64,000 bases of DNA from Gracilaria domingensis (Eukaryota; Rhodophyta; Florideophyceae; Gracilariales; Gracilariaceae): NCBI GenBank assembly GCA_022539475.1, contig VCMS01000018.1, positions 1-64,000 on the forward strand, written 5' to 3'. This document shows, piece by piece, positions 1-64,000 of this stretch. Within the stretch, counting starts at the first letter, position 1, and the number at the start of each line of letters is the position of its first letter. Made by a program: the position numbers and the translations under genes. The notes under the pieces are model-generated. The model saw only the letters and a list, made by a program, of their open reading frames with translations. It searched no databases and had not been told where the DNA came from.

Positions 1-650
1 AGCTCTTTCATTATTGTGAGCACAACCGTACTGCACTCCGTAGCGACTACGTCCATAGGAATGAGACCTCTTGAGGCCCCGACGATGTTGAACGCTGATA
101 GCCACACGAGCTTCTCATAATAGCTTACGAGAAATGTGTCTTCGTCGACAACCCCGCAAGTGAGACCCATAGACCTAAACCTGTCTGCAACGTTGGAGGC
201 CTACTTTCCTGTTGCGACAGTGAGACCATCCGGACTTTGAGGAGTGACACCATCCTGCGGAGCTGCGTTTCTTGAGGGGACACCAACGTATAGGACAACT
301 TTTGAACATTTGTCCACACCGAGCTTCGAAAGCAATGGTATGATGTCTCCATTCTGGAAGAAAACGAGATTCTCTCTGAGCGAATAAGGGCAAGCCTGAA
401 TTACGGTCTCCAGGGTGTTCGTTCTTCCACAAACTAGTATCGGTACATCAGAAAGATGAGAGGTAGCAGCCATGCTGCAGAATTCGTGTGCGGAAATGAC
501 CGTATCTTCTTCGTTCGCCAGCATGGTACCTATACGCCCCCTTCCAACAATAACGGCCCGAGTCCTTCGGGCGGGAGATGAGGCCTGAGGGACGTCAGAG
601 TATCTGGGACTCGGAGGCGGAGTCGGAGGCATGTCGGACTGGGAGTTCAT
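1..650 (-). pseudogene. Ketopantoate reductase-like protein (PanE/ApbA type), interrupted and cut by window edge
   Basis: The reading frame starts at an ATG at 650 and reads leftward to the window edge. After a Pro/Ser-rich leader it shows a Rossmann-like glycine motif (AVIVGRGRIG) and a segment reading PILVCGRTN. Further on lies YYEKLVWLSAFNIVGASRG, which fits the helical C-terminal ApbA domain (K-L-W ... N). ApbA/PanE proteins reduce ketopantoate with NADPH, but distant members have other substrates, so the reaction is not assigned. A TAG at 201-203 lies between the two domains. The frame downstream stays the same and keeps its domain match, so this is a nonsense change in an otherwise good gene, not a frameshift. 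The last part lies outside the window. An unusual intron at the TAG cannot be fully excluded. Confidence 0.55.
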
Positions 651-1046
651 TGCAAGTGTTCGATTGTTTTTGTGTGACGATAAAAAGGGAAGATGGGGCG
701 GAGAACTGCTGAGGTAAAGAGTGATACGTAAGTACAAACGGTTGGGAAGCGCAGAACGGGAACATGGTTCACTTTGTGAAAGTGAGCGAAATGTATGATA
801 TGTGATTGTACTGAATGAATGATAGGGCTTGTATGAGACGACAAGCCACAAAGTGTGATGATGTTTTATGAAAGGTAGGTGGAAGAGTAGAAAGTGTGCA
901 ATGAATGAAACTGATTTCGAACCTGAGTTGTAAAGTAGTTGTAAAGTACGAGTTACGGGGAGCTTGAATACAGGATGAAAGGAGCCATTTTGGCTTCATA
1001 AATGACGTGAACGGGTTCTATAGCTTCACTTGGATTGCCATAATTA

Positions 1047-1368
1047 AAAGGATGGAGTTGGATTGCGCCCGAATACGTCTATAAAGGTCGTAGAAGCACT
1101 TATGAAGGAAGGAGTTGTAGACATGTTATTGTTGATGACGGTGGAGCCAGGGTTTGGAGGACAGGCGTTTATGGAGGGTGTTCTTGATAAGGTGCGACAT
1201 GCAAGGGAGTTGTACCCAAGAATAGGGATACAGGTGGATGGAGGTATTGGACTGAGTACTGTGAAAGCAGTAGTGAAGGCCGGTGCAAACATTTCAGTTG
1301 CAGGATCTGCCATCTTTGGCTCGAGTAACCCAGCTCATGTCATAGCTGGTTTTCGAAAGGTTGGTTAG
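1047..1368 (+). pseudogene. RPE: Ribulose-phosphate 3-epimerase, C-terminal fragment
   Basis: About 105 residues match the second half of ribulose-phosphate 3-epimerase, the TIM-barrel enzyme of the Calvin and pentose phosphate pathways. Clear marks are the VGLRPNTS segment, MTVEPGFGGQAF with the catalytic loop, QVDGGI, and the phosphate-binding AGANISVAGSAIF near the end. The N-terminal half (metal-binding HVDVMDG region) is not found in the 400 bases upstream, where a stop lies just before the match. The fragment could be a last exon with an acceptor near 1046, but no earlier exon is visible on this strand and the next gene upstream runs the other way. A truncated copy is the simpler reading. 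Confidence 0.75.
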
Positions 1369-1459
1369 AGATAGTAGCATAAATTTATTGTTTATTACAT
1401 TGTTACCTTTACGTGTTATCACGACTATATTCTCCGTCTCCATTGGAGATGTATTTCTC

Positions 1460-1790
1460 TTGTATGACAACCGGGAAAGGATGTGAGAGAACATAAATAT
1501 ATCCCCAGTGGACGCTGAGAGGGAGGATGAACTACTCTACGTGCTACCATTGTTACCCATCCGGTGTCGAGTGGTGACATATTCTTTTTTTGTCACAACC
1601 CACAAAGGATGTGACGGAAGAAGAACATGCCCCCAGTCGAGACAGAGGGTGAGCAACTCTAAGTACAATCACTAGTCCCTAGCTTGCCTCCACTGGCAAT
1701 ATCTTCCTGTTTTGCTATAACCATCGAGTGGGGTTATGGTGGAAGAGAAAAATATCGCCGGTCGAGGCGAGGTGGGTGGGGACTATGTGA
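1460..1790. repeat. Degenerate tandem repeat, three units of roughly 120-130 bp
   Basis: Three related blocks begin near 1462, 1591 and 1711. Each has an AAGGATGTGA-like or GGTGGAAGAG-like stretch, then an AACAT or AAATAT run, then CCCAGTCGAG or GCCGGTCGAG and a purine-rich tail. Units are clearly diverged. The array lies between the epimerase fragment and the coiled-coil ORF and may belong to the upstream region of the latter. Confidence 0.35.
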
Positions 1791-2000
1791 AGAGGGGACA
1801 GAGAGATGGCGCTTAAATAGTGGAAGGTGCGGAGGTGTACAGTGGATGTTTTGGCGGGAAATGGGATGAGGGAAACAGGGACAATCATGGTGCTGGATAT
1901 AGCCCGTGTGGTTGGACAGTGGGGTGGACAGCACAGTTTAGCTCGATTGCACTGTATCGCAGCGGAAACTTCGATCCAACTACTACTTCTTTTTCTGAAG

Positions 2001-2930
2001 ATGTCGAACGGATACGTGAAGGATGAGGAGCTGTGGGTGCTGTTGGAGGGGAAGGAGGTCCCGCAGACGCCGTCACCAAAGCGGGAAGAGGACGTGATTA
2101 CGGCGGCTGGTCGGATGTCGCAGAAGAAGGAAGTGGCTGAGGAAGGAAAGATGTGTGAGGCGAGGAGAGGGGATGGTGATGAGGTGGAGAAGGGGGTAGA
2201 ATTGGAGGTGGAGGGGGTCGCAATGGAGAGAAGGGGTGCGGTGCATCTGAGTCAGTTAGAGGTTGGAGACCAGATAGAGAGTGGGGGCGGAGAGGGTGAC
2301 AGGGAGATGCGGTTTGTGGGGGAGATGAAGGCGAGGGTGGGGATGTTGGGGTTGGTGATGAAGGAGCAACTGGACGATGGAATTGTGGAGATTGTAACGG
2401 AAATGGGCGGTGTGGTGCTGAGTGGGGGTGGTAGTGGTGTTTCGGTTGAGGCGATTTCGAGCTTGCGGAATTCGTTGTCGGTATTGGGAGTGGAGATGAG
2501 AAATCATGTGTATGGGATAGTGGAGTGTGCGGGAAGGGAGGTTGGAGAGTTGCGGGAGGAGAATAGGGTTCTGAACGAGAGGTTGGACGTGCTGGAGAAG
2601 GAGGTGAAGGAGCTGTGCAAGAGGCAAAGATTGGTGGAAGAGGAGACGGTGAAAGGAGGTGTGGAGGGAAAGACGGAGAAGGGAAGTGTGGGAAGGGTGG
2701 CGGTGCAGAAGGGGTCTCCTGTGACACCGAAGACAAAGGGTGGTGGGGTTGGGGATGGGAAGAGCCGTCTGAAGAAGAGGCGTAAGGAGATGAAGAAGGT
2801 GGTGGAGGAGGTGCCGCGGGAGGGAGTGGGAGCTCCGGTGGTGACTGGGTTTAGGAGTGCGGCGGAGGTAGCGCGGACTGCGAAGGGGATTCTGAGGGGA
2901 CAGGAGGAGAGAAGGATGGGAGGGATTTGA
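2001..2930 (+). CDS. Coiled-coil protein of unknown function, strongly purine-skewed
   Basis: An open frame of 309 codons starts at the ATG at 2001; the frame is open back to 1827 without an ATG. The product is rich in Glu, Gly, Val, Lys and Arg. Around residues 180-235 there is a heptad pattern containing REENRVLNERLDVLEKEVKEL, typical of a parallel coiled coil. It is followed by a basic tail (SRLKKRRKEMKK). The coding strand is almost all G and A over long stretches. No catalytic motif is recognised. It could be a host structural protein or an ORF1-like protein of a retroelement; no RNA-binding motif is seen. Downstream to about 3190 the same skew continues with broken frames. Confidence 0.35.
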   Translation: MSNGYVKDEELWVLLEGKEVPQTPSPKREEDVITAAGRMSQKKEVAEEGKMCEARRGDGDEVEKGVELEVEGVAMERRGAVHLSQLEVGDQIESGGGEGDREMRFVGEMKARVGMLGLVMKEQLDDGIVEIVTEMGGVVLSGGGSGVSVEAISSLRNSLSVLGVEMRNHVYGIVECAGREVGELREENRVLNERLDVLEKEVKELCKRQRLVEEETVKGGVEGKTEKGSVGRVAVQKGSPVTPKTKGGGVGDGKSRLKKRRKEMKKVVEEVPREGVGAPVVTGFRSAAEVARTAKGILRGQEERRMGGI

Positions 2931-3190
2931 AGCCGTTTTGGGGCGAGGCGGGTATACGAGAAGGGGGAGAGTTGTGCACCTGACTTCTACAAAATGAACG
3001 CGTGATGGGCGAGAAATGGGTAAATAGCGGGGGTGGTGTGGACTGGGAAGAAGTGATGGGATGATTGAGGTGGGATGAGTTGCGATTGGCATTGCAACAT
3101 GGGAGAAAATGGAAACGCAAACTAGCACGAGTGCAGTTTTGAGAGAGGGTCGCGGAAAAGAGTGAATGGGGTGGTGCGGCGAAGTAGAAC

Positions 3191-3469
3191 CTCTACAAAA
3201 ACTAGGGGACCCAAGCACTAAACTGCGCGAAATGGAATTTAATATTCCAAAATTTCTTAATTTTTTGAGTGCCAGCCTCTGCTACCCCCTCGCGCGCCCC
3301 AAATAGCCCCAAAACTAGCTTAGTTTCCAAAGCGAACAGACTATATTCCACTTTGCAGAACACAGACGTTACTACCTACACTTAAGCATTCTATTTTCAT
3401 TACCCAAGGTAGGTAATATAACACAACTCAACAAGAAACTACCATTCTTTACAACTGGAACTGCGTCTC
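3191..3469. other. Noncoding stretch
   Basis: No gene is seen. The purine skew of the preceding region ends near 3190, and composition changes to AT-rich with a short C-rich patch near 3285. Confidence 0.4.
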
Positions 3470-4226
3470 TTAATGTCTGGCCACAGTTTTAACGCCAGAA
3501 ATGGAATAGATACTATGATATTGATCTTCCGCAGTGGTTCTAGTTAGGACATTTTGGGGAATCCATGGATGGCACCAGGCTTTGATCTCGAAGGTATGTC
3601 GTACCTGCACAGTTTGTATATGCCCTTCACTGAAAAAATGAGTATTTTTTCGCGATGGATCGTCTTTGACAATTGGCATCAAAGTGCCGTCGTTCTTGTC
3701 CTTTTTTACAAACATTTTGCAGTACCTCTTGTGAACATTACGTTTCTTCCTACTGTGCCGTGCTCTGCGCGTCTCATTCTCTCTGGTTCGATTGGCGCGG
3801 CTAATTCTGTATTTTCTCTTCTTCACTTCGGATTTAGGAGCAGAAAGTGAAGAGGGCTGCCAATTATGTTGCTTACTCTTACGCGTAGCTTCTATTATCC
3901 GTAAAATGAGGCATTGGCTTGTTGTGAACTGTCATTTTTGTGAGCGTGTCGCACTGCGGAACAGTTTGTACATTCAAATTAAAGGATTTTATTCCATGCG
4001 GGAGTTAGTCGTGAGGTATGGAAACGTAACCAGATGCCCTGAGCTTTTCTTCCGCATCAAAGTCATTCGAACCGTGCGACGAACCATGCGACGAATTATT
4101 GCTGTGTTGGACATCAGAAGCGGGTGTGGATTGATGTGAAGGTGTAGAGTTTCTCTTTTTAAAACACTTACTACACAGACGAAAAGAGTTATATCCTTCT
4201 TCTTCCTCCCTATCATTCGAACACAC
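3470..4226 (-). pseudogene. Basic, Ser/Asp-containing ORF fragments, unidentified, possibly transposon accessory remnant
   Basis: Two minus-strand open pieces (3826-3470 and 4226-4005) lie in different frames. The first is very basic at its start (RKKRNVHKR). The second is acidic to polar and holds a short HSNNSSHGSSHGSND repeat and a CSKCFKK pair. The mix of basic and acidic blocks resembles the tails of the accessory proteins at 15.6-17.0 and 60.3-61.6 kb, but the core motif of those proteins was not found. Treat as unidentified. Confidence 0.18.
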
Positions 4227-4299
4227 TGAGATACCGCGAATGGCGTGCGTAGGTTTTTTACAGGAAGCGCATTAGTGACCATACTGATTGCCAATTACT

Positions 4300-6110
4300 C
4301 CATTTTCCACTCTGCATTGGAGACAGCATGCTCCACACAAACAAAGTCTTCTCCCATCCTTGACGAAGACTGAAGCCAACTCGTTATGGACGAGCCCCGT
4401 CGCCATTCAACAACACTACACGAGACTTTCCCGGAGTACCAAGGGTAACCAAGGGTGCAATAATATGTATTCAAGAGAGCTCTTCCACTGTCAATCTTGA
4501 ACTTTCGTGTCCACATTCAGCAACCAATCATAAACTGGCAAAGAATTGTTTGGTGTTCCCTTCTATGAAACATGATTGGTAGTGGACATGTTTCTGCTAT
4601 GAGTGGTATTCCATGCAGCGTTCTACGAAGATGTGATGAAGATATGATGAAAAGAGCACTCACTAGGATGCTGCCAGCAGATTCTGCTATCTGATAGTGA
4701 CATGTTTTGATTCAGAGCCCGTCAGAAGTCCCCGATCAAGTAAAACGGTACCGTCAGTATCCTGTGTTGATCACCACATATGCAGCGGGGTTCATTTTCT
4801 TCATTACTTTCACTCATGACGAAATGGTCAATTGACTCGTCTTTATTCTGGGCTGGATGGAAAGAACTTAAGGTGCAATGAATCGACTCAGTTCAAAACA
4901 ATACTTCTGTGAGCAGCTTTTTTGCATGTTTTCAGTTTGTGAAATGGGGCTCAAGGATGTTTATCAGAAGCAATGGACGACCAAAAACATGCTAAAAAGC
5001 TCTATCCGAATCCTAATCAGTGGAAAACGTGCAGAAGACTATATTAAGATTGTTCAGTACCAGAAATCAAGAGAAACGTGTGGTGCAACCCCAGGACGGG
5101 TGTAACACGCACAGGATGTCCGAAGTCGTGCTCCGTGGGGGATGATCGCTCGGTGGACGAGCCTCTGTCGACACCGGGGACGGAAGTGTAAGACCAGTGG
5201 TTTAATAAAGAAAAATTGCAGAGTTGAATGCAGAAAGTTTAATATCAGGAGAGTCACGGGACGAGAACGGTGTGGAAAAGAGAAATATCGGAGAAAGGGT
5301 GAGCTAGACACTTCAAGGGGAGGCGTAGCGCAAGAAACAAGGGAAAGAGATATACTCCAAGGAGGAGACGCGGGCCGTGCGCACGCCGGCAGCAGGCCCG
5401 ACGTCGGGGAAAAGAACAAGAAAGAACAAAGAAAGAACCCAATACTGGGGCGGAGATCTGTCCTGCAATCAGGAATTAATAGTAATAATATATGTCAATA
5501 CCACACGGTATACCCAAATTCCTTAGGCGTCTCAAGGGAAGGACGCGTACTTATACCTCTTAAGGTGACCCTTCGGGCGAAGTAGTACACCGGCAAGGGC
5601 AGAAACGCCTAGAGTCCACACTCAAGATGAATCTCAAGTGCCTTCTGATCTGAGTGGCACTTCTTGAAAGAGATGCTTGGTTGCTTTACCATCAGGTAGT
5701 GTTCAGCCGCCCCTGCACCTCTAAGTACCCCAAGTGCAGAGCCAGTTGACTTATTATAGTAGTGCACACCCGCACGGGTTGTACACGTACGCAACTCCAC
5801 TGTCAGGGTGCCAAAATAAAGACAAATTAAAATATTCCCCAAATTACCTCACTTGTGCACTAGCCATCCACCTCCACGTGCTCGCGCCCAGACAGGGGCC
5901 TTGGCCCAGGCAGGCCTCTCTACGGGTGCTAATTAAGATTATATTAACCAACGGTTGAAGACAATCTTAGAGGATGCACCTCTTAACATAAAGTGCCACG
6001 TGCACGGGCGCATCGCTTATATATGAAGAGCTTCTTCGTCAAACATCCCTAGAATCGGGTTTCCTCCACAAAAATACAATAAAGAGAACAAGGTAATTCC
6101 GACCTCGCGA
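4300..6110. other. No recognisable gene; promoter-like TATA near 6020
   Basis: No open frame here has a recognisable domain. At 6018-6026 a TATATAT box is followed about 60 bases later by AATACAATAAAG, which looks like a promoter or the U3-R part of an old terminal repeat. No matching second copy, target duplication or primer site was found. The 5250-5600 stretch has an Arg-rich plus-strand ORF of about 147 codons without any known motif. Confidence 0.25.
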
Positions 6111-6116
6111 AATGGG

Positions 6117-6895
6117 CTACCCACGAAGTGTGTCATCCGCGATTGTGTTCTCACTCTTGTTTGTTACAAATTCAATAAGATGGGAATTGTACTTCAAAGA
6201 TATTACAGTAGTACTTCGAGAAGATTTCGTCTTTCTGCTCTTCTTCGGCCGAGGCTGCCCCTCGCTGGTGACTCTTGGAGAATGGCTTGAAGCGTGGTTG
6301 GATGCTTTGAAGCGCATCTTCATTGCAAGTTTCCTTTTCTTCATAACCAGATTATTCTTATTCGTATCTGTTTCCATGATCGGTACTTCTGGCGCTACGG
6401 CTAGTTTCTCCATGGCGCACAACTTTCTTAGGGCGTTCTTGGCAGAACCGGTTTCTTTGATGCTGCGATACCCTCAACTCTCTGCTTTTCATCGTCGACT
6501 AAACTGCCATGACTGCGCTCACGTGAGGTACTCGACGATAAGCTATCAGTGCGCATTGACGCTCTCCGCAGTTCACCACTTGATCCAGATATAGAAGAAG
6601 ACGTACTGGACATGGAATTCCCATAGTATTCACGGATATCATTCTCGGAAGCGTCAAGTACCTTAATTCGCTTTCTCTTATGGGCCCTTTCAGGGTTTTC
6701 ATCACGGTTTTGTTCTTCACGGCGAGGCTTAACTCCGGACTTCTTCCTTTTCCGTGTTTCTACTTCTGGCATTGCATGGATCGCATTCACGCTCAATAGA
6801 GTCAGATGTGCCGTAGCCAGGATTCTTTTCATATTCCTTTCGATTTGTGGGACTACGCTTACGAAGCTTGGCTTTCTCTTTTCGTGCAGGACCAT
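6117..6895 (-). pseudogene. Decayed Lys/Arg- and Ser-rich ORF, possible transposon accessory gene
   Basis: Minus-strand pieces read KRKKSGVKPRREEQNRDE and then a Ser-rich block (SMSSTSSSISGSS). A second piece in a different frame (6422-6117) is again Lys-rich (MKKRKLAMKMRFK). Alternating basic and Ser/acidic blocks are the style of the accessory proteins in the intact divergent elements nearby. A plus-strand Ser/Thr-rich frame starts near 7,800, so the orientation would suit a fourth, much older divergent element. The core motif was not found, so this stays tentative. Confidence 0.25.
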
Positions 6896-7814
6896 GCGAT
6901 CTACTCAAGCTCCGTTCCTCTTATTACGCTCCAACTCGCGGGAGGTCTCTAATTTTTCTAGTCCTTTTTTGCCATTTTCTCCTGCCAGCTTTTCCTCTTC
7001 TCCCTCCTCACACTAGCCGTTTGAATCACGAGCTTGGTCATTATAGTCTCATGTGCTCCCCAGAGAGGCTTGGTAGCGATCAAATGCTCAAACGGATTGG
7101 ACAATTTCCCCATCACTCGTCTCTACTCCGTTTGCAACTCAAGTTTTCTCGTTGACACCAACGGCTTTCCTACCGCGATAAGAGTAGGCTCTTCCCGAGC
7201 ATGGAAGCGGAGAAATGCGCTCCGAGTCGGACCTAACACCTGCCTTGTATTGTTGAAAAGCATTCGCTACCGCCTCTCCCACATACACCTTTCCTGTAGT
7301 TTCATTCTCGTGGGGATGGTTCAGAACTTTTTGTTACATGCATAGAGCAGGAAATTGAATAAAGGATGAGAGCAAGAGTTGAAGTAGAGAACGCGGAGCG
7401 GTGAAGAGGAACGCAAGAATTACTGTTGCCTGACTCCGGCAAAAGTCAGCCGATAGAAGTGTATAGCAACAGCTTGACACTGGAGAAGAACGAAGAGCAT
7501 AGCGCATTTCTCTTTATTGTACCTGTGATTTCGGATGGGACGAAACGGAAAGTGTGAAACTTTCTCAACTTCTGCAGTCTCATCTGCGTACCCATCTTCG
7601 TGAAAAATTATCTCAACACCGCTACCATCTTAAATTAAGCGTCAAATAGCACTTCACATGAAGTAGTGAAAGATATGTCTCGTGTGGGTTATCGCTGTTC
7701 AGCATTGAGTCATTGCTTCTGTACTGTGGGAATGATCGTAAGCAGAGCCACAGCTTTCCGATACTACCGCAACACTCTTCAAATCGAGTCGAAACTAACG
7801 CGAAAAGCACCATG

Positions 7815-8268
7815 AACAATCCCTCCTCCTCGTCCCGTTACTGATTTATCTTCATTTTCATCGTCATCATCCGTGGCCATAAGTTCTGATTCGAATACCG
7901 CTTTTTCGAACAGTCTCCCAAACGGGGCACAACCTATGTTAGTGGCTCACACTGCTTCTTCCAGTGCAGACGAACAACTTCAAGACCATTATAGCGCATG
8001 AAACGGCAGCCGCGCAGGACGTCAGTCATATTTTTCGAACTTACATATCCTTGATGCATCTAATCCCTTACCTCTTCCAGAAACCGATAAAGAACGGGTC
8101 GGGAATTTTTCAAGCACGGAAGTTCGAACATCACCACGAGCTTCGAGTAATGGTCACCTCTCTGGTCGCAACTCGGGCATAAAGATTTCTCATGATTCAT
8201 CCCTACAAGAAAATATGTACATATTTCAGGGCACGCGGAGTGCAATGGGTTTGTGGCACATTTGAAAC
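7815..8268 (+). pseudogene. Ser/Thr/Asp-rich reading frame, possible transposase N-terminus remnant
   Basis: One frame stays open from about 7815 to 8268 apart from one TGA near 7998. Its product is Ser-rich (DLSSFSSSSVAISSDSNTAF, and later NFSSTEVRTSPRASSNGHLS). This low-complexity acidic or Ser-rich style matches the first 150 residues of the transposase at 17.5 kb. No zinc knuckle or catalytic motif follows, and beyond 8.27 kb to 8.88 kb nothing coding is recognised. Confidence 0.2.
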
Positions 8269-8877
8269 TGGTGTCAATTTCGGTCATGTTTATTTCAAAA
8301 ATTGGTGCTCATTTGGAGTGCACTTTGACGTTTCCACCATCCATATGCATTCAGAAGGAGTTCACTGTAACTTCCAAAGTGACATTCCTCACAGCATGGA
8401 ATCAAACATTATCGTGTGGCAACATGCACTGTTTGTTCACACTCCAACTGCCATCCTATTGCAATAATGCCGATAGCAGTCAGGTATGAGTCAATTATCC
8501 TGTCGCACTCCTATTGTGCGACTACATTTACATCAGGCTTGTACGAACTATCTAGCTCATGTGGCCTTCTACGGCTTCAGCCTGCACTCGCTTTTATGGC
8601 ATATCCGTCGCACTCCTTGTGCCCGCAGAGTGCACCCAATTGTAACGGATTCTAAATTCAGAAACATAAAGACGGTGCTGTTTGTGCGTTATCGAAACTG
8701 ACAAGAACCCATTCATCTTGACCTTCGCGACGCCGTCAGCTTTATATTTAGTCCATCGCCACCCCAATCGCGTAAAATTAGCCTTTGAACCAATGCAATG
8801 ACACTCGGCCCGAAGACGACGTAATTTCAGCAGATATATACAAGAATTTGCAACATAGCTGCAACGATACATGTTCA

Positions 8878-11800
8878 TTACGATTGACCTCTTATTCTCC
8901 GAAGCATCTTGTTGCTACTCTCTTCTGATTGTAGAAGGTTTTTGGAAAGACGAATTTCATCTATGAAATAGCACCGTTGACTTCCTCGATTTCGAGCGGA
9001 AATAGAAGGGACATTATGTTGGACAACACCGATCAATCGAGACACTATCGAAAGGTCCTCTACGGATTTAGTACCGAATGCTTTCGATGAACGACCCCTC
9101 TTGAATACTTGATCATACTGGTTCACCTCCAGTCCAGAGACCTATTGCATTAACCCCACCTGATATGTATTCTGCCAATGTCTCCATCTAGAGAACAGAT
9201 CGCGTTCAACTTTGAATTCGAGAAACAGCAAGATTCGACCGTAGTATACCTCTGTAGTGTCTTCAGAAACCATATTGCAAGCTATACTCCAGTTCTGTCT
9301 CGCCCGATTGTCCATGGCTTTCAGGGAGCCAGGAACGAAGTATGACGTAGCTACCTGGGTAATTTCTCCACTTCTGAAGCAAAAACGTGGTCGGAAGATA
9401 ACCTCTGAAACTTCTTCGAGGATGCCCAAAGCCTCCATATTTCCGAGACCGTCATACTTTCTCACAAGATAGCTCTTCAGAGAGGAAGAAAGGAAATCAT
9501 CGAGATCATCATCACCTCCCACCATATAAACATGTTCTTGGCCCCTCAGCTCGTATGCCTCTTGAGAACTGTACCTTTCTTCATCCTCATTCACATCACA
9601 AGAATCATTGGAAAAGACTTTGTAGGCTTCCATAAACTTTGGATCATTGAATAGAGGTGAAGATGCGAGGCTTCTAGCATTTATTCGGCCTAAAGTCCAG
9701 CCAATATATCTTTCCATCCAATGCTGTGAATAGTTTCGTGGCGGTCCGCACTCCAGCACACCCTCCGCAAGATGTAGTATGAAATGCAAGGTGTACGTGC
9801 ACATCTTCATACGATCAGCTTCTCCACCAAAATACATAAGCTCCATATGCTTGTAGAATCTCAAGCACAAAAGGCTTAGCTTTCCAATGTCAGACTGTGA
9901 GAAGGTGTTAGGATTTCGTTAATTCTGGTCATGTTTTTATTTGAATTTGTTATATTGCTACGCTTTTAGTTAGTCATTTAATGTTTTGATGCTTTCTTTG
10001 AATTCCCCGTGATCTAGCGATCCGATTTGATACCCTAATGATCCTCAGAGTCTTTGTTTGACATTAGTTGTCATAATGTTACCAAGACATGTCACGTGTG
10101 ATGTCTGCCTCGTCAGTTGACGTCATGACTGACTTCATAGTTTCGGTGCCTTGCTGGAACTTCTACAAATGGACACGTTTCAGGAACTTCTAGAAGCTTC
10201 CAGACGACTCCACTGTCGATTTCTACGCACAGTTTCTACACTAATTCCGACGCAAGGGCCAGTACTCATAGACACATTAGTTTGAAGGATATTCTAGAAA
10301 TCTGCGTTAGCGACCTTATTTTCGAAGGTCCGATTCTCCATATAAACCCTGGTCGACTGCCCGAACTCTCCTCGGCAGTCACCATCGTTCACGTTCTCAA
10401 CCTCAGACCCAGTGTTCTAACAGAAGGTAGGACGCCAGCACATGTCCACAATTTCTACAAAATCTCGCCAGCCCAAGATATAGGAATCGGGTAGATGGCC
10501 GTCCAGGACAATAAGACTGGAGGACAGAATAAATGCTTTAACCTCGGCGGACTTCCACTCAGCAAAGCGACTAAGTGTCCTTGGTCTGGAGCATACTTGG
10601 CTAGAAATACCTTTCCCAAAATTTCTCAACTCTTCGTCAATGTACCGTAGAGAAGCCTTCGAAAGATGACAAGGCCGTTCCTCATCATTAATCCACGCAC
10701 GAATGATATCTTTTCCAATATTGTAGAAGAGATGCATAATGTCGATCGGGAACGAGGCATATGGAACAATATTGTGAAGATCAAAAAGGATACTGCCTTC
10801 ACTAATTCCAGTATCCTTCTGCAGACTCAACTTTCTCTGGCCATTCAGACGTGACAATTCTCTGATGGTCTCCCAGCTCCGTTGCTCAGTTCGAAGGGGG
10901 AGGTTGGAATGGTCAGAAATTTGACGAACTTCATCGGACGTGTTTAAGATACTAGAAAAGTAGTAATGTCTCCGACTAACAGGCCAAACGCCCTCAATAT
11001 GGAAAAATCGACATGGTCGTTTGCCGTTATGGCCTCGTTCACCCGAGATCTTTTTCACAGCTGGCAGATCTCCAGTAAACCATATTAGATGGACTCTCAC
11101 TTTTCTTCTCGTGCCATCGTAGAAGAGGAATTCAGTACCGTCCCCATTGTTTTCCAGTTGTTTTAACTCTTCCAAAAGTGGGCCCAGAAATGATTCAAGA
11201 TCATCAGGCTCTGTTGGACCAGGGATGAAAGTGAATGGCAACACGTTTCTAATGAGGAAGCGTTCTCGTGGTTCCAAATTGCAGAGAATTCCGGCTATAG
11301 GCCAGACTGTATGAGTTTGCTTGCGAAAAGCTTGAAAACCATCTGTGGAAACGGATAGAAAGATATCGTTCTTCATGGCGTCAACACCGCCATACAGATT
11401 TGCAATGCGTTGAGATGACTTGGTGTGCATGAAATCCGAAATAGAACCATCGTTCTCTCGTAATCTGGAGTGGAAGTAGGTGTACAAGCTTTCGCACTTT
11501 TCTTTGCTTTGAAACATGTTTTTCAATCTCCCACGCAATGAAATCCACGAAACCGATGGAAATGATGATGCATCGCTGGTCGGTCGCGGTTTATGACATA
11601 TAGAGCATGATACAATCGTAGGGTTGAAGAAACACATGTGGCCTGGACAGATAGGAAAACAAATGACATCCTCCGTGATTCCTGACTCAAGACACAACCG
11701 CGAAACCACAGTCTTCCAGCACTTATATGGCAAATTGATATTCTTTAGAATTGCATCCATAACAACCTGCGTAACGTTATGACGGAAGTACGGCTCTATC

Positions 11801-12648
11801 CAAGACTTGTTCTCCAGGATCCACGTTGTAAAGCACGTATTGGAGAGCCCAGTGTCCATTTGCGATTGTCCAAAATAACCGGCTCCAGTGTTCGGACTGC
11901 CCAATGACACTTCGCTCCCAGAATCGATTGAATGGTTCTCAATCAAATCTATGAAGCTACAGGCAGACTCTCGAGCTGTAACTGAAAGATGTTCATGCAT
12001 GGATTCCATACCATCAATCTGCATTACGTTGCTTTCATTATTCAGAAGATGATCAGTTTCTGAATGACGAGGGTTGGAACTCAATTGAGCAATTTCCTCT
12101 ACACTTTCCGGAACCTCCTCGAGAGCACCCGCTACAGATGCTTCTACATGGGTACCCTGCTGCCTTGCTGCATCAATGACTAAAGCTTCTGTATTCATGT
12201 GATAGAAATTAGCCATGGCAGGTTGTGCTTCATCCTGTGCTTCGGCTTCATTGAAGAGATGTTGCACTGTATTGTGGGCTCTCTCCAACTCTTCTTCTTC
12301 ATCGGTTCTCTCCTCTGCTACAAGAGATCTCAGAATTATTGGATCAGATAGAGACTGCTCTACATAAGACTGATATTGTGCTCGAACGATCATACTCTCC
12401 TGCTCACGTGGTCCCCATGGTAGTTCAGTCTGCAAACCTTGCTGCAGTCGTAAATTATTAGCCGCCTTCCTGTGCTTCAACATAGTGGTTCTGCTAACTG
12501 CCTTTTCTCTCGGGTGGCACGAGCACTTATATTCAGGTAAACAGACATATCTGGGATACATGTCGTGAACAGCGAAATAGGAGCGACTTTCGTGTGTAAC
12601 CTTGAATTCTTCTGAGCGACGGCTAGAAGAGGAGTCCAAATATCTCAT
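8878..12648 (-). pseudogene. Tnp2-like transposase, element 1 (split by a solo LTR)
   Basis: The protein begins MRYLDSSSSRR and has an early Cys/His patch (YKCSCHPREK). An acidic linker is followed by a zinc-knuckle-like CPGHMCFF ... CSICHKPRPT. The catalytic region then shows SVSTDGFQAF (first acidic residue), FTGDLPAVKK (second), GHNGKRPCRF and FPIDIMHLFYNIG. These match the Tnp2/Transposase_21 order. After the LTR the frame resumes unchanged, and the C-terminal part holds VYYGRILLFLEF, a DUF4216-like module also present in elements 2 and 3. A TAG at 9142-9144 precedes a last conserved segment (SIVSRLIGVV). Without the LTR and one target duplication, about 1083 codons remain, close to the other two copies. 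Confidence 0.75.
9906..10422 (+). mobile_element. Solo LTR of an LTR retrotransposon, inserted in transposase gene
   Basis: The 517-base element starts TGTTAG and ends CTAACA, a perfect short inverted repeat typical of LTRs. It is flanked on both sides by the 5-base duplication GAAGG (9901-9905 and 10423-10427). A TATA-like CATATAAACC at about 10338 suggests the LTR reads left to right. No internal region, second LTR or coding part is present, so it is a solo LTR left by LTR-LTR recombination. The perfect termini and duplication suggest a fairly young insertion relative to its host transposon. Family is probably Copia-like from the TGTTAG end, but this is weak. Confidence 0.85.
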
Positions 12649-12901
12649 TGAAGAACTTTTTGCTACTTTGTGGCATTCTTAGATCCTCAGGTACATTAAA
12701 ACTTGGTCGTGAAACCAAACAATGTTTCGTTTCGCTCACAAGTAATGTTTTCCTTCACAACACGTTGCAAGTGAGCCAAAGATTTCGATTCGCGTTTGTC
12801 GATCTCGGTCAACGTTGTTTTCTTGCACGCATACTTTGCAACCGTGGAGTTCACAGGTGAGCATCGAGGCAGTCACCCCTGTAGATCTATGCAAAGTCGA
12901 T
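12649..12901. promoter_or_regulatory. Divergent promoter region of element 1
   Basis: This 253-base gap separates the start codons of the divergent transposase and accessory genes and must hold both promoters. No clear TATA box is visible. The same arrangement recurs at 16961-17546 and 60053-60336, which suggests coupled expression of the two genes. Confidence 0.4.
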
Positions 12902-14725
12902 ATGGCGCAAAGCTCCTAGCACACTCCTCTAGAGCGCTTTCTGCTAGACACCAAAGATGAGATCGTTCGCACATGGAAGGAAGACATTGCTTTGGTTAAC
13001 AAACGTCTTGACCGACTCGAATCTGGCTCCAAACGCCCCACGACTCCGAGTCCACTACGAGGTAAAGATTTCGTCCGTGAGCCCAATGTCTCAGCATTGA
13101 TGAGAGCTGCAATAGATTTGCAAAACGCATCTATCCCTGACGGCAGTGAGAAGTACATTAAGTTCCCTGTGGGTGTCTCCGATAAGAAGCTGAACACCGA
13201 CGCAAAAAATGCACTAAAATGCAACATGATCGAGAAACGTGGCGAGAACTATGGACTTCTTTCGAGGGCAATTGCTGCCAAGACTTCCCATTTTCCCCAA
13301 TGCGAAGCAGTCGTACGCACGGCCGCCAGATCAGAAGACTTTATCGTTTGAAGGCAGAGCAGCAACTTTTGGTGCATTAGGTGGCTTGCTGAGCGAATGA
13401 TGAAATCCAGAAAGCGCCCAACAAAACCCACAAGCCATTCTGCCTCTCTTCGTCAACGTATGGCACATGAAATACCTCCGGCACCCGCACCTATGCCCCA
13501 AGCTGTTCGAAATGATCAAAATTCTTTGAGATATGGCCAAGAAGAACCATTAATGACCGGAGAGCTTCAGACATATAGAGATTCAAGGCATACTAATGAC
13601 ACTCCAAATGAAGAAGAAGTCAGTACTTTCCCGAGATCAGGTAATATTGCGGAAGCTGTAGAACAAGAAGGAGATACAGCTGGAGCAAGTTCAGTTTTGT
13701 ATTCTGTACGGCAATTGGCACAAATAGAACTTAACGCACAGCCTGTTGGACAGATTCACGCCCTTCAAAGTACGTCGGTCACCGCGAACTGCGAAACAAG
13801 ACCGAGAGAAACACATCCTACATAACTTGCACAAGTTCAATCAGAAGGTATGCAAATTAACGAAGCATGCAATGTGGACTTGGAACGCAATATTGCTGCC
13901 AACTGCCCTGTCCCGGAGCGTGGGACACGAATAATGAAAACAGTTTTAGGACCTGCACCACTGCCTAGACGTACAGGAAGGCGAATGAACGAACCAGTGA
14001 ACGACGCATCTGAACGAAGAGCAGAGCCCTTTGTTGGTAGTTTCGAACCTTTTCGACAACGAGCAACTGAAACGAGAATACCTTCTGCTTCTTACACCCC
14101 ATCCGAATATACAAAAAGGTGAATCAGAGTCCACGAACCGTTTGGGCAGGAAGGAGACAACAATTTCTCTCGTTATGAACCTGTTACAAAACGCGCGGTA
14201 TCAGCTCTTGGCAATAGAGCCCAGGATAGGGGCAGGATACTCAACTTTTCATCAGAAGAGCAAGGAAACTGTTCTCGTGTTCACCTTGGGTATGAGATAG
14301 AAAGAGAGAGGCCACTTACAGTCTCGAGCGTGACACAAACCCGTATCCGAGGCTCCAAGGAGAATGAGGTCCACACCGGTCGCTCAATTCAATTACGTTT
14401 ACCCCTTAAAGCTCCGTCGCTGATCCATCGTCATAATTCAGAACCCACAGCGCGAAATGCGCGTTCTCTCAGTAATCAATTTAATCCTAGACTATATAGC
14501 CCTAACGAAGATCTTAATCGACAACCAAGAGATCAAGATGCAATGGAGAATGTAAGCATAACAGTGACTGCTCCGTGTGATGGATTTAGGTCTTCCGGTT
14601 TAGTTCTGAACTCTGCTGTGATACGTACTAGACCGTCCGAGCTTGGAATTTCTTATCGTGTATCGAAACGTGGAGATGTTGGCGCAATTGTTAGGACATC
14701 AGCTCAAAGAAATGCTCAAAAGTGA
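12902..14725 (+). pseudogene. Transposon accessory protein, element 1, with four in-frame stops
   Basis: One frame runs from an ATG at 12902 to the end at 14725 (608 codons) and is broken only by stops: TAG 12917, TGA 13349, TAA 13823, TGA 14120. No frameshift was needed. The start reads TPLERFLLDTKDEIVRTWKE. Near residues 131-165 it has the core shared with the partner proteins of elements 2 and 3: a Phe (residue 131), a basic hydrophobic stretch, then a Trp 26 residues later (157) followed by a leucine-rich end. The rest is Arg/Pro/Ser/Thr-rich and poorly conserved. Its function is unknown. By position it is the counterpart of TnpA-type DNA-binding helpers in CACTA elements. Confidence 0.6.
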
Positions 14726-14790
14726 GGAAGAGGGCGCACTAGAGGTATAAAAGCTTTTCTTCCAGGCTCCTTGCCCTGTGAACAATTTAC

Positions 14791-14829
14791 ATGGCCAATG
14801 TATGGCCAACTCATGGCCAACATATGTCC
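14791..14829 (+). repeat. 11-bp short tandem repeat, ATGGCCAA type
   Basis: ATGGCCAA occurs at 14791, 14802 and 14813, with a degenerate ATGTCCGAA at 14824, an exact 11-base spacing. Further GGCC words follow (near 14890, 14905 and 14955). It lies just past the accessory gene, where subterminal transposase-binding repeats of CACTA-type elements are usually found. Confidence 0.4.
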
Positions 14830-15571
14830 GAAATGACCCTTCTACACGTGGACGAGAGATGGGCGATATAAGCCCGAAATAGGGCCTGAGTAAGGCCAAA
14901 AAGAGTGTGCGAGAGGGGGCCTCATTCAGAATGCCCAAATCTGACCCAAAAGGAGGCCAATTGTGTCATTTGCAAAGGTCCCAAGGAGAAGGAACAATAA
15001 GAATATTGTGATCCAATGTATAACAAGAAAAGATCCATAGGTGACCTGAGCCATGGTCGCAATCGTATCAAACTATGATCCATATTGTGTCGCAAGTACA
15101 CCATGATTCGTGCTCACCTAACGACAAAAAGTGGACAAAGCAAGTACGATATGTACTGCGTATGTGACCGCTTTTCGTACGAACCATAAGCCTATAGTAT
15201 GAAGTATATGAAAACAATACAGGTCCTCAGAAGGCTCTATTTAATGGGCTTTGAGCGACCTTGAATGGAGCGTATGCGTACCTGTTTCACATCTATATAA
15301 TATCATGTTGCACACCTATGAAGATCTAATGCAGAACGATTGAATGTCTTATAATTACCACGTGGCATACTATGAGTGTACGCTGGTAGACCTTAACATG
15401 GTCATTTACTGAAAACAATAACAATAGCATAGATATTTGGGTGGCTCAGTTTCCGAAAGTTGTGCACGTGATTAAGAGATGAATATTGTTTCTCGTATAG
15501 CCAGGGTGCAAAGCCGATAAGTTCCATTGTACGTGGTCCACCCAATACGGCAAAACGTAACATGTGCTCGA
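14830..15571. other. Spacer between elements 1 and 2
   Basis: No gene is seen. The stretch is moderately AT-rich and must contain the ends of elements 1 and 2, but no inverted terminal repeat was recognised. Confidence 0.4.
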
Positions 15572-16960
15572 TCATTCCCGTTCCCGGGAACTCCCAGCAG
15601 CAGCGCTTGTCTTCTTTGGATTCTTTCGCTGACGCTTACGAGAGTGAAGAAGTTTCACTCCTCTGCAGCTTGAAGGCGCTGCATTACCTGAGTTCTGAGC
15701 AGCTCTACCTGACATACCATTCTCAACATTTCTCTCAGTCGAAGGTGCAAGTGCTCGCTTGGGTGTTTTCCTAGGCTTCTTCTTCCCCACGATCGGACGA
15801 ACGTGATGCTGAATCTCAGATACGGTCCCCGTGCTCTGCTCTTCAGATCTCTGTGGCTTCAAGGCAGGGGCCTTATCTCTCAGGCCTCTGTGATTAAAGT
15901 TGTTTGAGGCAGGCTGTGCAGAGCCCTTTCGATTTCGGATTCTCTGAGGTTGAGGTGGAGCTGCCTTCCGCCTGGCATCTACAGAATGCGAACTGTCACA
16001 AGGCGATCCATATTCCTCATCAGTTGCTTCCACCACTTGGTCAGTATCGTTTTCTTGAGACCCATCTTGGGCGCCATCGTCACTCTCGGAATCGCACACT
16101 TCACCATTGCCAATCACCCTGCTTTCCTCCTTGTCCTCTATCGCGACGTTGCCAACTGCTTCGCCTTGCCCATGGTATATCACATTGTGACCATTGCCGG
16201 TTGTTGCATCGTTGGTAGCAAGTCTGGGTTCTGCATGTCCTCCGCACATAGAATGGCTACCACCAGTTGAAGCATGTATCTGTTCTTGCTGATCAGCAGA
16301 ATATGCATGGTGTGCTTCCGCAGAAGTCGCGATTTTCTTCCTATTCTCTCGCTTGCGTGCCTCCGCCGCGGCCTTCCTATCCCTTTGAACTACTTCCTTC
16401 AAGAATTCATTCAACACCCATCCCCCCTGCGCAGCGGACAAGACTGGATAGGTTTCAATAATCCTGCGCTTAAGGTGCATGATCTGAGAAGGGAACTCTC
16501 TCTTAACCGAGATGTACGTTCGGGTACCACGCTCAAACCCAAGGAGGTCGTAGATATATGAGCGCATGTCATCCTTGATCGCATTGGCCATCGTGGTGTA
16601 TATCGGATAGCCATCTTCAATGCTTTCCAAATCACGGCCCATTTTTTCCTGATACCGGCGATTAAAGAGGGCCCTCGCTGAGATGGTGGTGCCTGTCGAA
16701 ACCCCCGGTCGGTCGGAATCCCTCAAACATCTTTTCATCGAATCTGTGGGAATCATGACGGAGCTAGCTGGCAGCACTCGTTGGCCTAGGATATCAGCAC
16801 CAGTTGAAGCACCTAATCCAGAATGAGGATGAGCTCCTTCCATCGACTGGTTCGAGGCCTGAAGCGACTGTGCAGGGAGACCTCGACGTTCTGAATGCAT
16901 GGCACTATCAACAGTAACCCGAGGTAAAGTACGCGTACTCATGTGGGAAGTGACACTCAC
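15572..16960 (-). CDS. Transposon accessory protein, element 2, 462 residues, intact
   Basis: The frame is uninterrupted. A Ser/Thr-rich head is followed by a structured part at about residues 92-200. Within it lies the shared core: Phe156 (REFPSQIMHLKRRI), then Trp181 followed by VLNEFLKEVV. A very basic stretch follows (RDRKAAAEARKRENRKK). The C-terminal half is low-complexity, with acidic repeats (SESDDGAQDGSQ) and a basic end (HSRKRQRKNPKK). Phe-to-Trp spacing is 25, against 26 and 25 in elements 1 and 3. The protein probably binds DNA or the transposase in the nucleus; this is inferred only from charge pattern and gene position. No Cys/His cluster is present, unlike the element 3 partner. 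Confidence 0.65.
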   Translation of the reverse strand: MSVTSHMSTRTLPRVTVDSAMHSERRGLPAQSLQASNQSMEGAHPHSGLGASTGADILGQRVLPASSVMIPTDSMKRCLRDSDRPGVSTGTTISARALFNRRYQEKMGRDLESIEDGYPIYTTMANAIKDDMRSYIYDLLGFERGTRTYISVKREFPSQIMHLKRRIIETYPVLSAAQGGWVLNEFLKEVVQRDRKAAAEARKRENRKKIATSAEAHHAYSADQQEQIHASTGGSHSMCGGHAEPRLATNDATTGNGHNVIYHGQGEAVGNVAIEDKEESRVIGNGEVCDSESDDGAQDGSQENDTDQVVEATDEEYGSPCDSSHSVDARRKAAPPQPQRIRNRKGSAQPASNNFNHRGLRDKAPALKPQRSEEQSTGTVSEIQHHVRPIVGKKKPRKTPKRALAPSTERNVENGMSGRAAQNSGNAAPSSCRGVKLLHSRKRQRKNPKKTSAAAGSSRERE

Positions 16961-17546
16961 CGCCGTGCTGCAAGATTGAGGAGATTTCGATCGTCAGTGA
17001 TTGGTTCTCGATGGCAGTACGATAGTCCTGTACGTACTTGGGTAGTAGACGTAATCCGTACGCAATTCGAAATGCAACTTAACGGCAAGAACGGAGCAGA
17101 GATTCAGTAAGAGATGAGAACTCTGGGTTCTGGGGTGCAGGGACTTCTCAGAGAGGAAAGCCATTCTGATGCACCCGAGTGGTAAGAGAAGGGTGGGGTA
17201 CATAAGGTAAGAGAATGAGCGGGAGGATAGAGCTCAAGTACGAACGCGAGCGGAAGAGAAGAACCGAAGCGAAAGCACCCCCTTGAAGTTAAAATATTTG
17301 TCGAGTTTCAACAAAGATTCTCAGACTTTGAAATTGCTCCCAACATTCACAAAATGAACAACTTGTTGACATGATATGCATGCATCTACTCAAGTGTTCA
17401 GAATTTAGAAAGGCTATGCGCCTTGGTTATTGAAGATAAAGCCTCTCCAGTCAGTGGCACCTCACATATTATCCATTGACGTATCGCTCTTGAAGATATA
17501 GTTCTCGGATTCCCTTTCAGTTCTTGCACTGACCGAAGGAGCGAAG
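16961..17546. promoter_or_regulatory. Divergent promoter region of element 2
   Basis: The 586 bases lie between the two divergent start codons. No strong motif is visible apart from AT-rich words such as AAATATTTG near 17290. Confidence 0.35.
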
Positions 17547-20500
17547 ATGGGAAGAGGAAGGAAGAGGTATCGATGGGAAATATCCATGTGCGCGAAGCAA
17601 CCATTCAGTGACTCTGAACAAGTGCCGGAAGAAAAAACAGCAGCCATTGAGGGATACTCAGCTCTAGACGCTCATTCTGATCTGCCTACAGAAAGGAGCA
17701 ATGAGAGAGCTAGAAGTACAGATTTTGGGGGAAGAGCGGATTCGGTACCGATCAGCGATCTAGCTGTTCAGTATGAAAGTGATGTGGAGATCTCGCTACA
17801 TGCAAAAGTTCACAATGAGCACTTTGGGCGTTCTCTAAGTCCATGTATCCGGGATGAAAATGAACCAAATGATGTACATTCACATAATGATGAAAACGAA
17901 CCAGAAAATCTTGTGGAGGATTCGTCAAGCATTGGGCAAATCTCAGTAGTGCGTGGAAGCTTTGCTTCAAATATTCGATCGTCCGATCGCCTCGAATCCC
18001 CTCTTTCCCACTTTTCAAGTACTTTTCAAGAGGAAAGGTCAGAACGACAAGATGAGTACAAAAGACTGGCTGCATTCTTGTACAACGCAGAAGTTTCCAA
18101 TGTCTCACAGAATGGGATACAGAGGTTATTGAATATACCCTCAATCCAGTCCAACACTTCATATAGAGCCCTAATTTCGTACACAGTGCAGAAGGCACAC
18201 ATTGAGAAATCATACCTCATAATGTGCTCTCAAGGCCATGTGGCTCACGCCGGAAAACCGCGATCTGCACGAGAATGTCCAAGCTGCAAGAGTCCGCTCG
18301 CTGCGAGCAAACATAAGTTTTGGTTTTTGAAACCCTCATCGGCATTAAAAGCACTTTGTCGCGCTCGGCATTCATTTGAAGAAATAATGTATGGGTGTCT
18401 GAGAGCAAAGGAATCTTTGGCGCACCATCCATTCGATGTTCGAGACCATGATTATTATCACGGAGAAATGTTCCTCCGCCAACATGGCCAACGACTTGAA
18501 GAGTGGAATGCAGAAACTACTGAACTTTTCGTCTTTCTGTCGTTATCTTCAGATGGATTTGAGTGCACGAAGAACCGAAAGGGTACTCCAATTTCCACAT
18601 GGCCGATAGTATCAACTATCTTGAACTACAACCCGAGAGAAAGAAGCCAGGCTTCTAATTGTCTCATACATGCTATTGTTCCTTCTTCTCATGATCCTGA
18701 GTACTTTGACACTTTCGTAAGTGAAATAATTTCGGATCTGAAGCAGTTAGAAAAGGGAGTAATGGCAGTTTGCTATGATGGAAAGATTAGAAGGCTGAAA
18801 GTATTCGTCCTTTTCTTCACTGCCGACTGGCCCGCTGCATCCAAGATCCTAGGTTATGTTGGGCACACGGGCAAAGTTTTCTGCCGGTTTTGTAAGAAGC
18901 AAAGAGTTAAAGTTAAAGAGTGCCAATGCTTGTGCGCCGTCTCAGAGAACCGTTCGTTGTTGTTGAGATTTAATCGTTCTCGAGCGCCATACAGAATTGG
19001 TGATGTAATAGAAATGGAGTGCATCGGCAAGCGAAAAACGTCTGAGATTGATCAAGCGTGGAAGGCCCTGGGGTCAAGCAAGACTGACGAGAAAAGAAAA
19101 CGCGAGATTATCAAGAAATCTGGCATCAAAAGAAGTTCGTGTATGTCCCAGTTGTCGGTCGACTTTGTTTTTTCTTTTCCATATGACGTGATGCATATGG
19201 TACTGCTCGGATGGACAAAGCACGTTCTGAGGCTTTTGACAGCAAATCACCCAAGACATGAACGGCTGGCGCAGATCCCTCGGTACTGTTTGCAATCACG
19301 CAGGCTTGACCTGATCAACAGAGCTTTAGAGAACTGCACGCATGGAATTCCGAGCTCATGGGGAAGATCTCCGCTATCCTTACAGAATCTTTCGCGTTTT
19401 AAAGCAGAAGACTTGAAGCGCCACGCCGAGTTGTACCTTCTCCCCGTTTTCCAACGCTTCGATGTAGATAAGCAAATTATGCACCTATGGAACCAGACTC
19501 GTCAGCTGGTGAGCTTGTGCTTCAGTTATAACTGCGACGCTGCCAGCCATAAGGTTTTGACAAGAGTAGTCGAAGAGTGTTACACAGTCTTCATTCGTTT
19601 GTTCTGTCCAGACCGATCCTCGCTATATTGCCTGACACCTACCACAAACACCATACTGCACTTTCCGGAGCTTCTGAAGCAATATGGTCCTCTCCCAGTC
19701 ACTTCACAGTTCTTGGTGGAAAGAGTTTTGGGGGAGATAGGAAAACGGGTACAGCAGACATCCAACATTTCGTCCCATTTGTTCCATAAGAACTTCAAAT
19801 TGCTCGCTCTCAAGCTGGCAAATGATGGAAAGACGTTTTTTGACGTCGTACAGGAGTCTTCTTCAAATATTGGGACCTTCTCAGGTCAAAAACATGGGAG
19901 CTTCACAGTGAGAACCGTACCATTGTACACCGGTGCCAATTGCCACGGAGCTGGTACGCCGTTGCAAGATCTGAACAACGAGCGTAAGCGAGCTGTGCGG
20001 CAGTTTCTTTCAGATAATTTTCCGACGCAGATGAACAAAGCAGACGTCGTTTCCATGAAAGAGTTCAGAACGGGCAACCATAAGCAGAAATTCAGCGTAC
20101 TTCAAAATCGAAAGCCTAAATCTCATAGTCTGCGATGAAAACGATCATCCTACCAGGCCCGACAGAAGTATTGCGTTGCCGTACACTTCATTCCCGAGAC
20201 ATCCATATGCTCCACGTCTTCGGCAGATTGCGGGGGGCGGGTTTATAATTGGCATTTGTACTACGGTGTTGTCAATGATATTATAGAGGTTGTACTTGAA
20301 GTTGAAGGAATGAAGGTCAACGCAGTCTTTGTGGATGTGATGTGGGATCTAAACATGGTGGAAGAGCATGGGTTTGATCTGCTATACTCCGAGAAGAAAG
20401 GGCGGGGACACATCACCAGAGAACACATCAATTGCATTCAAAGAGTTGTCGGCTTTCTGGATCTCGATGGTAGAAGGTACTACCCTGACCCGTTTCGGTA

Positions 20501-20552
20501 CCAAGACGGTAACTATGCAGATGTTCTTCTGCAAGGCGTGATAAGAAGTTAG
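17547..20552 (+). pseudogene. Tnp2-like transposase, element 2, one in-frame stop before the C-terminal module
   Basis: The frame is open for 863 codons from the ATG at 17547. After an acidic head it shows a zinc knuckle around residues 228-253 (CSQGHVAH ... CPSCKSPL). Then come LSSDGFECTK (Asp near 335), FTADWPAASKILGY (Asp near 426), GHTGKVFCRFC and FPYDVMHMVLLGW near 546. This is the Tnp2/Transposase_21 order. A TGA at 20136-20138 follows, and the same frame then continues to 20552 with YQARQKY, LYYGVVNDIIEV and VVGFLDLDG, the DUF4216-like module found in elements 1 and 3. Total length would be 1001 residues. The stop may inactivate it or leave a protein lacking only the last module; which is true cannot be told here. 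Confidence 0.8.
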
Positions 20553-20580
20553 TATCGACTTGGAATTAGTAGTATAATCG

Positions 20581-21082
20581 TTATTGAACAATTATGGCAT
20601 TGTTGCAATTTCCCACCACTTCTGATGAAGTACCTTGAGACTCGCACCAATAGGACGTTATTCGGGTACCTTTTGATGGCATCCCGAACGTATATGTAGG
20701 ACCTGCCGGATCTGTGCAGCAATCAGGCTTAATCGAGCAAGCTCCGTCCACGCGCTCCCATCTTCCCCCTTCATCTGTATACAGCTTTACAACATGCCAG
20801 TTGCGAGTTCCAGAATAGGTAGCGAAACCGTACATTTTGATAGTTTGTTTCTCATATGTAGGAACGAACAGATGTGGATACACGGCTTAATGAAAAGCCA
20901 GAAGCACTTCCTTACGAATTATTTCCCTGAGATTGTAACGCTTGACATAAAGCCAACGCTCCATTCCCACAGAAATAGAAAGCAAAAACGGTTCTCTATC
21001 TCAGACCTGATACTTGAATGCGCCGCCCACAAATACCAGAAACAAACGTGGAGCAGAGAAGCAGAGAAAAGGAGATGCGCAT
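20581..21082 (-). CDS. Possible small secreted Cys-containing protein, two exons
   Basis: Exon 1 (21082-21007) begins MRISFSLLLCSTFVSG, a good signal peptide. A CAG|GTCTGAG donor and a pyrimidine-rich stretch ending TTAAG give an intron at 21006-20886 (121 bases). Exon 2 (20885-20581) then continues in frame to a TAA and gives a 126-residue product. The mature part has several aromatic residues (GTRNWHVVKLYTDEGGRW) and Cys spaced as C ... CC ... WCE ... C, suggesting disulfides. No family was recognised. The plus strand over the same region is also open (20794-21240), so this is a structural guess supported by the signal peptide and consistent splicing. Confidence 0.4.
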
Positions 21083-21433
21083 ACGTGAAGGCGAACATCG
21101 GATACGTCCGCAAGTTGACGATAATCAGCCTAGATCCCAAAGAAGTTATGCGCAGCGTATGCCAAGGATATAGTGAGACATGGGATCAACATGATGTACA
21201 GTTCGAAGGCATGGAGCACATTGGCGCGCCCAAGAGATGATGGATCGATGTTGTTGGCTAGTCATCGACAATATGTAAAGATAGTACCGATGGTACCAAT
21301 GATCGTGGTCAAGTGCGATGGAACAGAGTCACAACGGTAGGGAGAAATATATACTGCGCGAAGTGTCCACCAGTTGAGAAAACGTGTTCCCCTAGATGTG
21401 CAACAGCGTGACACGTAGAGAGTACGAGTACGG

Positions 21434-21469
21434 TTTGTAACATGTCCCATCAGTGGGACATGTTACAAA
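21434..21469. repeat. Perfect 16-bp hairpin with 4-base loop
   Basis: The arm at 21434-21449 (TTTGTAACATGTCCCA) is exactly complementary to 21454-21469, with TCAG between. It could be the two abutting ends of a small element or a cruciform-forming site. Confidence 0.75.
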
Positions 21470-21607
21470 TTGTTAGGAAACAGGCGCGTCCATCTTTGCA
21501 GCACAAACGCCATCCACGTTGACCAGTTCTGTGGCCAAATGACATTTCAAACAAGCGATTCAGAAACGTACAAAGAGTAGAAAATCCCGGAAGAGGCGAA
21601 CTGTGCA

Positions 21608-22627
21608 TTGTCGAAAGTACTCGTTCCTCGAGATGCAGAACTTATAGTGCTCCTGAACATACGAGCCAGAAATGAGTCCACAAATTTGGTTCATAAAATT
21701 ACTATCGGGTCCGGAAATGAATCCAAATTGCTGAGCTCTGAAGTCACTCGGAAACGGCGATGGCGTGCAAAAGCAAAAAAAAGGAAGAGGGAAAACGAAT
21801 AGCAGCGGCAGCGGCAAAAGAAGCGAAGGGCGATGGAATCAGAAGAGAAAAAGGCGTTGAGATTACAGAAACGTCGTGCATGGTATTCAGGGAGAAAGAA
21901 CGCATCAAAACAGAACAAATCACATACTCACACTGGACATAGCAGCAATGAAGGGCCTCTTGAGAGTGATCAAAGCTTTACAGAACTACCTGTGGATTGC
22001 ACGTCGGATCCTGATGACTCTACGTATGCTCCGTATCCTTCACCCAACAGTACCCGTATTTTTGAATCAAGCACAAATGATTCCAACTGTGGAATTGACA
22101 GCTCATCAGGTAGTTTCACATATCTCGAGACTGAATGCAGCAGTCGCAAAGAATATCTCTATGAAGTAATATCTGAAACGCAGACTCTTCAGATTTCTCA
22201 TCACCTTCTAATTCCAATTCGGAATGAACCACAAGAAGGGTACCGGTTAGTACCTGTCAGTAGGCAAATTGCATCTACGGTGAACAAAATGAGCGCAGAC
22301 TATCAGGATTTGGCTGTCGATGCATCGGAGTCAGGGAGCAGTGTTGGAAACAATGAACTGTTGTTATTGCACACAGATTCTATTGCAGATCAAGGCATAA
22401 GCGAAGATGATGAACAAAGTGTTTCTGATGACTTCGTAGAATCAACAGCAACGCAATCGACCATTGAAGCAGGAGGAAATGGCAGTGAAGAAAATGGAAT
22501 ACACAATGCGAAGCATATTATGCTTGAACTCTTTGGAACTGACTATTCAGATGATGAGATTGATCTCCCAAGAGTGCAACCTATGATAGCTGGACAATAC
22601 AACTGCTCATTTCCAGATTCACATTGA
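21608..22627 (+). pseudogene. Basic-then-acidic ORF, unclassified, one in-frame TAG
   Basis: A frame runs from about 21608 to 22627 with a single TAG at 21800. A Lys/Arg block (RWRAKAKKRKRE ... KKRRAMESEEKKALRLQKRR) is followed by a long Ser/Asp/Glu-rich tract. A more ordinary segment (QISHHLLIPIRNEPQEGYRL) lies in the middle. The head resembles the ORF at 62.9-63.5 kb, which also has alternating basic repeats then an acidic tail. This points to a mobile-element protein of another family, but no catalytic domain is present. The ATG at 21833 could start a shorter product. Confidence 0.3.
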
Positions 22628-24052
22628 GCTTATTAGCGACGATTCCTCGCTTTTCTTGTCTGATGTGAACAGCCTCAGATAACTTTTGAAACCCATGCAC
22701 GAAGGTTAGCGAAAGATGGCCACTTGCAACGTGTTCAATGTCGAGGCGTGCACCACAGAAAACGCACATAGCACAGAGCGCAATGTAGATGAGCGTTGAG
22801 TAAAAGTACTGCACTATTGCTGTACAAAATGCGAGACAGCCCCTGTATCGACCATTCTGTTTTCTCCGTACAAAACGAAGAGCAGAAGCGCGACTATGTC
22901 ATCAAGGATTGTTCTGCGGCATTTACACAATGTTTGTGATGCTGTTCCATCTCCAATTTGTAAGCCAAGAGCTCCGCACAGACCTTAAACGGCGATGCGT
23001 TTATGGGCTGGCTCATTATATAAGATCAGTTGCTCTATACCGTAGCGAGCGGAGATATGCTTGCTTATGTGGCTTTGAGGTGTTCGGGAATAAAGCATTT
23101 CTGTACGCAAAGCTGAGAGAGATAGAGTTTCGCACAAGGGAAGCAGCAGTGATGGGAGCAGGGCGATCATGAAACACTGCATTTTAGTATTTTGGACTCC
23201 ATACGATGGACGTCAATGTTTTGGCTCTCGTATAATGTTGGCGGCATCATCTCCGTGGTCAAGAGGCGGCCGTACACTGAGCAGAAGCGAGAGATTGGAG
23301 ATTTATCATCAGCGCTGGGATCCATGAATGCTAAAAACTGCACAATGCAAGTGCTCGCAGCGATAGGCCGCCTTTGCCATTTTCCACAACGTTCCAGAAC
23401 ATTGTTCAACGTATTGCGCGCGCCAGCCGTGGATTGCAGAAGGGAAGCAGCTGCGGGCGCGCAGAACAGCGCGCACCACGATCGAGTCTCCGACTACGAG
23501 TCCGCTTGCACGGTCTGGAAACCAGCTATCTTTACTGATCATCACAGCCAGCCCTGCGGCGACGCATGATCATCATGCATCGCCGCAGGGCTGGCTGTCA
23601 TTCCGTGCACGCGTGGCATCGGTGGCGCGCTCGAAGGGCTATATTTGACCTACAAACACGGTTCCTTTGACCGCACAAATTTTTCAGACCGAGCGCCAGC
23701 AGAGTCGACCTGACTGATTTGAAACTCTTTAGTTTTCTCGGTCCTGTTGCGTCGGGCACGCTGTCAAAGTTACCGACCACGATGAAACCATTTACCTCAC
23801 TGTTAATATTGGTTGGAACTCTCGAATTCTGTGAGGGAGAGTTCGCAGCGAGCGTGCTCACGTTAATTGAGATCACGATGGTGGCGTATGTGATTAATAG
23901 AAGCTGTCGAGGGTGAGGCTTCAGGAGAGAAAATGCCGGCGACACGACCCTGGAAGCAACTTCCCACCCTCTGATGCGGTGGGCTTTGCCATGCGAATGC
24001 GCGTGCCCTCACTATGAGCATCTGAACAGATGTGCACGATATGCACCACCAG
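22628..24052. other. No recognisable gene; contains a long palindrome
   Basis: Composition becomes GC-rich around 23.4-23.6 kb. No domain was recognised in any frame. The palindrome is listed separately. Confidence 0.35.
23544..23598. repeat. 27-bp near-perfect palindrome with a 1-base centre
   Basis: The arm at 23544-23570 begins ACAGCCAGCCCTGCGGCGA and is matched by 23572-23598 at 26 of 27 positions, around a single C at 23571. Such a GC-rich snapback could form a cruciform or mark a fold-back element or an inverted-duplication junction. Confidence 0.8.
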
Positions 24053-24489
24053 TCAAAATCGCCCACACCCGAAAGCATTCAGTAGCCCCAGACTCAGACA
24101 TGAACCCATCAGGGCACATACCGCAGGACTGTTGCCCCGTTTCAGTTTTAAAGAAACCTCTCTGACAAACTTTGAAAGCCTCTTGCCATCACAGAGGCAT
24201 CTAGCAACGTGACCCTAGCGAACTTGATGAAGGTATTGAACTCCGATCTCAAAGGTGAGAAGCTTCTCAGCCTCAAAGTGCCATTCAATCGAACTGTAGC
24301 ACATTGAAAACTACTTACAATTGTCTGTGCCGTGTTTGCCAGGTCATTGTAATTGTCAAAAATGGCTGCGGCTTGATTAAAGCAGCTGTTCGATAAGGAC
24401 TCGGTAACGAGATTGATACCGACGGCTCGCATGAATGGAAGATCTACACATCCAGCGTAGCTGAGCAGCGACTTACCATAAAAGGCCAA
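24053..24489 (-). pseudogene. Exon-like ORF pair, unidentified
   Basis: A minus-strand frame (24489-24319) ends at a good GTAAGT donor. An acceptor-like TTTGAG 71 bases on joins in frame to 24247-24053, which has one TAG near 24215. The product includes DLPFMRAVGINLVTESLSN and later KRLSKFVREVSLKLKRG. No family was recognised. It lies just past the glutathione synthetase fragment on the same strand but is not part of that gene. Confidence 0.2.
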
Positions 24490-24560
24490 CCTGAGAACTG
24501 ATCAAAGCACTTCGGAGCAATGAGTGGTTGTGATCGATCGCTCAATGTTAATTTTAGGTT

Positions 24561-25190
24561 TCACGAAGCATGCAACGACGCACATTGGTAGATGTCTGCC
24601 AGGGAGAGACGAAGCATTTCGAGCGAGTGTTTTTGTCACAACGTCTGACGCAACAGGTCTTGGTCATACGAATGTGAATCCCCTGGCTGCACAACCATGA
24701 CAAGTACGACAGGCACTGATGAATCAGGCGCGCACACATCCAAGAATGCCTTGTGAGCCGTAGCAAGTGTGGCTGGTAACGCATGCAATGCATCGGTTTG
24801 AGGCAAGTGCTTCAACGAAATGTGTACAGTTGAAACAGGATGGGAGCTAAGATAGCAATGAAGTTGAGATATCTTAGTGCCAAGACATCCGTATCTAGCC
24901 GCTATGCAGTTCATCTCGACCATTCTCAAGCAGTACTCGCCACGTTCGCCAACATGCATGAAGTAATCGTAGCGACAAATGGAAAACTTAGCACCTCGTT
25001 CTTGCGGGCTGGTCGTCAGAGCACGCCAGCAGCGCAAACAAACGCCGCGTAAATTCATCACTCTTCATTGTTGCAGCCAATTTGCCCTTAAGATACTTGT
25101 AATCCGAAGCAATTCGATGCACCAAATAGTTGAGATACGGCGTGATTTGTACCGCGTGTCTATACGACTCCGCGTGAAACGGGCGCCGGC
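24561..25190 (-). pseudogene. GSS: Glutathione synthetase (eukaryotic type), internal fragment
   Basis: Glutathione synthetase joins gamma-glutamylcysteine and glycine using ATP. The fragment reads PFHAESYRHAVQITPYLN, then LVHRIASDYKYLKGKLAATM and DEFTRRLFALL. After a frame change near 25010 it has FSICRYDYFMHV and VEMNCIAARYGCLGTKISQL, the substrate-binding region with its VEfNtIAasFG signature. QPGDSHSYDQDLL and LEMLRLSLADIY follow. A TGA at about 24633 lies where the family often has a bulky residue, so TGG to TGA is possible. The first 70 or so residues and the whole ATP-grasp C-terminal half are missing. The left end of its homology abuts the ABC-transporter fragment directly. Confidence 0.8.
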
Positions 25191-25194
25191 TGCA

Positions 25195-25910
25195 ATCTCT
25201 CTGAAAAACACCGAAAGTCCAAAAACCGTCGGCGGAATCCCATTCTGTGAGTTTATATTACTAGGTACCACAGTCACAAACAACGCCGAGAACGCTAGTA
25301 TCGCTCCACGCGGGGTGTGGTCAATATCGCGGAGACACAAAATGCCGACAATCAAAGCGATCCGGAGCATGAGAACCACCTTTGCGAAGTTGTACTCCGG
25401 AAGACGCCAATAACCCCAGGAGAGTCTGCTGATTACCGCCCTTAACTGTACGACGAACCCAACTCTTTGGAATTTTTCATGCTCTCAACCGTCAGAATCA
25501 GGCTCTTCGAATCTCTGCAGTTCGGAGTCAAGATCTGCTTTCTCCTTGCGAGCCTCCCATATATCGGCCCAGTTCTGACTCTGGTCTGCGATGAAATCCA
25601 GCATCCACTTGCCGGATTTGTGTCACCTACCAGTTGGTTTGCCTCGTTGGACTCAAAGTCGTCAAGGTGGCAGCATTCTCACTGATGTCTCCGAAATAGA
25701 CCTGTTTGCCGCCGCGCTTCAGAAGCAAAAGCTGGTAAAACATGTTGAACACCTCTCTGTTCGGTTGATGTACGGTGCACAACACACGAGTCTCTCTGTC
25801 CGCTATTGTGTACAGCGCATTTGCAACAACTAAAGCGCTGTACGCTGATACCCTTTTATACCACTAGTGGGTACAGAGTAAAATAACACTATATGCTTTT
25901 CAAACCCTAA
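25195..25910 (-). pseudogene. ABCG/PDR-type ABC transporter, internal fragment
   Basis: The fragment covers the end of a nucleotide-binding domain and the start of the membrane part of a pleiotropic-drug-resistance (ABCG full-size) transporter. It shows a degraded PTSG of the Walker B/D-loop region, then AYSALVVANALYTIADRETR, CTVHQPNREVFNMF with the H-loop histidine, and LLLLKRGGKQVYFGD. In another frame come NPA-KWMLDFIADQSQNWADI, SRLSWGYWRLPEYNFAKVV and IPPTVFGLSVFFREIAAG. There is at least one stop and there are two frame changes. Homology ends at about 25195, exactly where the glutathione synthetase match begins. Confidence 0.75.
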
Positions 25911-25988
25911 GAGAAAAGATGAAAGGCCTTGCAGCGGTGAGTTCATGCTACATGAGTTGCAGGACTTAAGTCACCGCTCTTGTTCTCT

Positions 25989-27527
25989 CTAGAACTGTCC
26001 AACTTCAACAGTATTCCCTGCTCTGCGATTGTGAATTGTCTGCTTGTAACCACTTGTATACTGGACTGTTATCCATTCGACTTTCTGTTCGTTTCCAAGA
26101 CCGAAGTGCACAATCTCAATGTACGAGCGAGACACAGTGGCTCCAGGAGACCCAACACGCCTTATCATCTTCAGAGCCCCATCTTTCACGGAGACGACAG
26201 CATGAAGTGATGTAGCACTCTTATCTTTGGCGTTACCAACTCTAACAGAAATGAATCTCTTGTCGTGGACTTGACGTATGGTATTTTGAAAGAGTCTGTA
26301 CTGCCCACCTCATTTCTTCTCATGTTGATCCCCCTGGCTTGAGACAATGTCGACAAATCCATCCAAAATTATAATCTACTGCGACGGCATTATCCCCTTT
26401 TACGTTTCCAGGACGTGAAATTGGACCTCGGACAGTACGGAACGTACCGTCACCACGATTGAGAAGAAAGATATCTTTCTCCGCGTATTGAGTCACAAAG
26501 ATATTGATGTAACCGTCATTGTTACAATCTGCCACGGGTACACCTCGCGACATGGTATTGCGCGACAACTTCGCCTTTCTCGAAACATCAACATACTTTC
26601 CATTGCGGTTCTTCAGCCGGAAATCCTCTATATCGTCTGCAGGAGTCCAACGAAGATCTCAAGACTTTGCTCCTGCGACATACAAATCAAAATCACCGTC
26701 GTTATCGAGGCCTAATTCTGCAATTGAAACAACATCCTCACGAGGCATTCCTTTTGGCAAAATCCAACCGCTAACATCCGTAAATGTGAACGGGGAAGTC
26801 AGCTTCCAAACGGTAATTTGACACCGAAAAGTAATAACTTCCATGGTGAGGTCGCCATCAATATCCGTAGCCATTCCATACCAATTCCTATTCTTGGTGA
26901 AGCCCTTAACCTTCCGAGGTTTGTACTTGCCGACAACATTCTCGTACGCAAACGCTACTAATGATTCTCTATTGTGTTGAAATGGAGCGTTCATGTACAA
27001 CAAGTCCGGAAACGCTGCATGACCTTTCTTGCCAGATAGACTCATGAACAGAGATGCTCGACCTCGGCCTTCAATCTTATTCAGGCTAGCACTGTTCGAT
27101 ACATCTTCGATTGTCCGCTTAAGATCGACCATAGCGAAATTGGACTAGCTGGTTTTTTGCCGCGGCTTCCACCAATGGACATTGTGAAGAGCATTGATTT
27201 GTTGAAAGGTGAAATAGGACCAGCGAAAATACCGTGTGTGTCATACCATTGGTTCCAAACTGCTTTTCGAAATACACCATTGCCTTTGTTGAAGTACAAA
27301 TCGGCTGTATTGTCATCATGGTGACAGAAAATCATATGAGGGTGACCATCTCTGTCGAAGTCGACAACCGTCGGACCTCCATACTTCTTGCGTCTCTTCC
27401 TAGTGGCATTAAGACTACAGGAAAAACTTTTGTCCGCGAATGTCGGAACGAACTGTGCGTTCGCTAAATATGTAAGAAGAACCGCATTCAGAATCAAGAG
27501 TAAACTGAAGCAATGCATTAGACGCAT
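25989..27527 (-). pseudogene. FG-GAP/VCBS repeat protein with ASPIC-UnbV C-terminus (CRTAC1-like)
   Basis: The start at 27527 has a signal peptide (MRLMHCFSLLLILNAVLLTY), so the parent protein is secreted. Calcium-binding-type repeats follow: VVDFDRDGHPHMIF, ATDIDGDLTME, LGLDNDGDFDLYVAG and ADCNNDGYINIFVTQ. The end (RVGSPGATVSRSYIEIVHFGLG) carries the HFGLG mark of the ASPIC/UnbV domain, as in cartilage acidic protein 1 and bacterial UnbV-like proteins. Breaks are a frame change near 27145, a TGA at 26659-26661, a frame change near 26380 and another TGA near 26320. Length matches a complete protein of about 510 residues, so the whole gene is present but dead. Parent function would be adhesion or surface binding; this is inference. 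Confidence 0.75.
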
Positions 27528-29987
27528 ACTGGAATACCGTCCTCGGTCGTCCTCAATCTGGAAGAAGGGGAAAGACCTCTGACTCTAACTGAAAGCGTGA
27601 GGAAGAGGTACTGGGAATGTGGTGATGAACAGAAATCTTTTTCACACATCTGTTCTTCCAAGTAGAGCTGGGCACATATTCCTCAATGACAACGGATTCT
27701 GTTCAATATGCTTTTGTACTACTGTTTCCACTGCGCAGCTTGTCCTTTGTGCTCATGGGTATGTTTCGAATAGCTTTTCATCTTACACGTAAGTAAGACA
27801 TAACACCGAGGTTAGGTTTCTTGATTCCACAGCAGTACTCACGTCCAAGTAAGACGTAAGGCGTACGTTTAAGTTCTTGATTTCGCAACAGTGCCCATTG
27901 CAGCAAACACGGAAGATCTGCAGACAACGGGGACAAAGATACGTTATAGTTCCCACAACTCGTAGTAAATCCTCGATGAGGAATCATATTATGGGCAGCC
28001 TGGGGAGTTCCGTAGCCATTCCCAGTTTGATATGGCACGGTACGCACCCAGCACTCTAGTAGGAGAGGGCCAAACGCAAAACGTTAATAAGACTATGGGC
28101 ATTTCGTCCTAAAGACTGACTTCATCATGACGTACCTTTGGTACCTTCGGTATGTGGTATGTGTAAGGGGAGAGCAGGGCATCGCCTTCACGTGTCGTCA
28201 AGGCCCACCCGCTACGCTCAAAACAAAGTCAGAATGACCATTGAACATCATCATTAAGGACATAGGACCAAGCCAAGAAAAGCTCCTTACACCGGACATC
28301 GCTTATATCCGCTCAGCATTTCTCAGGCTCTGGCACGTTAGACCTCGAATAGAGGAATAGGGGAACCAAGTACTGAAGAGGACGAGTTATTATGTGAGCT
28401 TGACGAAACGTGGTAGCACCGGCAAAGATTGCGCTTTGAAGAAGCACCTTCGCAATCTGTGTATGTTACTACGTGCAGCTTCTAATGAGCTCCGCGAACT
28501 TGATTGGAAAACACGTTCCTATTATGCTTCACTTACGGCTACAATCTGATCGTTAACAAGCTGTGTCACATAACCATGTGCCAAGAGAACAAAGCTTTAG
28601 CTTCCACCAGATTTGTAGTATCAGGTTTCTGTAATACGGAACTGTCCCCGAAATTTTAGAACAAGGGAATGCGTTGTCCATCAACCAGAACTCGGAGGCC
28701 TGCAAAACCAAATCAAGTCAACACGGTTCTGTGATTTCTACGGGATAACCTCTTATTACTACTGAACTGCAATACCGCAAGCTTGCAAGGAAGGGAAGTC
28801 ATATTCGAAGCAAGGCTCTAGGAATTCATCAATGTCGGAGAGAGCAGCGAGAGGTGGTCTGGCATACAGGCGACATCGATGCAGATCGGAGAACGATAGA
28901 GAAACTCCTTGTTGCTGTCCGTTTTGGAGACAGATAAAAAGACGTCGTCTTCGCCGTGGAAGGCGTCCACGAGACAGTTATCTCGCCACCTACAAGACTT
29001 GCAGCACCGACCTGTTCGGGTCGTAAATCCTGAGCTCACTGGACGAAGGCGTCGAAGAAAAATTCACAGAAACCAAGAGCGATACTCATAGAGTGATCCG
29101 CAATTGCTGATTCAAAGGTGTGCAAGAAATGGAGAGGGCCGAGAAAGTCAAGAATCACAGTGAAACATTCAGACCGGAGACCAACATATAAGACAAGAAG
29201 CCGTGAAGAACATCAACGTGTATCTTGTTAGAAGGTACAAACGGAGTGGCCATGACCGCGTTGAGGAAGAAGTTTCTGTGAATATATCGAAGTGGTGATT
29301 ACGAAACGGATCTCAGAGAAACTGGACGCCCAAGCGAAGATCGAATCCTACGAAGGAATCTTACATAGTCATCTCTAAAATGCCGAAAGTTTGAGTACCA
29401 GAACATGAGCTCCAAAGTAAAGGGTGTCATGGTGCAACATTACGAGAATTCATTGGAGCAGAACAGTATGGGTACGACATAAGCTAATATTTCTCCTTCA
29501 CGTGTATAGAGGCATCGCCGTGCCTTTTATAACGGAATTCATCTCAACAAATATATACTTAGAACAAAATGATCCTAGGGTTCTCAAGTGTGCTCACGTT
29601 GGCTATTTGCATTAGGACAGGAGGTCAAGAGGCCCTGCGGTGAAGAGAAACCTGTTCTAAAACTTCCATATGGATTTCGTTCTCCAGTTACACAAAGAAA
29701 GATAAAGACATACATTTCCGAAGCACGAAATGAGTTGCTCAATCGTGGATCTCACAAAGCCCAGCATGCCACAATGAAGAGATATAAAATTAGGCTTCCA
29801 CCCTTTCGTATTCGTATCCCGACCAGACAGCAAACACACAATGTTTACGAAACAGTAGACCCAGGTAACGCTATATGCAGAGGAGACAATGACATTTGCC
29901 ATAGGTACTTTAAGAGAGCGTAGCTCTTTGACGGTGGATAAGAACTGCAGGCAGAGGCGATGGTCAAGTGGGTCAGATGTGGAAAAA
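27528..29987. other. No recognisable gene
   Basis: Small frames exist (minus 28818-29039 with DNCLVDAFHGEDDVFLSVSK; plus 29588-29923, Arg/Lys-rich with YGFRSPVTQRKIKTYISEAR) but no domain is recognised. These may be remnants of element proteins. Confidence 0.3.
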
Positions 29988-30489
29988 TTACTTCATGAAA
30001 TGTGCAAAGGCTCGATTACCATCGGCTCTCTTGTGCATCTCTTCTCTGCGAGCAAAAGAATCCCCTTCTCTTTTGTAAAGCGCAGCAAGTTCGTTTGCCA
30101 GTTTGAGTCCACCTCCATGTTTTTTTCTTTCTCGAAACGCGTCCCTGTTGAGAGGAATTTTTCGTCAGCATCAATAAGACGCCATTATCACAAGATAGCT
30201 GTATGACTTATCTTATAAAACGCATGGCAAGACTCTGAGACCGCTCTAGGTCGCATGGCATCGGGACCTGCAAAGCTCTACTGCCAGCCTTTTATCGCCT
30301 CGTTTCAACCACGGGAGGCGCAGTAGTTACCGCTTGATGCAAAAGAGCAACGGGGGAGCCAACATTTTGTTGCGTGCGAAGAATGTGAAACGCATCATCA
30401 ACAATCCGTAAGGCGGCGTGCTTTTTGCCCCCTTTCATAATCACTCGAACGAGTTTGTGCACGATTGGATCCGAGAGATGGAGCGCCAT
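29988..30489 (-). pseudogene. Ribosomal protein uS7, organellar type, two exons, disabled
   Basis: Exon 1 (30489-30212) encodes DPIVHKLVRVIMKGGKKHAA, the N-terminal helix of bacterial-type S7, and ends after LQVPMPCDLERSQSLAMRFI. Exon 2 (30144-29988) encodes GGLKLANELAAL and EMHKRADGNRAFAHFMK, the S7 C-terminus. The 67-base intron has a good CTCAACAG acceptor, but its donor reads AAG|ATAAGT where GTAAGT is expected. Joining keeps frame and gives 144 residues. A TAA near 30293 interrupts exon 1 after ETRR. Upstream residues (RTGIFAISRSLSR) would suit a mitochondrial targeting peptide. Both defects fit single transitions. A working mitochondrial or plastid uS7 must exist elsewhere. Confidence 0.8.
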
Positions 30490-31577
30490 GTCTCTCGACA
30501 GACTCCTACTAATAGCAAATATCCCTGTACGTATGCGATCGCGTGAAAGCCCAGGAAAGAAAACTGTTTACAAGGGTTGGTCTCGATTCGATCCCCTAAA
30601 TCCCCTAATACAGACATCAATGTGCAAACGTCGCAGTCGAGAATATCCGCACAAAACTGGCTGCCTTTCTGGCTATATACCGGCCACTCAAAATCCGAAT
30701 ACCTCGGAGTGGTCATATTCTGTCCCAATTAAAAAAAAACAAAAAATTAAGTCTGGCCACAAGGCCTTTTCTCGGACATTTTTTGGTACCTGTAGTCAAC
30801 ATTGGAGGACATATTGGCCCTCTGTGGTACCTAAATTGCCCAGAACCATTGTTTACAGGGTTGGGATGAGGAGGTAGAGAGAAGAGTGTTCGGATCGGCA
30901 GCTCGAGTCTAGTCAGTGGCAGAAGCAGAGGCAGAGGAATGAAGACAGTTGCAGTTAGGAGTCAACGAACTGGACTTGGGGCCACGAAGATGTCTTAATT
31001 ATACGTACCCTACATGATTTCAATAGTACAAGGTTGTATGATTGCACTTTCCAAATTAGCATTTGCATGGAAAAGCGATTTGCGAATCCATGAACCTACT
31101 GAGCTCGTTTCTGCCAATGATACCGCGCAAACCCGGAATGATATGAAAGTAAGAATAAAAGAGTTCAGATAATCTCATGCAATCCATTTCTTGCATGTAG
31201 CCCTATCAAGAAAGGTGTTACAACAAATACGGGAGAGAGCCAGGGTGAATACCATGTGCACACAGTGACCGACGTGTACGAAGTTCGTCGTTCTTTCCAT
31301 TTTTCAAGTCGAATACACCACATAACAAAAGTGGAGTAATCATTCACGTTCAGCGAAACAGTACCAGCAAACGGCGGCTTATGTGCGAAACGAAGAACCG
31401 TATAACGAGCAACACTAACGCAGTACAAATCCGAGTAATTCAAAGCAGCCCATAATGTTGAAGAGAATGACGTAAATCCACCATGATGATTACAAAATAG
31501 CCATAATGTGATAATGTGTTTGCAATAGCCGAATTTCCAATCTCCAACCTTGTCCCCGTACGAAAGAATCACTTTGG
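30490..31577. other. No recognisable gene
   Basis: A 136-codon minus-strand frame (31572-31165) is Trp/Tyr-rich but has no known motif. The rest shows nothing. Confidence 0.3.
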
Positions 31578-33100
31578 TTACGTCGAAAATGTCAAGATCT
31601 CAACCGCTGCGACTAGATTTCTCAATGCAACGGCCATCATCGCACGCAAAGTTTCCTCTGATACGACGTGGGTCATGGACACGCTCAACTGCCTGACGAC
31701 GTGCTTCATTTCCGGCGCTTCAGACGCGGCGTTTTCATTCAACGGCTCGTCCTGGTCATCATCGCCCATATCCGCCCCGCCGTCCGGGTTATTGGTGTCG
31801 ACGAGAATCGCGACCTCTGGCAACAGTGAAAGCAACAGAGAGGTGAGCGCACTAAGAGCCAGTTCGTCCGAAACGTTCCACGAGTTATGGAAAGCACAAT
31901 GTTGGCATGTCGCTCCGACAAGGAAGGCAGCTCACTCGAACAGCGACAATCAAAGCGCTCCTCGCCCGACAGCAGCGGCAGCACGTAGATCAGCGTCCGA
32001 ATGACACCATCTCTCAACTTCAGACGCGTCGCCAACGGGAAGAGTTGCGGCAACGACGGCACACACAGCGCAGACACGGCAAACTCTCTGTACAGCATGT
32101 TGGCCAGGTCTGAGTGCATGTCTGGGTGTGCTAGCGGGTTGAGCAAGACGTCTACGAGCTGCAACAGGGTGTGCATGGGCGTGGCGAACCTGTGGTGAGC
32201 GCTCAGCGTGTCGAACAGCTGGAAGAAGTGCACAAACAGGGCGCTCTTCGCGGCCGGCAACAAGCAAGATGGGGCATGCAGCGCGCGACAAAGCAAAAGC
32301 GCAGTTTGCAAGGCGAGGACACAAAACTGGAGCCGTTCGATGTCGTTCGATGTCGGCCGCCGGTGTCGTGACTTCAGACAGAGCTGACGTCGACGACTGG
32401 GGTGGGATTTAACGGTCAAAAACCACCAAGATGAGCACAACGGCGTGCACCATAGAGAACACCGGAAGAAACGCAACTGCTGCAACATGCGCGTATCAGC
32501 GCACACAACATCCTCAAAGCCGCGCACAAAGCGTGGCAAAAGCTCGCGCACGGCCACGGGCCTCCAAACCAGCTCAAAACGCAGCTCCCAGGCGTGCGGG
32601 TGGCTGCGGCACCATCGCGCCAGCGGCGAGTCAGATCTGGCACACGGCGGCGTCGGCACGCGGAGCAGCGGAGGCAGCGACAAGCTGCAGCATGATCTGG
32701 CAGCAGTCTCGCAACGACAGCAGCGTGGCCTGAAGCATGCTGGCGGCGGCGGGCTGCGCGCGCGTGTGCCTTCTTGGCGTCCACCGGCAGAGGCTCTGAC
32801 GTTGCGGGCCAGCTAGACGAGACGAAAAGCTCGATGCAAGTGAGATGGTGGTCGAAAAACGGCCTGTGCGGAACACCTGCGGTGGTTGCAGTGCGGGCGG
32901 GCGGCTCCGGGAGCCAGCGACGAGCCGGCGGGCTCACAGCTCTCGAAGCGACGGCGCCGTGCGGCGGAGTCGGAGGCGCGCGATGGTAATGGTAACGAAG
33001 GCGCCGGCGCCCGGAAGCGTCAAGAGCGTAAGGAGCCGCGGGTGTTGGCGCGTTGCATTTTCATGCGCGGGCGCGCACCTGCCGCCCTATTACCTGCCAC
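31578..33100 (-). pseudogene. GC-rich decayed gene with helical-repeat-like sequence, unidentified
   Basis: This block is visibly richer in G and C than its surroundings. Minus-strand pieces in two or three frames join into a Leu-rich helical protein: LQATLLSLRDCCQIMLQLV, then AKSALFVHFFQLFDTLSAHH, FATPMHTLLQLVDVLLNPLA and DGVIRTLIYVLPLLSGEE. After a frame change come ALSALTSLLLSLLPE and an acidic loop (DMGDDDQDEP). The pattern recalls the armadillo-like N-terminal part of UBE3B/UPL6-type HECT ubiquitin ligases, including an acidic loop after a Leu-rich helix, but I am not confident of that. No HECT domain is present. Confidence 0.3.
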
Positions 33101-33701
33101 GCGGCGCCGTCTCGCCTCAGCCGCGCGCGTTGCTTAAGTGGCCAAAAACGTGTGCCACGTCACCTCCGAGCCACGGCTAATCCGCGGCGCGCATGCGACA
33201 TGCAAACAGCAACCTGTCGCGCCACCGTTGGTGCCGGGCCCCCTTTTACCGCCGCGCTACTCATCTGCGCTCCGTAAGCCTCGTCTTCTTCGCACCCGTC
33301 AGATAGCCGCCGCCGCTGCCATCGTGCCCGTCGTAGGCGCCCTCGTCGCAGCGAACGGAGGACGCACGCGCACAATGATCTCGGTGCGTGACACCAACGG
33401 GTTTCGGCGTGGTGATACACGGCGGTTTTGAATGAAGACGCGTGGATTTGGAGGGAAATTGCTCGTTAGAAGTACAAGGGAGCTCCTGGTGGGGTGCAGG
33501 ACGCGCAGGTGAACGGAGCTTATCAACGGTGGCGGCAGCAGCACGAAGCGATCGGTGACGGGGTAGGTGAGAGCGAAGTCGGCGTTGCGATACCACACGA
33601 GCAGCTGCCAGTGCGGCTGCGATGGCTGCAGCGGCGGCAGGCGGAACAAAAGCAGGAAAAAGAAAATTGAAGGAGAAGTTGAAAGGCGAGTAGATTACAT
33701 A

Positions 33702-34832
33702 ATGGATGGACACATACCTAAAGTACTCATTGACCCGTGCTCTGTTACCATGGGCAAAGTGTTCTTCCGCGAAACAAAGTGCACCATGGTGTTGCCTAGA
33801 AACACGTCAGAACGTGGAGCTGCACGTATTAGAATCGAAATTGCAAAAGATCTACCTGAATGGCTGCGTTTTGATGTAACTCGATGGCAGAATGACGTTA
33901 TTCATCCCCGCGAGTCAACAGAATTGGAGCTTCGAGCTCCGGTCGGTCGTGGAACCGGTCTTGCAGCTCGAATGGGCAGCGATGGATGTCGATTGAGCGC
34001 AGAGCTTACGATGCTAATTAAAACTGGTCGGGAGCGTCGATAGATAGAAGTATGCGGAAGATACGTACCCACGACGTTGGCCGTTTCGCTTGAAATGTTG
34101 TCGTTGATGTCAAAGTCTGTTCGCTCCCAGAGACTTTTGCCACATTTTGATGCTAACTTGCTAGCAGACCACCAATCCGTTGACAGTGACCTGGAGAACA
34201 GAAGCCCTCCCGACGCTTCACCCCTGGCAGTGCCGAGAGAAATCTGGCTGTTGATAGACGCATTGTTGAGAGTACACGAGGGAGACACCGAATATTATGT
34301 GCATCGGTTTCCCGATTTGTTTCTGCGGAAACACAACGATGTCGAGATTTGTGAGGTTTTGAAGTATGTTGATAACGGGGAATCCCCTCCCCATGAGATG
34401 TATGGTCATGATGTAGCAGGATGTCTGCTCGAAGTTTTGAGGAACTTAGAACACATGGTCATTACTCAGTCGGTGTACCGCCGAGTAATTGAAGTAGGTC
34501 GGACAGAGGACCGGTTAGCGGTTTCCGGAACAGTGAGCTTGCTACCTCAGGTGAATGCGAATGTGTTCTGGTATGTAATTGGTCTCCTTCGTCAGCATCG
34601 TGCTGTAGAGAAGGAGAACGACGAGCACCTACAACTCGCAAAAGTTTTCAGAAACATCCTCCTCCCCCGTCCAGTACCCAATAAACCGAACAATTCAAAA
34701 GCAAGAACAGCTTTCATTCGTGCTGCGATAAAGTTCAATCAACGAATAATTCCCTCAGGATATAAAGCTGTGATTGATCTCAAACGACCGCTGTCTCATC
34801 CCAGGAAGCTTAGTGTGAGACAGTATGTATAA
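33702..34832 (+). pseudogene. ASH + RhoGAP-like protein, C-terminal part of OCRL/INPP5B family, one in-frame TAG
   Basis: From the ATG at 33702, an ASH domain (beta sandwich seen in OCRL) shows DYIMDGHIPKVLIDPCSV, FRETKCTMVLPRN and HPRESTELELRAPV. A TAG at 34041-34043 follows. The same frame then gives VCGRYVPTTLAVSLEMLSLM (family: GNYLPSCFG) and the RhoGAP-like fold: VPREIWLLIDALLRVHEG, then HDVAGCLLEVLRNLE, VSLLPQVNANVFWYVIGLLR. OCRL/INPP5B proteins are inositol polyphosphate 5-phosphatases that bind Rab, Rac and clathrin partners. The phosphatase domain is not found upstream, where only an Ala-rich GC-rich stretch lies. It is either a truncated duplicate or a phosphatase-less relative. The TAG is the only visible break. 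Confidence 0.7.
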
Positions 34833-35394
34833 TAACAATCTGATTAAAGAACAAACGCAAAGCACTGTTCGTGAAGTGCACAAACCGCCTTGGAACTAAG
34901 TGCTCCAAAATTCTAGTATGAGATATTCCGTTGATTCAAACGTAACGAATGAATTCTGTCTCAGAATCCGCTTATGGTTCGAGAGACCTCACACAATTTA
35001 GACTGAAAGGTTTAGATTCATCGACTTCATCAGATGGGTTCGACCAATTTCTAACAAGCCAAGCATGTACTTTACACTTTGCGGGACTCGAAAGAGCCTT
35101 GGGCTCTTCCCTCGTTAAAACGCGAATCCGTGTTTTCGGTCAGAAATAGGCTTGCTTCTGGAGCGAATCTTGGTCCGTTTCAAGGACAACGACATCAGAT
35201 GTATCCATACGACAGAATTCTTCTACATTAGTTAGTAATCTTTCCTCCTATTCTTTCCCGTGCGGCTTCAATAAAACTTGTCACCCGCGTTCTTCTCGGG
35301 ATCCAGGCCGATCATCTGTTCCAAAACCCCAAGGATCGTCTTACGAGGGTTTCGTACCGAGTTCCTTTTTGACATATGACATGTGCGTCTCAAG
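34833..35394. other. No recognisable gene
   Basis: Nothing beyond short open frames on either strand. Confidence 0.4.
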
Positions 35395-35800
35395 TCAGGT
35401 GACAGGTTTGATGGGCTTCAGGCCATCGGTACATTCGATAAGGCAGGCAGTTTGACCGAATGCTCTCTTGAAATCCAGAATTGGTCGTCGCGCCGCGTCA
35501 TTTAAGTGCCATAGATCCATATGTAGTACTTCTGGAATTTTAGGATGTTCTTTAAACGTTGCATAGCTGTTGAGTAGCAAATATCTTGGATGTTACTGGT
35601 ACACTTTCGTAGAAATGTGCAGAGTGTATGTAGCCTTGCGCTAAGGCTGTTTTCCTACACCCAGATCACCAAATAGAAGGATGACATCGCCCACTATGCA
35701 ATCTGGACCAAGCAATCGCCCAAGCTTGTACGTGTGACTCTTCGTTGGCACCAATAACCTGTCTTCGGAAAGCGATGCACAAATCTGACCTGCTGGTGCA
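35395..35800 (-). pseudogene. TsaE (YjeE) P-loop ATPase of tRNA t6A synthesis, broken
   Basis: TsaE is the ATPase partner of TsaB/TsaD in bacterial-type and organellar t6A tRNA modification. The piece reads RLLVPTKSHTYKLGRLLGPD, then GDVILLFGDLGVGK, the Walker A loop with its typical GDLGaGKT form. In a shifted frame come TALAQGYIHSAHFYESVPVTS and then, shifted again, LLLNSYATFKEH, VLHMDLWHLND and FGQTACLIEC, matching the family order S-P-T-F, H-x-D-L-Y-R-L and IEW. Two frame changes lie between the Walker A motif and the HMDLWHL motif. Length is nearly that of the family. Confidence 0.75.
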
Positions 35801-36728
35801 CTTGTCGTGATATCAAAGTCGTGAAGTTCCCTTTTCGAAGCACATATTCGTGTTGACGGCAGATACTGAGATTTTCATTGACGAAGAGCTTCCTTCGTGA
35901 ACCGGAGCAACAAAGAATGAGAGAACCTTGTAGAAAATAGCCGAGCGTACGGACAAGGCCTGTGAGTGCTGCTATGTGTAACTGCAGATTTAACATGAGG
36001 AATCCTCATCATGTAGTAATTCGTAGTAACTGCGGAATTCACTCTCGAACAAGTATTCCAAGCCAGGTGCTCTGCAAAAAGTGGAGGTGTTGTCTTCAGG
36101 TGTTCCCTGTTGCAACCGGAAGTGAAGGTGTCTACTAGAATCTCTCACATTTGTACGGCAAGCCAACGTCAAGACCAAAGGAAGCTGCTCTCTGCACGAA
36201 GGCCTCTTCTGGCATAAGGATAAATGACATGAACTTCAACTAGCTCCTCGACCCCCCGGCTGGAGAAGGAATGAATGGGAGTCGAATGAAACCGGAGTCG
36301 GATCGCATTGAACCGGCCCATCTGGTTGTCACAAGCACCTCAAGAAGGGCTCCCAAATAGCGAAGATTTTGGGAAAAGTTAAAAGAAATAGAATTACCCG
36401 TTGAATAATCAAATCAAACTTGACCACGAGAACCGATGGTGACACATGTTAACGAAGAGTTACATAGTCGAGCGTTGGAATCGTGCTCCCGTAAATACCC
36501 TTGAATGCTGCTTGGTAGATACGATAGCGTCAGACCAAGTCATTTCCACCTCGAGCTCAAAACACTCTTGAGCATGGCCATGTAGCCCATGCTTCGAAGC
36601 GTTCATCTGACACTTTTCTCCTCTCTTCTGCGTTACCTTGTAACCCACTCCGATGTTCAGTCACACAGCGAGGCGCGGTTCCGGCACGTTTTCTGAACCT
36701 GTTGCCGCCCGTCGCACATCTGTTTGCC
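35801..36728. other. No recognisable gene
   Basis: Minus-strand frames at 35996-35694 and 36178-35990 have no known motif. The first overlaps the TsaE remnant in another frame and is probably its shadow. Confidence 0.3.
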
Positions 36729-37307
36729 ATGACTGAGAAGACCACTCCTGCCGCTCTCAACTTTTTGTACGCAACCACAGACCTCACTCCTGAAGATTAC
36801 AAACCACTAAAGTTCTCGGACACTCGAAGTAGACCTCGCTCTAAACCCGTGCAGCGCACCGTTTTTCACATCGGTTCGGAATGGGACTCGGCTGCCATGG
36901 AGGCGGTTTTGAATGCTTTCCATCTATCCATGCTAGCCGTGATAGGTCGGAATTTACTTGCGGAGCAGAGTCTCAAGTTTTCAAGAGCGTCCGGCTCAGT
37001 CGAAGTGGATGCTGAAATGGCTCATATCTTCGCAGAGCCGACGTCAAATTCCTGTCCAGAGAGAGCTGCTCTGCATAAGAACACTACGCTTCCCCTCGTG
37101 CAATGCTGCATCTGTCATCGCCCAGTCTTGTTCACCACAGCAGTTTCTCACTTGAAGACTTGCCGCACTGCTGATGATGCATCTGGATTTGCTCAAGATC
37201 TCGTACCGCCAACTTCTACTGCCGTTAACGACAATGAGAAGAAAAGCCTTATCTGCGCTCCATATTCAGATTCGAAGCAAAAGGCAAAGGCGAAAGACGG
37301 TAGTTAG
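36729..37307 (+). CDS. C2HC zinc-finger protein, SAGA Sgf11/Sgf73-like finger
   Basis: The ATG at 36729 opens 192 codons ending at TAG 37305. A helix-prone segment (AAMEAVLNAFHLSMLAVIGR, residues 56-74) precedes a single zinc finger: Cys126-x2-Cys129-x11-His141-x3-Cys145 (QCCICHRPVLFTTAVSHLKTC region). This C2HC spacing with a final HLxxC is seen in the Sgf11 and Sgf73/ataxin-7 fingers of the SAGA deubiquitinase module. The helix-then-finger layout would also suit Sgf11, but the overall match is weak. After the TAG the frame continues Ser/Arg-rich for another 25 codons to a TGA, so the stop may be premature or an intron may begin near 37300. Confidence 0.4.
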   Translation: MTEKTTPAALNFLYATTDLTPEDYKPLKFSDTRSRPRSKPVQRTVFHIGSEWDSAAMEAVLNAFHLSMLAVIGRNLLAEQSLKFSRASGSVEVDAEMAHIFAEPTSNSCPERAALHKNTTLPLVQCCICHRPVLFTTAVSHLKTCRTADDASGFAQDLVPPTSTAVNDNEKKSLICAPYSDSKQKAKAKDGS

Positions 37308-37429
37308 TCGTCAGCAGCACCATCTGCCCGAGGTTCTACAAACCATCGTGAGAAAGAGTCCGTGCGAGCGTCAGCAAAACTGTGAAAAGCATCCTTCCTC
37401 AGGGCAGAAGATGACTGGGAGACTTCCTT

Positions 37430-37622
37430 TACCCCTACGGTAAACATACGTTGTACGTCAGCAGTGTAATTATTGTATTTAACTCTGTTATTGGGGTTCA
37501 AGTAGTGGAGAAGACCAAAATTGTACTCCAATCGGTCCACCTAATGTACACTTCTAGACTGCGAATGAGCCAGATTTGAAGGTTTCCTGTCCGCCACTCA
37601 TAGCGTTCGAGTTCTTTTAGGG
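37430..37622. repeat. GGCGTAC-family inverted-repeat element, copy A (partial)
   Basis: The right end, TAGCGTTCGAGTTCTTTTAGGG, matches the terminal repeat of copy B to its right. The left half matches the reverse complement of copy B's interior and is diverged. Probably an older, rearranged copy. Confidence 0.45.
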
Positions 37623-37726
37623 AGGTGGCACGGATCTTGTGTCTTGATTCATGACCGTTTCGCTTTCGCTGTCACGGACGCAATGTATTTTGATTCTCTC
37701 CAAAACGTATTGCATCTCACCCCCAT

Positions 37727-38008
37727 CCCTAGAAGAACTCAAAAGCTACGATTGGCGTACAATTTTGGGCTTCTACGCCACATTAAATGCCAATAATAGA
37801 GTCAAGTACAGAACCTAAACTACTGGCGTACAACGCATGTTTACCATACGTATGCCATTTGTGACGTATACGACCTTTGGCGCACATTTGGCGTAGAAGC
37901 CCAAAATTGTACACCAATCGCTCGACGTGGTGTACGCCTAAAGACCGCCAATGACCCAGAATTCAAGGGCAATTGTACGCCACTCGTAGCGTTTGAGTTC
38001 TCTTAGGG
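37727..38008. mobile_element. GGCGTAC-family MITE, copy B, with CAT target duplication
   Basis: This 282-base element starts CCCTAGAAGAACTC and ends with the complement, CTCTTAGGG. Its inverted repeats extend at least 38 bases with few mismatches and share GCTACGA(T/G)TGGCGTACA. Identical CAT flanks lie at 37724-37726 and 38009-38011, so the target duplication is 3 bases. No coding capacity. Three-base duplications and CCC-type ends fit an EnSpm-like source. Confidence 0.7.
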
Positions 38009-38112
38009 CATGGTATAATATTATGAGGATTGATATGCATTTTGAAATATGGACCCGGATATATTTTGAGTATCATTTTGTTGCGTATGGTTTGACGTCC
38101 CTACAAGACCAT

Positions 38113-38269
38113 CCCTAGGAGAACGCGAACGCTACGAGTGGCGTACAAATACCTTCGCATTACAGGTCATTGGCGGTCTTTACGCGTACACCAGTTGGAG
38201 AGATTGGCGTACAATTTTGGGCTTGTACGCCGAATGTGCGCCATAGGTCGTACACGTCACAAATGGCAT
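38113..38269. repeat. GGCGTAC-family MITE, copy C (truncated by copy D)
   Basis: It begins CCCTAGGAGAACGC after a CAT flank. Its body matches the reverse complement of copy B (TTGGCGTACAATTTTGGGCTT). It stops where copy D begins. Confidence 0.55.
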
Positions 38270-38571
38270 CCCCTAGGAGAGAAAATTCATAACTACTGGC
38301 GTACTATCAATTTTAATTTGTAGCAAGTGGCGTTCTAGTGGCGTAAACTTCTTTCGACAACTGGCGTACAATTTTGGGCTTGTGCGCCATTGGTTTGCCA
38401 TTTGTAGCCAAGAGTACGCCATTCCTAGCGTTTTGCACGAAACCTACACAAGTGGCGTACTCTTTTAGTTCAGGTTTCGTACGCCACACGAAATGTACGC
38501 CATTAGAACGCCTTTCGTCAAAAAATCAAAGGTGATAGTAAGCCAGTTGCATCATATTTTTTCTTCCAGGG
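38270..38571. mobile_element. GGCGTAC-family MITE, copy D (long inverted repeats)
   Basis: The left arm starts CCCCTAGGAGAGAAAATTC. The right end, read on the other strand, starts CCCTGGAAGAAAAAATATG. The two arms stay similar for about 80 bases (ACTGGCGTACTATCA versus AACTGGCTTACTATCA). It sits inside copy C. The same subfamily recurs inverted at 49472-49859. Confidence 0.6.
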
Positions 38572-39059
38572 ATTCCTAGTAGAATCATTTCAGCGTGGGG
38601 TGAATACGGGGGTGTGCACGAGTTTATTTAGAAAATTAAGTGTTCAAAATCAGAATTTGTCCTTAACATCGCGATATCACCAAAAATATCTAGGTTTTCC
38701 GTCCCGGAAGAAGCAGAGATCATAAACTCGGTTTTGTACGTTTCGTGGTGCCCGGGGCAAGGGTGCCGGTGAACTAAATTTACTATTACATGAGAAATTG
38801 GAAAACTGTTCATGTGGTAAGCTCAGTTAGGTGATTCGAGATGAGATAATAATAAAGGCTGTTGAATTTTTCCAAAGCTTAATTGCCTCATATGATGTAA
38901 CTCTTAGAGCGACAATACTCGGTCATTGCTATTTCTGTAGCTATAAACTGGTCCGATTAAAATACCGACTGCAGCAAATACCGTAAGGCACTCAAACACC
39001 TACTGTACTATACAATTGCACGACACCGCCAATAAAATCTCCAGAGAAGTAAAGTGATG

Positions 39060-39250
39060 CGCGTTTGATACTCATCGGATGAAAATTTGGTATATCTACA
39101 GGATATCACTCGGATGTCTTCTGCGCATCCAGGATATCCGAATGATGTCCTTAAGTGCCGCCCAAGATGTCCCTAGTTGATGTCCATTAGATCTTCCTTT
39201 GATGCACAAAAACTCTCCCAAGGGTAGTTAAATGATGCACGACAATATTT
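39060..39250 (+). repeat. GATGTCC-rich repeat, partner of inverted copy at 42530-42710
   Basis: The stretch with TCGGATGAAAAT, AGGATATCACTCGGATGTC and GCGCATCCAGGATATCCGAA matches the reverse complement of 42530-42710 in order and spacing. Short GACATC and GATGTC words alternate throughout to about 39460. Confidence 0.5.
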
Positions 39251-39851
39251 TCATTGGATATCACGGAATCCAAAGCGCATCGCATGGACATCACAGAACC
39301 CAATAGACATCTTTTTGTACATCACATGCCCATCGGGTGCTTGTCAGTCGTTTAACTTTGGTGCATCATATGAACATCTAAACGAGATCCCATTGACATC
39401 TTAAGATGTCGTAATTGTAATTCCGGTTATCTGAGAGACATTAATCGGACATCAACTCACCTCTTTGAGATGCATTTCCGATATGATTCGAGCCTACAAT
39501 CGGCCAGTTGCCAGCCCGAACCTGTTGTTACTGGGTGCCAATTCAATAACCGGATTTTGTCGCTAATGAACGTCACCTTTCTTGCGCATTCACGTGGGGA
39601 CATCCCAGTTCTTCCCTTCGCAACAATGGAAATATAGCCGTCGCCCGAACTAGCTCTGACCCGCTGCGCGCCGCGGTCCAGCGAGGAAAAAATGATCTCG
39701 TATGCAACTGCTTCACTGTGCACTCTATTCCGTCGTGTGTCTATGCAAAATCTTCGCGTCCGTACCGTCAGGCTCTAGTAGAACCCATAGTATTTGGGGA
39801 GTCAAGAGTTGGTAAATGAAAGCGGCAGAGTCATTAAAAAGTCAATGCACT

Positions 39852-40097
39852 CCCAGGTAAAACTTTCGGTTATTGAATATTCATTTACTTTTCGGTATCT
39901 AAGCAGTTCTTTGTAGATGCTCAAGACATTTCGAATAGATGAAAAGTTTTGAAAAATGGCTTTCTGGTGGATCTCAGTAGAATTTAATGCAATGAGGACA
40001 TACTGATGCACGACTTGGCTTAATGAAAATGGACCGAACAAAAAATGAAAATCCTATGATAATCGAATTAAGTTTGATTGCACGAGTTTTCGCTGGG
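39852..40097 (+). mobile_element. 247-base MITE family 1, copy 1, ACT target duplication
   Basis: Starts CCCAGGTAAAACTTTCGG and ends GAGTTTTCGCTGGG, an imperfect inverted repeat of the form CCCAGNNAAAACT. Flanks are ACT on both sides (39849-39851, 40098-40100). Length 246. No ORF. Confidence 0.65.
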
Positions 40098-42206
40098 ACT
40101 GTTGTGGAAATAAAGTGTTTCAGAAAATCTTACTAATGGAAACTTCAGCGAAGCTAACTCTTGTCTACCATTCAACGACTTTGATGGTTTCTAATTATTA
40201 CATTAGGTGTTTTCAATGCAAATATTATGAAAACTCTGTTAACTTTTCCTCACGATCTATTTGCTGCGGAGCACGACTGAATACTCACCCCAGCACCCCA
40301 GCAAAAATTCTTGCAATAAAATCTAATTCGAATATCATACAATTTTGAATTCTTGTATGATCATTTTTCACTGAACAAATTCGTGCGTCATTTTGCGGTC
40401 AAAACATTAAAATGTAAGTAGATTCTATTGAGGAAACTTTTCTGAAATATTTGATGCATTAAAAATGCCTTGGGCATCTACCAAATTGTGCTTAGATACA
40501 GAAAGGTAAATGAGTATCGAATGACGAAGAGTTTTGCATGGACATCCCTTCCAGAACCCATTGTTATTGAGTAATCATAAGGCGGTATATGAAATCGACG
40601 CTTCTCATCAACATGTCAGGGCACTGTCGAGAAGTTAATTTTTTCAAAAAATAAAACCCATGCCCAGAGAGGTGAATTAATATCTGGATGACATAGGAGG
40701 CTTTCAAGAACAAGAATACCTTATCGCCTTTTCTGAACTTCAGGCGCTAAGCACATTGCTGGAAAGACTGCTCTTCTGTAATTCTATCTGGCAGATTTGT
40801 TGATTGAATGGACAAATAGAGCCGTATTAGGAGAGCCAACTTGACAGCACAGTCAACTAGAGCAAAAAAACCAAAAAATGCTCCGTTTCGGAGATACTCT
40901 GTAAACGCCAAGCAATGCTTTAGCTCAATTTTATGCTTTTTCAATGTGGGCCGGCGCCATAAACAGTGCATCTCCAGTTCCAGGTAGCCATTCCGTTTCA
41001 TTCAAACGCATTTCGAAAGCTTTTCGTCTCTTCTCAAGAAAAGGTTTTGACTGTCAACAGAAGTTTTTACAATGTTTTGGCTCACATCTCAGTTTCACCG
41101 AAAAGGTGATAAGGTACTTATTATGCTCCAGGGAGCTGCGGGAAATACGCCTTATTCGCAAAAAGCCAATTTATTAAAACCTTTTCTGATTGACAGCCCT
41201 TGCAGTATTTTTGAGTGTACTTCCTCATCAATTTTGAAGAACGTTTTAAGATGCGTTTCAAAGCTTTACAAGTGACGTGTGGGAAATGTCCTTTGGGTAG
41301 CACGTGTCACAACGTGACATACTTTGCAGAGAGATATACATCGCCAACTCGGGCTAAGTAGCCTGAAACGTGGGGATATTGCCAAGATGTGCACAACATA
41401 TTCCAAATATTTCAAGTCGGTGATATATGTACTTTTCTGCAAAGTTCGAGACGCTTATATCTTTAGGTAGATGGACAACATTTTGATTCATTTTAGCTAA
41501 AATTGCAGACCAATATCACAAGATTAACTGGAAGTGCACTTTTGACAATAATAAAAACGGCCAACGTAACGGTGTGCATTTGTATGGAGCATATATTAAC
41601 TTTTTTCGGAACATATTTCTATTTTACAACCGTCATAATTTCTCATTTCGTTCGTTTCACATGCTCAAAATTAGCACACTGAAAGATCTATACATTCTTA
41701 ACATATGTGCCATGCAAGAAAAGAACATTATAATGAAACGCTAAGATACGGACTCTACAATACTGCTCATGAGCTCTATATGTTTTGAACATATTGATCA
41801 TATTGCCGTCGACTTTGCCAAAGCCAACGTGATATTCATCTCGAAAGAGTATGACCTCTGAGCGGCAACAATGTTAGTTGACGAGAGTACAGTACATCGT
41901 CACGGTCCAGAATTTAGCACGTCGTCACCCTTTCTTGAATACAATCAACTATCAATTTTTTAGCATGGATGAAACCTAAACCTCCTCATGTTTACGGTAG
42001 TAGTAAGACACACACCTTGTCATTTTTCTAGATATTTGTAGAATATCTCAAAAGCGTATTTTCCCGCAGCTCCCAGATAACCGATATTAAACTTACGAAA
42101 CCTAAGATGTCTATTTGATCTCCTTAAGATGTCTATTTGATAGACGAAATGATGCTCAAGTGATGTGTGAAGTATAAGAAAATAATAACCGCGCGATACG
42201 CACATG

Positions 42207-42454
42207 CCCAGATAAAACTTTCCGTCATTTCATACTCGTTTACTTTTCTGTATCTAAGAATGTTTTGGTAGATATTCAATTCATTTTCAATGAATAAAGT
42301 TTTTTTTGAGAAATTGCTTTCAGTAGAATCTCAGTTGATTTTGGTGCAACGAGGGCATAATGACGTACGAATTGTCTTAACGGAAATAGACCGAACAAAA
42401 ACTGAAAATCTTATGTTACTCGCATTAATTTTCATTGCACGAGTTTTCGCTGGG
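42207..42454 (+). mobile_element. MITE family 1, copy 2, ATG target duplication
   Basis: Starts CCCAGATAAAACTTTCCG and ends GAGTTTTCGCTGGG, with ATG flanks at 42204-42206 and 42455-42457. Length 248. The body aligns with copy 1 throughout, including GACCGAACAAAAA(A/C)TGAAAA. Confidence 0.65.
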
Positions 42455-42529
42455 ATGATGTACAAAGAGATGACCAATGGATTTGGTGATGACCAAATGA
42501 TGTGCCCTGGATTTCAGGACATCCATCGG

Positions 42530-42710
42530 ACATATCTTTCTGCAGAATATGAATATCTTTGGAATAGTTTTTGTACATCCAAAGCCCATGTAAAGGGCAT
42601 CAATTTAGCGCATTCAAAGAGGTACCGCGGCATATAATTCGGATATCCTCGATGCGCATAAGATATTCGACTGATATCCTATAGCTGCTCCAGATTTTCA
42701 TCCAATGGAC
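42530..42710 (-). repeat. Inverted partner of the 39060-39250 repeat
   Basis: Read on the minus strand it gives TTGGATGAAAATCTGG, then AGGATATCAGTCGAATATC and GCGCATCGAGGATATCCGAA, matching the first copy. Confidence 0.5.
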
Positions 42711-43407
42711 ATTCATTGCCCATCAGTTTATCTCACAGGGATGGAAACCTCAGTGAAAAGGACTCTTGCTTACTATTAAATGACGGTGCCCATATTCTAG
42801 TTATCACATCAGTCCTTTTCATGGAAAACCTAATGAGAACTTTGTGAAGCTTTGTTTAACGAGTTTTGCTTGGGCATGAAAACGTCGCTCCCTGCCAGTA
42901 ACCTTTACTGCCCTTTGTGTTGCCTCTACTCACATTTTTGCGTTTATTCACGCTTTTTGTATATTCCACCACACTCGTGCTAGAAAATCAGAGATACAAG
43001 TCAGATATAATTTCGATAAATTCCTTGCAGAATGGCTACATTGTGGATGAAAAACAGATATATTTACGTTAAAATGCTCTTCTGGGCACGATATATAGAC
43101 CAGCTCTACGGAAGATCTTGATGTATTCTGGACACAGTTTTCAATCAGTTTAAATCAAATTTAGATACAGAAATTTTGAAAATATTTCCAATTTATATCG
43201 AAGCCATATGAGACCCGAGGCCAGCGTTATCAGAACTATGACAAATTCACATGATAATCGTATCCAGTAATTTCGAACATATGCAATTTCTATACCTATT
43301 CGGCATCAATATTTTACGGTGTCGATATTGCAAGTACGTCGGTCAAAGATACCAAATCTATATCAGAGTTATTTCTCAAATGTTCTGTTGGAAACCAACC
43401 TCTTCAA

Positions 43408-43651
43408 CCAGTGCAAACTTTCCGTCATTGAATGATACTCGATAACGTTTCTGTATCTGAGCACTTTTTCTTACATGCTCAGAGTATTTCCAATACATCA
43501 TACGTTTTACAAAAATCGCCCTAGTAGAATTTCGTTAGATGTTTCCACAGAGAAGACATACTGATGTATGAAGTGGATAAATGAAAATTGACTTAGCAGG
43601 AATTGGAAATCCTATGATATTGGAATTAAGTTCGATTGCACGAGAGTTCTA
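43408..43651 (+). mobile_element. MITE family 1, copy 3 (degraded ends)
   Basis: CCAGTGCAAACTTTCCGTCAT at the left and TTGCACGAGAGTTC at the right match copies 1 and 2. The last bases have decayed and no target duplication is visible. Confidence 0.45.
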
Positions 43652-43753
43652 ACTTGTTTCTTAGAGCGGGAACGCGAGAAGAAAGACCAAATCAAAACTT
43701 TTAGAGCTCTCTGTTTGTCAAGCAACACTCAGAGGCTTGGGAACGTGCTTTCT

Positions 43754-43999
43754 CCCTAGGGAAAACTTTCGGTCCTTGAATATTCGTTTGCTTTTCTGCA
43801 TTTACGCAATTTTTTTAAAGGCTCAAAGCATTTTCAATGGATCAAAACTTTAGAAATTTCGCTTTCAATAGAATCTCAGTAGATCTGGATGCAATAAGAA
43901 CACAATGACAAACGACCTGGCTGAATGAAAATGGACCGAACAAGAAATGAAAGTCCTATAACATTCCAAATAAAAATGACGGCTAGAGTTTTCGCAGGG
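43754..43999 (+). mobile_element. MITE family 1, copy 4
   Basis: Starts CCCTAGGGAAAACTTTCGG and ends GAGTTTTCGCAGGG, length 246. Flanks TCT and TCG agree at two of three bases. Confidence 0.55.
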
Positions 44000-46345
44000 T
44001 CGCTGGGAACCCGAGAACTGCGGACATGGAAATACGTGCAAGCGCTCTATGAAGAATTTAAGGGCCATATTAGATCTTGCTCCAATTCTTAACATGCTCA
44101 CGCAGCAACTACAGCAAATGGAATCGACCCAAGAGAAAAATCAGTTTAGTTTTTCTAAAATGTAAAACGCTGGTACAAGAAAGGTCTTTTTCGAAGGAAG
44201 CAGAGGCCCAGTGAAAATAGCGCTTCGATATTGACTTTAATCTCATTGGCTTCTCAGCATACATCTTTTTCGTTTTCAGCGAGCATATTCATGCCTCATT
44301 GGAGTTTCATTGCATCCAAATCGACCGAACATCTATTACGGGCAATCATTCCGGTAACTTACCTTACATGCATCTTACATTCATTAAAAATCTGAGAAGA
44401 AGAGCTGAGATACGAAGAAGCTAATAGGTATTCAATAGGGAAACGTTCCCCAGCATAATTGTTGTAATGGAAACATCATTAGGAGGTAAATAAAATCGGC
44501 AGCTTTCATTTAAGTATCAGGGCTCTCTCGTGGAAGACCATTATTTCGAGAATTCAAACTGTGGGAAATATCAGTGAAGCAAAGCCTTGCTTACTATTCA
44601 GTGCTATTGGTCCCACCCCACTTAGTACAAGAGTACTTTTCTGTAAAACGACAAACTGGCTGGGGTTTCACTGGAAGGAATATCATCGACCGAAACAGAT
44701 AAAAGAATTTCCTAACCCTGTTGCACCCATTTAAAACCTGAACACCTTTTCAGAAAAGAAATAAGCGCCGGATCCACCGCAGTAATGAGTGAAATGTGCC
44801 AGAAATTTTGTGGTGTTTGAACGAAGTAATTCTTGAGACTGGTAGCCAAATGATGAATCAAGCAAGCAGTCGATTTCCATGTACCAAGCGAAAAGTTGTA
44901 GAAGCGGTTTTATTTCAAGGCGCACAGGACTTGGAATAAGGTGTCTGATGTTGTCCATTTCGGGCTACTCTTTTACTCAAGTCTGTATGGCATATAATCT
45001 GAAGAACACCATCTCAGAAAACTATTCCTAAAATAATTGTTCTTTCGAAATGCTTTGAAAATCAAATAGAGTGAGTTGCGCCACGGAAACTTGCCTTCAA
45101 AAGTTTGGTGATAGGAGAAGAGGGTCTCATTTCTATCTCCGCAAACAACAATGATACCTACATTTTTGAATGCGTTATTCATATCCGGCGCTGGCGGCGG
45201 GTAGTTACGCAATCAAATTCAATTCGAATATTGTAAGATTTCCGATTCCTTTCCGATTTCTTTTCATTTCGGCACGTCGTGGGTCATTATGGCTCCTTTG
45301 CACCTAAAAACACCGAAATCTATTGAAAGCATTCTTCCTAGAAATTTGATCCACTGCAAATACCGTGAGAATAGGAAGAAAAGTGCTTAGATACATCAAA
45401 ATAGTAGATGCAACAAATCTCCAAATGCCATTGATAAAATAAGAACTCAATAACGTACAATATGATCTATTTGAAACAAAACTTATCTCAACTGATCACA
45501 GTTTACATTTCGAGTTCAATAGTCTGATATGAAAGAAGAATTCGTTATTTAACGTAAATTTAATTCATACCCTAAATATGAACTCTACGTAGAAGAAGGG
45601 AAATGCACTTGAAATAAAGAAAGAACGTTTTCGCTACAAGCAGTTCTCGTGAAAACAAAAGACTTGCAATTTTCATATTTCTAGGACAGCCTACGAAGAA
45701 CTTAGATCAACCTAACCTTTGCCTATCGCCATTTTATATAAAATCGTTTTTCTGACCATATTTGGTGAATCCCTGACTGTTAGAAAAGGCGATCAATCCC
45801 CGTGGTTTTGGCTCAAACATACATTTAAAAAGTTGAAACGCGTAACTGTTTTCATTTCCATGCAGAGATTCGCGCTACATCATTAGTTACAAAAATGGTT
45901 TATAAGAATGAAAGTTCAAAGCTGTTATGGCGAAGAAAAAATAAGTATAAATACAATTATGGTGACAAATTATGCAGTTTTATGAGCTTGCCACTCTTAG
46001 CACTAGAAGCAAAATTAGGACAACTTTACATCCTTCTCATTAAGCGAGAAATATAAAAACCTTGTCTATACATCATGTATATATAATTCGTGACAGTTTT
46101 AAATGTTTCTGGGCAGTTCTAAAAAGTCACAATTTTACAGGTTTAAATTTCAAGGCAGTTTTGGGGAAAATCGTTTTATTGGAAAACGTAGTTTCTTCAC
46201 TGTCAAACGAAGCTGCAGAGCTACAAAAGAATTTCTGACCATTAATAGATTCGAAAACGATAATCTGTATTCGTAAAAGTAATGAATGCTCGGCAATTCC
46301 TAAGCTCTGTGAACTACGTGTGTTCTGAATGTAGAAGCAACCAAT

Positions 46346-47674
46346 TTAGACATATCTCTTCTCGGTGATGAGTTTATGGGAATAACGTGGAAAAAATAGA
46401 AGGAGGTATTCGTAACTTGTAGCTTGAAGTCTTTTTTCAAGTAATAGAGAACTAATGTCTACGAAAACGAAGAGAAAGATAAAAACTCTGAGCTCTAATA
46501 TGACAGAAATGATATCTAGAGACAAAACAATCAAGTGCGCCGGAACTTTTAAAGAAAGTATAATGCAAGTATTGGTGGCGCCAATAAAAGTATTTCTTTG
46601 ATCGTTTCCAACTCTTAAAAATCTTGATGTCGCCATTTGGTACATTTTATCGTACGATTGACAGCTTCCGTATCCATAGCTTGCTAAATTTATACTACTT
46701 AGACCCCACCCGTAATCGTCGAAGCGTAGTAAAGACGCAACTGTAACTACGTAACTTAGTATCATGACACATTTTTTGTACTTAATCCTCGTTAGTATCG
46801 GCTCACGAAAAGTATTTTCTCGATGATAACGAAAAGTCTCCTTTCCTTGTTCGAGAATGAGGGCCATGGCCAGTAGGTAATAAATCCGTCTGCAGAGAGC
46901 TTTGAAACGCAGTAATAGTGGTCCCAGGTATAGAACATAGGACCTATTTGGTGTATCACTGTACACATGATGTGCTAAGCTATTTGCGGACTTAATTTTA
47001 AAGGATTTGGGAGACATCTGTATGAGACATCGAAGAACGCTTTGATCAGATTCTGGATCTGAGCTTGATTGTCCTAGGAAAACCCACTGAGATATTTTTC
47101 TTATAAATGGGGTCCTGATAGGAACTAGAACGAGGCCAGCATTCGCACTAGAGTTAGCGAATTCAGAATGTACAGTAATTCGAGACGGTTTCATCATGTG
47201 TTCTCCAATTCTTATGTCAAAAATATCTGTATCGGCATAAAGAATATGTGTCGTTTTTCCGAAATTTACCGATCTGGATATTGAATCCAGTATCACCAAA
47301 GGTTTGTAGTAAAAGTGATTCATAGCATTCCCATGTATGATGTGATAAAAGAAATCGTATCCTTCTTTACGACTTATATCATCCTTTCGAGTACTGTACC
47401 CTACCCTTATAACTCTTCTATCTCTATTTGATGAATAGAGATCATAGTTCATCTCGGTCACTCGCGATGCATTTCTATCCCTTTGTGCACAGAATCCGTA
47501 CCCAAGGTTATATTTTGTACCAAAGAAGGCTTCCCACAAACATTTCGATACTTTTGGATGCTTCTCACCAAAAATATTAAGTATTTTCTCATAGTCGGGA
47601 TGATTTGACGCCGTTACATAACATGAGTAATCAAAAAGGAAGAAAGTCAGGAAGAAAAACAGAAACAAGTGCAT
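46346..47674 (-). CDS. Secreted or Golgi glycosyltransferase-like protein (nucleotide-diphospho-sugar transferase fold)
   Basis: An uninterrupted 442-codon frame lies in very AT-rich DNA, where long frames are unlikely by chance. It begins with a signal or anchor segment (MHLFLFFFLTFFLFDYSC). Residues 124-153 read KPLVILDS ... HILYADTDIFD, with a DxD motif (148-150) as in metal- and sugar-nucleotide-binding glycosyltransferases. NSSANAGLVLVP (174-185) and SDPESDQSVL (205-214) match the NSG and D-x-E-x-D-Q region of the GT77-type nucleotide-diphospho-sugar transferase family. The C-terminal 180 residues hold hydrophobic stretches and no known motif, so the true protein may be shorter. The acceptor is unknown. 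The gene stands alone in a repeat island. Confidence 0.5.
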   Translation of the reverse strand: MHLFLFFFLTFFLFDYSCYVTASNHPDYEKILNIFGEKHPKVSKCLWEAFFGTKYNLGYGFCAQRDRNASRVTEMNYDLYSSNRDRRVIRVGYSTRKDDISRKEGYDFFYHIIHGNAMNHFYYKPLVILDSISRSVNFGKTTHILYADTDIFDIRIGEHMMKPSRITVHSEFANSSANAGLVLVPIRTPFIRKISQWVFLGQSSSDPESDQSVLRCLIQMSPKSFKIKSANSLAHHVYSDTPNRSYVLYLGPLLLRFKALCRRIYYLLAMALILEQGKETFRYHRENTFREPILTRIKYKKCVMILSYVVTVASLLRFDDYGWGLSSINLASYGYGSCQSYDKMYQMATSRFLRVGNDQRNTFIGATNTCIILSLKVPAHLIVLSLDIISVILELRVFIFLFVFVDISSLLLEKRLQATSYEYLLLFFPRYSHKLITEKRYV

Positions 47675-47959
47675 TTAGGACAATTTCAGAAAAGGTTCAG
47701 AACTTGAATCTAAGACATTTACTGCCACTACTTTCCTTTTTAGGCAACATCAATATATATGTTCGCCAACTTCAAAGGAATAAATTCCAAAACTGATTTA
47801 AACAACCGGCATAGTTATCCTGAACAGTTTGAAAACCTGGATAGAACTTATAAACCTTAATAAAGTGATCTTCAAAACGTTTTTTCCTAGATTCTTCTCT
47901 AAACGAATTACTTTTACGGAACAAACTTAATGAATTCTTTTTCACAAAGAAAAGTGCCC

Positions 47960-48239
47960 TTCATAAATAACGGTTTAATATTTTCTCAATAGCTTTCAAT
48001 TGCTTTGGTTATTTTGGTTGCAAAATATTTCAAAATTTACCAGAAATATATCTCTGCCTAATATAAGCAGAATACAATGGTATCAAAACTATATCAATTT
48101 TTGTACCATTTTCATTCTGAACAAACTCAAACATGATATCAGTACTTCAATACCTTTCGTTTTTAGCTTCTATACTATACCGACCTCACCTAGCGACATC
48201 ACTTATACGTTGGATTCATATCTTGGATTTTCTCTGGAG
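47960..48239 (+). repeat. MITE family 2, degraded copy
   Basis: The stretch has AATATAAGCAGAATACAATGG, ATCAAAACTATATCAATTTT and, at its end, TCATATCTTGGATTTTCTCTGG. These align with the right half of the clean copy at 53086-53499. Confidence 0.4.
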
Positions 48240-48645
48240 CAGCATAAAGAGTGAGGAAAATGATGCCTACACGATGCTCTGAAGAAACTCTGTTAGGCCA
48301 TTGAAGAGCCTTTTTTTCTTCTGTTCGCGCCAATCATGGGTCTTCAAGTGCTCTTAGTTTACGTCTCTGCTACGCTTACTTGAAATGGGTATCGGAGATG
48401 TACGTTGTGTATGAGTTTCGCATAGTTCTTGGAGAAGCGAGATATTTCAGGTGCGCTTTTACAACAGCTCTGGTATATTTTTCTCTGAATACCCATATAT
48501 TTGCAACTCACTTGCAAATTGCTGATATGTTTTCGATGCAGGTCTTGAACAGTTCCGCAAAATAACCGATACATGTTTTATCGAATGTTTAGTCGAGCAG
48601 AACCGAGTCAGGATAAACCATTACCAGAATCACATCGGTAACATA

Positions 48646-49057
48646 CCCAGTGGATCTCCGAAACATGAATCTGGTAGAGATTTGACATTGCTTGGTGACG
48701 TTGGTCTAGTATGGATCCTGAAAGCAATTGACATTGAAATGATATAGCACGGAATCATGTTTGAATTTGCTGCGTATGAAAATAGTAGAAACCTGATGTC
48801 GTTTGGATACTACTTTATCCTGCTTTTGTGCCGGATAGATATGCATCTGGTATATTTTTAAAATTTTGGTATCGAATATGATCTCATAGTATTTGAAAAC
48901 GTTGAAGAATATTTATCAAGATCTTTCCTGGCAGACGTTGAAATCGGTTGTAAAAGAACCTTGTAGCAAAACTAGATCAGAAATTTGGCAAAAGAGTATC
49001 CATTCTGCGAATAGTTTATCAAAGTTATATCGAAGGAATATCTCACATTTCCACTGG
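48646..49057 (-). mobile_element. MITE family 2, copy with CATA target duplication
   Basis: Starts CCCAGTGGATCTCCG and ends CTCACATTTCCACTGG. CATA lies on both sides (48642-48645 and 49058-49061), which supports a 4-base duplication with one terminal base lost. The body matches the reverse complement of the 53.1 kb copy. Confidence 0.6.
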
Positions 49058-49410
49058 CATACCCGACGACGAGCAGAACGGTCTGCCGCCATATCTACTC
49101 ATTACCGGTCATTAATCACTTCGATACTGTAGCTTCGTGCCACAGAAATATCATATGTATATCAAAATTATATCTCAAATTTCCACTGGTACATTTAATG
49201 GGTGACAATCTTAAACTCATTTGTTGCATATGATCTCACTGTACAGTTTTTCATTACTCTCATCAAATTTGGGACCTCATTTCTGGTCATAAAGGTCTTG
49301 CCCTAATGAGCTATTCCAACTATGGTTGTTACAAAGGCCAAAAAGTTCTGAAACCTTCCGAGTGAATATTCGAAATACAAACATTGTAGCACCAAAATTG
49401 TTGCAAACCC

Positions 49411-49471
49411 CAGTGGAAATGTGATATATACGTTTGATATAAGTTTGATAAATTTCTCGAAGAATCGATAT
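49411..49471 (+). repeat. MITE family 2, left end, cut by a GGCGTAC-family insertion
   Basis: CCAGTGGAAATGTGATATATA and GTTTGATATAAGTTTGATAAA match the left end of family 2. The copy is cut at TCGATAT by the next element and seems to resume at 49860. Confidence 0.5.
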
Positions 49472-49859
49472 CCCTGGAAGAAAAATATGATACAATTGCC
49501 GTAGTACCACTTTTGAATTTCTGACGAGTAGCGTTCTCATGGTGTATAGTTCTTCTGATGAGTGGAGTACAATTTTCGCTTGTCCTCCAGTTGTCATGCG
49601 ATTTGTAGCCAGAAGTACGCCGTTTGTTGCAATTACTACAAATGACGTACAAACTCTGATGAACAGGAGTACGCCACTTGTGTAGGTTTCGTGCAAAATG
49701 CTACCAATGGCGTACTCTTGGCTGCAAATGGCGAGCAAATGGCGCGCGAGCTGGAAACTGTACGGCAGTTGTCGAAAGAATTGTACGCCATTAGAAGGTC
49801 ACTTGTTACAAATTAAAATTTGATAGTACGCCAGTAATAATGAAGTTTTTCTCCTAGCG
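49472..49859 (-). mobile_element. GGCGTAC-family MITE, copy E, TAT target duplication, inside a family 2 element
   Basis: Starts CCCTGGAAGAAAAATATGAT and ends TTTTTCTCCTAGCG, the same two ends as copy D in opposite orientation. TAT flanks it (49469-49471 and 49860-49862). The interior is rich in GGCGTAC and GTACGCC words. The surrounding family 2 sequence continues past 49862, so this insertion is the younger one. Confidence 0.65.
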
Positions 49860-49899
49860 TATCGCCTCGGTATTTTTCTGATATAGCTTTGCTTTAAAG

Positions 49900-50590
49900 T
49901 TACATGTTATGTAGACGCCATTTTTGAGGGAAACAACGGGGGTGGTGATAAACCCAGGGAGGACACAAGAAATGCACCAGTGTACCGGCCCGAAAGGGTG
50001 ACAGATATCAAGGTAGCGCAGAGGTCTGGAGGGGCAGACAGTACAACCCCAACAAAGATAGGAACTCCCCGCAAAAATGAAGCAAGGTTAAGATTCAAAC
50101 GAGGATATGGTTCGGCGTCCGATGTCAAGAGCCAACACAACAACGGAATAAGGGCCAAAAGACCAAGACGCACGGAGTCTCTCGTCGGAACAATAGCTTG
50201 GCAGGACTAAAGTGGTGGAGAGTGTCTTCGGTGCCACCGCAAACATTACAACTAGGCCAGGTGGCGAGAGAAAGAGAACCAGCGGAATGCCTAACACTGC
50301 TCACGTCCGACGGGGAGAACGGAGAAGTAGAGACGGTTACAATATGCGGATGAGTCCAGTGGAGAGCAGCACAAGGCGGCTGTGTAGGGAACGGCGGGAC
50401 ACCGGGCCGCCGGGAACAAAGAAATGTAGGGGGAAATGTTGATGGCAGGAAGGCGCAGACTGCGCTAAGGAAAAATGGAAATGCCAGAAGAGCGGATTCA
50501 CGAGAGAGAAGGAAGGAAGAGTTGGTAGGGAAAGGGTGAAAAGAGGGTCGTGAGGAGAGAGTGGTCGTGCCGAGTTGAGTCTGCAACAGG
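49900..50590 (-). pseudogene. Non-LTR (LINE) retrotransposon, 3' fragment with zinc-knuckle end
   Basis: Minus-strand frames give SLATWPSCNVCGGTEDTLHHF and, after a frame change, SCQAIVPTRDSVRLGLLALI. C-x2-C ... H-H ... C followed by R-D-S-(V/L)-R is the usual C-terminal end of LINE polyproteins, just after reverse transcriptase. The reverse transcriptase itself and any 5' part are absent, as in normal 5'-truncated LINE copies. At least one frameshift is present. Host genes with similar knuckles are possible, so confidence is moderate. Confidence 0.4.
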
Positions 50591-50599
50591 CACTCGAAC

Positions 50600-51031
50600 T
50601 CGATGATTTACATCTCTATTCAATATGCTTCGCGTGTTTGAAGTGGTGAGCTAGATACTGCCCTCCGCTAAGAACACTACTCTGGCTCACCAACTTTCAT
50701 ATTGCCTGCTAATGTAGTGCTATGATATTTTGTTATGTCGACCAGTAGTTGGTAGTTGTGGCTTGGTGATGTCATACAGTTGTTTTGGTCCAATCTCCAT
50801 TAATAAGATCTTCTTTTGGCATGCGTGTCTCGTCAAATTAGACGATGGACGGGTCTCAGTCCCACATTTTCATGCCAACAAAGCACTGTCAAATTCATCG
50901 GTGTGATTAACCCAAAGCCACAGCAGTCACAGGCCTTAACAGAACAAATACTGCACTGCCCAAGGAATCCGGGTTGGTCGCTTCTCAGCTTCCTTCTTCA
51001 CCTTCCATTAATATTGACCTTCTTTCAATCC
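50600..51031. other. Spacer, no recognisable gene
   Basis: The frame of the next ORF is open from 50816 but lacks a likely start before 51032. Confidence 0.3.
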
Positions 51032-51493
51032 ATGTCGACTCCGAAAGAGACCCTTGCAAACCTCTCTGACAATAACACCAATCGCTCTGACGTTCTCATG
51101 GCCATATCCACCATCCTCATCGGGAGCGAAGCGAAAGAAGCGATGGCTGATGATATCTGCCGCAAGGAAGAACAGAGCATGGACGATGACGAACAGGCGC
51201 TGGAGGAACGTGAGCAATTTTAGCTTATGGCTTGTGAACACGCACTGCCCGAATTTCATTTTAAAGACTGTGATTCGCTGGAGGAACTTAGAGAGAACTT
51301 GAACGAGCTCCGGGCGAGTTTCGTACGTGGCATTGGCGTGGGCCTAGCGTTGGCCATGCTGGTACGGTGCTCGACCTTTCGCGCTCGCGGCCTCCACCTT
51401 TTGCAGGATGCAATTGGTTCCATTCTGTCGCAAGAGAGTTCAAGAGGCTCGTCCTCTTTTGCTTCGCGTGGCAGCCCAGCAGATGTTTCTTAG
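51032..51493 (+). pseudogene. Small acidic ORF with an in-frame TAG, unidentified
   Basis: From MSTPKETLANLSDNNTN the frame is open to TAG 51221, then continues in the same frame to 51493. The second part (HFKDCDSLEELRENLNELRA) looks helical, followed by a hydrophobic stretch (GIGVGLALAML). It could be an element-encoded helper or a host gene fragment; no domain was recognised. Confidence 0.25.
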
Positions 51494-51869
51494 TGCCGTA
51501 TCGAGCTCTTTCCATCAATAGTAGTTGCGTTCATGGTGTCTGCGTAAACCTTCTGCGTCTGCCTGATCGCAATAATTCTCCTTGAAGCTCAACGTGACCC
51601 TCTGCGAGTTCATCTGATGAGCTTCCATCGCCCAGTCAACATGCGCTGCGAGTGCGAGAAAACCGGACTTACGAATCCAACGTCATTCCACTGTGCAGCA
51701 TCCGCCCTGCCAAGGAGCGTAAGAGACCGCGCGCCTGCTGCTTAACGACTGTCAATTGTGCGGGGCGATGTAGGGAAAGCGCTGCCTCCAGGCAGCTCTT
51801 GCCATATTTAAAATTTTGAGATAGACAAAAACCGGCCTGATGCATGTCCCCATCGCCGACGGGACACCC

Positions 51870-52095
51870 CCATCCGCGTCGTCGCGCCATGATGAAACGA
51901 CGCGCGACATTAGCTTCTTTCGCGTCGTCGGGCCACAGCGGCGCCACGCGTGACATACACCTCCTCCGCGTCGTCAAGCCATGGCGGCTCGACGCTCGGC
52001 ATCACTTCTCCAGCTTCGTCGCGCCACGGTGGCGCGACGGGTGACACCAGCTTCGTCTTCGTCTTCGCGCCACGGCGCCGCGACGCCGGATGCGA
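51870..52095 (+). repeat. GC-rich degenerate minisatellite, ~45-bp unit, 4-5 copies
   Basis: Units share TTCG(T/C)GTCGTC-(G/A)-(A/G)-GCCA and GGCG-CGACG-GTGACA words. In the frame of 51950 they translate as repeated SSSHGGST / SSRHGGATGDT peptides. The GC-rich patch stands out against the AT-rich island on its right. Confidence 0.5.
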
Positions 52096-52199
52096 AGTGG
52101 GGGACAGAGGGGGGGGGAATGGCGGCTTCTACGCTGCGGTCTTCGTATCTCCCTGTGGACACAGTCTCCGAGGAGGGTGGGACACCCCCCGTATCCGTC

Positions 52200-52514
52200 A
52201 CAGCATATTGCAACATATTTCCACGTTTCCTACGCAAGCTCTTGATAAATATTTGACGTAGTTTTTAGCTGTTTTGAGATTGGCTTGGATACGGAAAACT
52301 TCGAAATATTCCACACACATATTCACCCTGCATGAAAGCAGAATAAAGCAGTATGAAATCTATATCACGTTAATATCAATTACATACTCAATTACATGAA
52401 AAATGATTCAGTACTTTATCATTTCAATATCAATTTTTTCACGTTCCATACGGCACCGACGTCACCCAGGGATATGAATTCTATATCAGACTCATATCTC
52501 GGAATTTCACTGGG
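52200..52514 (+). repeat. MITE family 2, 5'-truncated copy
   Basis: It aligns with the right part of the 53.1 kb copy (CTTGATAAATATTTGACGTAG; CCCTGCATGAAAGCAGAATAA) and ends TCGGAATTTCACTGGG. No left end was found. Confidence 0.5.
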
Positions 52515-52532
52515 AAACCTAGTCCAAATCAT

Positions 52533-52946
52533 CCCAGTGGAAATCTGAGATATAGAATTGATATAGATTGGATATCTCCCTACGACGTACCTACAATATA
52601 GGCATGACAAAGAACTGATACGGAGAGGATTCAGTTATGGAACATGTTCGAGAGTTTTCAGTATCCCTGTGATATCGATATGGTATAGCTGTGATAGTCT
52701 GACGGTCTGGTTTCCTACAGGTTCGATATAAACTTAATATATTTCGAAATTTTCGGTGTCAAAAATAGTTCAAAAATGGTTGAGAACATTATCTGTATTA
52801 CATCAAAACCTTGCGTGAGACTCATGCAAATATGGTCCCAAAAAAACATTACACCAGAACTGTATCAGAAATGCATTAAATTCTTATCCATTCTGCGGGA
52901 ATTACATCAAACTTGTATCTGACCTATATCTCAGATTTCCACTGGG
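52533..52946 (+). mobile_element. MITE family 2, clean copy, TCAT target duplication
   Basis: The first 23 bases (beginning CCCAGTGGAAATCTGA) are exactly repeated, inverted, at the right end. TCAT occurs at 52529-52532 and 52947-52950, so the duplication is 4 bases. Length 414, no ORF. Best-preserved member and the reference for the family. Confidence 0.8.
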
Positions 52947-53085
52947 TCATTGCTAAATCAGTTCCTTTTGGAAGCACCGAAGCCTTCCGAAAGGATTCAT
53001 GGTATGTACCCCATTAAACATTGAGAGTCGAACTAGAATAGGTCCTATAACGGGCAAAGCGTAGCCTATTGAAGGACAGTATTGT

Positions 53086-53499
53086 CCCAGTGAAAATGTA
53101 AGATATGCGTTTGATATAATGTTGGTAAAGCTCTCTCAGAATCGATATATTTTTGCCGTGTTTCTGAAATACTTTTGCTGTAATGGTCTTCTGAACACCG
53201 TATTTCAACCTTTTCTAAGCAAGATCTTGATAAATATTTTATATAGTTTTGAACTACTTTGGGATCATTTTGGATACAGAAACCTGCAATACATGCCTGA
53301 CAGATATCTACCCTGCATCAAAACAGAATGCAATAGTATCAAAACTATACTAAGTTTGTATCTTTTTCATATCCAGCCACCTCAAACGTGAATCAATACT
53401 TTTTCATTTCGATATCAATTGCTTTTAAGTTCCATACGTTACCGACATCACGCAATGATATCAATTCTATTTGAGGCACATACCTCAGATTGAACTGGG
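53086..53499 (+). mobile_element. MITE family 2, third copy
   Basis: Starts CCCAGTGAAAATGTAAGATA and ends CCTCAGATTGAACTGGG, length 414 as in the reference copy. Flanks TTGT and TTCT agree at three of four bases. Confidence 0.65.
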
Positions 53500-56400
53500 T
53501 TCTAAAGCATAATCTTTTGTTGCACAAAAAGTGGTCAAAGTGAGGCACTGGCTTTTAGTACCTAATATCCTCCAGCAGGGAATCTATTGATTCAAATGGT
53601 GTAAAATATTGGACCTCTAGTTTGCCCGAAGAGCTACCTCCGAGCTACCCTCCGTACGCTAGGTTTAGTCAGAGTGATTAAAAAGAGCGTAGAAATTTTC
53701 AGACCCATTTCTTTATGTTAACGCTGTTGAAATACATCTTGAGCGCCGAGAACATTATCGGGAATCTGTTCACCATAGGACCTTTTTCTGATCCGAAATC
53801 AATATTTCTCGATTTCAGAAAAGCTGCGCAAGATAACTTACTTGAAGTTCACCGTGTTGGACACAGTAGCTTCGAAAATCGTTTACGACAAAGCTGACGA
53901 TATAAAATCTGGCCATAGGAAAATATCAGAAAGAAATGAGCGACATGGATAGTTCTAGAAATGTTGGGCTCATCATTTTTAACAGCTTGTGCACAAGCCA
54001 TCACTACTTAATGCCTCAGTTTTCTAAAGAGGCCAATGCGTGCTTAAGCCAGTCACTCGAGAACAGCGTATGAATGATGGCGAGGCATATGAGATGGTCT
54101 TGATTGACTGTTCTCTTTGCCAGATTCGGCAATCGAATGAGATTAAGTTTTGTTTTACTTCTTGCCCAGACGCTTTTGATCATGTACTCATCTTGGTTCC
54201 CAGTCGAAATATGAGATATAGTTTGGATAAAAGTTTGATATAAAACTTAGGGTATAAATTGGATATAATTCACCGACGTTCTTGGGATACTTTTGAGATA
54301 CAGTTCAGATACAAAATTGATAAAATCTCCATAACCACCAGATACATATTACAACGTTGCTCGAAACCTTTTTGATATCTTTGTCGCGTAAATTTAGGAT
54401 GAGAAAGATAACAATTTGGTATGGAATAAATTCAATTAGCTTCTGACCTTTCGCCACTTCGTATTTTACAGCTCAGTATGTTAGATATGCATCCTGTAAT
54501 ATCGATAATACATGGAAAGAAAGAGTTGATACCAGTTTTCAGTGAAACAATGTGCTTTACTTCTTCTACAGCTACAAAATTCACTCTAAACAACTCTTGT
54601 ATAACTAGAGTGTAGTTCCAATTGGGAATCCTTCAGATGCAGACTAAACAAACGCCTGAGAAGAAGATGAAAACCGGCGGTTTTGCTCACCTATTTGGCT
54701 GGTGCGTTGTATCTGATCGCATGCGCAATTTCCTTCTTCAGTCATAGTTTTGCTTCTCCGGAAACAGTTGGTTCTCGGTCCTAGGGCATGCGATGCGCAG
54801 TGGACCTCGTATGCCAGACAGAGAGTAATGTGATCTGCGAGGTGATCGGTGGGCCTAGAGACACATATGTTGACTGTTGGGATGTCCGGGGCGCACCGTT
54901 AAAGGGCTGTGATTCGCTCGACGGTGTTTTAGTCCGTCGTGGTGGCGGAGAGCCAGCCTTGGAATGAAAGAAATGGAGAGAGAAAAGCCTTCTGGGGCAT
55001 TTCGATCTCCAAATATGTACTCAGGTTAATATGGAGACGAGATGGTGATGTCGAAGAAGGAAAAGTCCGAGTCCAGTGTTGCGGAGACTTTCATAGTCAA
55101 TCTGGGCTGTCGTCAAGCGTTGCCAAAAATCCCCCAGCTTCTCAGTTAGAAAGTTCGCTGCATTCCAGGTAAGTTAGCAAGCGACTCTTACCGTGTTGTT
55201 AAGCGGTGGGCCTTCGACCGCACTCACTAGATCAACATCAGAGGGCCACACCACAACAAGACGTGTCTCATATATCACGTTGGCCTTCAAAGACATTATA
55301 GATGAGACGACTAGACCCAATTTGATTCATTGCCCACGTTTGCAGAAGAGCGAAAGCATATTCTCTAACGTGATTCAAAACCAACTTTGTTCCTCGAAGC
55401 ACTTCTCTGAGCCGACCTTGCCCGCAAGGCACCTTCGCAGCTTGTTACGACAGTATCCGTGTTCTGAGGCAGAACGGCTTCGTTCTACGTCACTTTATCG
55501 ACATCAGAGGGCCGCAATACGGCTAGACTATTCGTTTACACCACGTTGATTGTCTAACACTCCATCAATGACGTGCTGCGACCGAACGTACTTCATTTCG
55601 GAAGTTACAACACGGAACGATGGAGTACCATTTAGCGTACTTCAACCGCTACGCACGATTTCGGAGTTAAACACTGAAGTACCGGTGCCTAGAAGCCTTC
55701 TTCCGAGCATTTCACTCACTTCAAGGCAGAGGTTAATGTAGCCGGATGGCCCCAATAGTGTTCAACGGTCACCAGAGACGTTAATCTCCACGCACTCGCA
55801 GGAAAACGGCGTGTTTCATCTAATTGTACTGTAGCAGTGGCTACCACAAGAGCAAGAGGGGAACCGGAAAACAGACGTATTGTTTGGAAGTTGCTCTCAG
55901 ACTCAGGTACAACCCAGGCCTCAACTCGCATCAAGTAGGAGCGGTACGGTTGGGTTTCTGCCGCACGTTTCGGTTTCGGCTGGGCATAGCCCTGTTCTCA
56001 GTTTCGGTAGGTTTCGGAATTCGACCTTGATTTCCAAAGGTTGCAACGGAGGGGGAAAAGTATGGGGTTCTTCTTCATTAGAGTTTATCTACCCACTCCA
56101 GATGCACCGAGGGCAGCATGTGAGCAGAAGAAATACGTTTTATCGAACGGAAACGAGAGCCACGGAAGACGTTGTGAATGTCTTTCTTGCGAACGTGCAA
56201 ACGGAGGCATGCTTACGGACTCAGATATAATCTTTTCGCGAAACACGAACCAGAAGACGAAATGACTGTTTTCATCAGTTTGATGATCGCAAATAATGTG
56301 GAGAATGATTGTGCAGAGCCCTCGAATGAAACAGGTACGGATGTGCTTCTTGTGAAGCATTTCCTATGCAGATTTCTGAAGCTGGGGACGCTAGATAATG

Positions 56401-56947
56401 CACTGCAAGTTCTTCTTGCGCTCACCGCTGACATCATTATCTTCCTTTCACCCAGCTCCGCGGCCTTCTACCGTCCGTTACTTTGGTGCCTCCCATGTCT
56501 TCTCTTCTCGTTGCATGAGACGAATTAGCTGTTCATTTCCGACGCTGCCTCGCCGCCATAGATGTGAAAAGCCGCGCCGCAGGCCGCGCTAACTTTAAGT
56601 GTCGAGGGGCGGGAAAATTGTTGGTTGCTGTCGAAGGGAGATGTGAGCACGTCCAGACGTCGAAAGCGTCAACGCGTTTCACTTTCCAAAGAGTTCGTGT
56701 TTCCCTTCGTGCGGAAAGTTAACGAGTGACGCAGGATATTTGCACGTCGTCTCGTGTGCTACCCGTACTACCAACACCACTCTTGTCTATTTCTCTGCAT
56801 GTTTCCGGAGCGACAGTACCAGCTTGCACGTGCAAGGTGGTATGTGACACAATGCTTGGAAAAGCTTGAAAACCGTTCGACAGCAGTGCAAGTCCTCATA
56901 TCAAAATACCTGAAAATGATTTTTCTCTGGATCTAAAACCAAGACGT
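53500..56947. other. No clear gene; family 2 end at 54198
   Basis: A family 2 left end (CCCAGTCGAAATATGAGATA) occurs at 54198. From 54.6 kb GC content rises. A 116-codon plus-strand frame (56178-56528) with EDEMTVFISLMIANNVENDC could be an exon but no domain was recognised. The words CATCAGAGGGCC and CATCAGAGGGCCGC recur near 55230 and 55503. Confidence 0.3.
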
Positions 56948-59900
56948 CTAACAGCATCCTCGAATGGCCACCGATTCATCTTCAAAAACGAACCTCTGAT
57001 AATCGTCGAAGAAGAAGCGAACATCTCCATGGTCAAAGTATCCTATTCTTCGATCGACACATGAAAGAGGCTCGAAAGTTTTGAACTTTTGAAACACTCT
57101 TCCACTCCTTACTTTAGAGTTGAGCTTCGTGAACACAGTCTCGTGTCTCTTGTTGAGATGCAATCCATTTTGCCATTCAACCAGAACATACTTGAGAACT
57201 AAAATCTCTTCGTCTGTGATTGGTGATTCAGTGGAGACTTCGACCTTATAGATATCCAGAATGCTGCCATAGTGTGTATCAGTCACGTTGTCATCATGTT
57301 CTGAAGCATAGTTAGCGGCAATCCAATGGCTCTGCCGAGCTTTACATCCTTTTCTCGACTGATGTCTATTTCTCTTCTGGAATCTAGATTGCACTTCCAC
57401 TACAATGCCGTGCGTTTCATCCAAGAATTCGGCTCGTTCATACGATTGCACTCGCAAAAGTTTTGAAGCTATTGGGTTTGGCCTTTGGCTCGATTCCACG
57501 CGTTCGCGAAGACCTTTAGGAATGCTATCGCGTGCCAGCGTTTTTCCAGATCCATTCAAAGCCCACAAGTTGTCCTCCTCACATGGTGAAAGTTTGTGAG
57601 CAGCCTTCGACTTAAGTGAGATCCTTCCGATCGGTGGAGCAGATGAATCATTCTCCTCTGAATTCTCAATATCATAACTAACTTCGAAGGACTCATCCTG
57701 GACGACGAAGTCTGTGACTTGTGAGGTAGAGCTAGGAGGCTTATAATCATGTTTCGAATTCCGCCGTACTCCCCCTAAAATCATTCTAGTTCCAAACCGA
57801 TAGAGAAATTCATTCAAGATATTTGTCTCCAGTAAATTCGGTGACTTCGCGTATCGAACTAAGTCTCCAATACCTCACTCTGCCAGAAACTGTGAAACAT
57901 TAAGTAGCGGCCCATTTTCCCTCAACATTTGGGGGAGATGAAGAAACACATGAGATGTCGGAGTAAAGACAAACGCATGATCGTCGTCAACAAAAAGTAC
58001 CTTTGTGTACAGCGCATGAAGCTTTTGAACCAACGAGGATAATATCTCTGTGCTACTCGACGGCGGAGTCGGGTCAAGGACGATGAATAAGACTTTGCGT
58101 AGCGTTATCCAGAGGTGAAGCATGTCTCGTTTGCAGTTCGACTGCGAAAGAATTGGTACAGCATAGGACGCAAACGTCTTCAACGTCTCGGCTTTGTAGG
58201 TCGAGAAATGATCAAGAGCGAGCGGAAAACGTCCCCAATCGGTAGGAAAGACTGATGCACATTCGGCCAAAGAGCAATTGATTAGATATATATCTTCTTC
58301 CGGTACGACGAACGAAGAACTTTCAAAAAGCTTATCGTGAATTCCAAACGTTAACCGCGTCATGGTGGACACCAACCCAATGAAACATAAGTGCATAGTA
58401 TCATAAGGGAAGGAGTTCACGAAATCGGGAAGTATGCCCGAGACTAATGGTCTCCGTTTTATTCCCGTTTCTTTCGCTGCCATGTGACGGGCATGATGTG
58501 TAGAACAACTCTGAAGCTTGTTCCAGGCAGCTCTAGTGCTCGCATTCGATCGCGGGTTTGGACACTCACTGTTAATCCACCCATAGTAGTGGACGTCTCG
58601 AATTGCGCGCTTACGACTTCGGTAACTTCTATTTGGCATCAGTACAGACCCTGTAGTCATTTTCTCACAGTATCGACAACACAGCTTCCCCTTATGGCCG
58701 ACAAAGCCACCAAGTTTTGTGGCTGCAGGCCAATCCGCCGTCACAAAAACAACTAATCCAAAAACCCGTCGTATCCTACCATCCCAACACATCGTATCCA
58801 TACCATGCTCTAGTTTTTGCAAATCGTCGTATATTGGGCGAAAGAAAGTCTCAAACAGATCACCATGATGTGTGCCAGGTACTGTAGCTGGAACCAGAAC
58901 ATTGCATGCCCTGAAACTGTACGAGACGTCCAGATTCAAAACGGTGAGGGTTATGGGCCAGCATGATCGTATGATGGACTAATTTTGCTTCCCTACTTCA
59001 ACACCGTCCGTGCTCATTGTGAGAAAATTAAAAAGTTGTTTCTCGGGATCCCATGAACGCAGTCTAACGTTATGTTTTCGCACGAATGACTCTCCTTGAA
59101 AATAGTGATACATGTTTTCATCTGGTTCAGAGACTATTGATTCCTGAGCTCTGTGACATCCGTGAACGAGTTGATGAAACGATTTGTACTCTATACACAT
59201 TGCGTGAAGAAGCTGCGAGGGCTTGAGATAAAGAAACCTTCTGGCTGTCCCGAGACGTTTGTTGCAGCCGTTGACCACGCACTGTACTTCATTCCGATAA
59301 GAACCGCTAGCTGCCATATGGCCCTCCGGGCATGCTCGTAACGACTATAACTGAACGCCAGTTCTTCTCACGACATAGTGCTTCAGAGTATCGTACGTCA
59401 TATGTTGTTCGCCACGTGCTAAATTAATGATCTTTCTGCAGTCCACACGAGAGCATAAGCTGTGCTGCAGAACATCAAATAGAAATACCAACTGTCTTGC
59501 TTCGCTTTCAAGGCGCGGGGTACGCCCAAAAATAGTTTCTCGGATAACTACCGACTGATCAAAGTTATGAGCATTACCAATGTTGGCATCATCCAAGGTA
59601 AAGTCCAGTAGGTCAGGAACGTTAGAATACTTTTGGTGCTGAATTGAATTACGTGGTAATACAGAAGTTTGAATCCGAGGCATTGATCTTCTGATCTTCG
59701 GTAGATCCAGATTCTCCCAATTGGAGCTTCGCGGTCGAAGTTGTTGCCACAATGGAATTTTTCTTCGCTTTCGCGGTCTTTCGCAGCTCGCCATTGAAGA
59801 AAGAGAGGGAGAAAGAATTTCTGCAATGACATCGTCATCTTCGAGGCCTTCTGAAATGACTTCGTTGTCTTCCAACGACAACGTATCTTCCTCATGAATA

Positions 59901-60052
59901 CGTGGTGACGTTAAATGAGAGGAAGTCGGAATCGACGATGAAGGCGTATCCATTAGCACGAGATTTACACCTTGTTTCCAGAGAATTAAAGAGTAGGCGC
60001 AGGATAGGCCGAGGAGAAAGTTCCCGAAGAAGACATCAAATCTGAGTTTCAA
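56948..60052 (-). pseudogene. Tnp2-like transposase, element 3, three in-frame stops
   Basis: One frame of 1035 codons runs from 60052 to a TAG at the end. It is broken only by TAG 59345, TAG 58979 and TGA 57875. It shows the zinc knuckle (CPEGHMAASG ... CVVNGCNKRL), FLTMSTDGVEV (first acidic residue), FVTADWPAATKLGGFVGHKG and CCRYC (second acidic residue and zinc site), and FPYDTMHLCFIGLVSTM. The C-terminal part has CKARQSHWIAANYASEHDD and HYGSILDIYKV, then LSCVDRRIGYF, the DUF4216-like module. At the TGA the element 2 protein reads SQFLVERVLGEIG against SQFLAE*GIG here, so an Arg codon CGA became TGA. Confidence 0.8.
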
Positions 60053-60336
60053 GTTGAACGTAGAGATATGTCATGTATATTATTCGTTTACCATGATAGC
60101 ACATTTGCGGTGATAAGTATATTTCTGAATCCATGGCACGCGCACGGGAAAAGAAAGTAAAAAGTATTCTAACTTTTCGTTTCGGTCAAGTAGTAAAGCT
60201 TCACACTATCGTCATATCCATTTTGTCCGACTAGGCTCTCGGAGACACATATATCACGAGCCTCGTAAATCCGGCTTCGAGGGAACCGAAGCCTCGTTCT
60301 TTGTGTTATTTCTCTCACTACTTTCACCATCGCAGG
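60053..60336. promoter_or_regulatory. Divergent promoter region of element 3
   Basis: The 284 bases lie between the divergent start codons. It contains TATATTATTCG near 60076 and CACATATATCACG near 60247, possible TATA boxes for the leftward and rightward genes. Confidence 0.35.
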
Positions 60337-61608
60337 ATGCCGCATTCTCATCAAAGACCTTCACAGCGATCTGCTAGAGCGATAGCTTCAGGTGAAGCCA
60401 GAACCCACAAGAACGTTGGAGAGCTGGCTTATCCATGTGCGTCGCTTCGTCGCCGAAAAGAAGGTTCAGGTAGCCAACGCCCGGCTGCAGATATATTCAA
60501 CAGGGCTCATGCAGCATGGAAAAATCAACCGTATGATGCTTCCAACGTGGTCATTACGAAAGCAAGGGCACGGAGAATTCGTCTTCGAATCCGCAAAACG
60601 CTATATAGTGGAGTTTGCGAAGATGATTGGGCCATTGAGAAAGGGAAGTTCACCTATGCGGAGGCTGACACTCGGTTTCACCGAGAGATGCTCGGTCTTC
60701 GTCGAAAGCTTAATGCAACTTTTAGCTTTTTGCAGATGTCAGAAGATTACTGGGCGGCGGACTTCTTCCTCCAGGAGATTTTCAAAGTTGATAAGAAGTA
60801 TAAGAAGGCAGACAAGAATTGGGTGCATCCGAAGAACAGAAAAGAGGCCAGCTCGGGAAACCCCACTTGTCCTCAAGTCAGCAACGAAGAAGAATGCGGC
60901 GAGATTTCTCCGAATGAAGTATCAAAACTCCCCGCGAAGAAGACCGCAAATAAGAAGAATCACTCAAGATCTAAACAAGGTGGCCCTGCGAATGTTTCGA
61001 AAGAGGCAAGACTGATGAAAGCCACTTCACTGTTACCCGAGAGTTCGGAAGAGAGCTCTAGCGTGATCGAGTCCAGTACGATAACCCGTATCCAGAACCG
61101 AACTAAATCTCGTGAAGGAGGGGAGAATAGGAGCAGTCTTCGAAAGGAGAAGCGCAAGTATTCTTTCGAACAAAGATCCAAAGATGTTGAAATGTCCACG
61201 GTATATCGCAGGAAAAGCAAAGCTTCCCGAGTGATTGATGAGACCGGTGAGGAAAGCTCCTCCTTTGTCAGTAGTACCGATAATGACGTGACTTCTTTGG
61301 TGCCGAGTGAGAAGAAGACCCACCGAAAAACATCATTGAAAGAGACGAAAGGTTGTAAGAAGCGGGAGAGAAAAGTTCAGGGTAAAGAAGAATCGTATCC
61401 GAAGAAACGTAAGGTTGAATTTGGCACGAAGTGTAGGTTGATGAGCTGCAACCATCCTGGAAATCCCGCGGACAACTGCCTTGTTTGTCGCAATGCAATG
61501 CACAACTTGTGCGATATGCGGATTCTTGGTGATGCACATGTTGAGGGTTTGCATCTGTGTTCTTGGAAATGCTTTGCACGTCGTATGCGTGAGATGAATG
61601 AGTCATAG
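60337..61608 (+). CDS. Transposon accessory protein, element 3, with PHD-like C4HC3 end, 423 residues
   Basis: The frame is intact from ATG 60337. Residues 114-149 hold the shared core: Phe114 (TRFHREMLGLRRKL), Trp139, then ADFFLQEIFKVDKKYKK. A long Lys/Arg- and Ser/Glu-rich middle follows (ESSEESSSVIESS; RKSKASRVID). The last 60 residues have a Cys/His series, C-x4-C-x9-C-x2-C-x5-H-x2-C-x15-C-x3-C, from GTKCRLMSC through NCLVCRNAMHNLC to LCSWKC. That is the C4HC3 order of PHD fingers with slightly wide first and last pairs. A chromatin or DNA-binding role is plausible but inferred. The partner proteins of elements 1 and 2 lack this finger. Confidence 0.65.
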   Translation: MPHSHQRPSQRSARAIASGEARTHKNVGELAYPCASLRRRKEGSGSQRPAADIFNRAHAAWKNQPYDASNVVITKARARRIRLRIRKTLYSGVCEDDWAIEKGKFTYAEADTRFHREMLGLRRKLNATFSFLQMSEDYWAADFFLQEIFKVDKKYKKADKNWVHPKNRKEASSGNPTCPQVSNEEECGEISPNEVSKLPAKKTANKKNHSRSKQGGPANVSKEARLMKATSLLPESSEESSSVIESSTITRIQNRTKSREGGENRSSLRKEKRKYSFEQRSKDVEMSTVYRRKSKASRVIDETGEESSSFVSSTDNDVTSLVPSEKKTHRKTSLKETKGCKKRERKVQGKEESYPKKRKVEFGTKCRLMSCNHPGNPADNCLVCRNAMHNLCDMRILGDAHVEGLHLCSWKCFARRMREMNES

Positions 61609-62857
61609 GCTGAGGTTTGAGTCATGGTTGGCCAGCCAAATAACGAGAATAACGCTATTCCAAGAAATATCACGAAGTTGGATGATGATGCTGATCAGAT
61701 ATATCTCTTTGCCCTCGGAATGATAGGTGTGATAATTCCGACGCTTTCATAGCTTGATTCCTTCGCTGATAGTTCCTGGGGAAGCACAGAGGCTAATAGT
61801 GAAATGTCAAACTTCTCTTGAGTAACCTTCATGTGCCTTACTCGTTGTATCGACGTCACACAGTTAGATAATTGCAGCCGAATTGCTGTAGTAGGACCAG
61901 CTATTCTGAAAAGAAAAAGTTGAGATATGCACGAACGTGAGCTCTTCTCGAAGACGATGCGAATCGATTCACATATATCAAGGTTTCCATTATTCAAGTG
62001 CCAAAGTATTGTACTTTCCAATCTATGTATCTTGGTGACCTCGATATTTCGTTCAACACATGATTCAGGTTGCCCCTACCTAGTAAACAACGGAGGTTTG
62101 ATGCTGTCAATCATGATTGAGATCCTAATGGCAGACATAATATAAGCCCGGCTGGCTACCATGGACTCGGATTGGAACACTGCCACTTTTGCTCTTCCAT
62201 TTATGGACCACATTGAGCGTAAAGAATGGACTACTCACCATCACAGACCTGAAATAGTCCGATTGAGACACTTAGAGCAAAGCATAGTACCACATCCGAG
62301 GTCCAGCAGAGGAGCAGGGCAGAGCAAATACAGTCGCTATTATCGTGAGAAAACTAATATGCTCGTAGTTCTGCCAATCCTGGGATAGGTACGGCGAGGC
62401 ATGTCGATGTTACCTGCGGAACACAACCGAAGAAACTTCATGTGGTATATTGGACATTACAAAGTTGAGAGGAGTGTGATCAACGACGAGGATGAAGGCG
62501 TTTTAGGCAGTGTATTTGTGACGCCTGGCCTTGAAAACCGTTCTAACCTGATTAGGGCAAGTCATACAGATCGCCACGCTCAAAAGGTGCGTGTTCTGTC
62601 TTGGTAGGTTCAGGTAGCCACGTTAGCTAATTGGAGAACATAACGTCTACGAGCAACGTTCCATCACACGTTAAAACCTGTAGTGTCAATCATTTTCGTT
62701 CACGCCACGCTTTCTTGTGGCACGAACGAAAGTTGCAACCGGCAGAGTTCCTCTCTCTCCTATCCTCCATTTCACGAGTTCAAGAAATGTCTGCAGGGTT
62801 AGTTGAAGAGCAGAGCGAGTATCAAAGAATCGAAATTCCTTCAGATATTGGGTTTCT
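61609..62857. other. No clear gene; imperfect hairpin near 62695-62731
   Basis: A 109-codon minus-strand frame (62021-61695) is exon-like but unidentified. TTTCGTTCACGCCAC at about 62694 is followed by the near-complement GTGGCACGAACGAAA, 13 of 15 matching. Confidence 0.3.
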
Positions 62858-63550
62858 TTGAAACATGTTTTGCTTCCCCCGTCAGCATCCGTTTTTATCG
62901 TGAAAAGTTCTCGTTCTAAGGAAGATTTGAAGAAAGAAAAACTTGAGATTCGACATGTATTATCCAAAGAAACCAATAATATTGCACGCTTGATACGTAA
63001 AACTGCATGCAGATCCGATTGGAAAGCATACTGGAGAAAAAATTAGAGCAATCGCTTGAAAGAAAATGAGAAAAATCGAAAACGATACAGACAGAGGACG
63101 ATAAAGGAATCAGTACAGGAAAAAGAGCAAAAGCTTGCCAAACGTTGTGAGCAGTACAGGCAAAAAGCGATGGCAGGTGAAAATTTAGGTGGAAACTTTA
63201 AAGAGCTTGATTCGCAGTCTGACGAATCTAGGTCTTCTGTTTCCGATATGAACGCCTCCTTCACACTCTCAGAATTTGAAAACTGATCATCTTCTTATGA
63301 AACGGAAAGTAGTTCATCGACACAGCGTTCGTCTATTCCAGCTGAGGAAGTAGAAGCTTTGAATTCAGATTTGGCACGACAAGGTTGTTCTCATTACAAG
63401 TATGAGGTTCATTTGGAAACAAAGTTGTTGGGAACCTATACAAACCTCCTGTTTCCTTCGCTAATCATCGATGGTTGCTCCCCCACGTTACTAGTCCGAG
63501 ATTGGAGTGACAAAGCTATCATTTCGAGAGAAGTAATCTCCAGACCTTGA
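62858..63550 (+). pseudogene. Basic-then-acidic ORF of an unclassified element, in-frame stops
   Basis: One frame covers 62858-63550 with TAG 63044 and TGA 63284 inside it. It reads KEDLKKEKLEIRHVLSKE, then repeated basic units (ENEKNRKRYRQRTIKESVQE, KLAKRCEQYRQKAMAGEN), then a Ser/Glu tract. This head is like the ORF at 21.6-22.6 kb. A segment in another frame after 63550 (LFLGTHYSDANCPGRLCHSL) may continue it. The downstream part lies at the window edge, so its family cannot be named. Confidence 0.3.
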
Positions 63551-64000
63551 AATTGTTCCTTGGTACACATTATTCCGATGCAAATTGTCCGGGTCGTCTA
63601 TGTCATAGCCTTAGGCCCAAAGAAGCAAGTCATGGAAAGAAGTGAGGTAGTTATGTGATTAGTTTTGCTTTTGTTAGAACTTGATAGTATCATCAAAGAA
63701 AGTTCTATTGCAATATTACTGAGGTCTTCAGAGCTCCGGAAATTCTGCGCGCAGCAGCCGGAAACCGTACGCTGCAAACCCTCTCTGATATTATGGAAGA
63801 CCGGCTGTTCGCATTCGAAATAGATCGCTTGGATGCCCGCTACAACGGTGGCTTAAGTTTTTTCCCTATAAGCATGGGTTGTGACCCAAATTTTGTCATG
63901 TGTGTGCCAAAATATGTTCAAAAAATTATATATGAGGGAGACAAACAGGCGCCATATCGCCACGTGGTCAGAACCAATTTTCTCGAAATAAATTAATGGT
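63551..64000. other. Window end, fragmentary frames
   Basis: A 67-codon frame at 63793-63996 (MEDRLFAFEIDRLDARYNGG) may continue past the edge. Not recognised. Confidence 0.2.

Follow-up and report, generated by a model that had tools for sequence, protein, structure and literature searches.

The window, 64,000 nucleotides of contig VCMS01000018.1 of Gracilaria domingensis, carries three transposable elements, which we call A, B, and C (Table 1). The initial annotation had proposed a Tnp2-like transposase and a divergent accessory gene in each, and both proposals held: a protein matching Transposase_21 (tnp2) in Pfam was found at all three places, with a neighboring open reading frame (ORF) oriented away from it. 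The match in C scored 27.7 bits, just below the Pfam cut-off of 28.6.

Element boundaries and gene content

The extents first given for the elements (8.9 to 14.7, 15.6 to 20.6, and 56.9 to 61.6 kb) had to be revised. B is 16,087 bp long and is nested in A, which resumes on its far side. C-type copies match the window in separate blocks within 54195 to 61604, the main one covering 56928 to 61604, and a third-gene match lies beyond them. Nor does the description of two-gene elements apply generally, because many copies carry a third gene, 3′ of Tnp2 or of the partner.

The left boundary of B is shared, to within 1 bp, by L010, L011, L012, L013, L014, and L015, and its right boundary (30860 to 30862) is shared by C222, C57, C246, C174, C18:250644, C204, C370, and C124. 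Its insertion site is spanned by C141, a relative that matches A, where it is seen as a 3-bp overlap; such a duplication was defined for B only. B has CCCTGT termini, which form imperfect 13-bp inverted repeats. Inverted-repeat scans of the termini of A and C returned many equally good pairs, none of which was accepted.

In B, the listed Tnp2 and partner ORFs are separated by 586 bp, and the change of frame before the conserved Tnp2 C terminus reflects either a frameshift or a small intron. The Tnp2 gene of A is interrupted by a 517-bp repeat that we infer to be a solo LTR, since several of its copies come in pairs about 6.8 kb apart.

Table 1. Features of elements A, B, and C in the window
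Feature	Position	Strand	Basis or remark
Element A, first part	8200–14773		Interrupted by B; relative C141 88–89% identical outside the LTR
A Tnp2, C-terminal part	9142–9905	−	C141 matches both sides of the repeat, nearly contiguous there
517-bp solo-LTR-like repeat inside A Tnp2	9906–10422		At least 38 further places at 98–100% identity (lower bound; 40 of 158 candidates scored)
A Tnp2, N-terminal part	10423–12648	−	Transposase_21, E 5.5e-13, on ORF 10417–12648
A partner, piece before in-frame TGA	12920–13348	+	17 genome places at E up to 1; alignment
Target-site duplication TTG, left of B	14771–14773
Element B	14774–30860		Boundaries common to several copies
B left terminal inverted repeat, CCCTGTGAACAAT	14774–14786	+
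B left subterminal GGCC cluster	14774–14973		7 GGCC within 200 bp, against 1.9 per kb in the interior
B partner protein, 462 aa	15572–16960	−	Open frame; 92 genome places
Partner domain of B, 109 aa	16355–16681	−	Alignment
B Tnp2 transposase, 863 aa	17547–20138	+	Transposase_21, E 1e-11
Conserved B Tnp2 C terminus, other frame	20139–20552	+	By eye like the end of the 1,022-aa L085 Tnp2
Palindrome, 16-bp perfect arms	21434–21469		Between B Tnp2 and third gene
Third gene of B, K/R-rich repeat protein	21548–22627	+	Match C18:21548–22213, E 8.1e-33; ORF 21803–22627
Captured glutathione synthase fragment	24636–25064	−	PF03917, E 1.1e-13
Captured ABC-2 transporter fragment	25065–25484	−	PF01061, E 7.1e-5, below the PF01061 cut-off
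Captured host segment, FG-GAP/UnbV_ASPIC gene pieces	25862–30589		PF13517, E 3e-9; PF07593, E 2.9e-7
B right subterminal GGCC cluster	30661–30860		4 GGCC
B right terminal inverted repeat, CCCTGTAAACAAT	30848–30860	−	Sequence as on − strand
Target-site duplication TTG, right of B	30861–30863
Element A, second part	30861–31412		C141 matches at 82–83% up to 31412
C Tnp2, C-terminal piece, decayed gene	56948–57817	−	ORF; by eye like the end of L083 Tnp2
C Tnp2, piece with Transposase_21 match	57875–58939	−	E 1.8e-6
C Tnp2, N-terminal piece	59345–60052	−	ORF; by eye like the start of L083 Tnp2
C partner protein, 435 aa	60301–61608	+	68 genome places
Partner domain of C	60481–60816	+	Alignment
Cys/His-rich C-terminal cluster of C partner	61420–61590 (approximate)	+	Also in 490-aa C97-type partners
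Third gene of C, decayed	62858–63457	+	E 6.6e-8; one TGA and one TAG inside

The partner proteins and their linkage to Tnp2

The three partners had been assigned to one family on the strength of a Phe and a Trp at constant spacing and of gene position. The spacing of 25 to 26 residues is present, but it is weak evidence by itself, and we rejected it as a stand-alone argument: the pair occurred in 93 of 5,000 shuffles of the B protein and in 1,374 of 5,000 shuffles of C. In A, moreover, an in-frame TGA (13349 to 13351) falls between the two residues, and the copy in the window is therefore broken; the frame is open at this position in a relative (L051, C10).

The B and C partners are homologous by other measures. 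Direct BLASTP in a set of 1,852 ORFs gave E values of 1e-5 to 3e-5, and the two proteins share a domain of about 110 residues, predicted to be all-helical, that recurs in several diverged subfamilies. Its rough consensus in B-type proteins is SARxxFNRxY .. IYxxMANxIKDxMRxxxY .. RGxxTYxxxKxEFPxQIxxLKRxI .. [FY]PVLxAAQxxWVxxEFxKExxQRDRK. Profile comparison of the subfamilies with hhalign gave E values of 3.5e-5 (BC-E), 3e-5 (BC-F), and 4.6e-7 (E-F), with an hhalign probability of only 72 to 73% for the first two; none of 150 column shuffles reached the score in any of the three comparisons. It is well supported that the B, C, E-type, and F-type partners make up one accessory family.

Membership of the A partner appears marginal. 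Against the BC profile, it gave an E value of 0.077 at first and of 0.015 to 0.017 later, at a probability of 3%; shuffles reached the later scores 0 times in 150, once in 300, and twice in 300. These values, together with the lack of a significant match between A and the E and F families in profile comparison, leave a sizable minority chance that A encodes a separate, analogous helper family. Against this, the aligned core (KD..M followed by W..EQ) keeps the register that membership would predict, and the gene occupies the same position, with 9 of 14 merged A-partner places divergent from Tnp2. A more radical reading, that all three neighbors are unrelated ORFs sharing the Phe-Trp motif by chance, could appeal to the shuffles of C and to the failure of A to match E or F. 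It is very improbable overall and already refuted for B and C by the B-C, BC-E, and BC-F matches, by linkage to Tnp2, and by selection on the domain; for A it is possible.

Linkage was assessed in the window's own 77.9-Mb assembly, the search space for all genome-wide counts, using single partner proteins as queries. The expected divergence from Tnp2 was found at most partner loci, though not at all: 103 of 159 merged places have a listed Tnp2 gene in divergent orientation at most 6 kb away, 3 are on the same strand, 2 are convergent, and 51 have none listed. Nineteen of these 51 were checked, near-identical copies among them and with the short L069 and L071 and 30 others left out; 15 do have a divergent Tnp2 stretch and 4 do not. 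At C387, where a 1,061-aa open Tnp2 had no detected partner, a blind check found an E-type partner at the predicted place. Among nine weak partner matches (E 1.7e-4 to 0.9), eight are divergent from Tnp2; the ninth, C80, covers only the tail of C97-type proteins and has no linked Tnp2, and we dismissed it as chance. Pfam Tnp2 places number at least 146 genome-wide, and 41 of this minimum of 146 have no partner match within 6 kb.

The partner domain is under strong purifying selection in three of the five pairs that could be scored. Its dN/dS was 0.06 (C-L030), 0.08 (L072-L073), and 0.08 (L074-L078), against 0.41, 0.40, and 0.54 for the tails of the same proteins. Young pairs were less constrained or not constrained (B-L011, domain 0.54; L030-L032, domain 0.19 and tail 1.73), and domain dS was saturated in five further pairs. 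Partner identity and Tnp2 identity were correlated over six elements (r = 0.96), a value reached by 7 of 720 permutations.

The partner proteins scanned matched no family in Pfam, and six proteins matched none in NCBIfam. The best match of the domain alignment to PDB sequences (E 0.038) was dismissed as chance, and the Cys/His cluster matched none of them. A domain model of moderate quality, built from two sequences (pLDDT 79.5, pTM 0.70), was compared with PDB folds by Foldseek; the best E value was 1.9, and no DNA-binding fold was recognized. The single-sequence model of the A partner (pLDDT 36.7) was uninformative. The B partner had no relatives in a collection of viral contigs, nor the L085 Tnp2 in a collection of prokaryote contigs, and literature searches covering titles and passages found no published account of such a partner family. 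These results suggest a family that is undescribed in the sense of having no match in Pfam, NCBIfam, or PDB, a sense restricted to these libraries because only one genome could be searched, and they suggest that the domain is a candidate family missing from Pfam.

Relation to CACTA and TRC elements

As in the CACTA (En/Spm) elements maize Spm, Antirrhinum Tam1, and soybean Tgmt*, a Tnp2 (Transposase_21) protein is accompanied here by a second element protein, which in CACTA elements has been described as of unknown function (PMC8978399). Tgmt* resembles B in duplicating 3 bp of its target and in having imperfect inverted repeats of 13 bp (PMC2613891), and CACTA elements and B have subterminal repeat clusters in common. 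B carries GGCC clusters at both ends; the density of the left cluster was reached by none of 1,000 shuffles and that of the right by 12 of 1,000, for a motif picked post hoc after inspection of the sequence. Such clusters also occur at the left ends of L010, L011, L012, and L085, three of these four being copies of B.

There are also differences. The termini of B, CCCTGTgAACAAT and CCCTGTaAACAAT (CCCTGT), are not CACTA/CACTG. In Spm, a single unit gives rise to tnpA and tnpD by splicing (PMC1636069), whereas the helper here is a separate, divergently transcribed gene. It has a conserved core with no Pfam match, whereas TnpA, TNP1, and other CACTA helpers share little sequence (PMC2613891), and a third gene is common. 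Scans with Pfam profiles gave no TnpA, TNP1, or Transposase_24 match among the partners scanned. TRC elements (SmTRC1 and insect and fungal relatives) have Transposase_21 and a CCC terminal core, both also found in B; the Tribolium TRC terminus is CCCTAGTAGC.., with the CCC core (PMC1636069). The target duplication, however, is 2 bp in TRC and 3 bp in B, and a divergent partner family does not appear in the passages of PMC1636069 that describe TRC.

A possible role for the helper, and other contents of element B

In CACTA elements, TnpA binds the subterminal repeats, and both TnpA and TnpD are needed (PMC2613891). We somewhat favor the reading that the elements described here are large cut-and-paste transposons, a CACTA/TRC-like system equipped with a TnpA-like helper of its own, which would bind the element ends. 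Tnp2 and helper would be transcribed outward from a short central region, and the helpers would form one rapidly diverging family. The helper would fill the role that TnpA has in maize, but in a different way. Its domain would bind the GGCC-rich subterminal repeats at both ends, join the two ends, and recruit its own Tnp2. Diverged sets of helper, ends, and transposase could then keep element families separate.

Two other roles can be considered. PIF/Harbinger elements pair their transposase with a separate, conserved, Myb-like accessory protein that delivers it to the nucleus or stabilizes it. The arrangement is similar here, but the transposase is different, and the helper domain has no Myb-like match in Pfam. 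A helper that carries Tnp2 to the nucleus or stabilizes it, and does not bind ends, would fit the only slightly positive net charge of the domain, and codivergence with Tnp2 would equally fit protein-protein contact; we think this unlikely, since clustered GGCC at the ends calls for a binder, although that binder might be Tnp2 itself. Less probable again is an anti-silencing or transcriptional regulator acting at a shared central promoter region. The divergent genes of B do share their intergenic region, and in maize Spm, TnpA acts as a regulator of the element's promoter (PMC1636069), but the GGCC clusters lie at the element ends and not in the central region.

The end-binding reading can be extended to a new, superfamily-level lineage of Tnp2 transposons with a kit of three genes. 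These would encode the transposase, a basic repeat protein, and a divergent helper whose helical DNA-binding fold would be new and would read a subterminal code of GGCC; helpers of the A, BC, E, and F types would all belong to a single family, coevolving with ends and transposase and separating element families. We regard this extension as doubtful.

Overall, the data suggest that the helper is a second, undescribed component of the jumping machinery. The reading of CACTA ends and its coevolution with the transposase have been hard to study comparatively because helpers share so little sequence. Here, one genome offers about 100 Tnp2-helper pairs (the 103 merged places), with a constrained, recognizable domain and diverged subfamilies. 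With these and at least one element with defined ends, binding tests and swaps of helper, ends, and Tnp2 become direct.

B also contains captured DNA, and captured gene pieces are known for CACTA elements (PMC8903248). Its segment 25862 to 30589 matches C98:38014–42756 at 94 to 95%, with no element terminus there. The third gene of B has two TAG codons within the matched stretch, and the palindrome that precedes it is partly shared with the C237/C53 elements.

Partner proteins divergent from the Tnp2 transposases

The Tnp2 proteins of the window's three elements, A, B and C, matched Pfam Transposase_21 (E = 5.5e-13, 1e-11 and 1.8e-6, respectively), and the window's own assembly (77.9 Mb, 680 contigs) held at least 146 matches to this family, with 150 of 152 candidates scored. 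Single-protein searches of the same genome with the divergently transcribed partners found 92 places for B, 68 for C and 17 for A, the last at E values up to 1. The B and C partners matched each other directly by BLASTP (E = 1e-5 and 3e-5, set of 1852 ORFs) and had many loci in common in their search results. A domain of about 110 residues could be aligned over 28 partners, namely the B-type and C-type proteins plus a third set whose members are shorter; 17 of the 28 made up our domain alignment (A3). We also found two further groups, the C97-type (F; 490 aa), with a Cys/His-rich tail in common with C, and the E-type.

Profile comparison gave E values of 3.5e-5 for BC-E, 3e-5 for BC-F and 4.6e-7 for E-F, each score being reached by 0 of 150 column shuffles; hhalign probabilities were lower (72% for BC-E, 73% for BC-F and 3% for BC-A). 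The BC-A profile E value was 0.015 (0/150 shuffles; 0.077 in an earlier comparison with fewer A sequences), and A-E and A-F were not significant, their scores being reached by 141/150 and 80/150 shuffles. With one A and one E sequence added, BC-A and BCEF-A both gave 0.017 (1/300 and 2/300 shuffles), EF-A gave 0.26 (55/200) and EF-BC gave 3.1e-6 (0/200). On the BC-A, BCEF-A and EF-A scores, the A-type is a possible, not proven, member of the family. The initial annotation had placed all three partners in one family; this held for B and C and is marginal for A (BC-A E = 0.015 to 0.077). The A-type partners form a real family of their own: among 14 merged places, 9 were divergent from Tnp2, 1 was convergent and 4 lacked a listed Tnp2, and a distant A-type query recovered 16 places.

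Among ten pairs of partner copies, domain dN/dS was computable in five (0.06, 0.08, 0.08, 0.19 and 0.54), dS being saturated in the others; the tails of the same pairs gave 0.41, 0.40, 0.54, 1.73 and 0.59. Across six elements with both sequences available, excluding near-identical copies and A, whose partner was unalignable, Tnp2 identity tracked partner-domain identity (r = 0.96; reached by 7/720 permutations).

No fitting Pfam family was found for the domain, only scattered single-member matches (best E = 0.015; 17 A3 members and 7 from the A-type alignment, A1). Six proteins gave one NCBIfam match, far under its cutoff, and a PDB sequence search gave a best E of 0.038. A structure model from two window sequences was all-helical (pLDDT 79.5, pTM 0.70), with a best Foldseek match in the PDB at E = 1.9. 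The novelty of the partners is limited to Pfam, NCBIfam, the PDB and the literature searched, and to one eukaryote genome. The Cys/His-rich tail of C-type and C97-type partners (also seen in locus L082) resembles a PHD-like zinc cluster by eye and had no significant Pfam match.

Linkage to Tnp2 and a third gene

Merging the B, C and A searches gave 141 places, of which 91 were divergent from a listed Tnp2 within 6 kb, 3 same-strand, 2 convergent and 45 without a listed one. Adding later single-protein searches gave 159 (103, 3, 2 and 51, respectively). Viewed from the 146 Pfam Tnp2 places, the nearest link was a divergent partner at 97, and 41 had no partner match within 6 kb. A detection limit partly accounts for both the 51 unpaired partner places and the 41 unpaired Tnp2 places. 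Locus sequence covered 21 of the 51 partner places without a listed Tnp2; in the 19 with some flank examined, near-identical copies among them, a divergent Tnp2 stretch was present in 15 and absent from 4. The single seemingly partnerless Tnp2 inspected directly (contig C387) had an E-type partner at the expected position. Eight of nine weak partner matches checked were divergent from Tnp2, and one (C80) was unlinked.

A K/R-rich repeat protein gave 76 matches (65 merged) in the genome; 48 of the 65 were no more than 7 kb from a place with Tnp2 or a partner, and the other 17 lay farther away. At 22 it shared the strand of Tnp2 and lay downstream of it, the partner being on the opposite side of Tnp2; at 9 it lay downstream of the partner on the partner's strand, including C-type copies (C290, C309, C470 and the one in the window) and C97-type copies (C510, C73). 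Given this third gene, the original description of two-gene transposons is too simple for many copies. A palindrome, TTTGTAACATGTCCC..GGGACATGTTACAAA, lies between Tnp2 and the third gene; its 16-bp arms are perfect in the window and it is partly conserved across diverged elements.

Ends, nesting and content of element B

Coordinates of the features discussed
Feature	Window	Other locus
Element A (matched extent)	8200-31412	
517-bp repeat in A Tnp2 gene	9906-10422	
Element B	14774-30860	
Palindrome	21434-21469	L085:7010-7045
Host-gene pieces in B	24636-30589	
Segment matching C98	25862-30589	C98:38014-42756
RhoGAP-domain ORF	34077-34832	
C partner (with Cys/His-rich C terminus)	60301-61608	
Probable edge of further element	63863-64000	
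Third gene (K/R-rich)		L085:6997-7797

Matches to other copies, with their unrelated flanks, cease at the left end of B, and its right end is common to eight listed places within 2 bp. B terminates in CCCTGTgAACAAT and CCCTGTaAACAAT, with TTG adjoining each end. A relative of A on C141 is continuous over the site with a 3-bp overlap, showing that B inserted into A and is nested in it. GGCC, a motif picked after inspection, occurs 7 times in the left 200 bp and 4 times in the right, versus 1.9 per kb inside (reached by 0/1000 and 12/1000 first-order shuffles). Left ends of L010, L011 and L012, which are copies of B, and of L085 held 5, 6, 7 and 7 (5, 0, 0 and 1 per 1000 shuffles).

The system works as Spm does, pairing a Tnp2 transposase with another protein and with repeat clusters in the subterminal regions; unlike Spm, it has CCC termini, a separate divergent helper gene and a conserved helper core. 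The helper may bind the element ends. Since no CACTA terminus was found in B, we did not file the system as classical CACTA. Its CCC core recalls that of TRC elements (PMC1636069), whose target duplication is 2 bp and differs from B's.

The interior of B holds host-gene fragments of glutathione synthase, an ABC-2 transporter (under cutoff) and FG-GAP/UnbV_ASPIC, the pieces coming from at least three genes. C98 matches the 25862-30589 segment at 94-95%, lacks the element terminus and was probably the source of the FG-GAP/UnbV_ASPIC pieces. B resembles Pack-CACTA in capturing host-gene pieces and also encodes Tnp2.

The repeat in the A Tnp2 gene is probably a solo LTR. It recurs at 98-100% identity in at least 38 further places, several of which form pairs spaced by about 6.8 kb, pointing to an LTR retrotransposon with recent activity. 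The RhoGAP ORF (PF00620, E = 7.4e-9) is apparently an ordinary host gene. The last stretch of the window has 81-99% matches on contigs also bearing B-like elements (C85, C15, C137, C136, C177 and the window's own C18).
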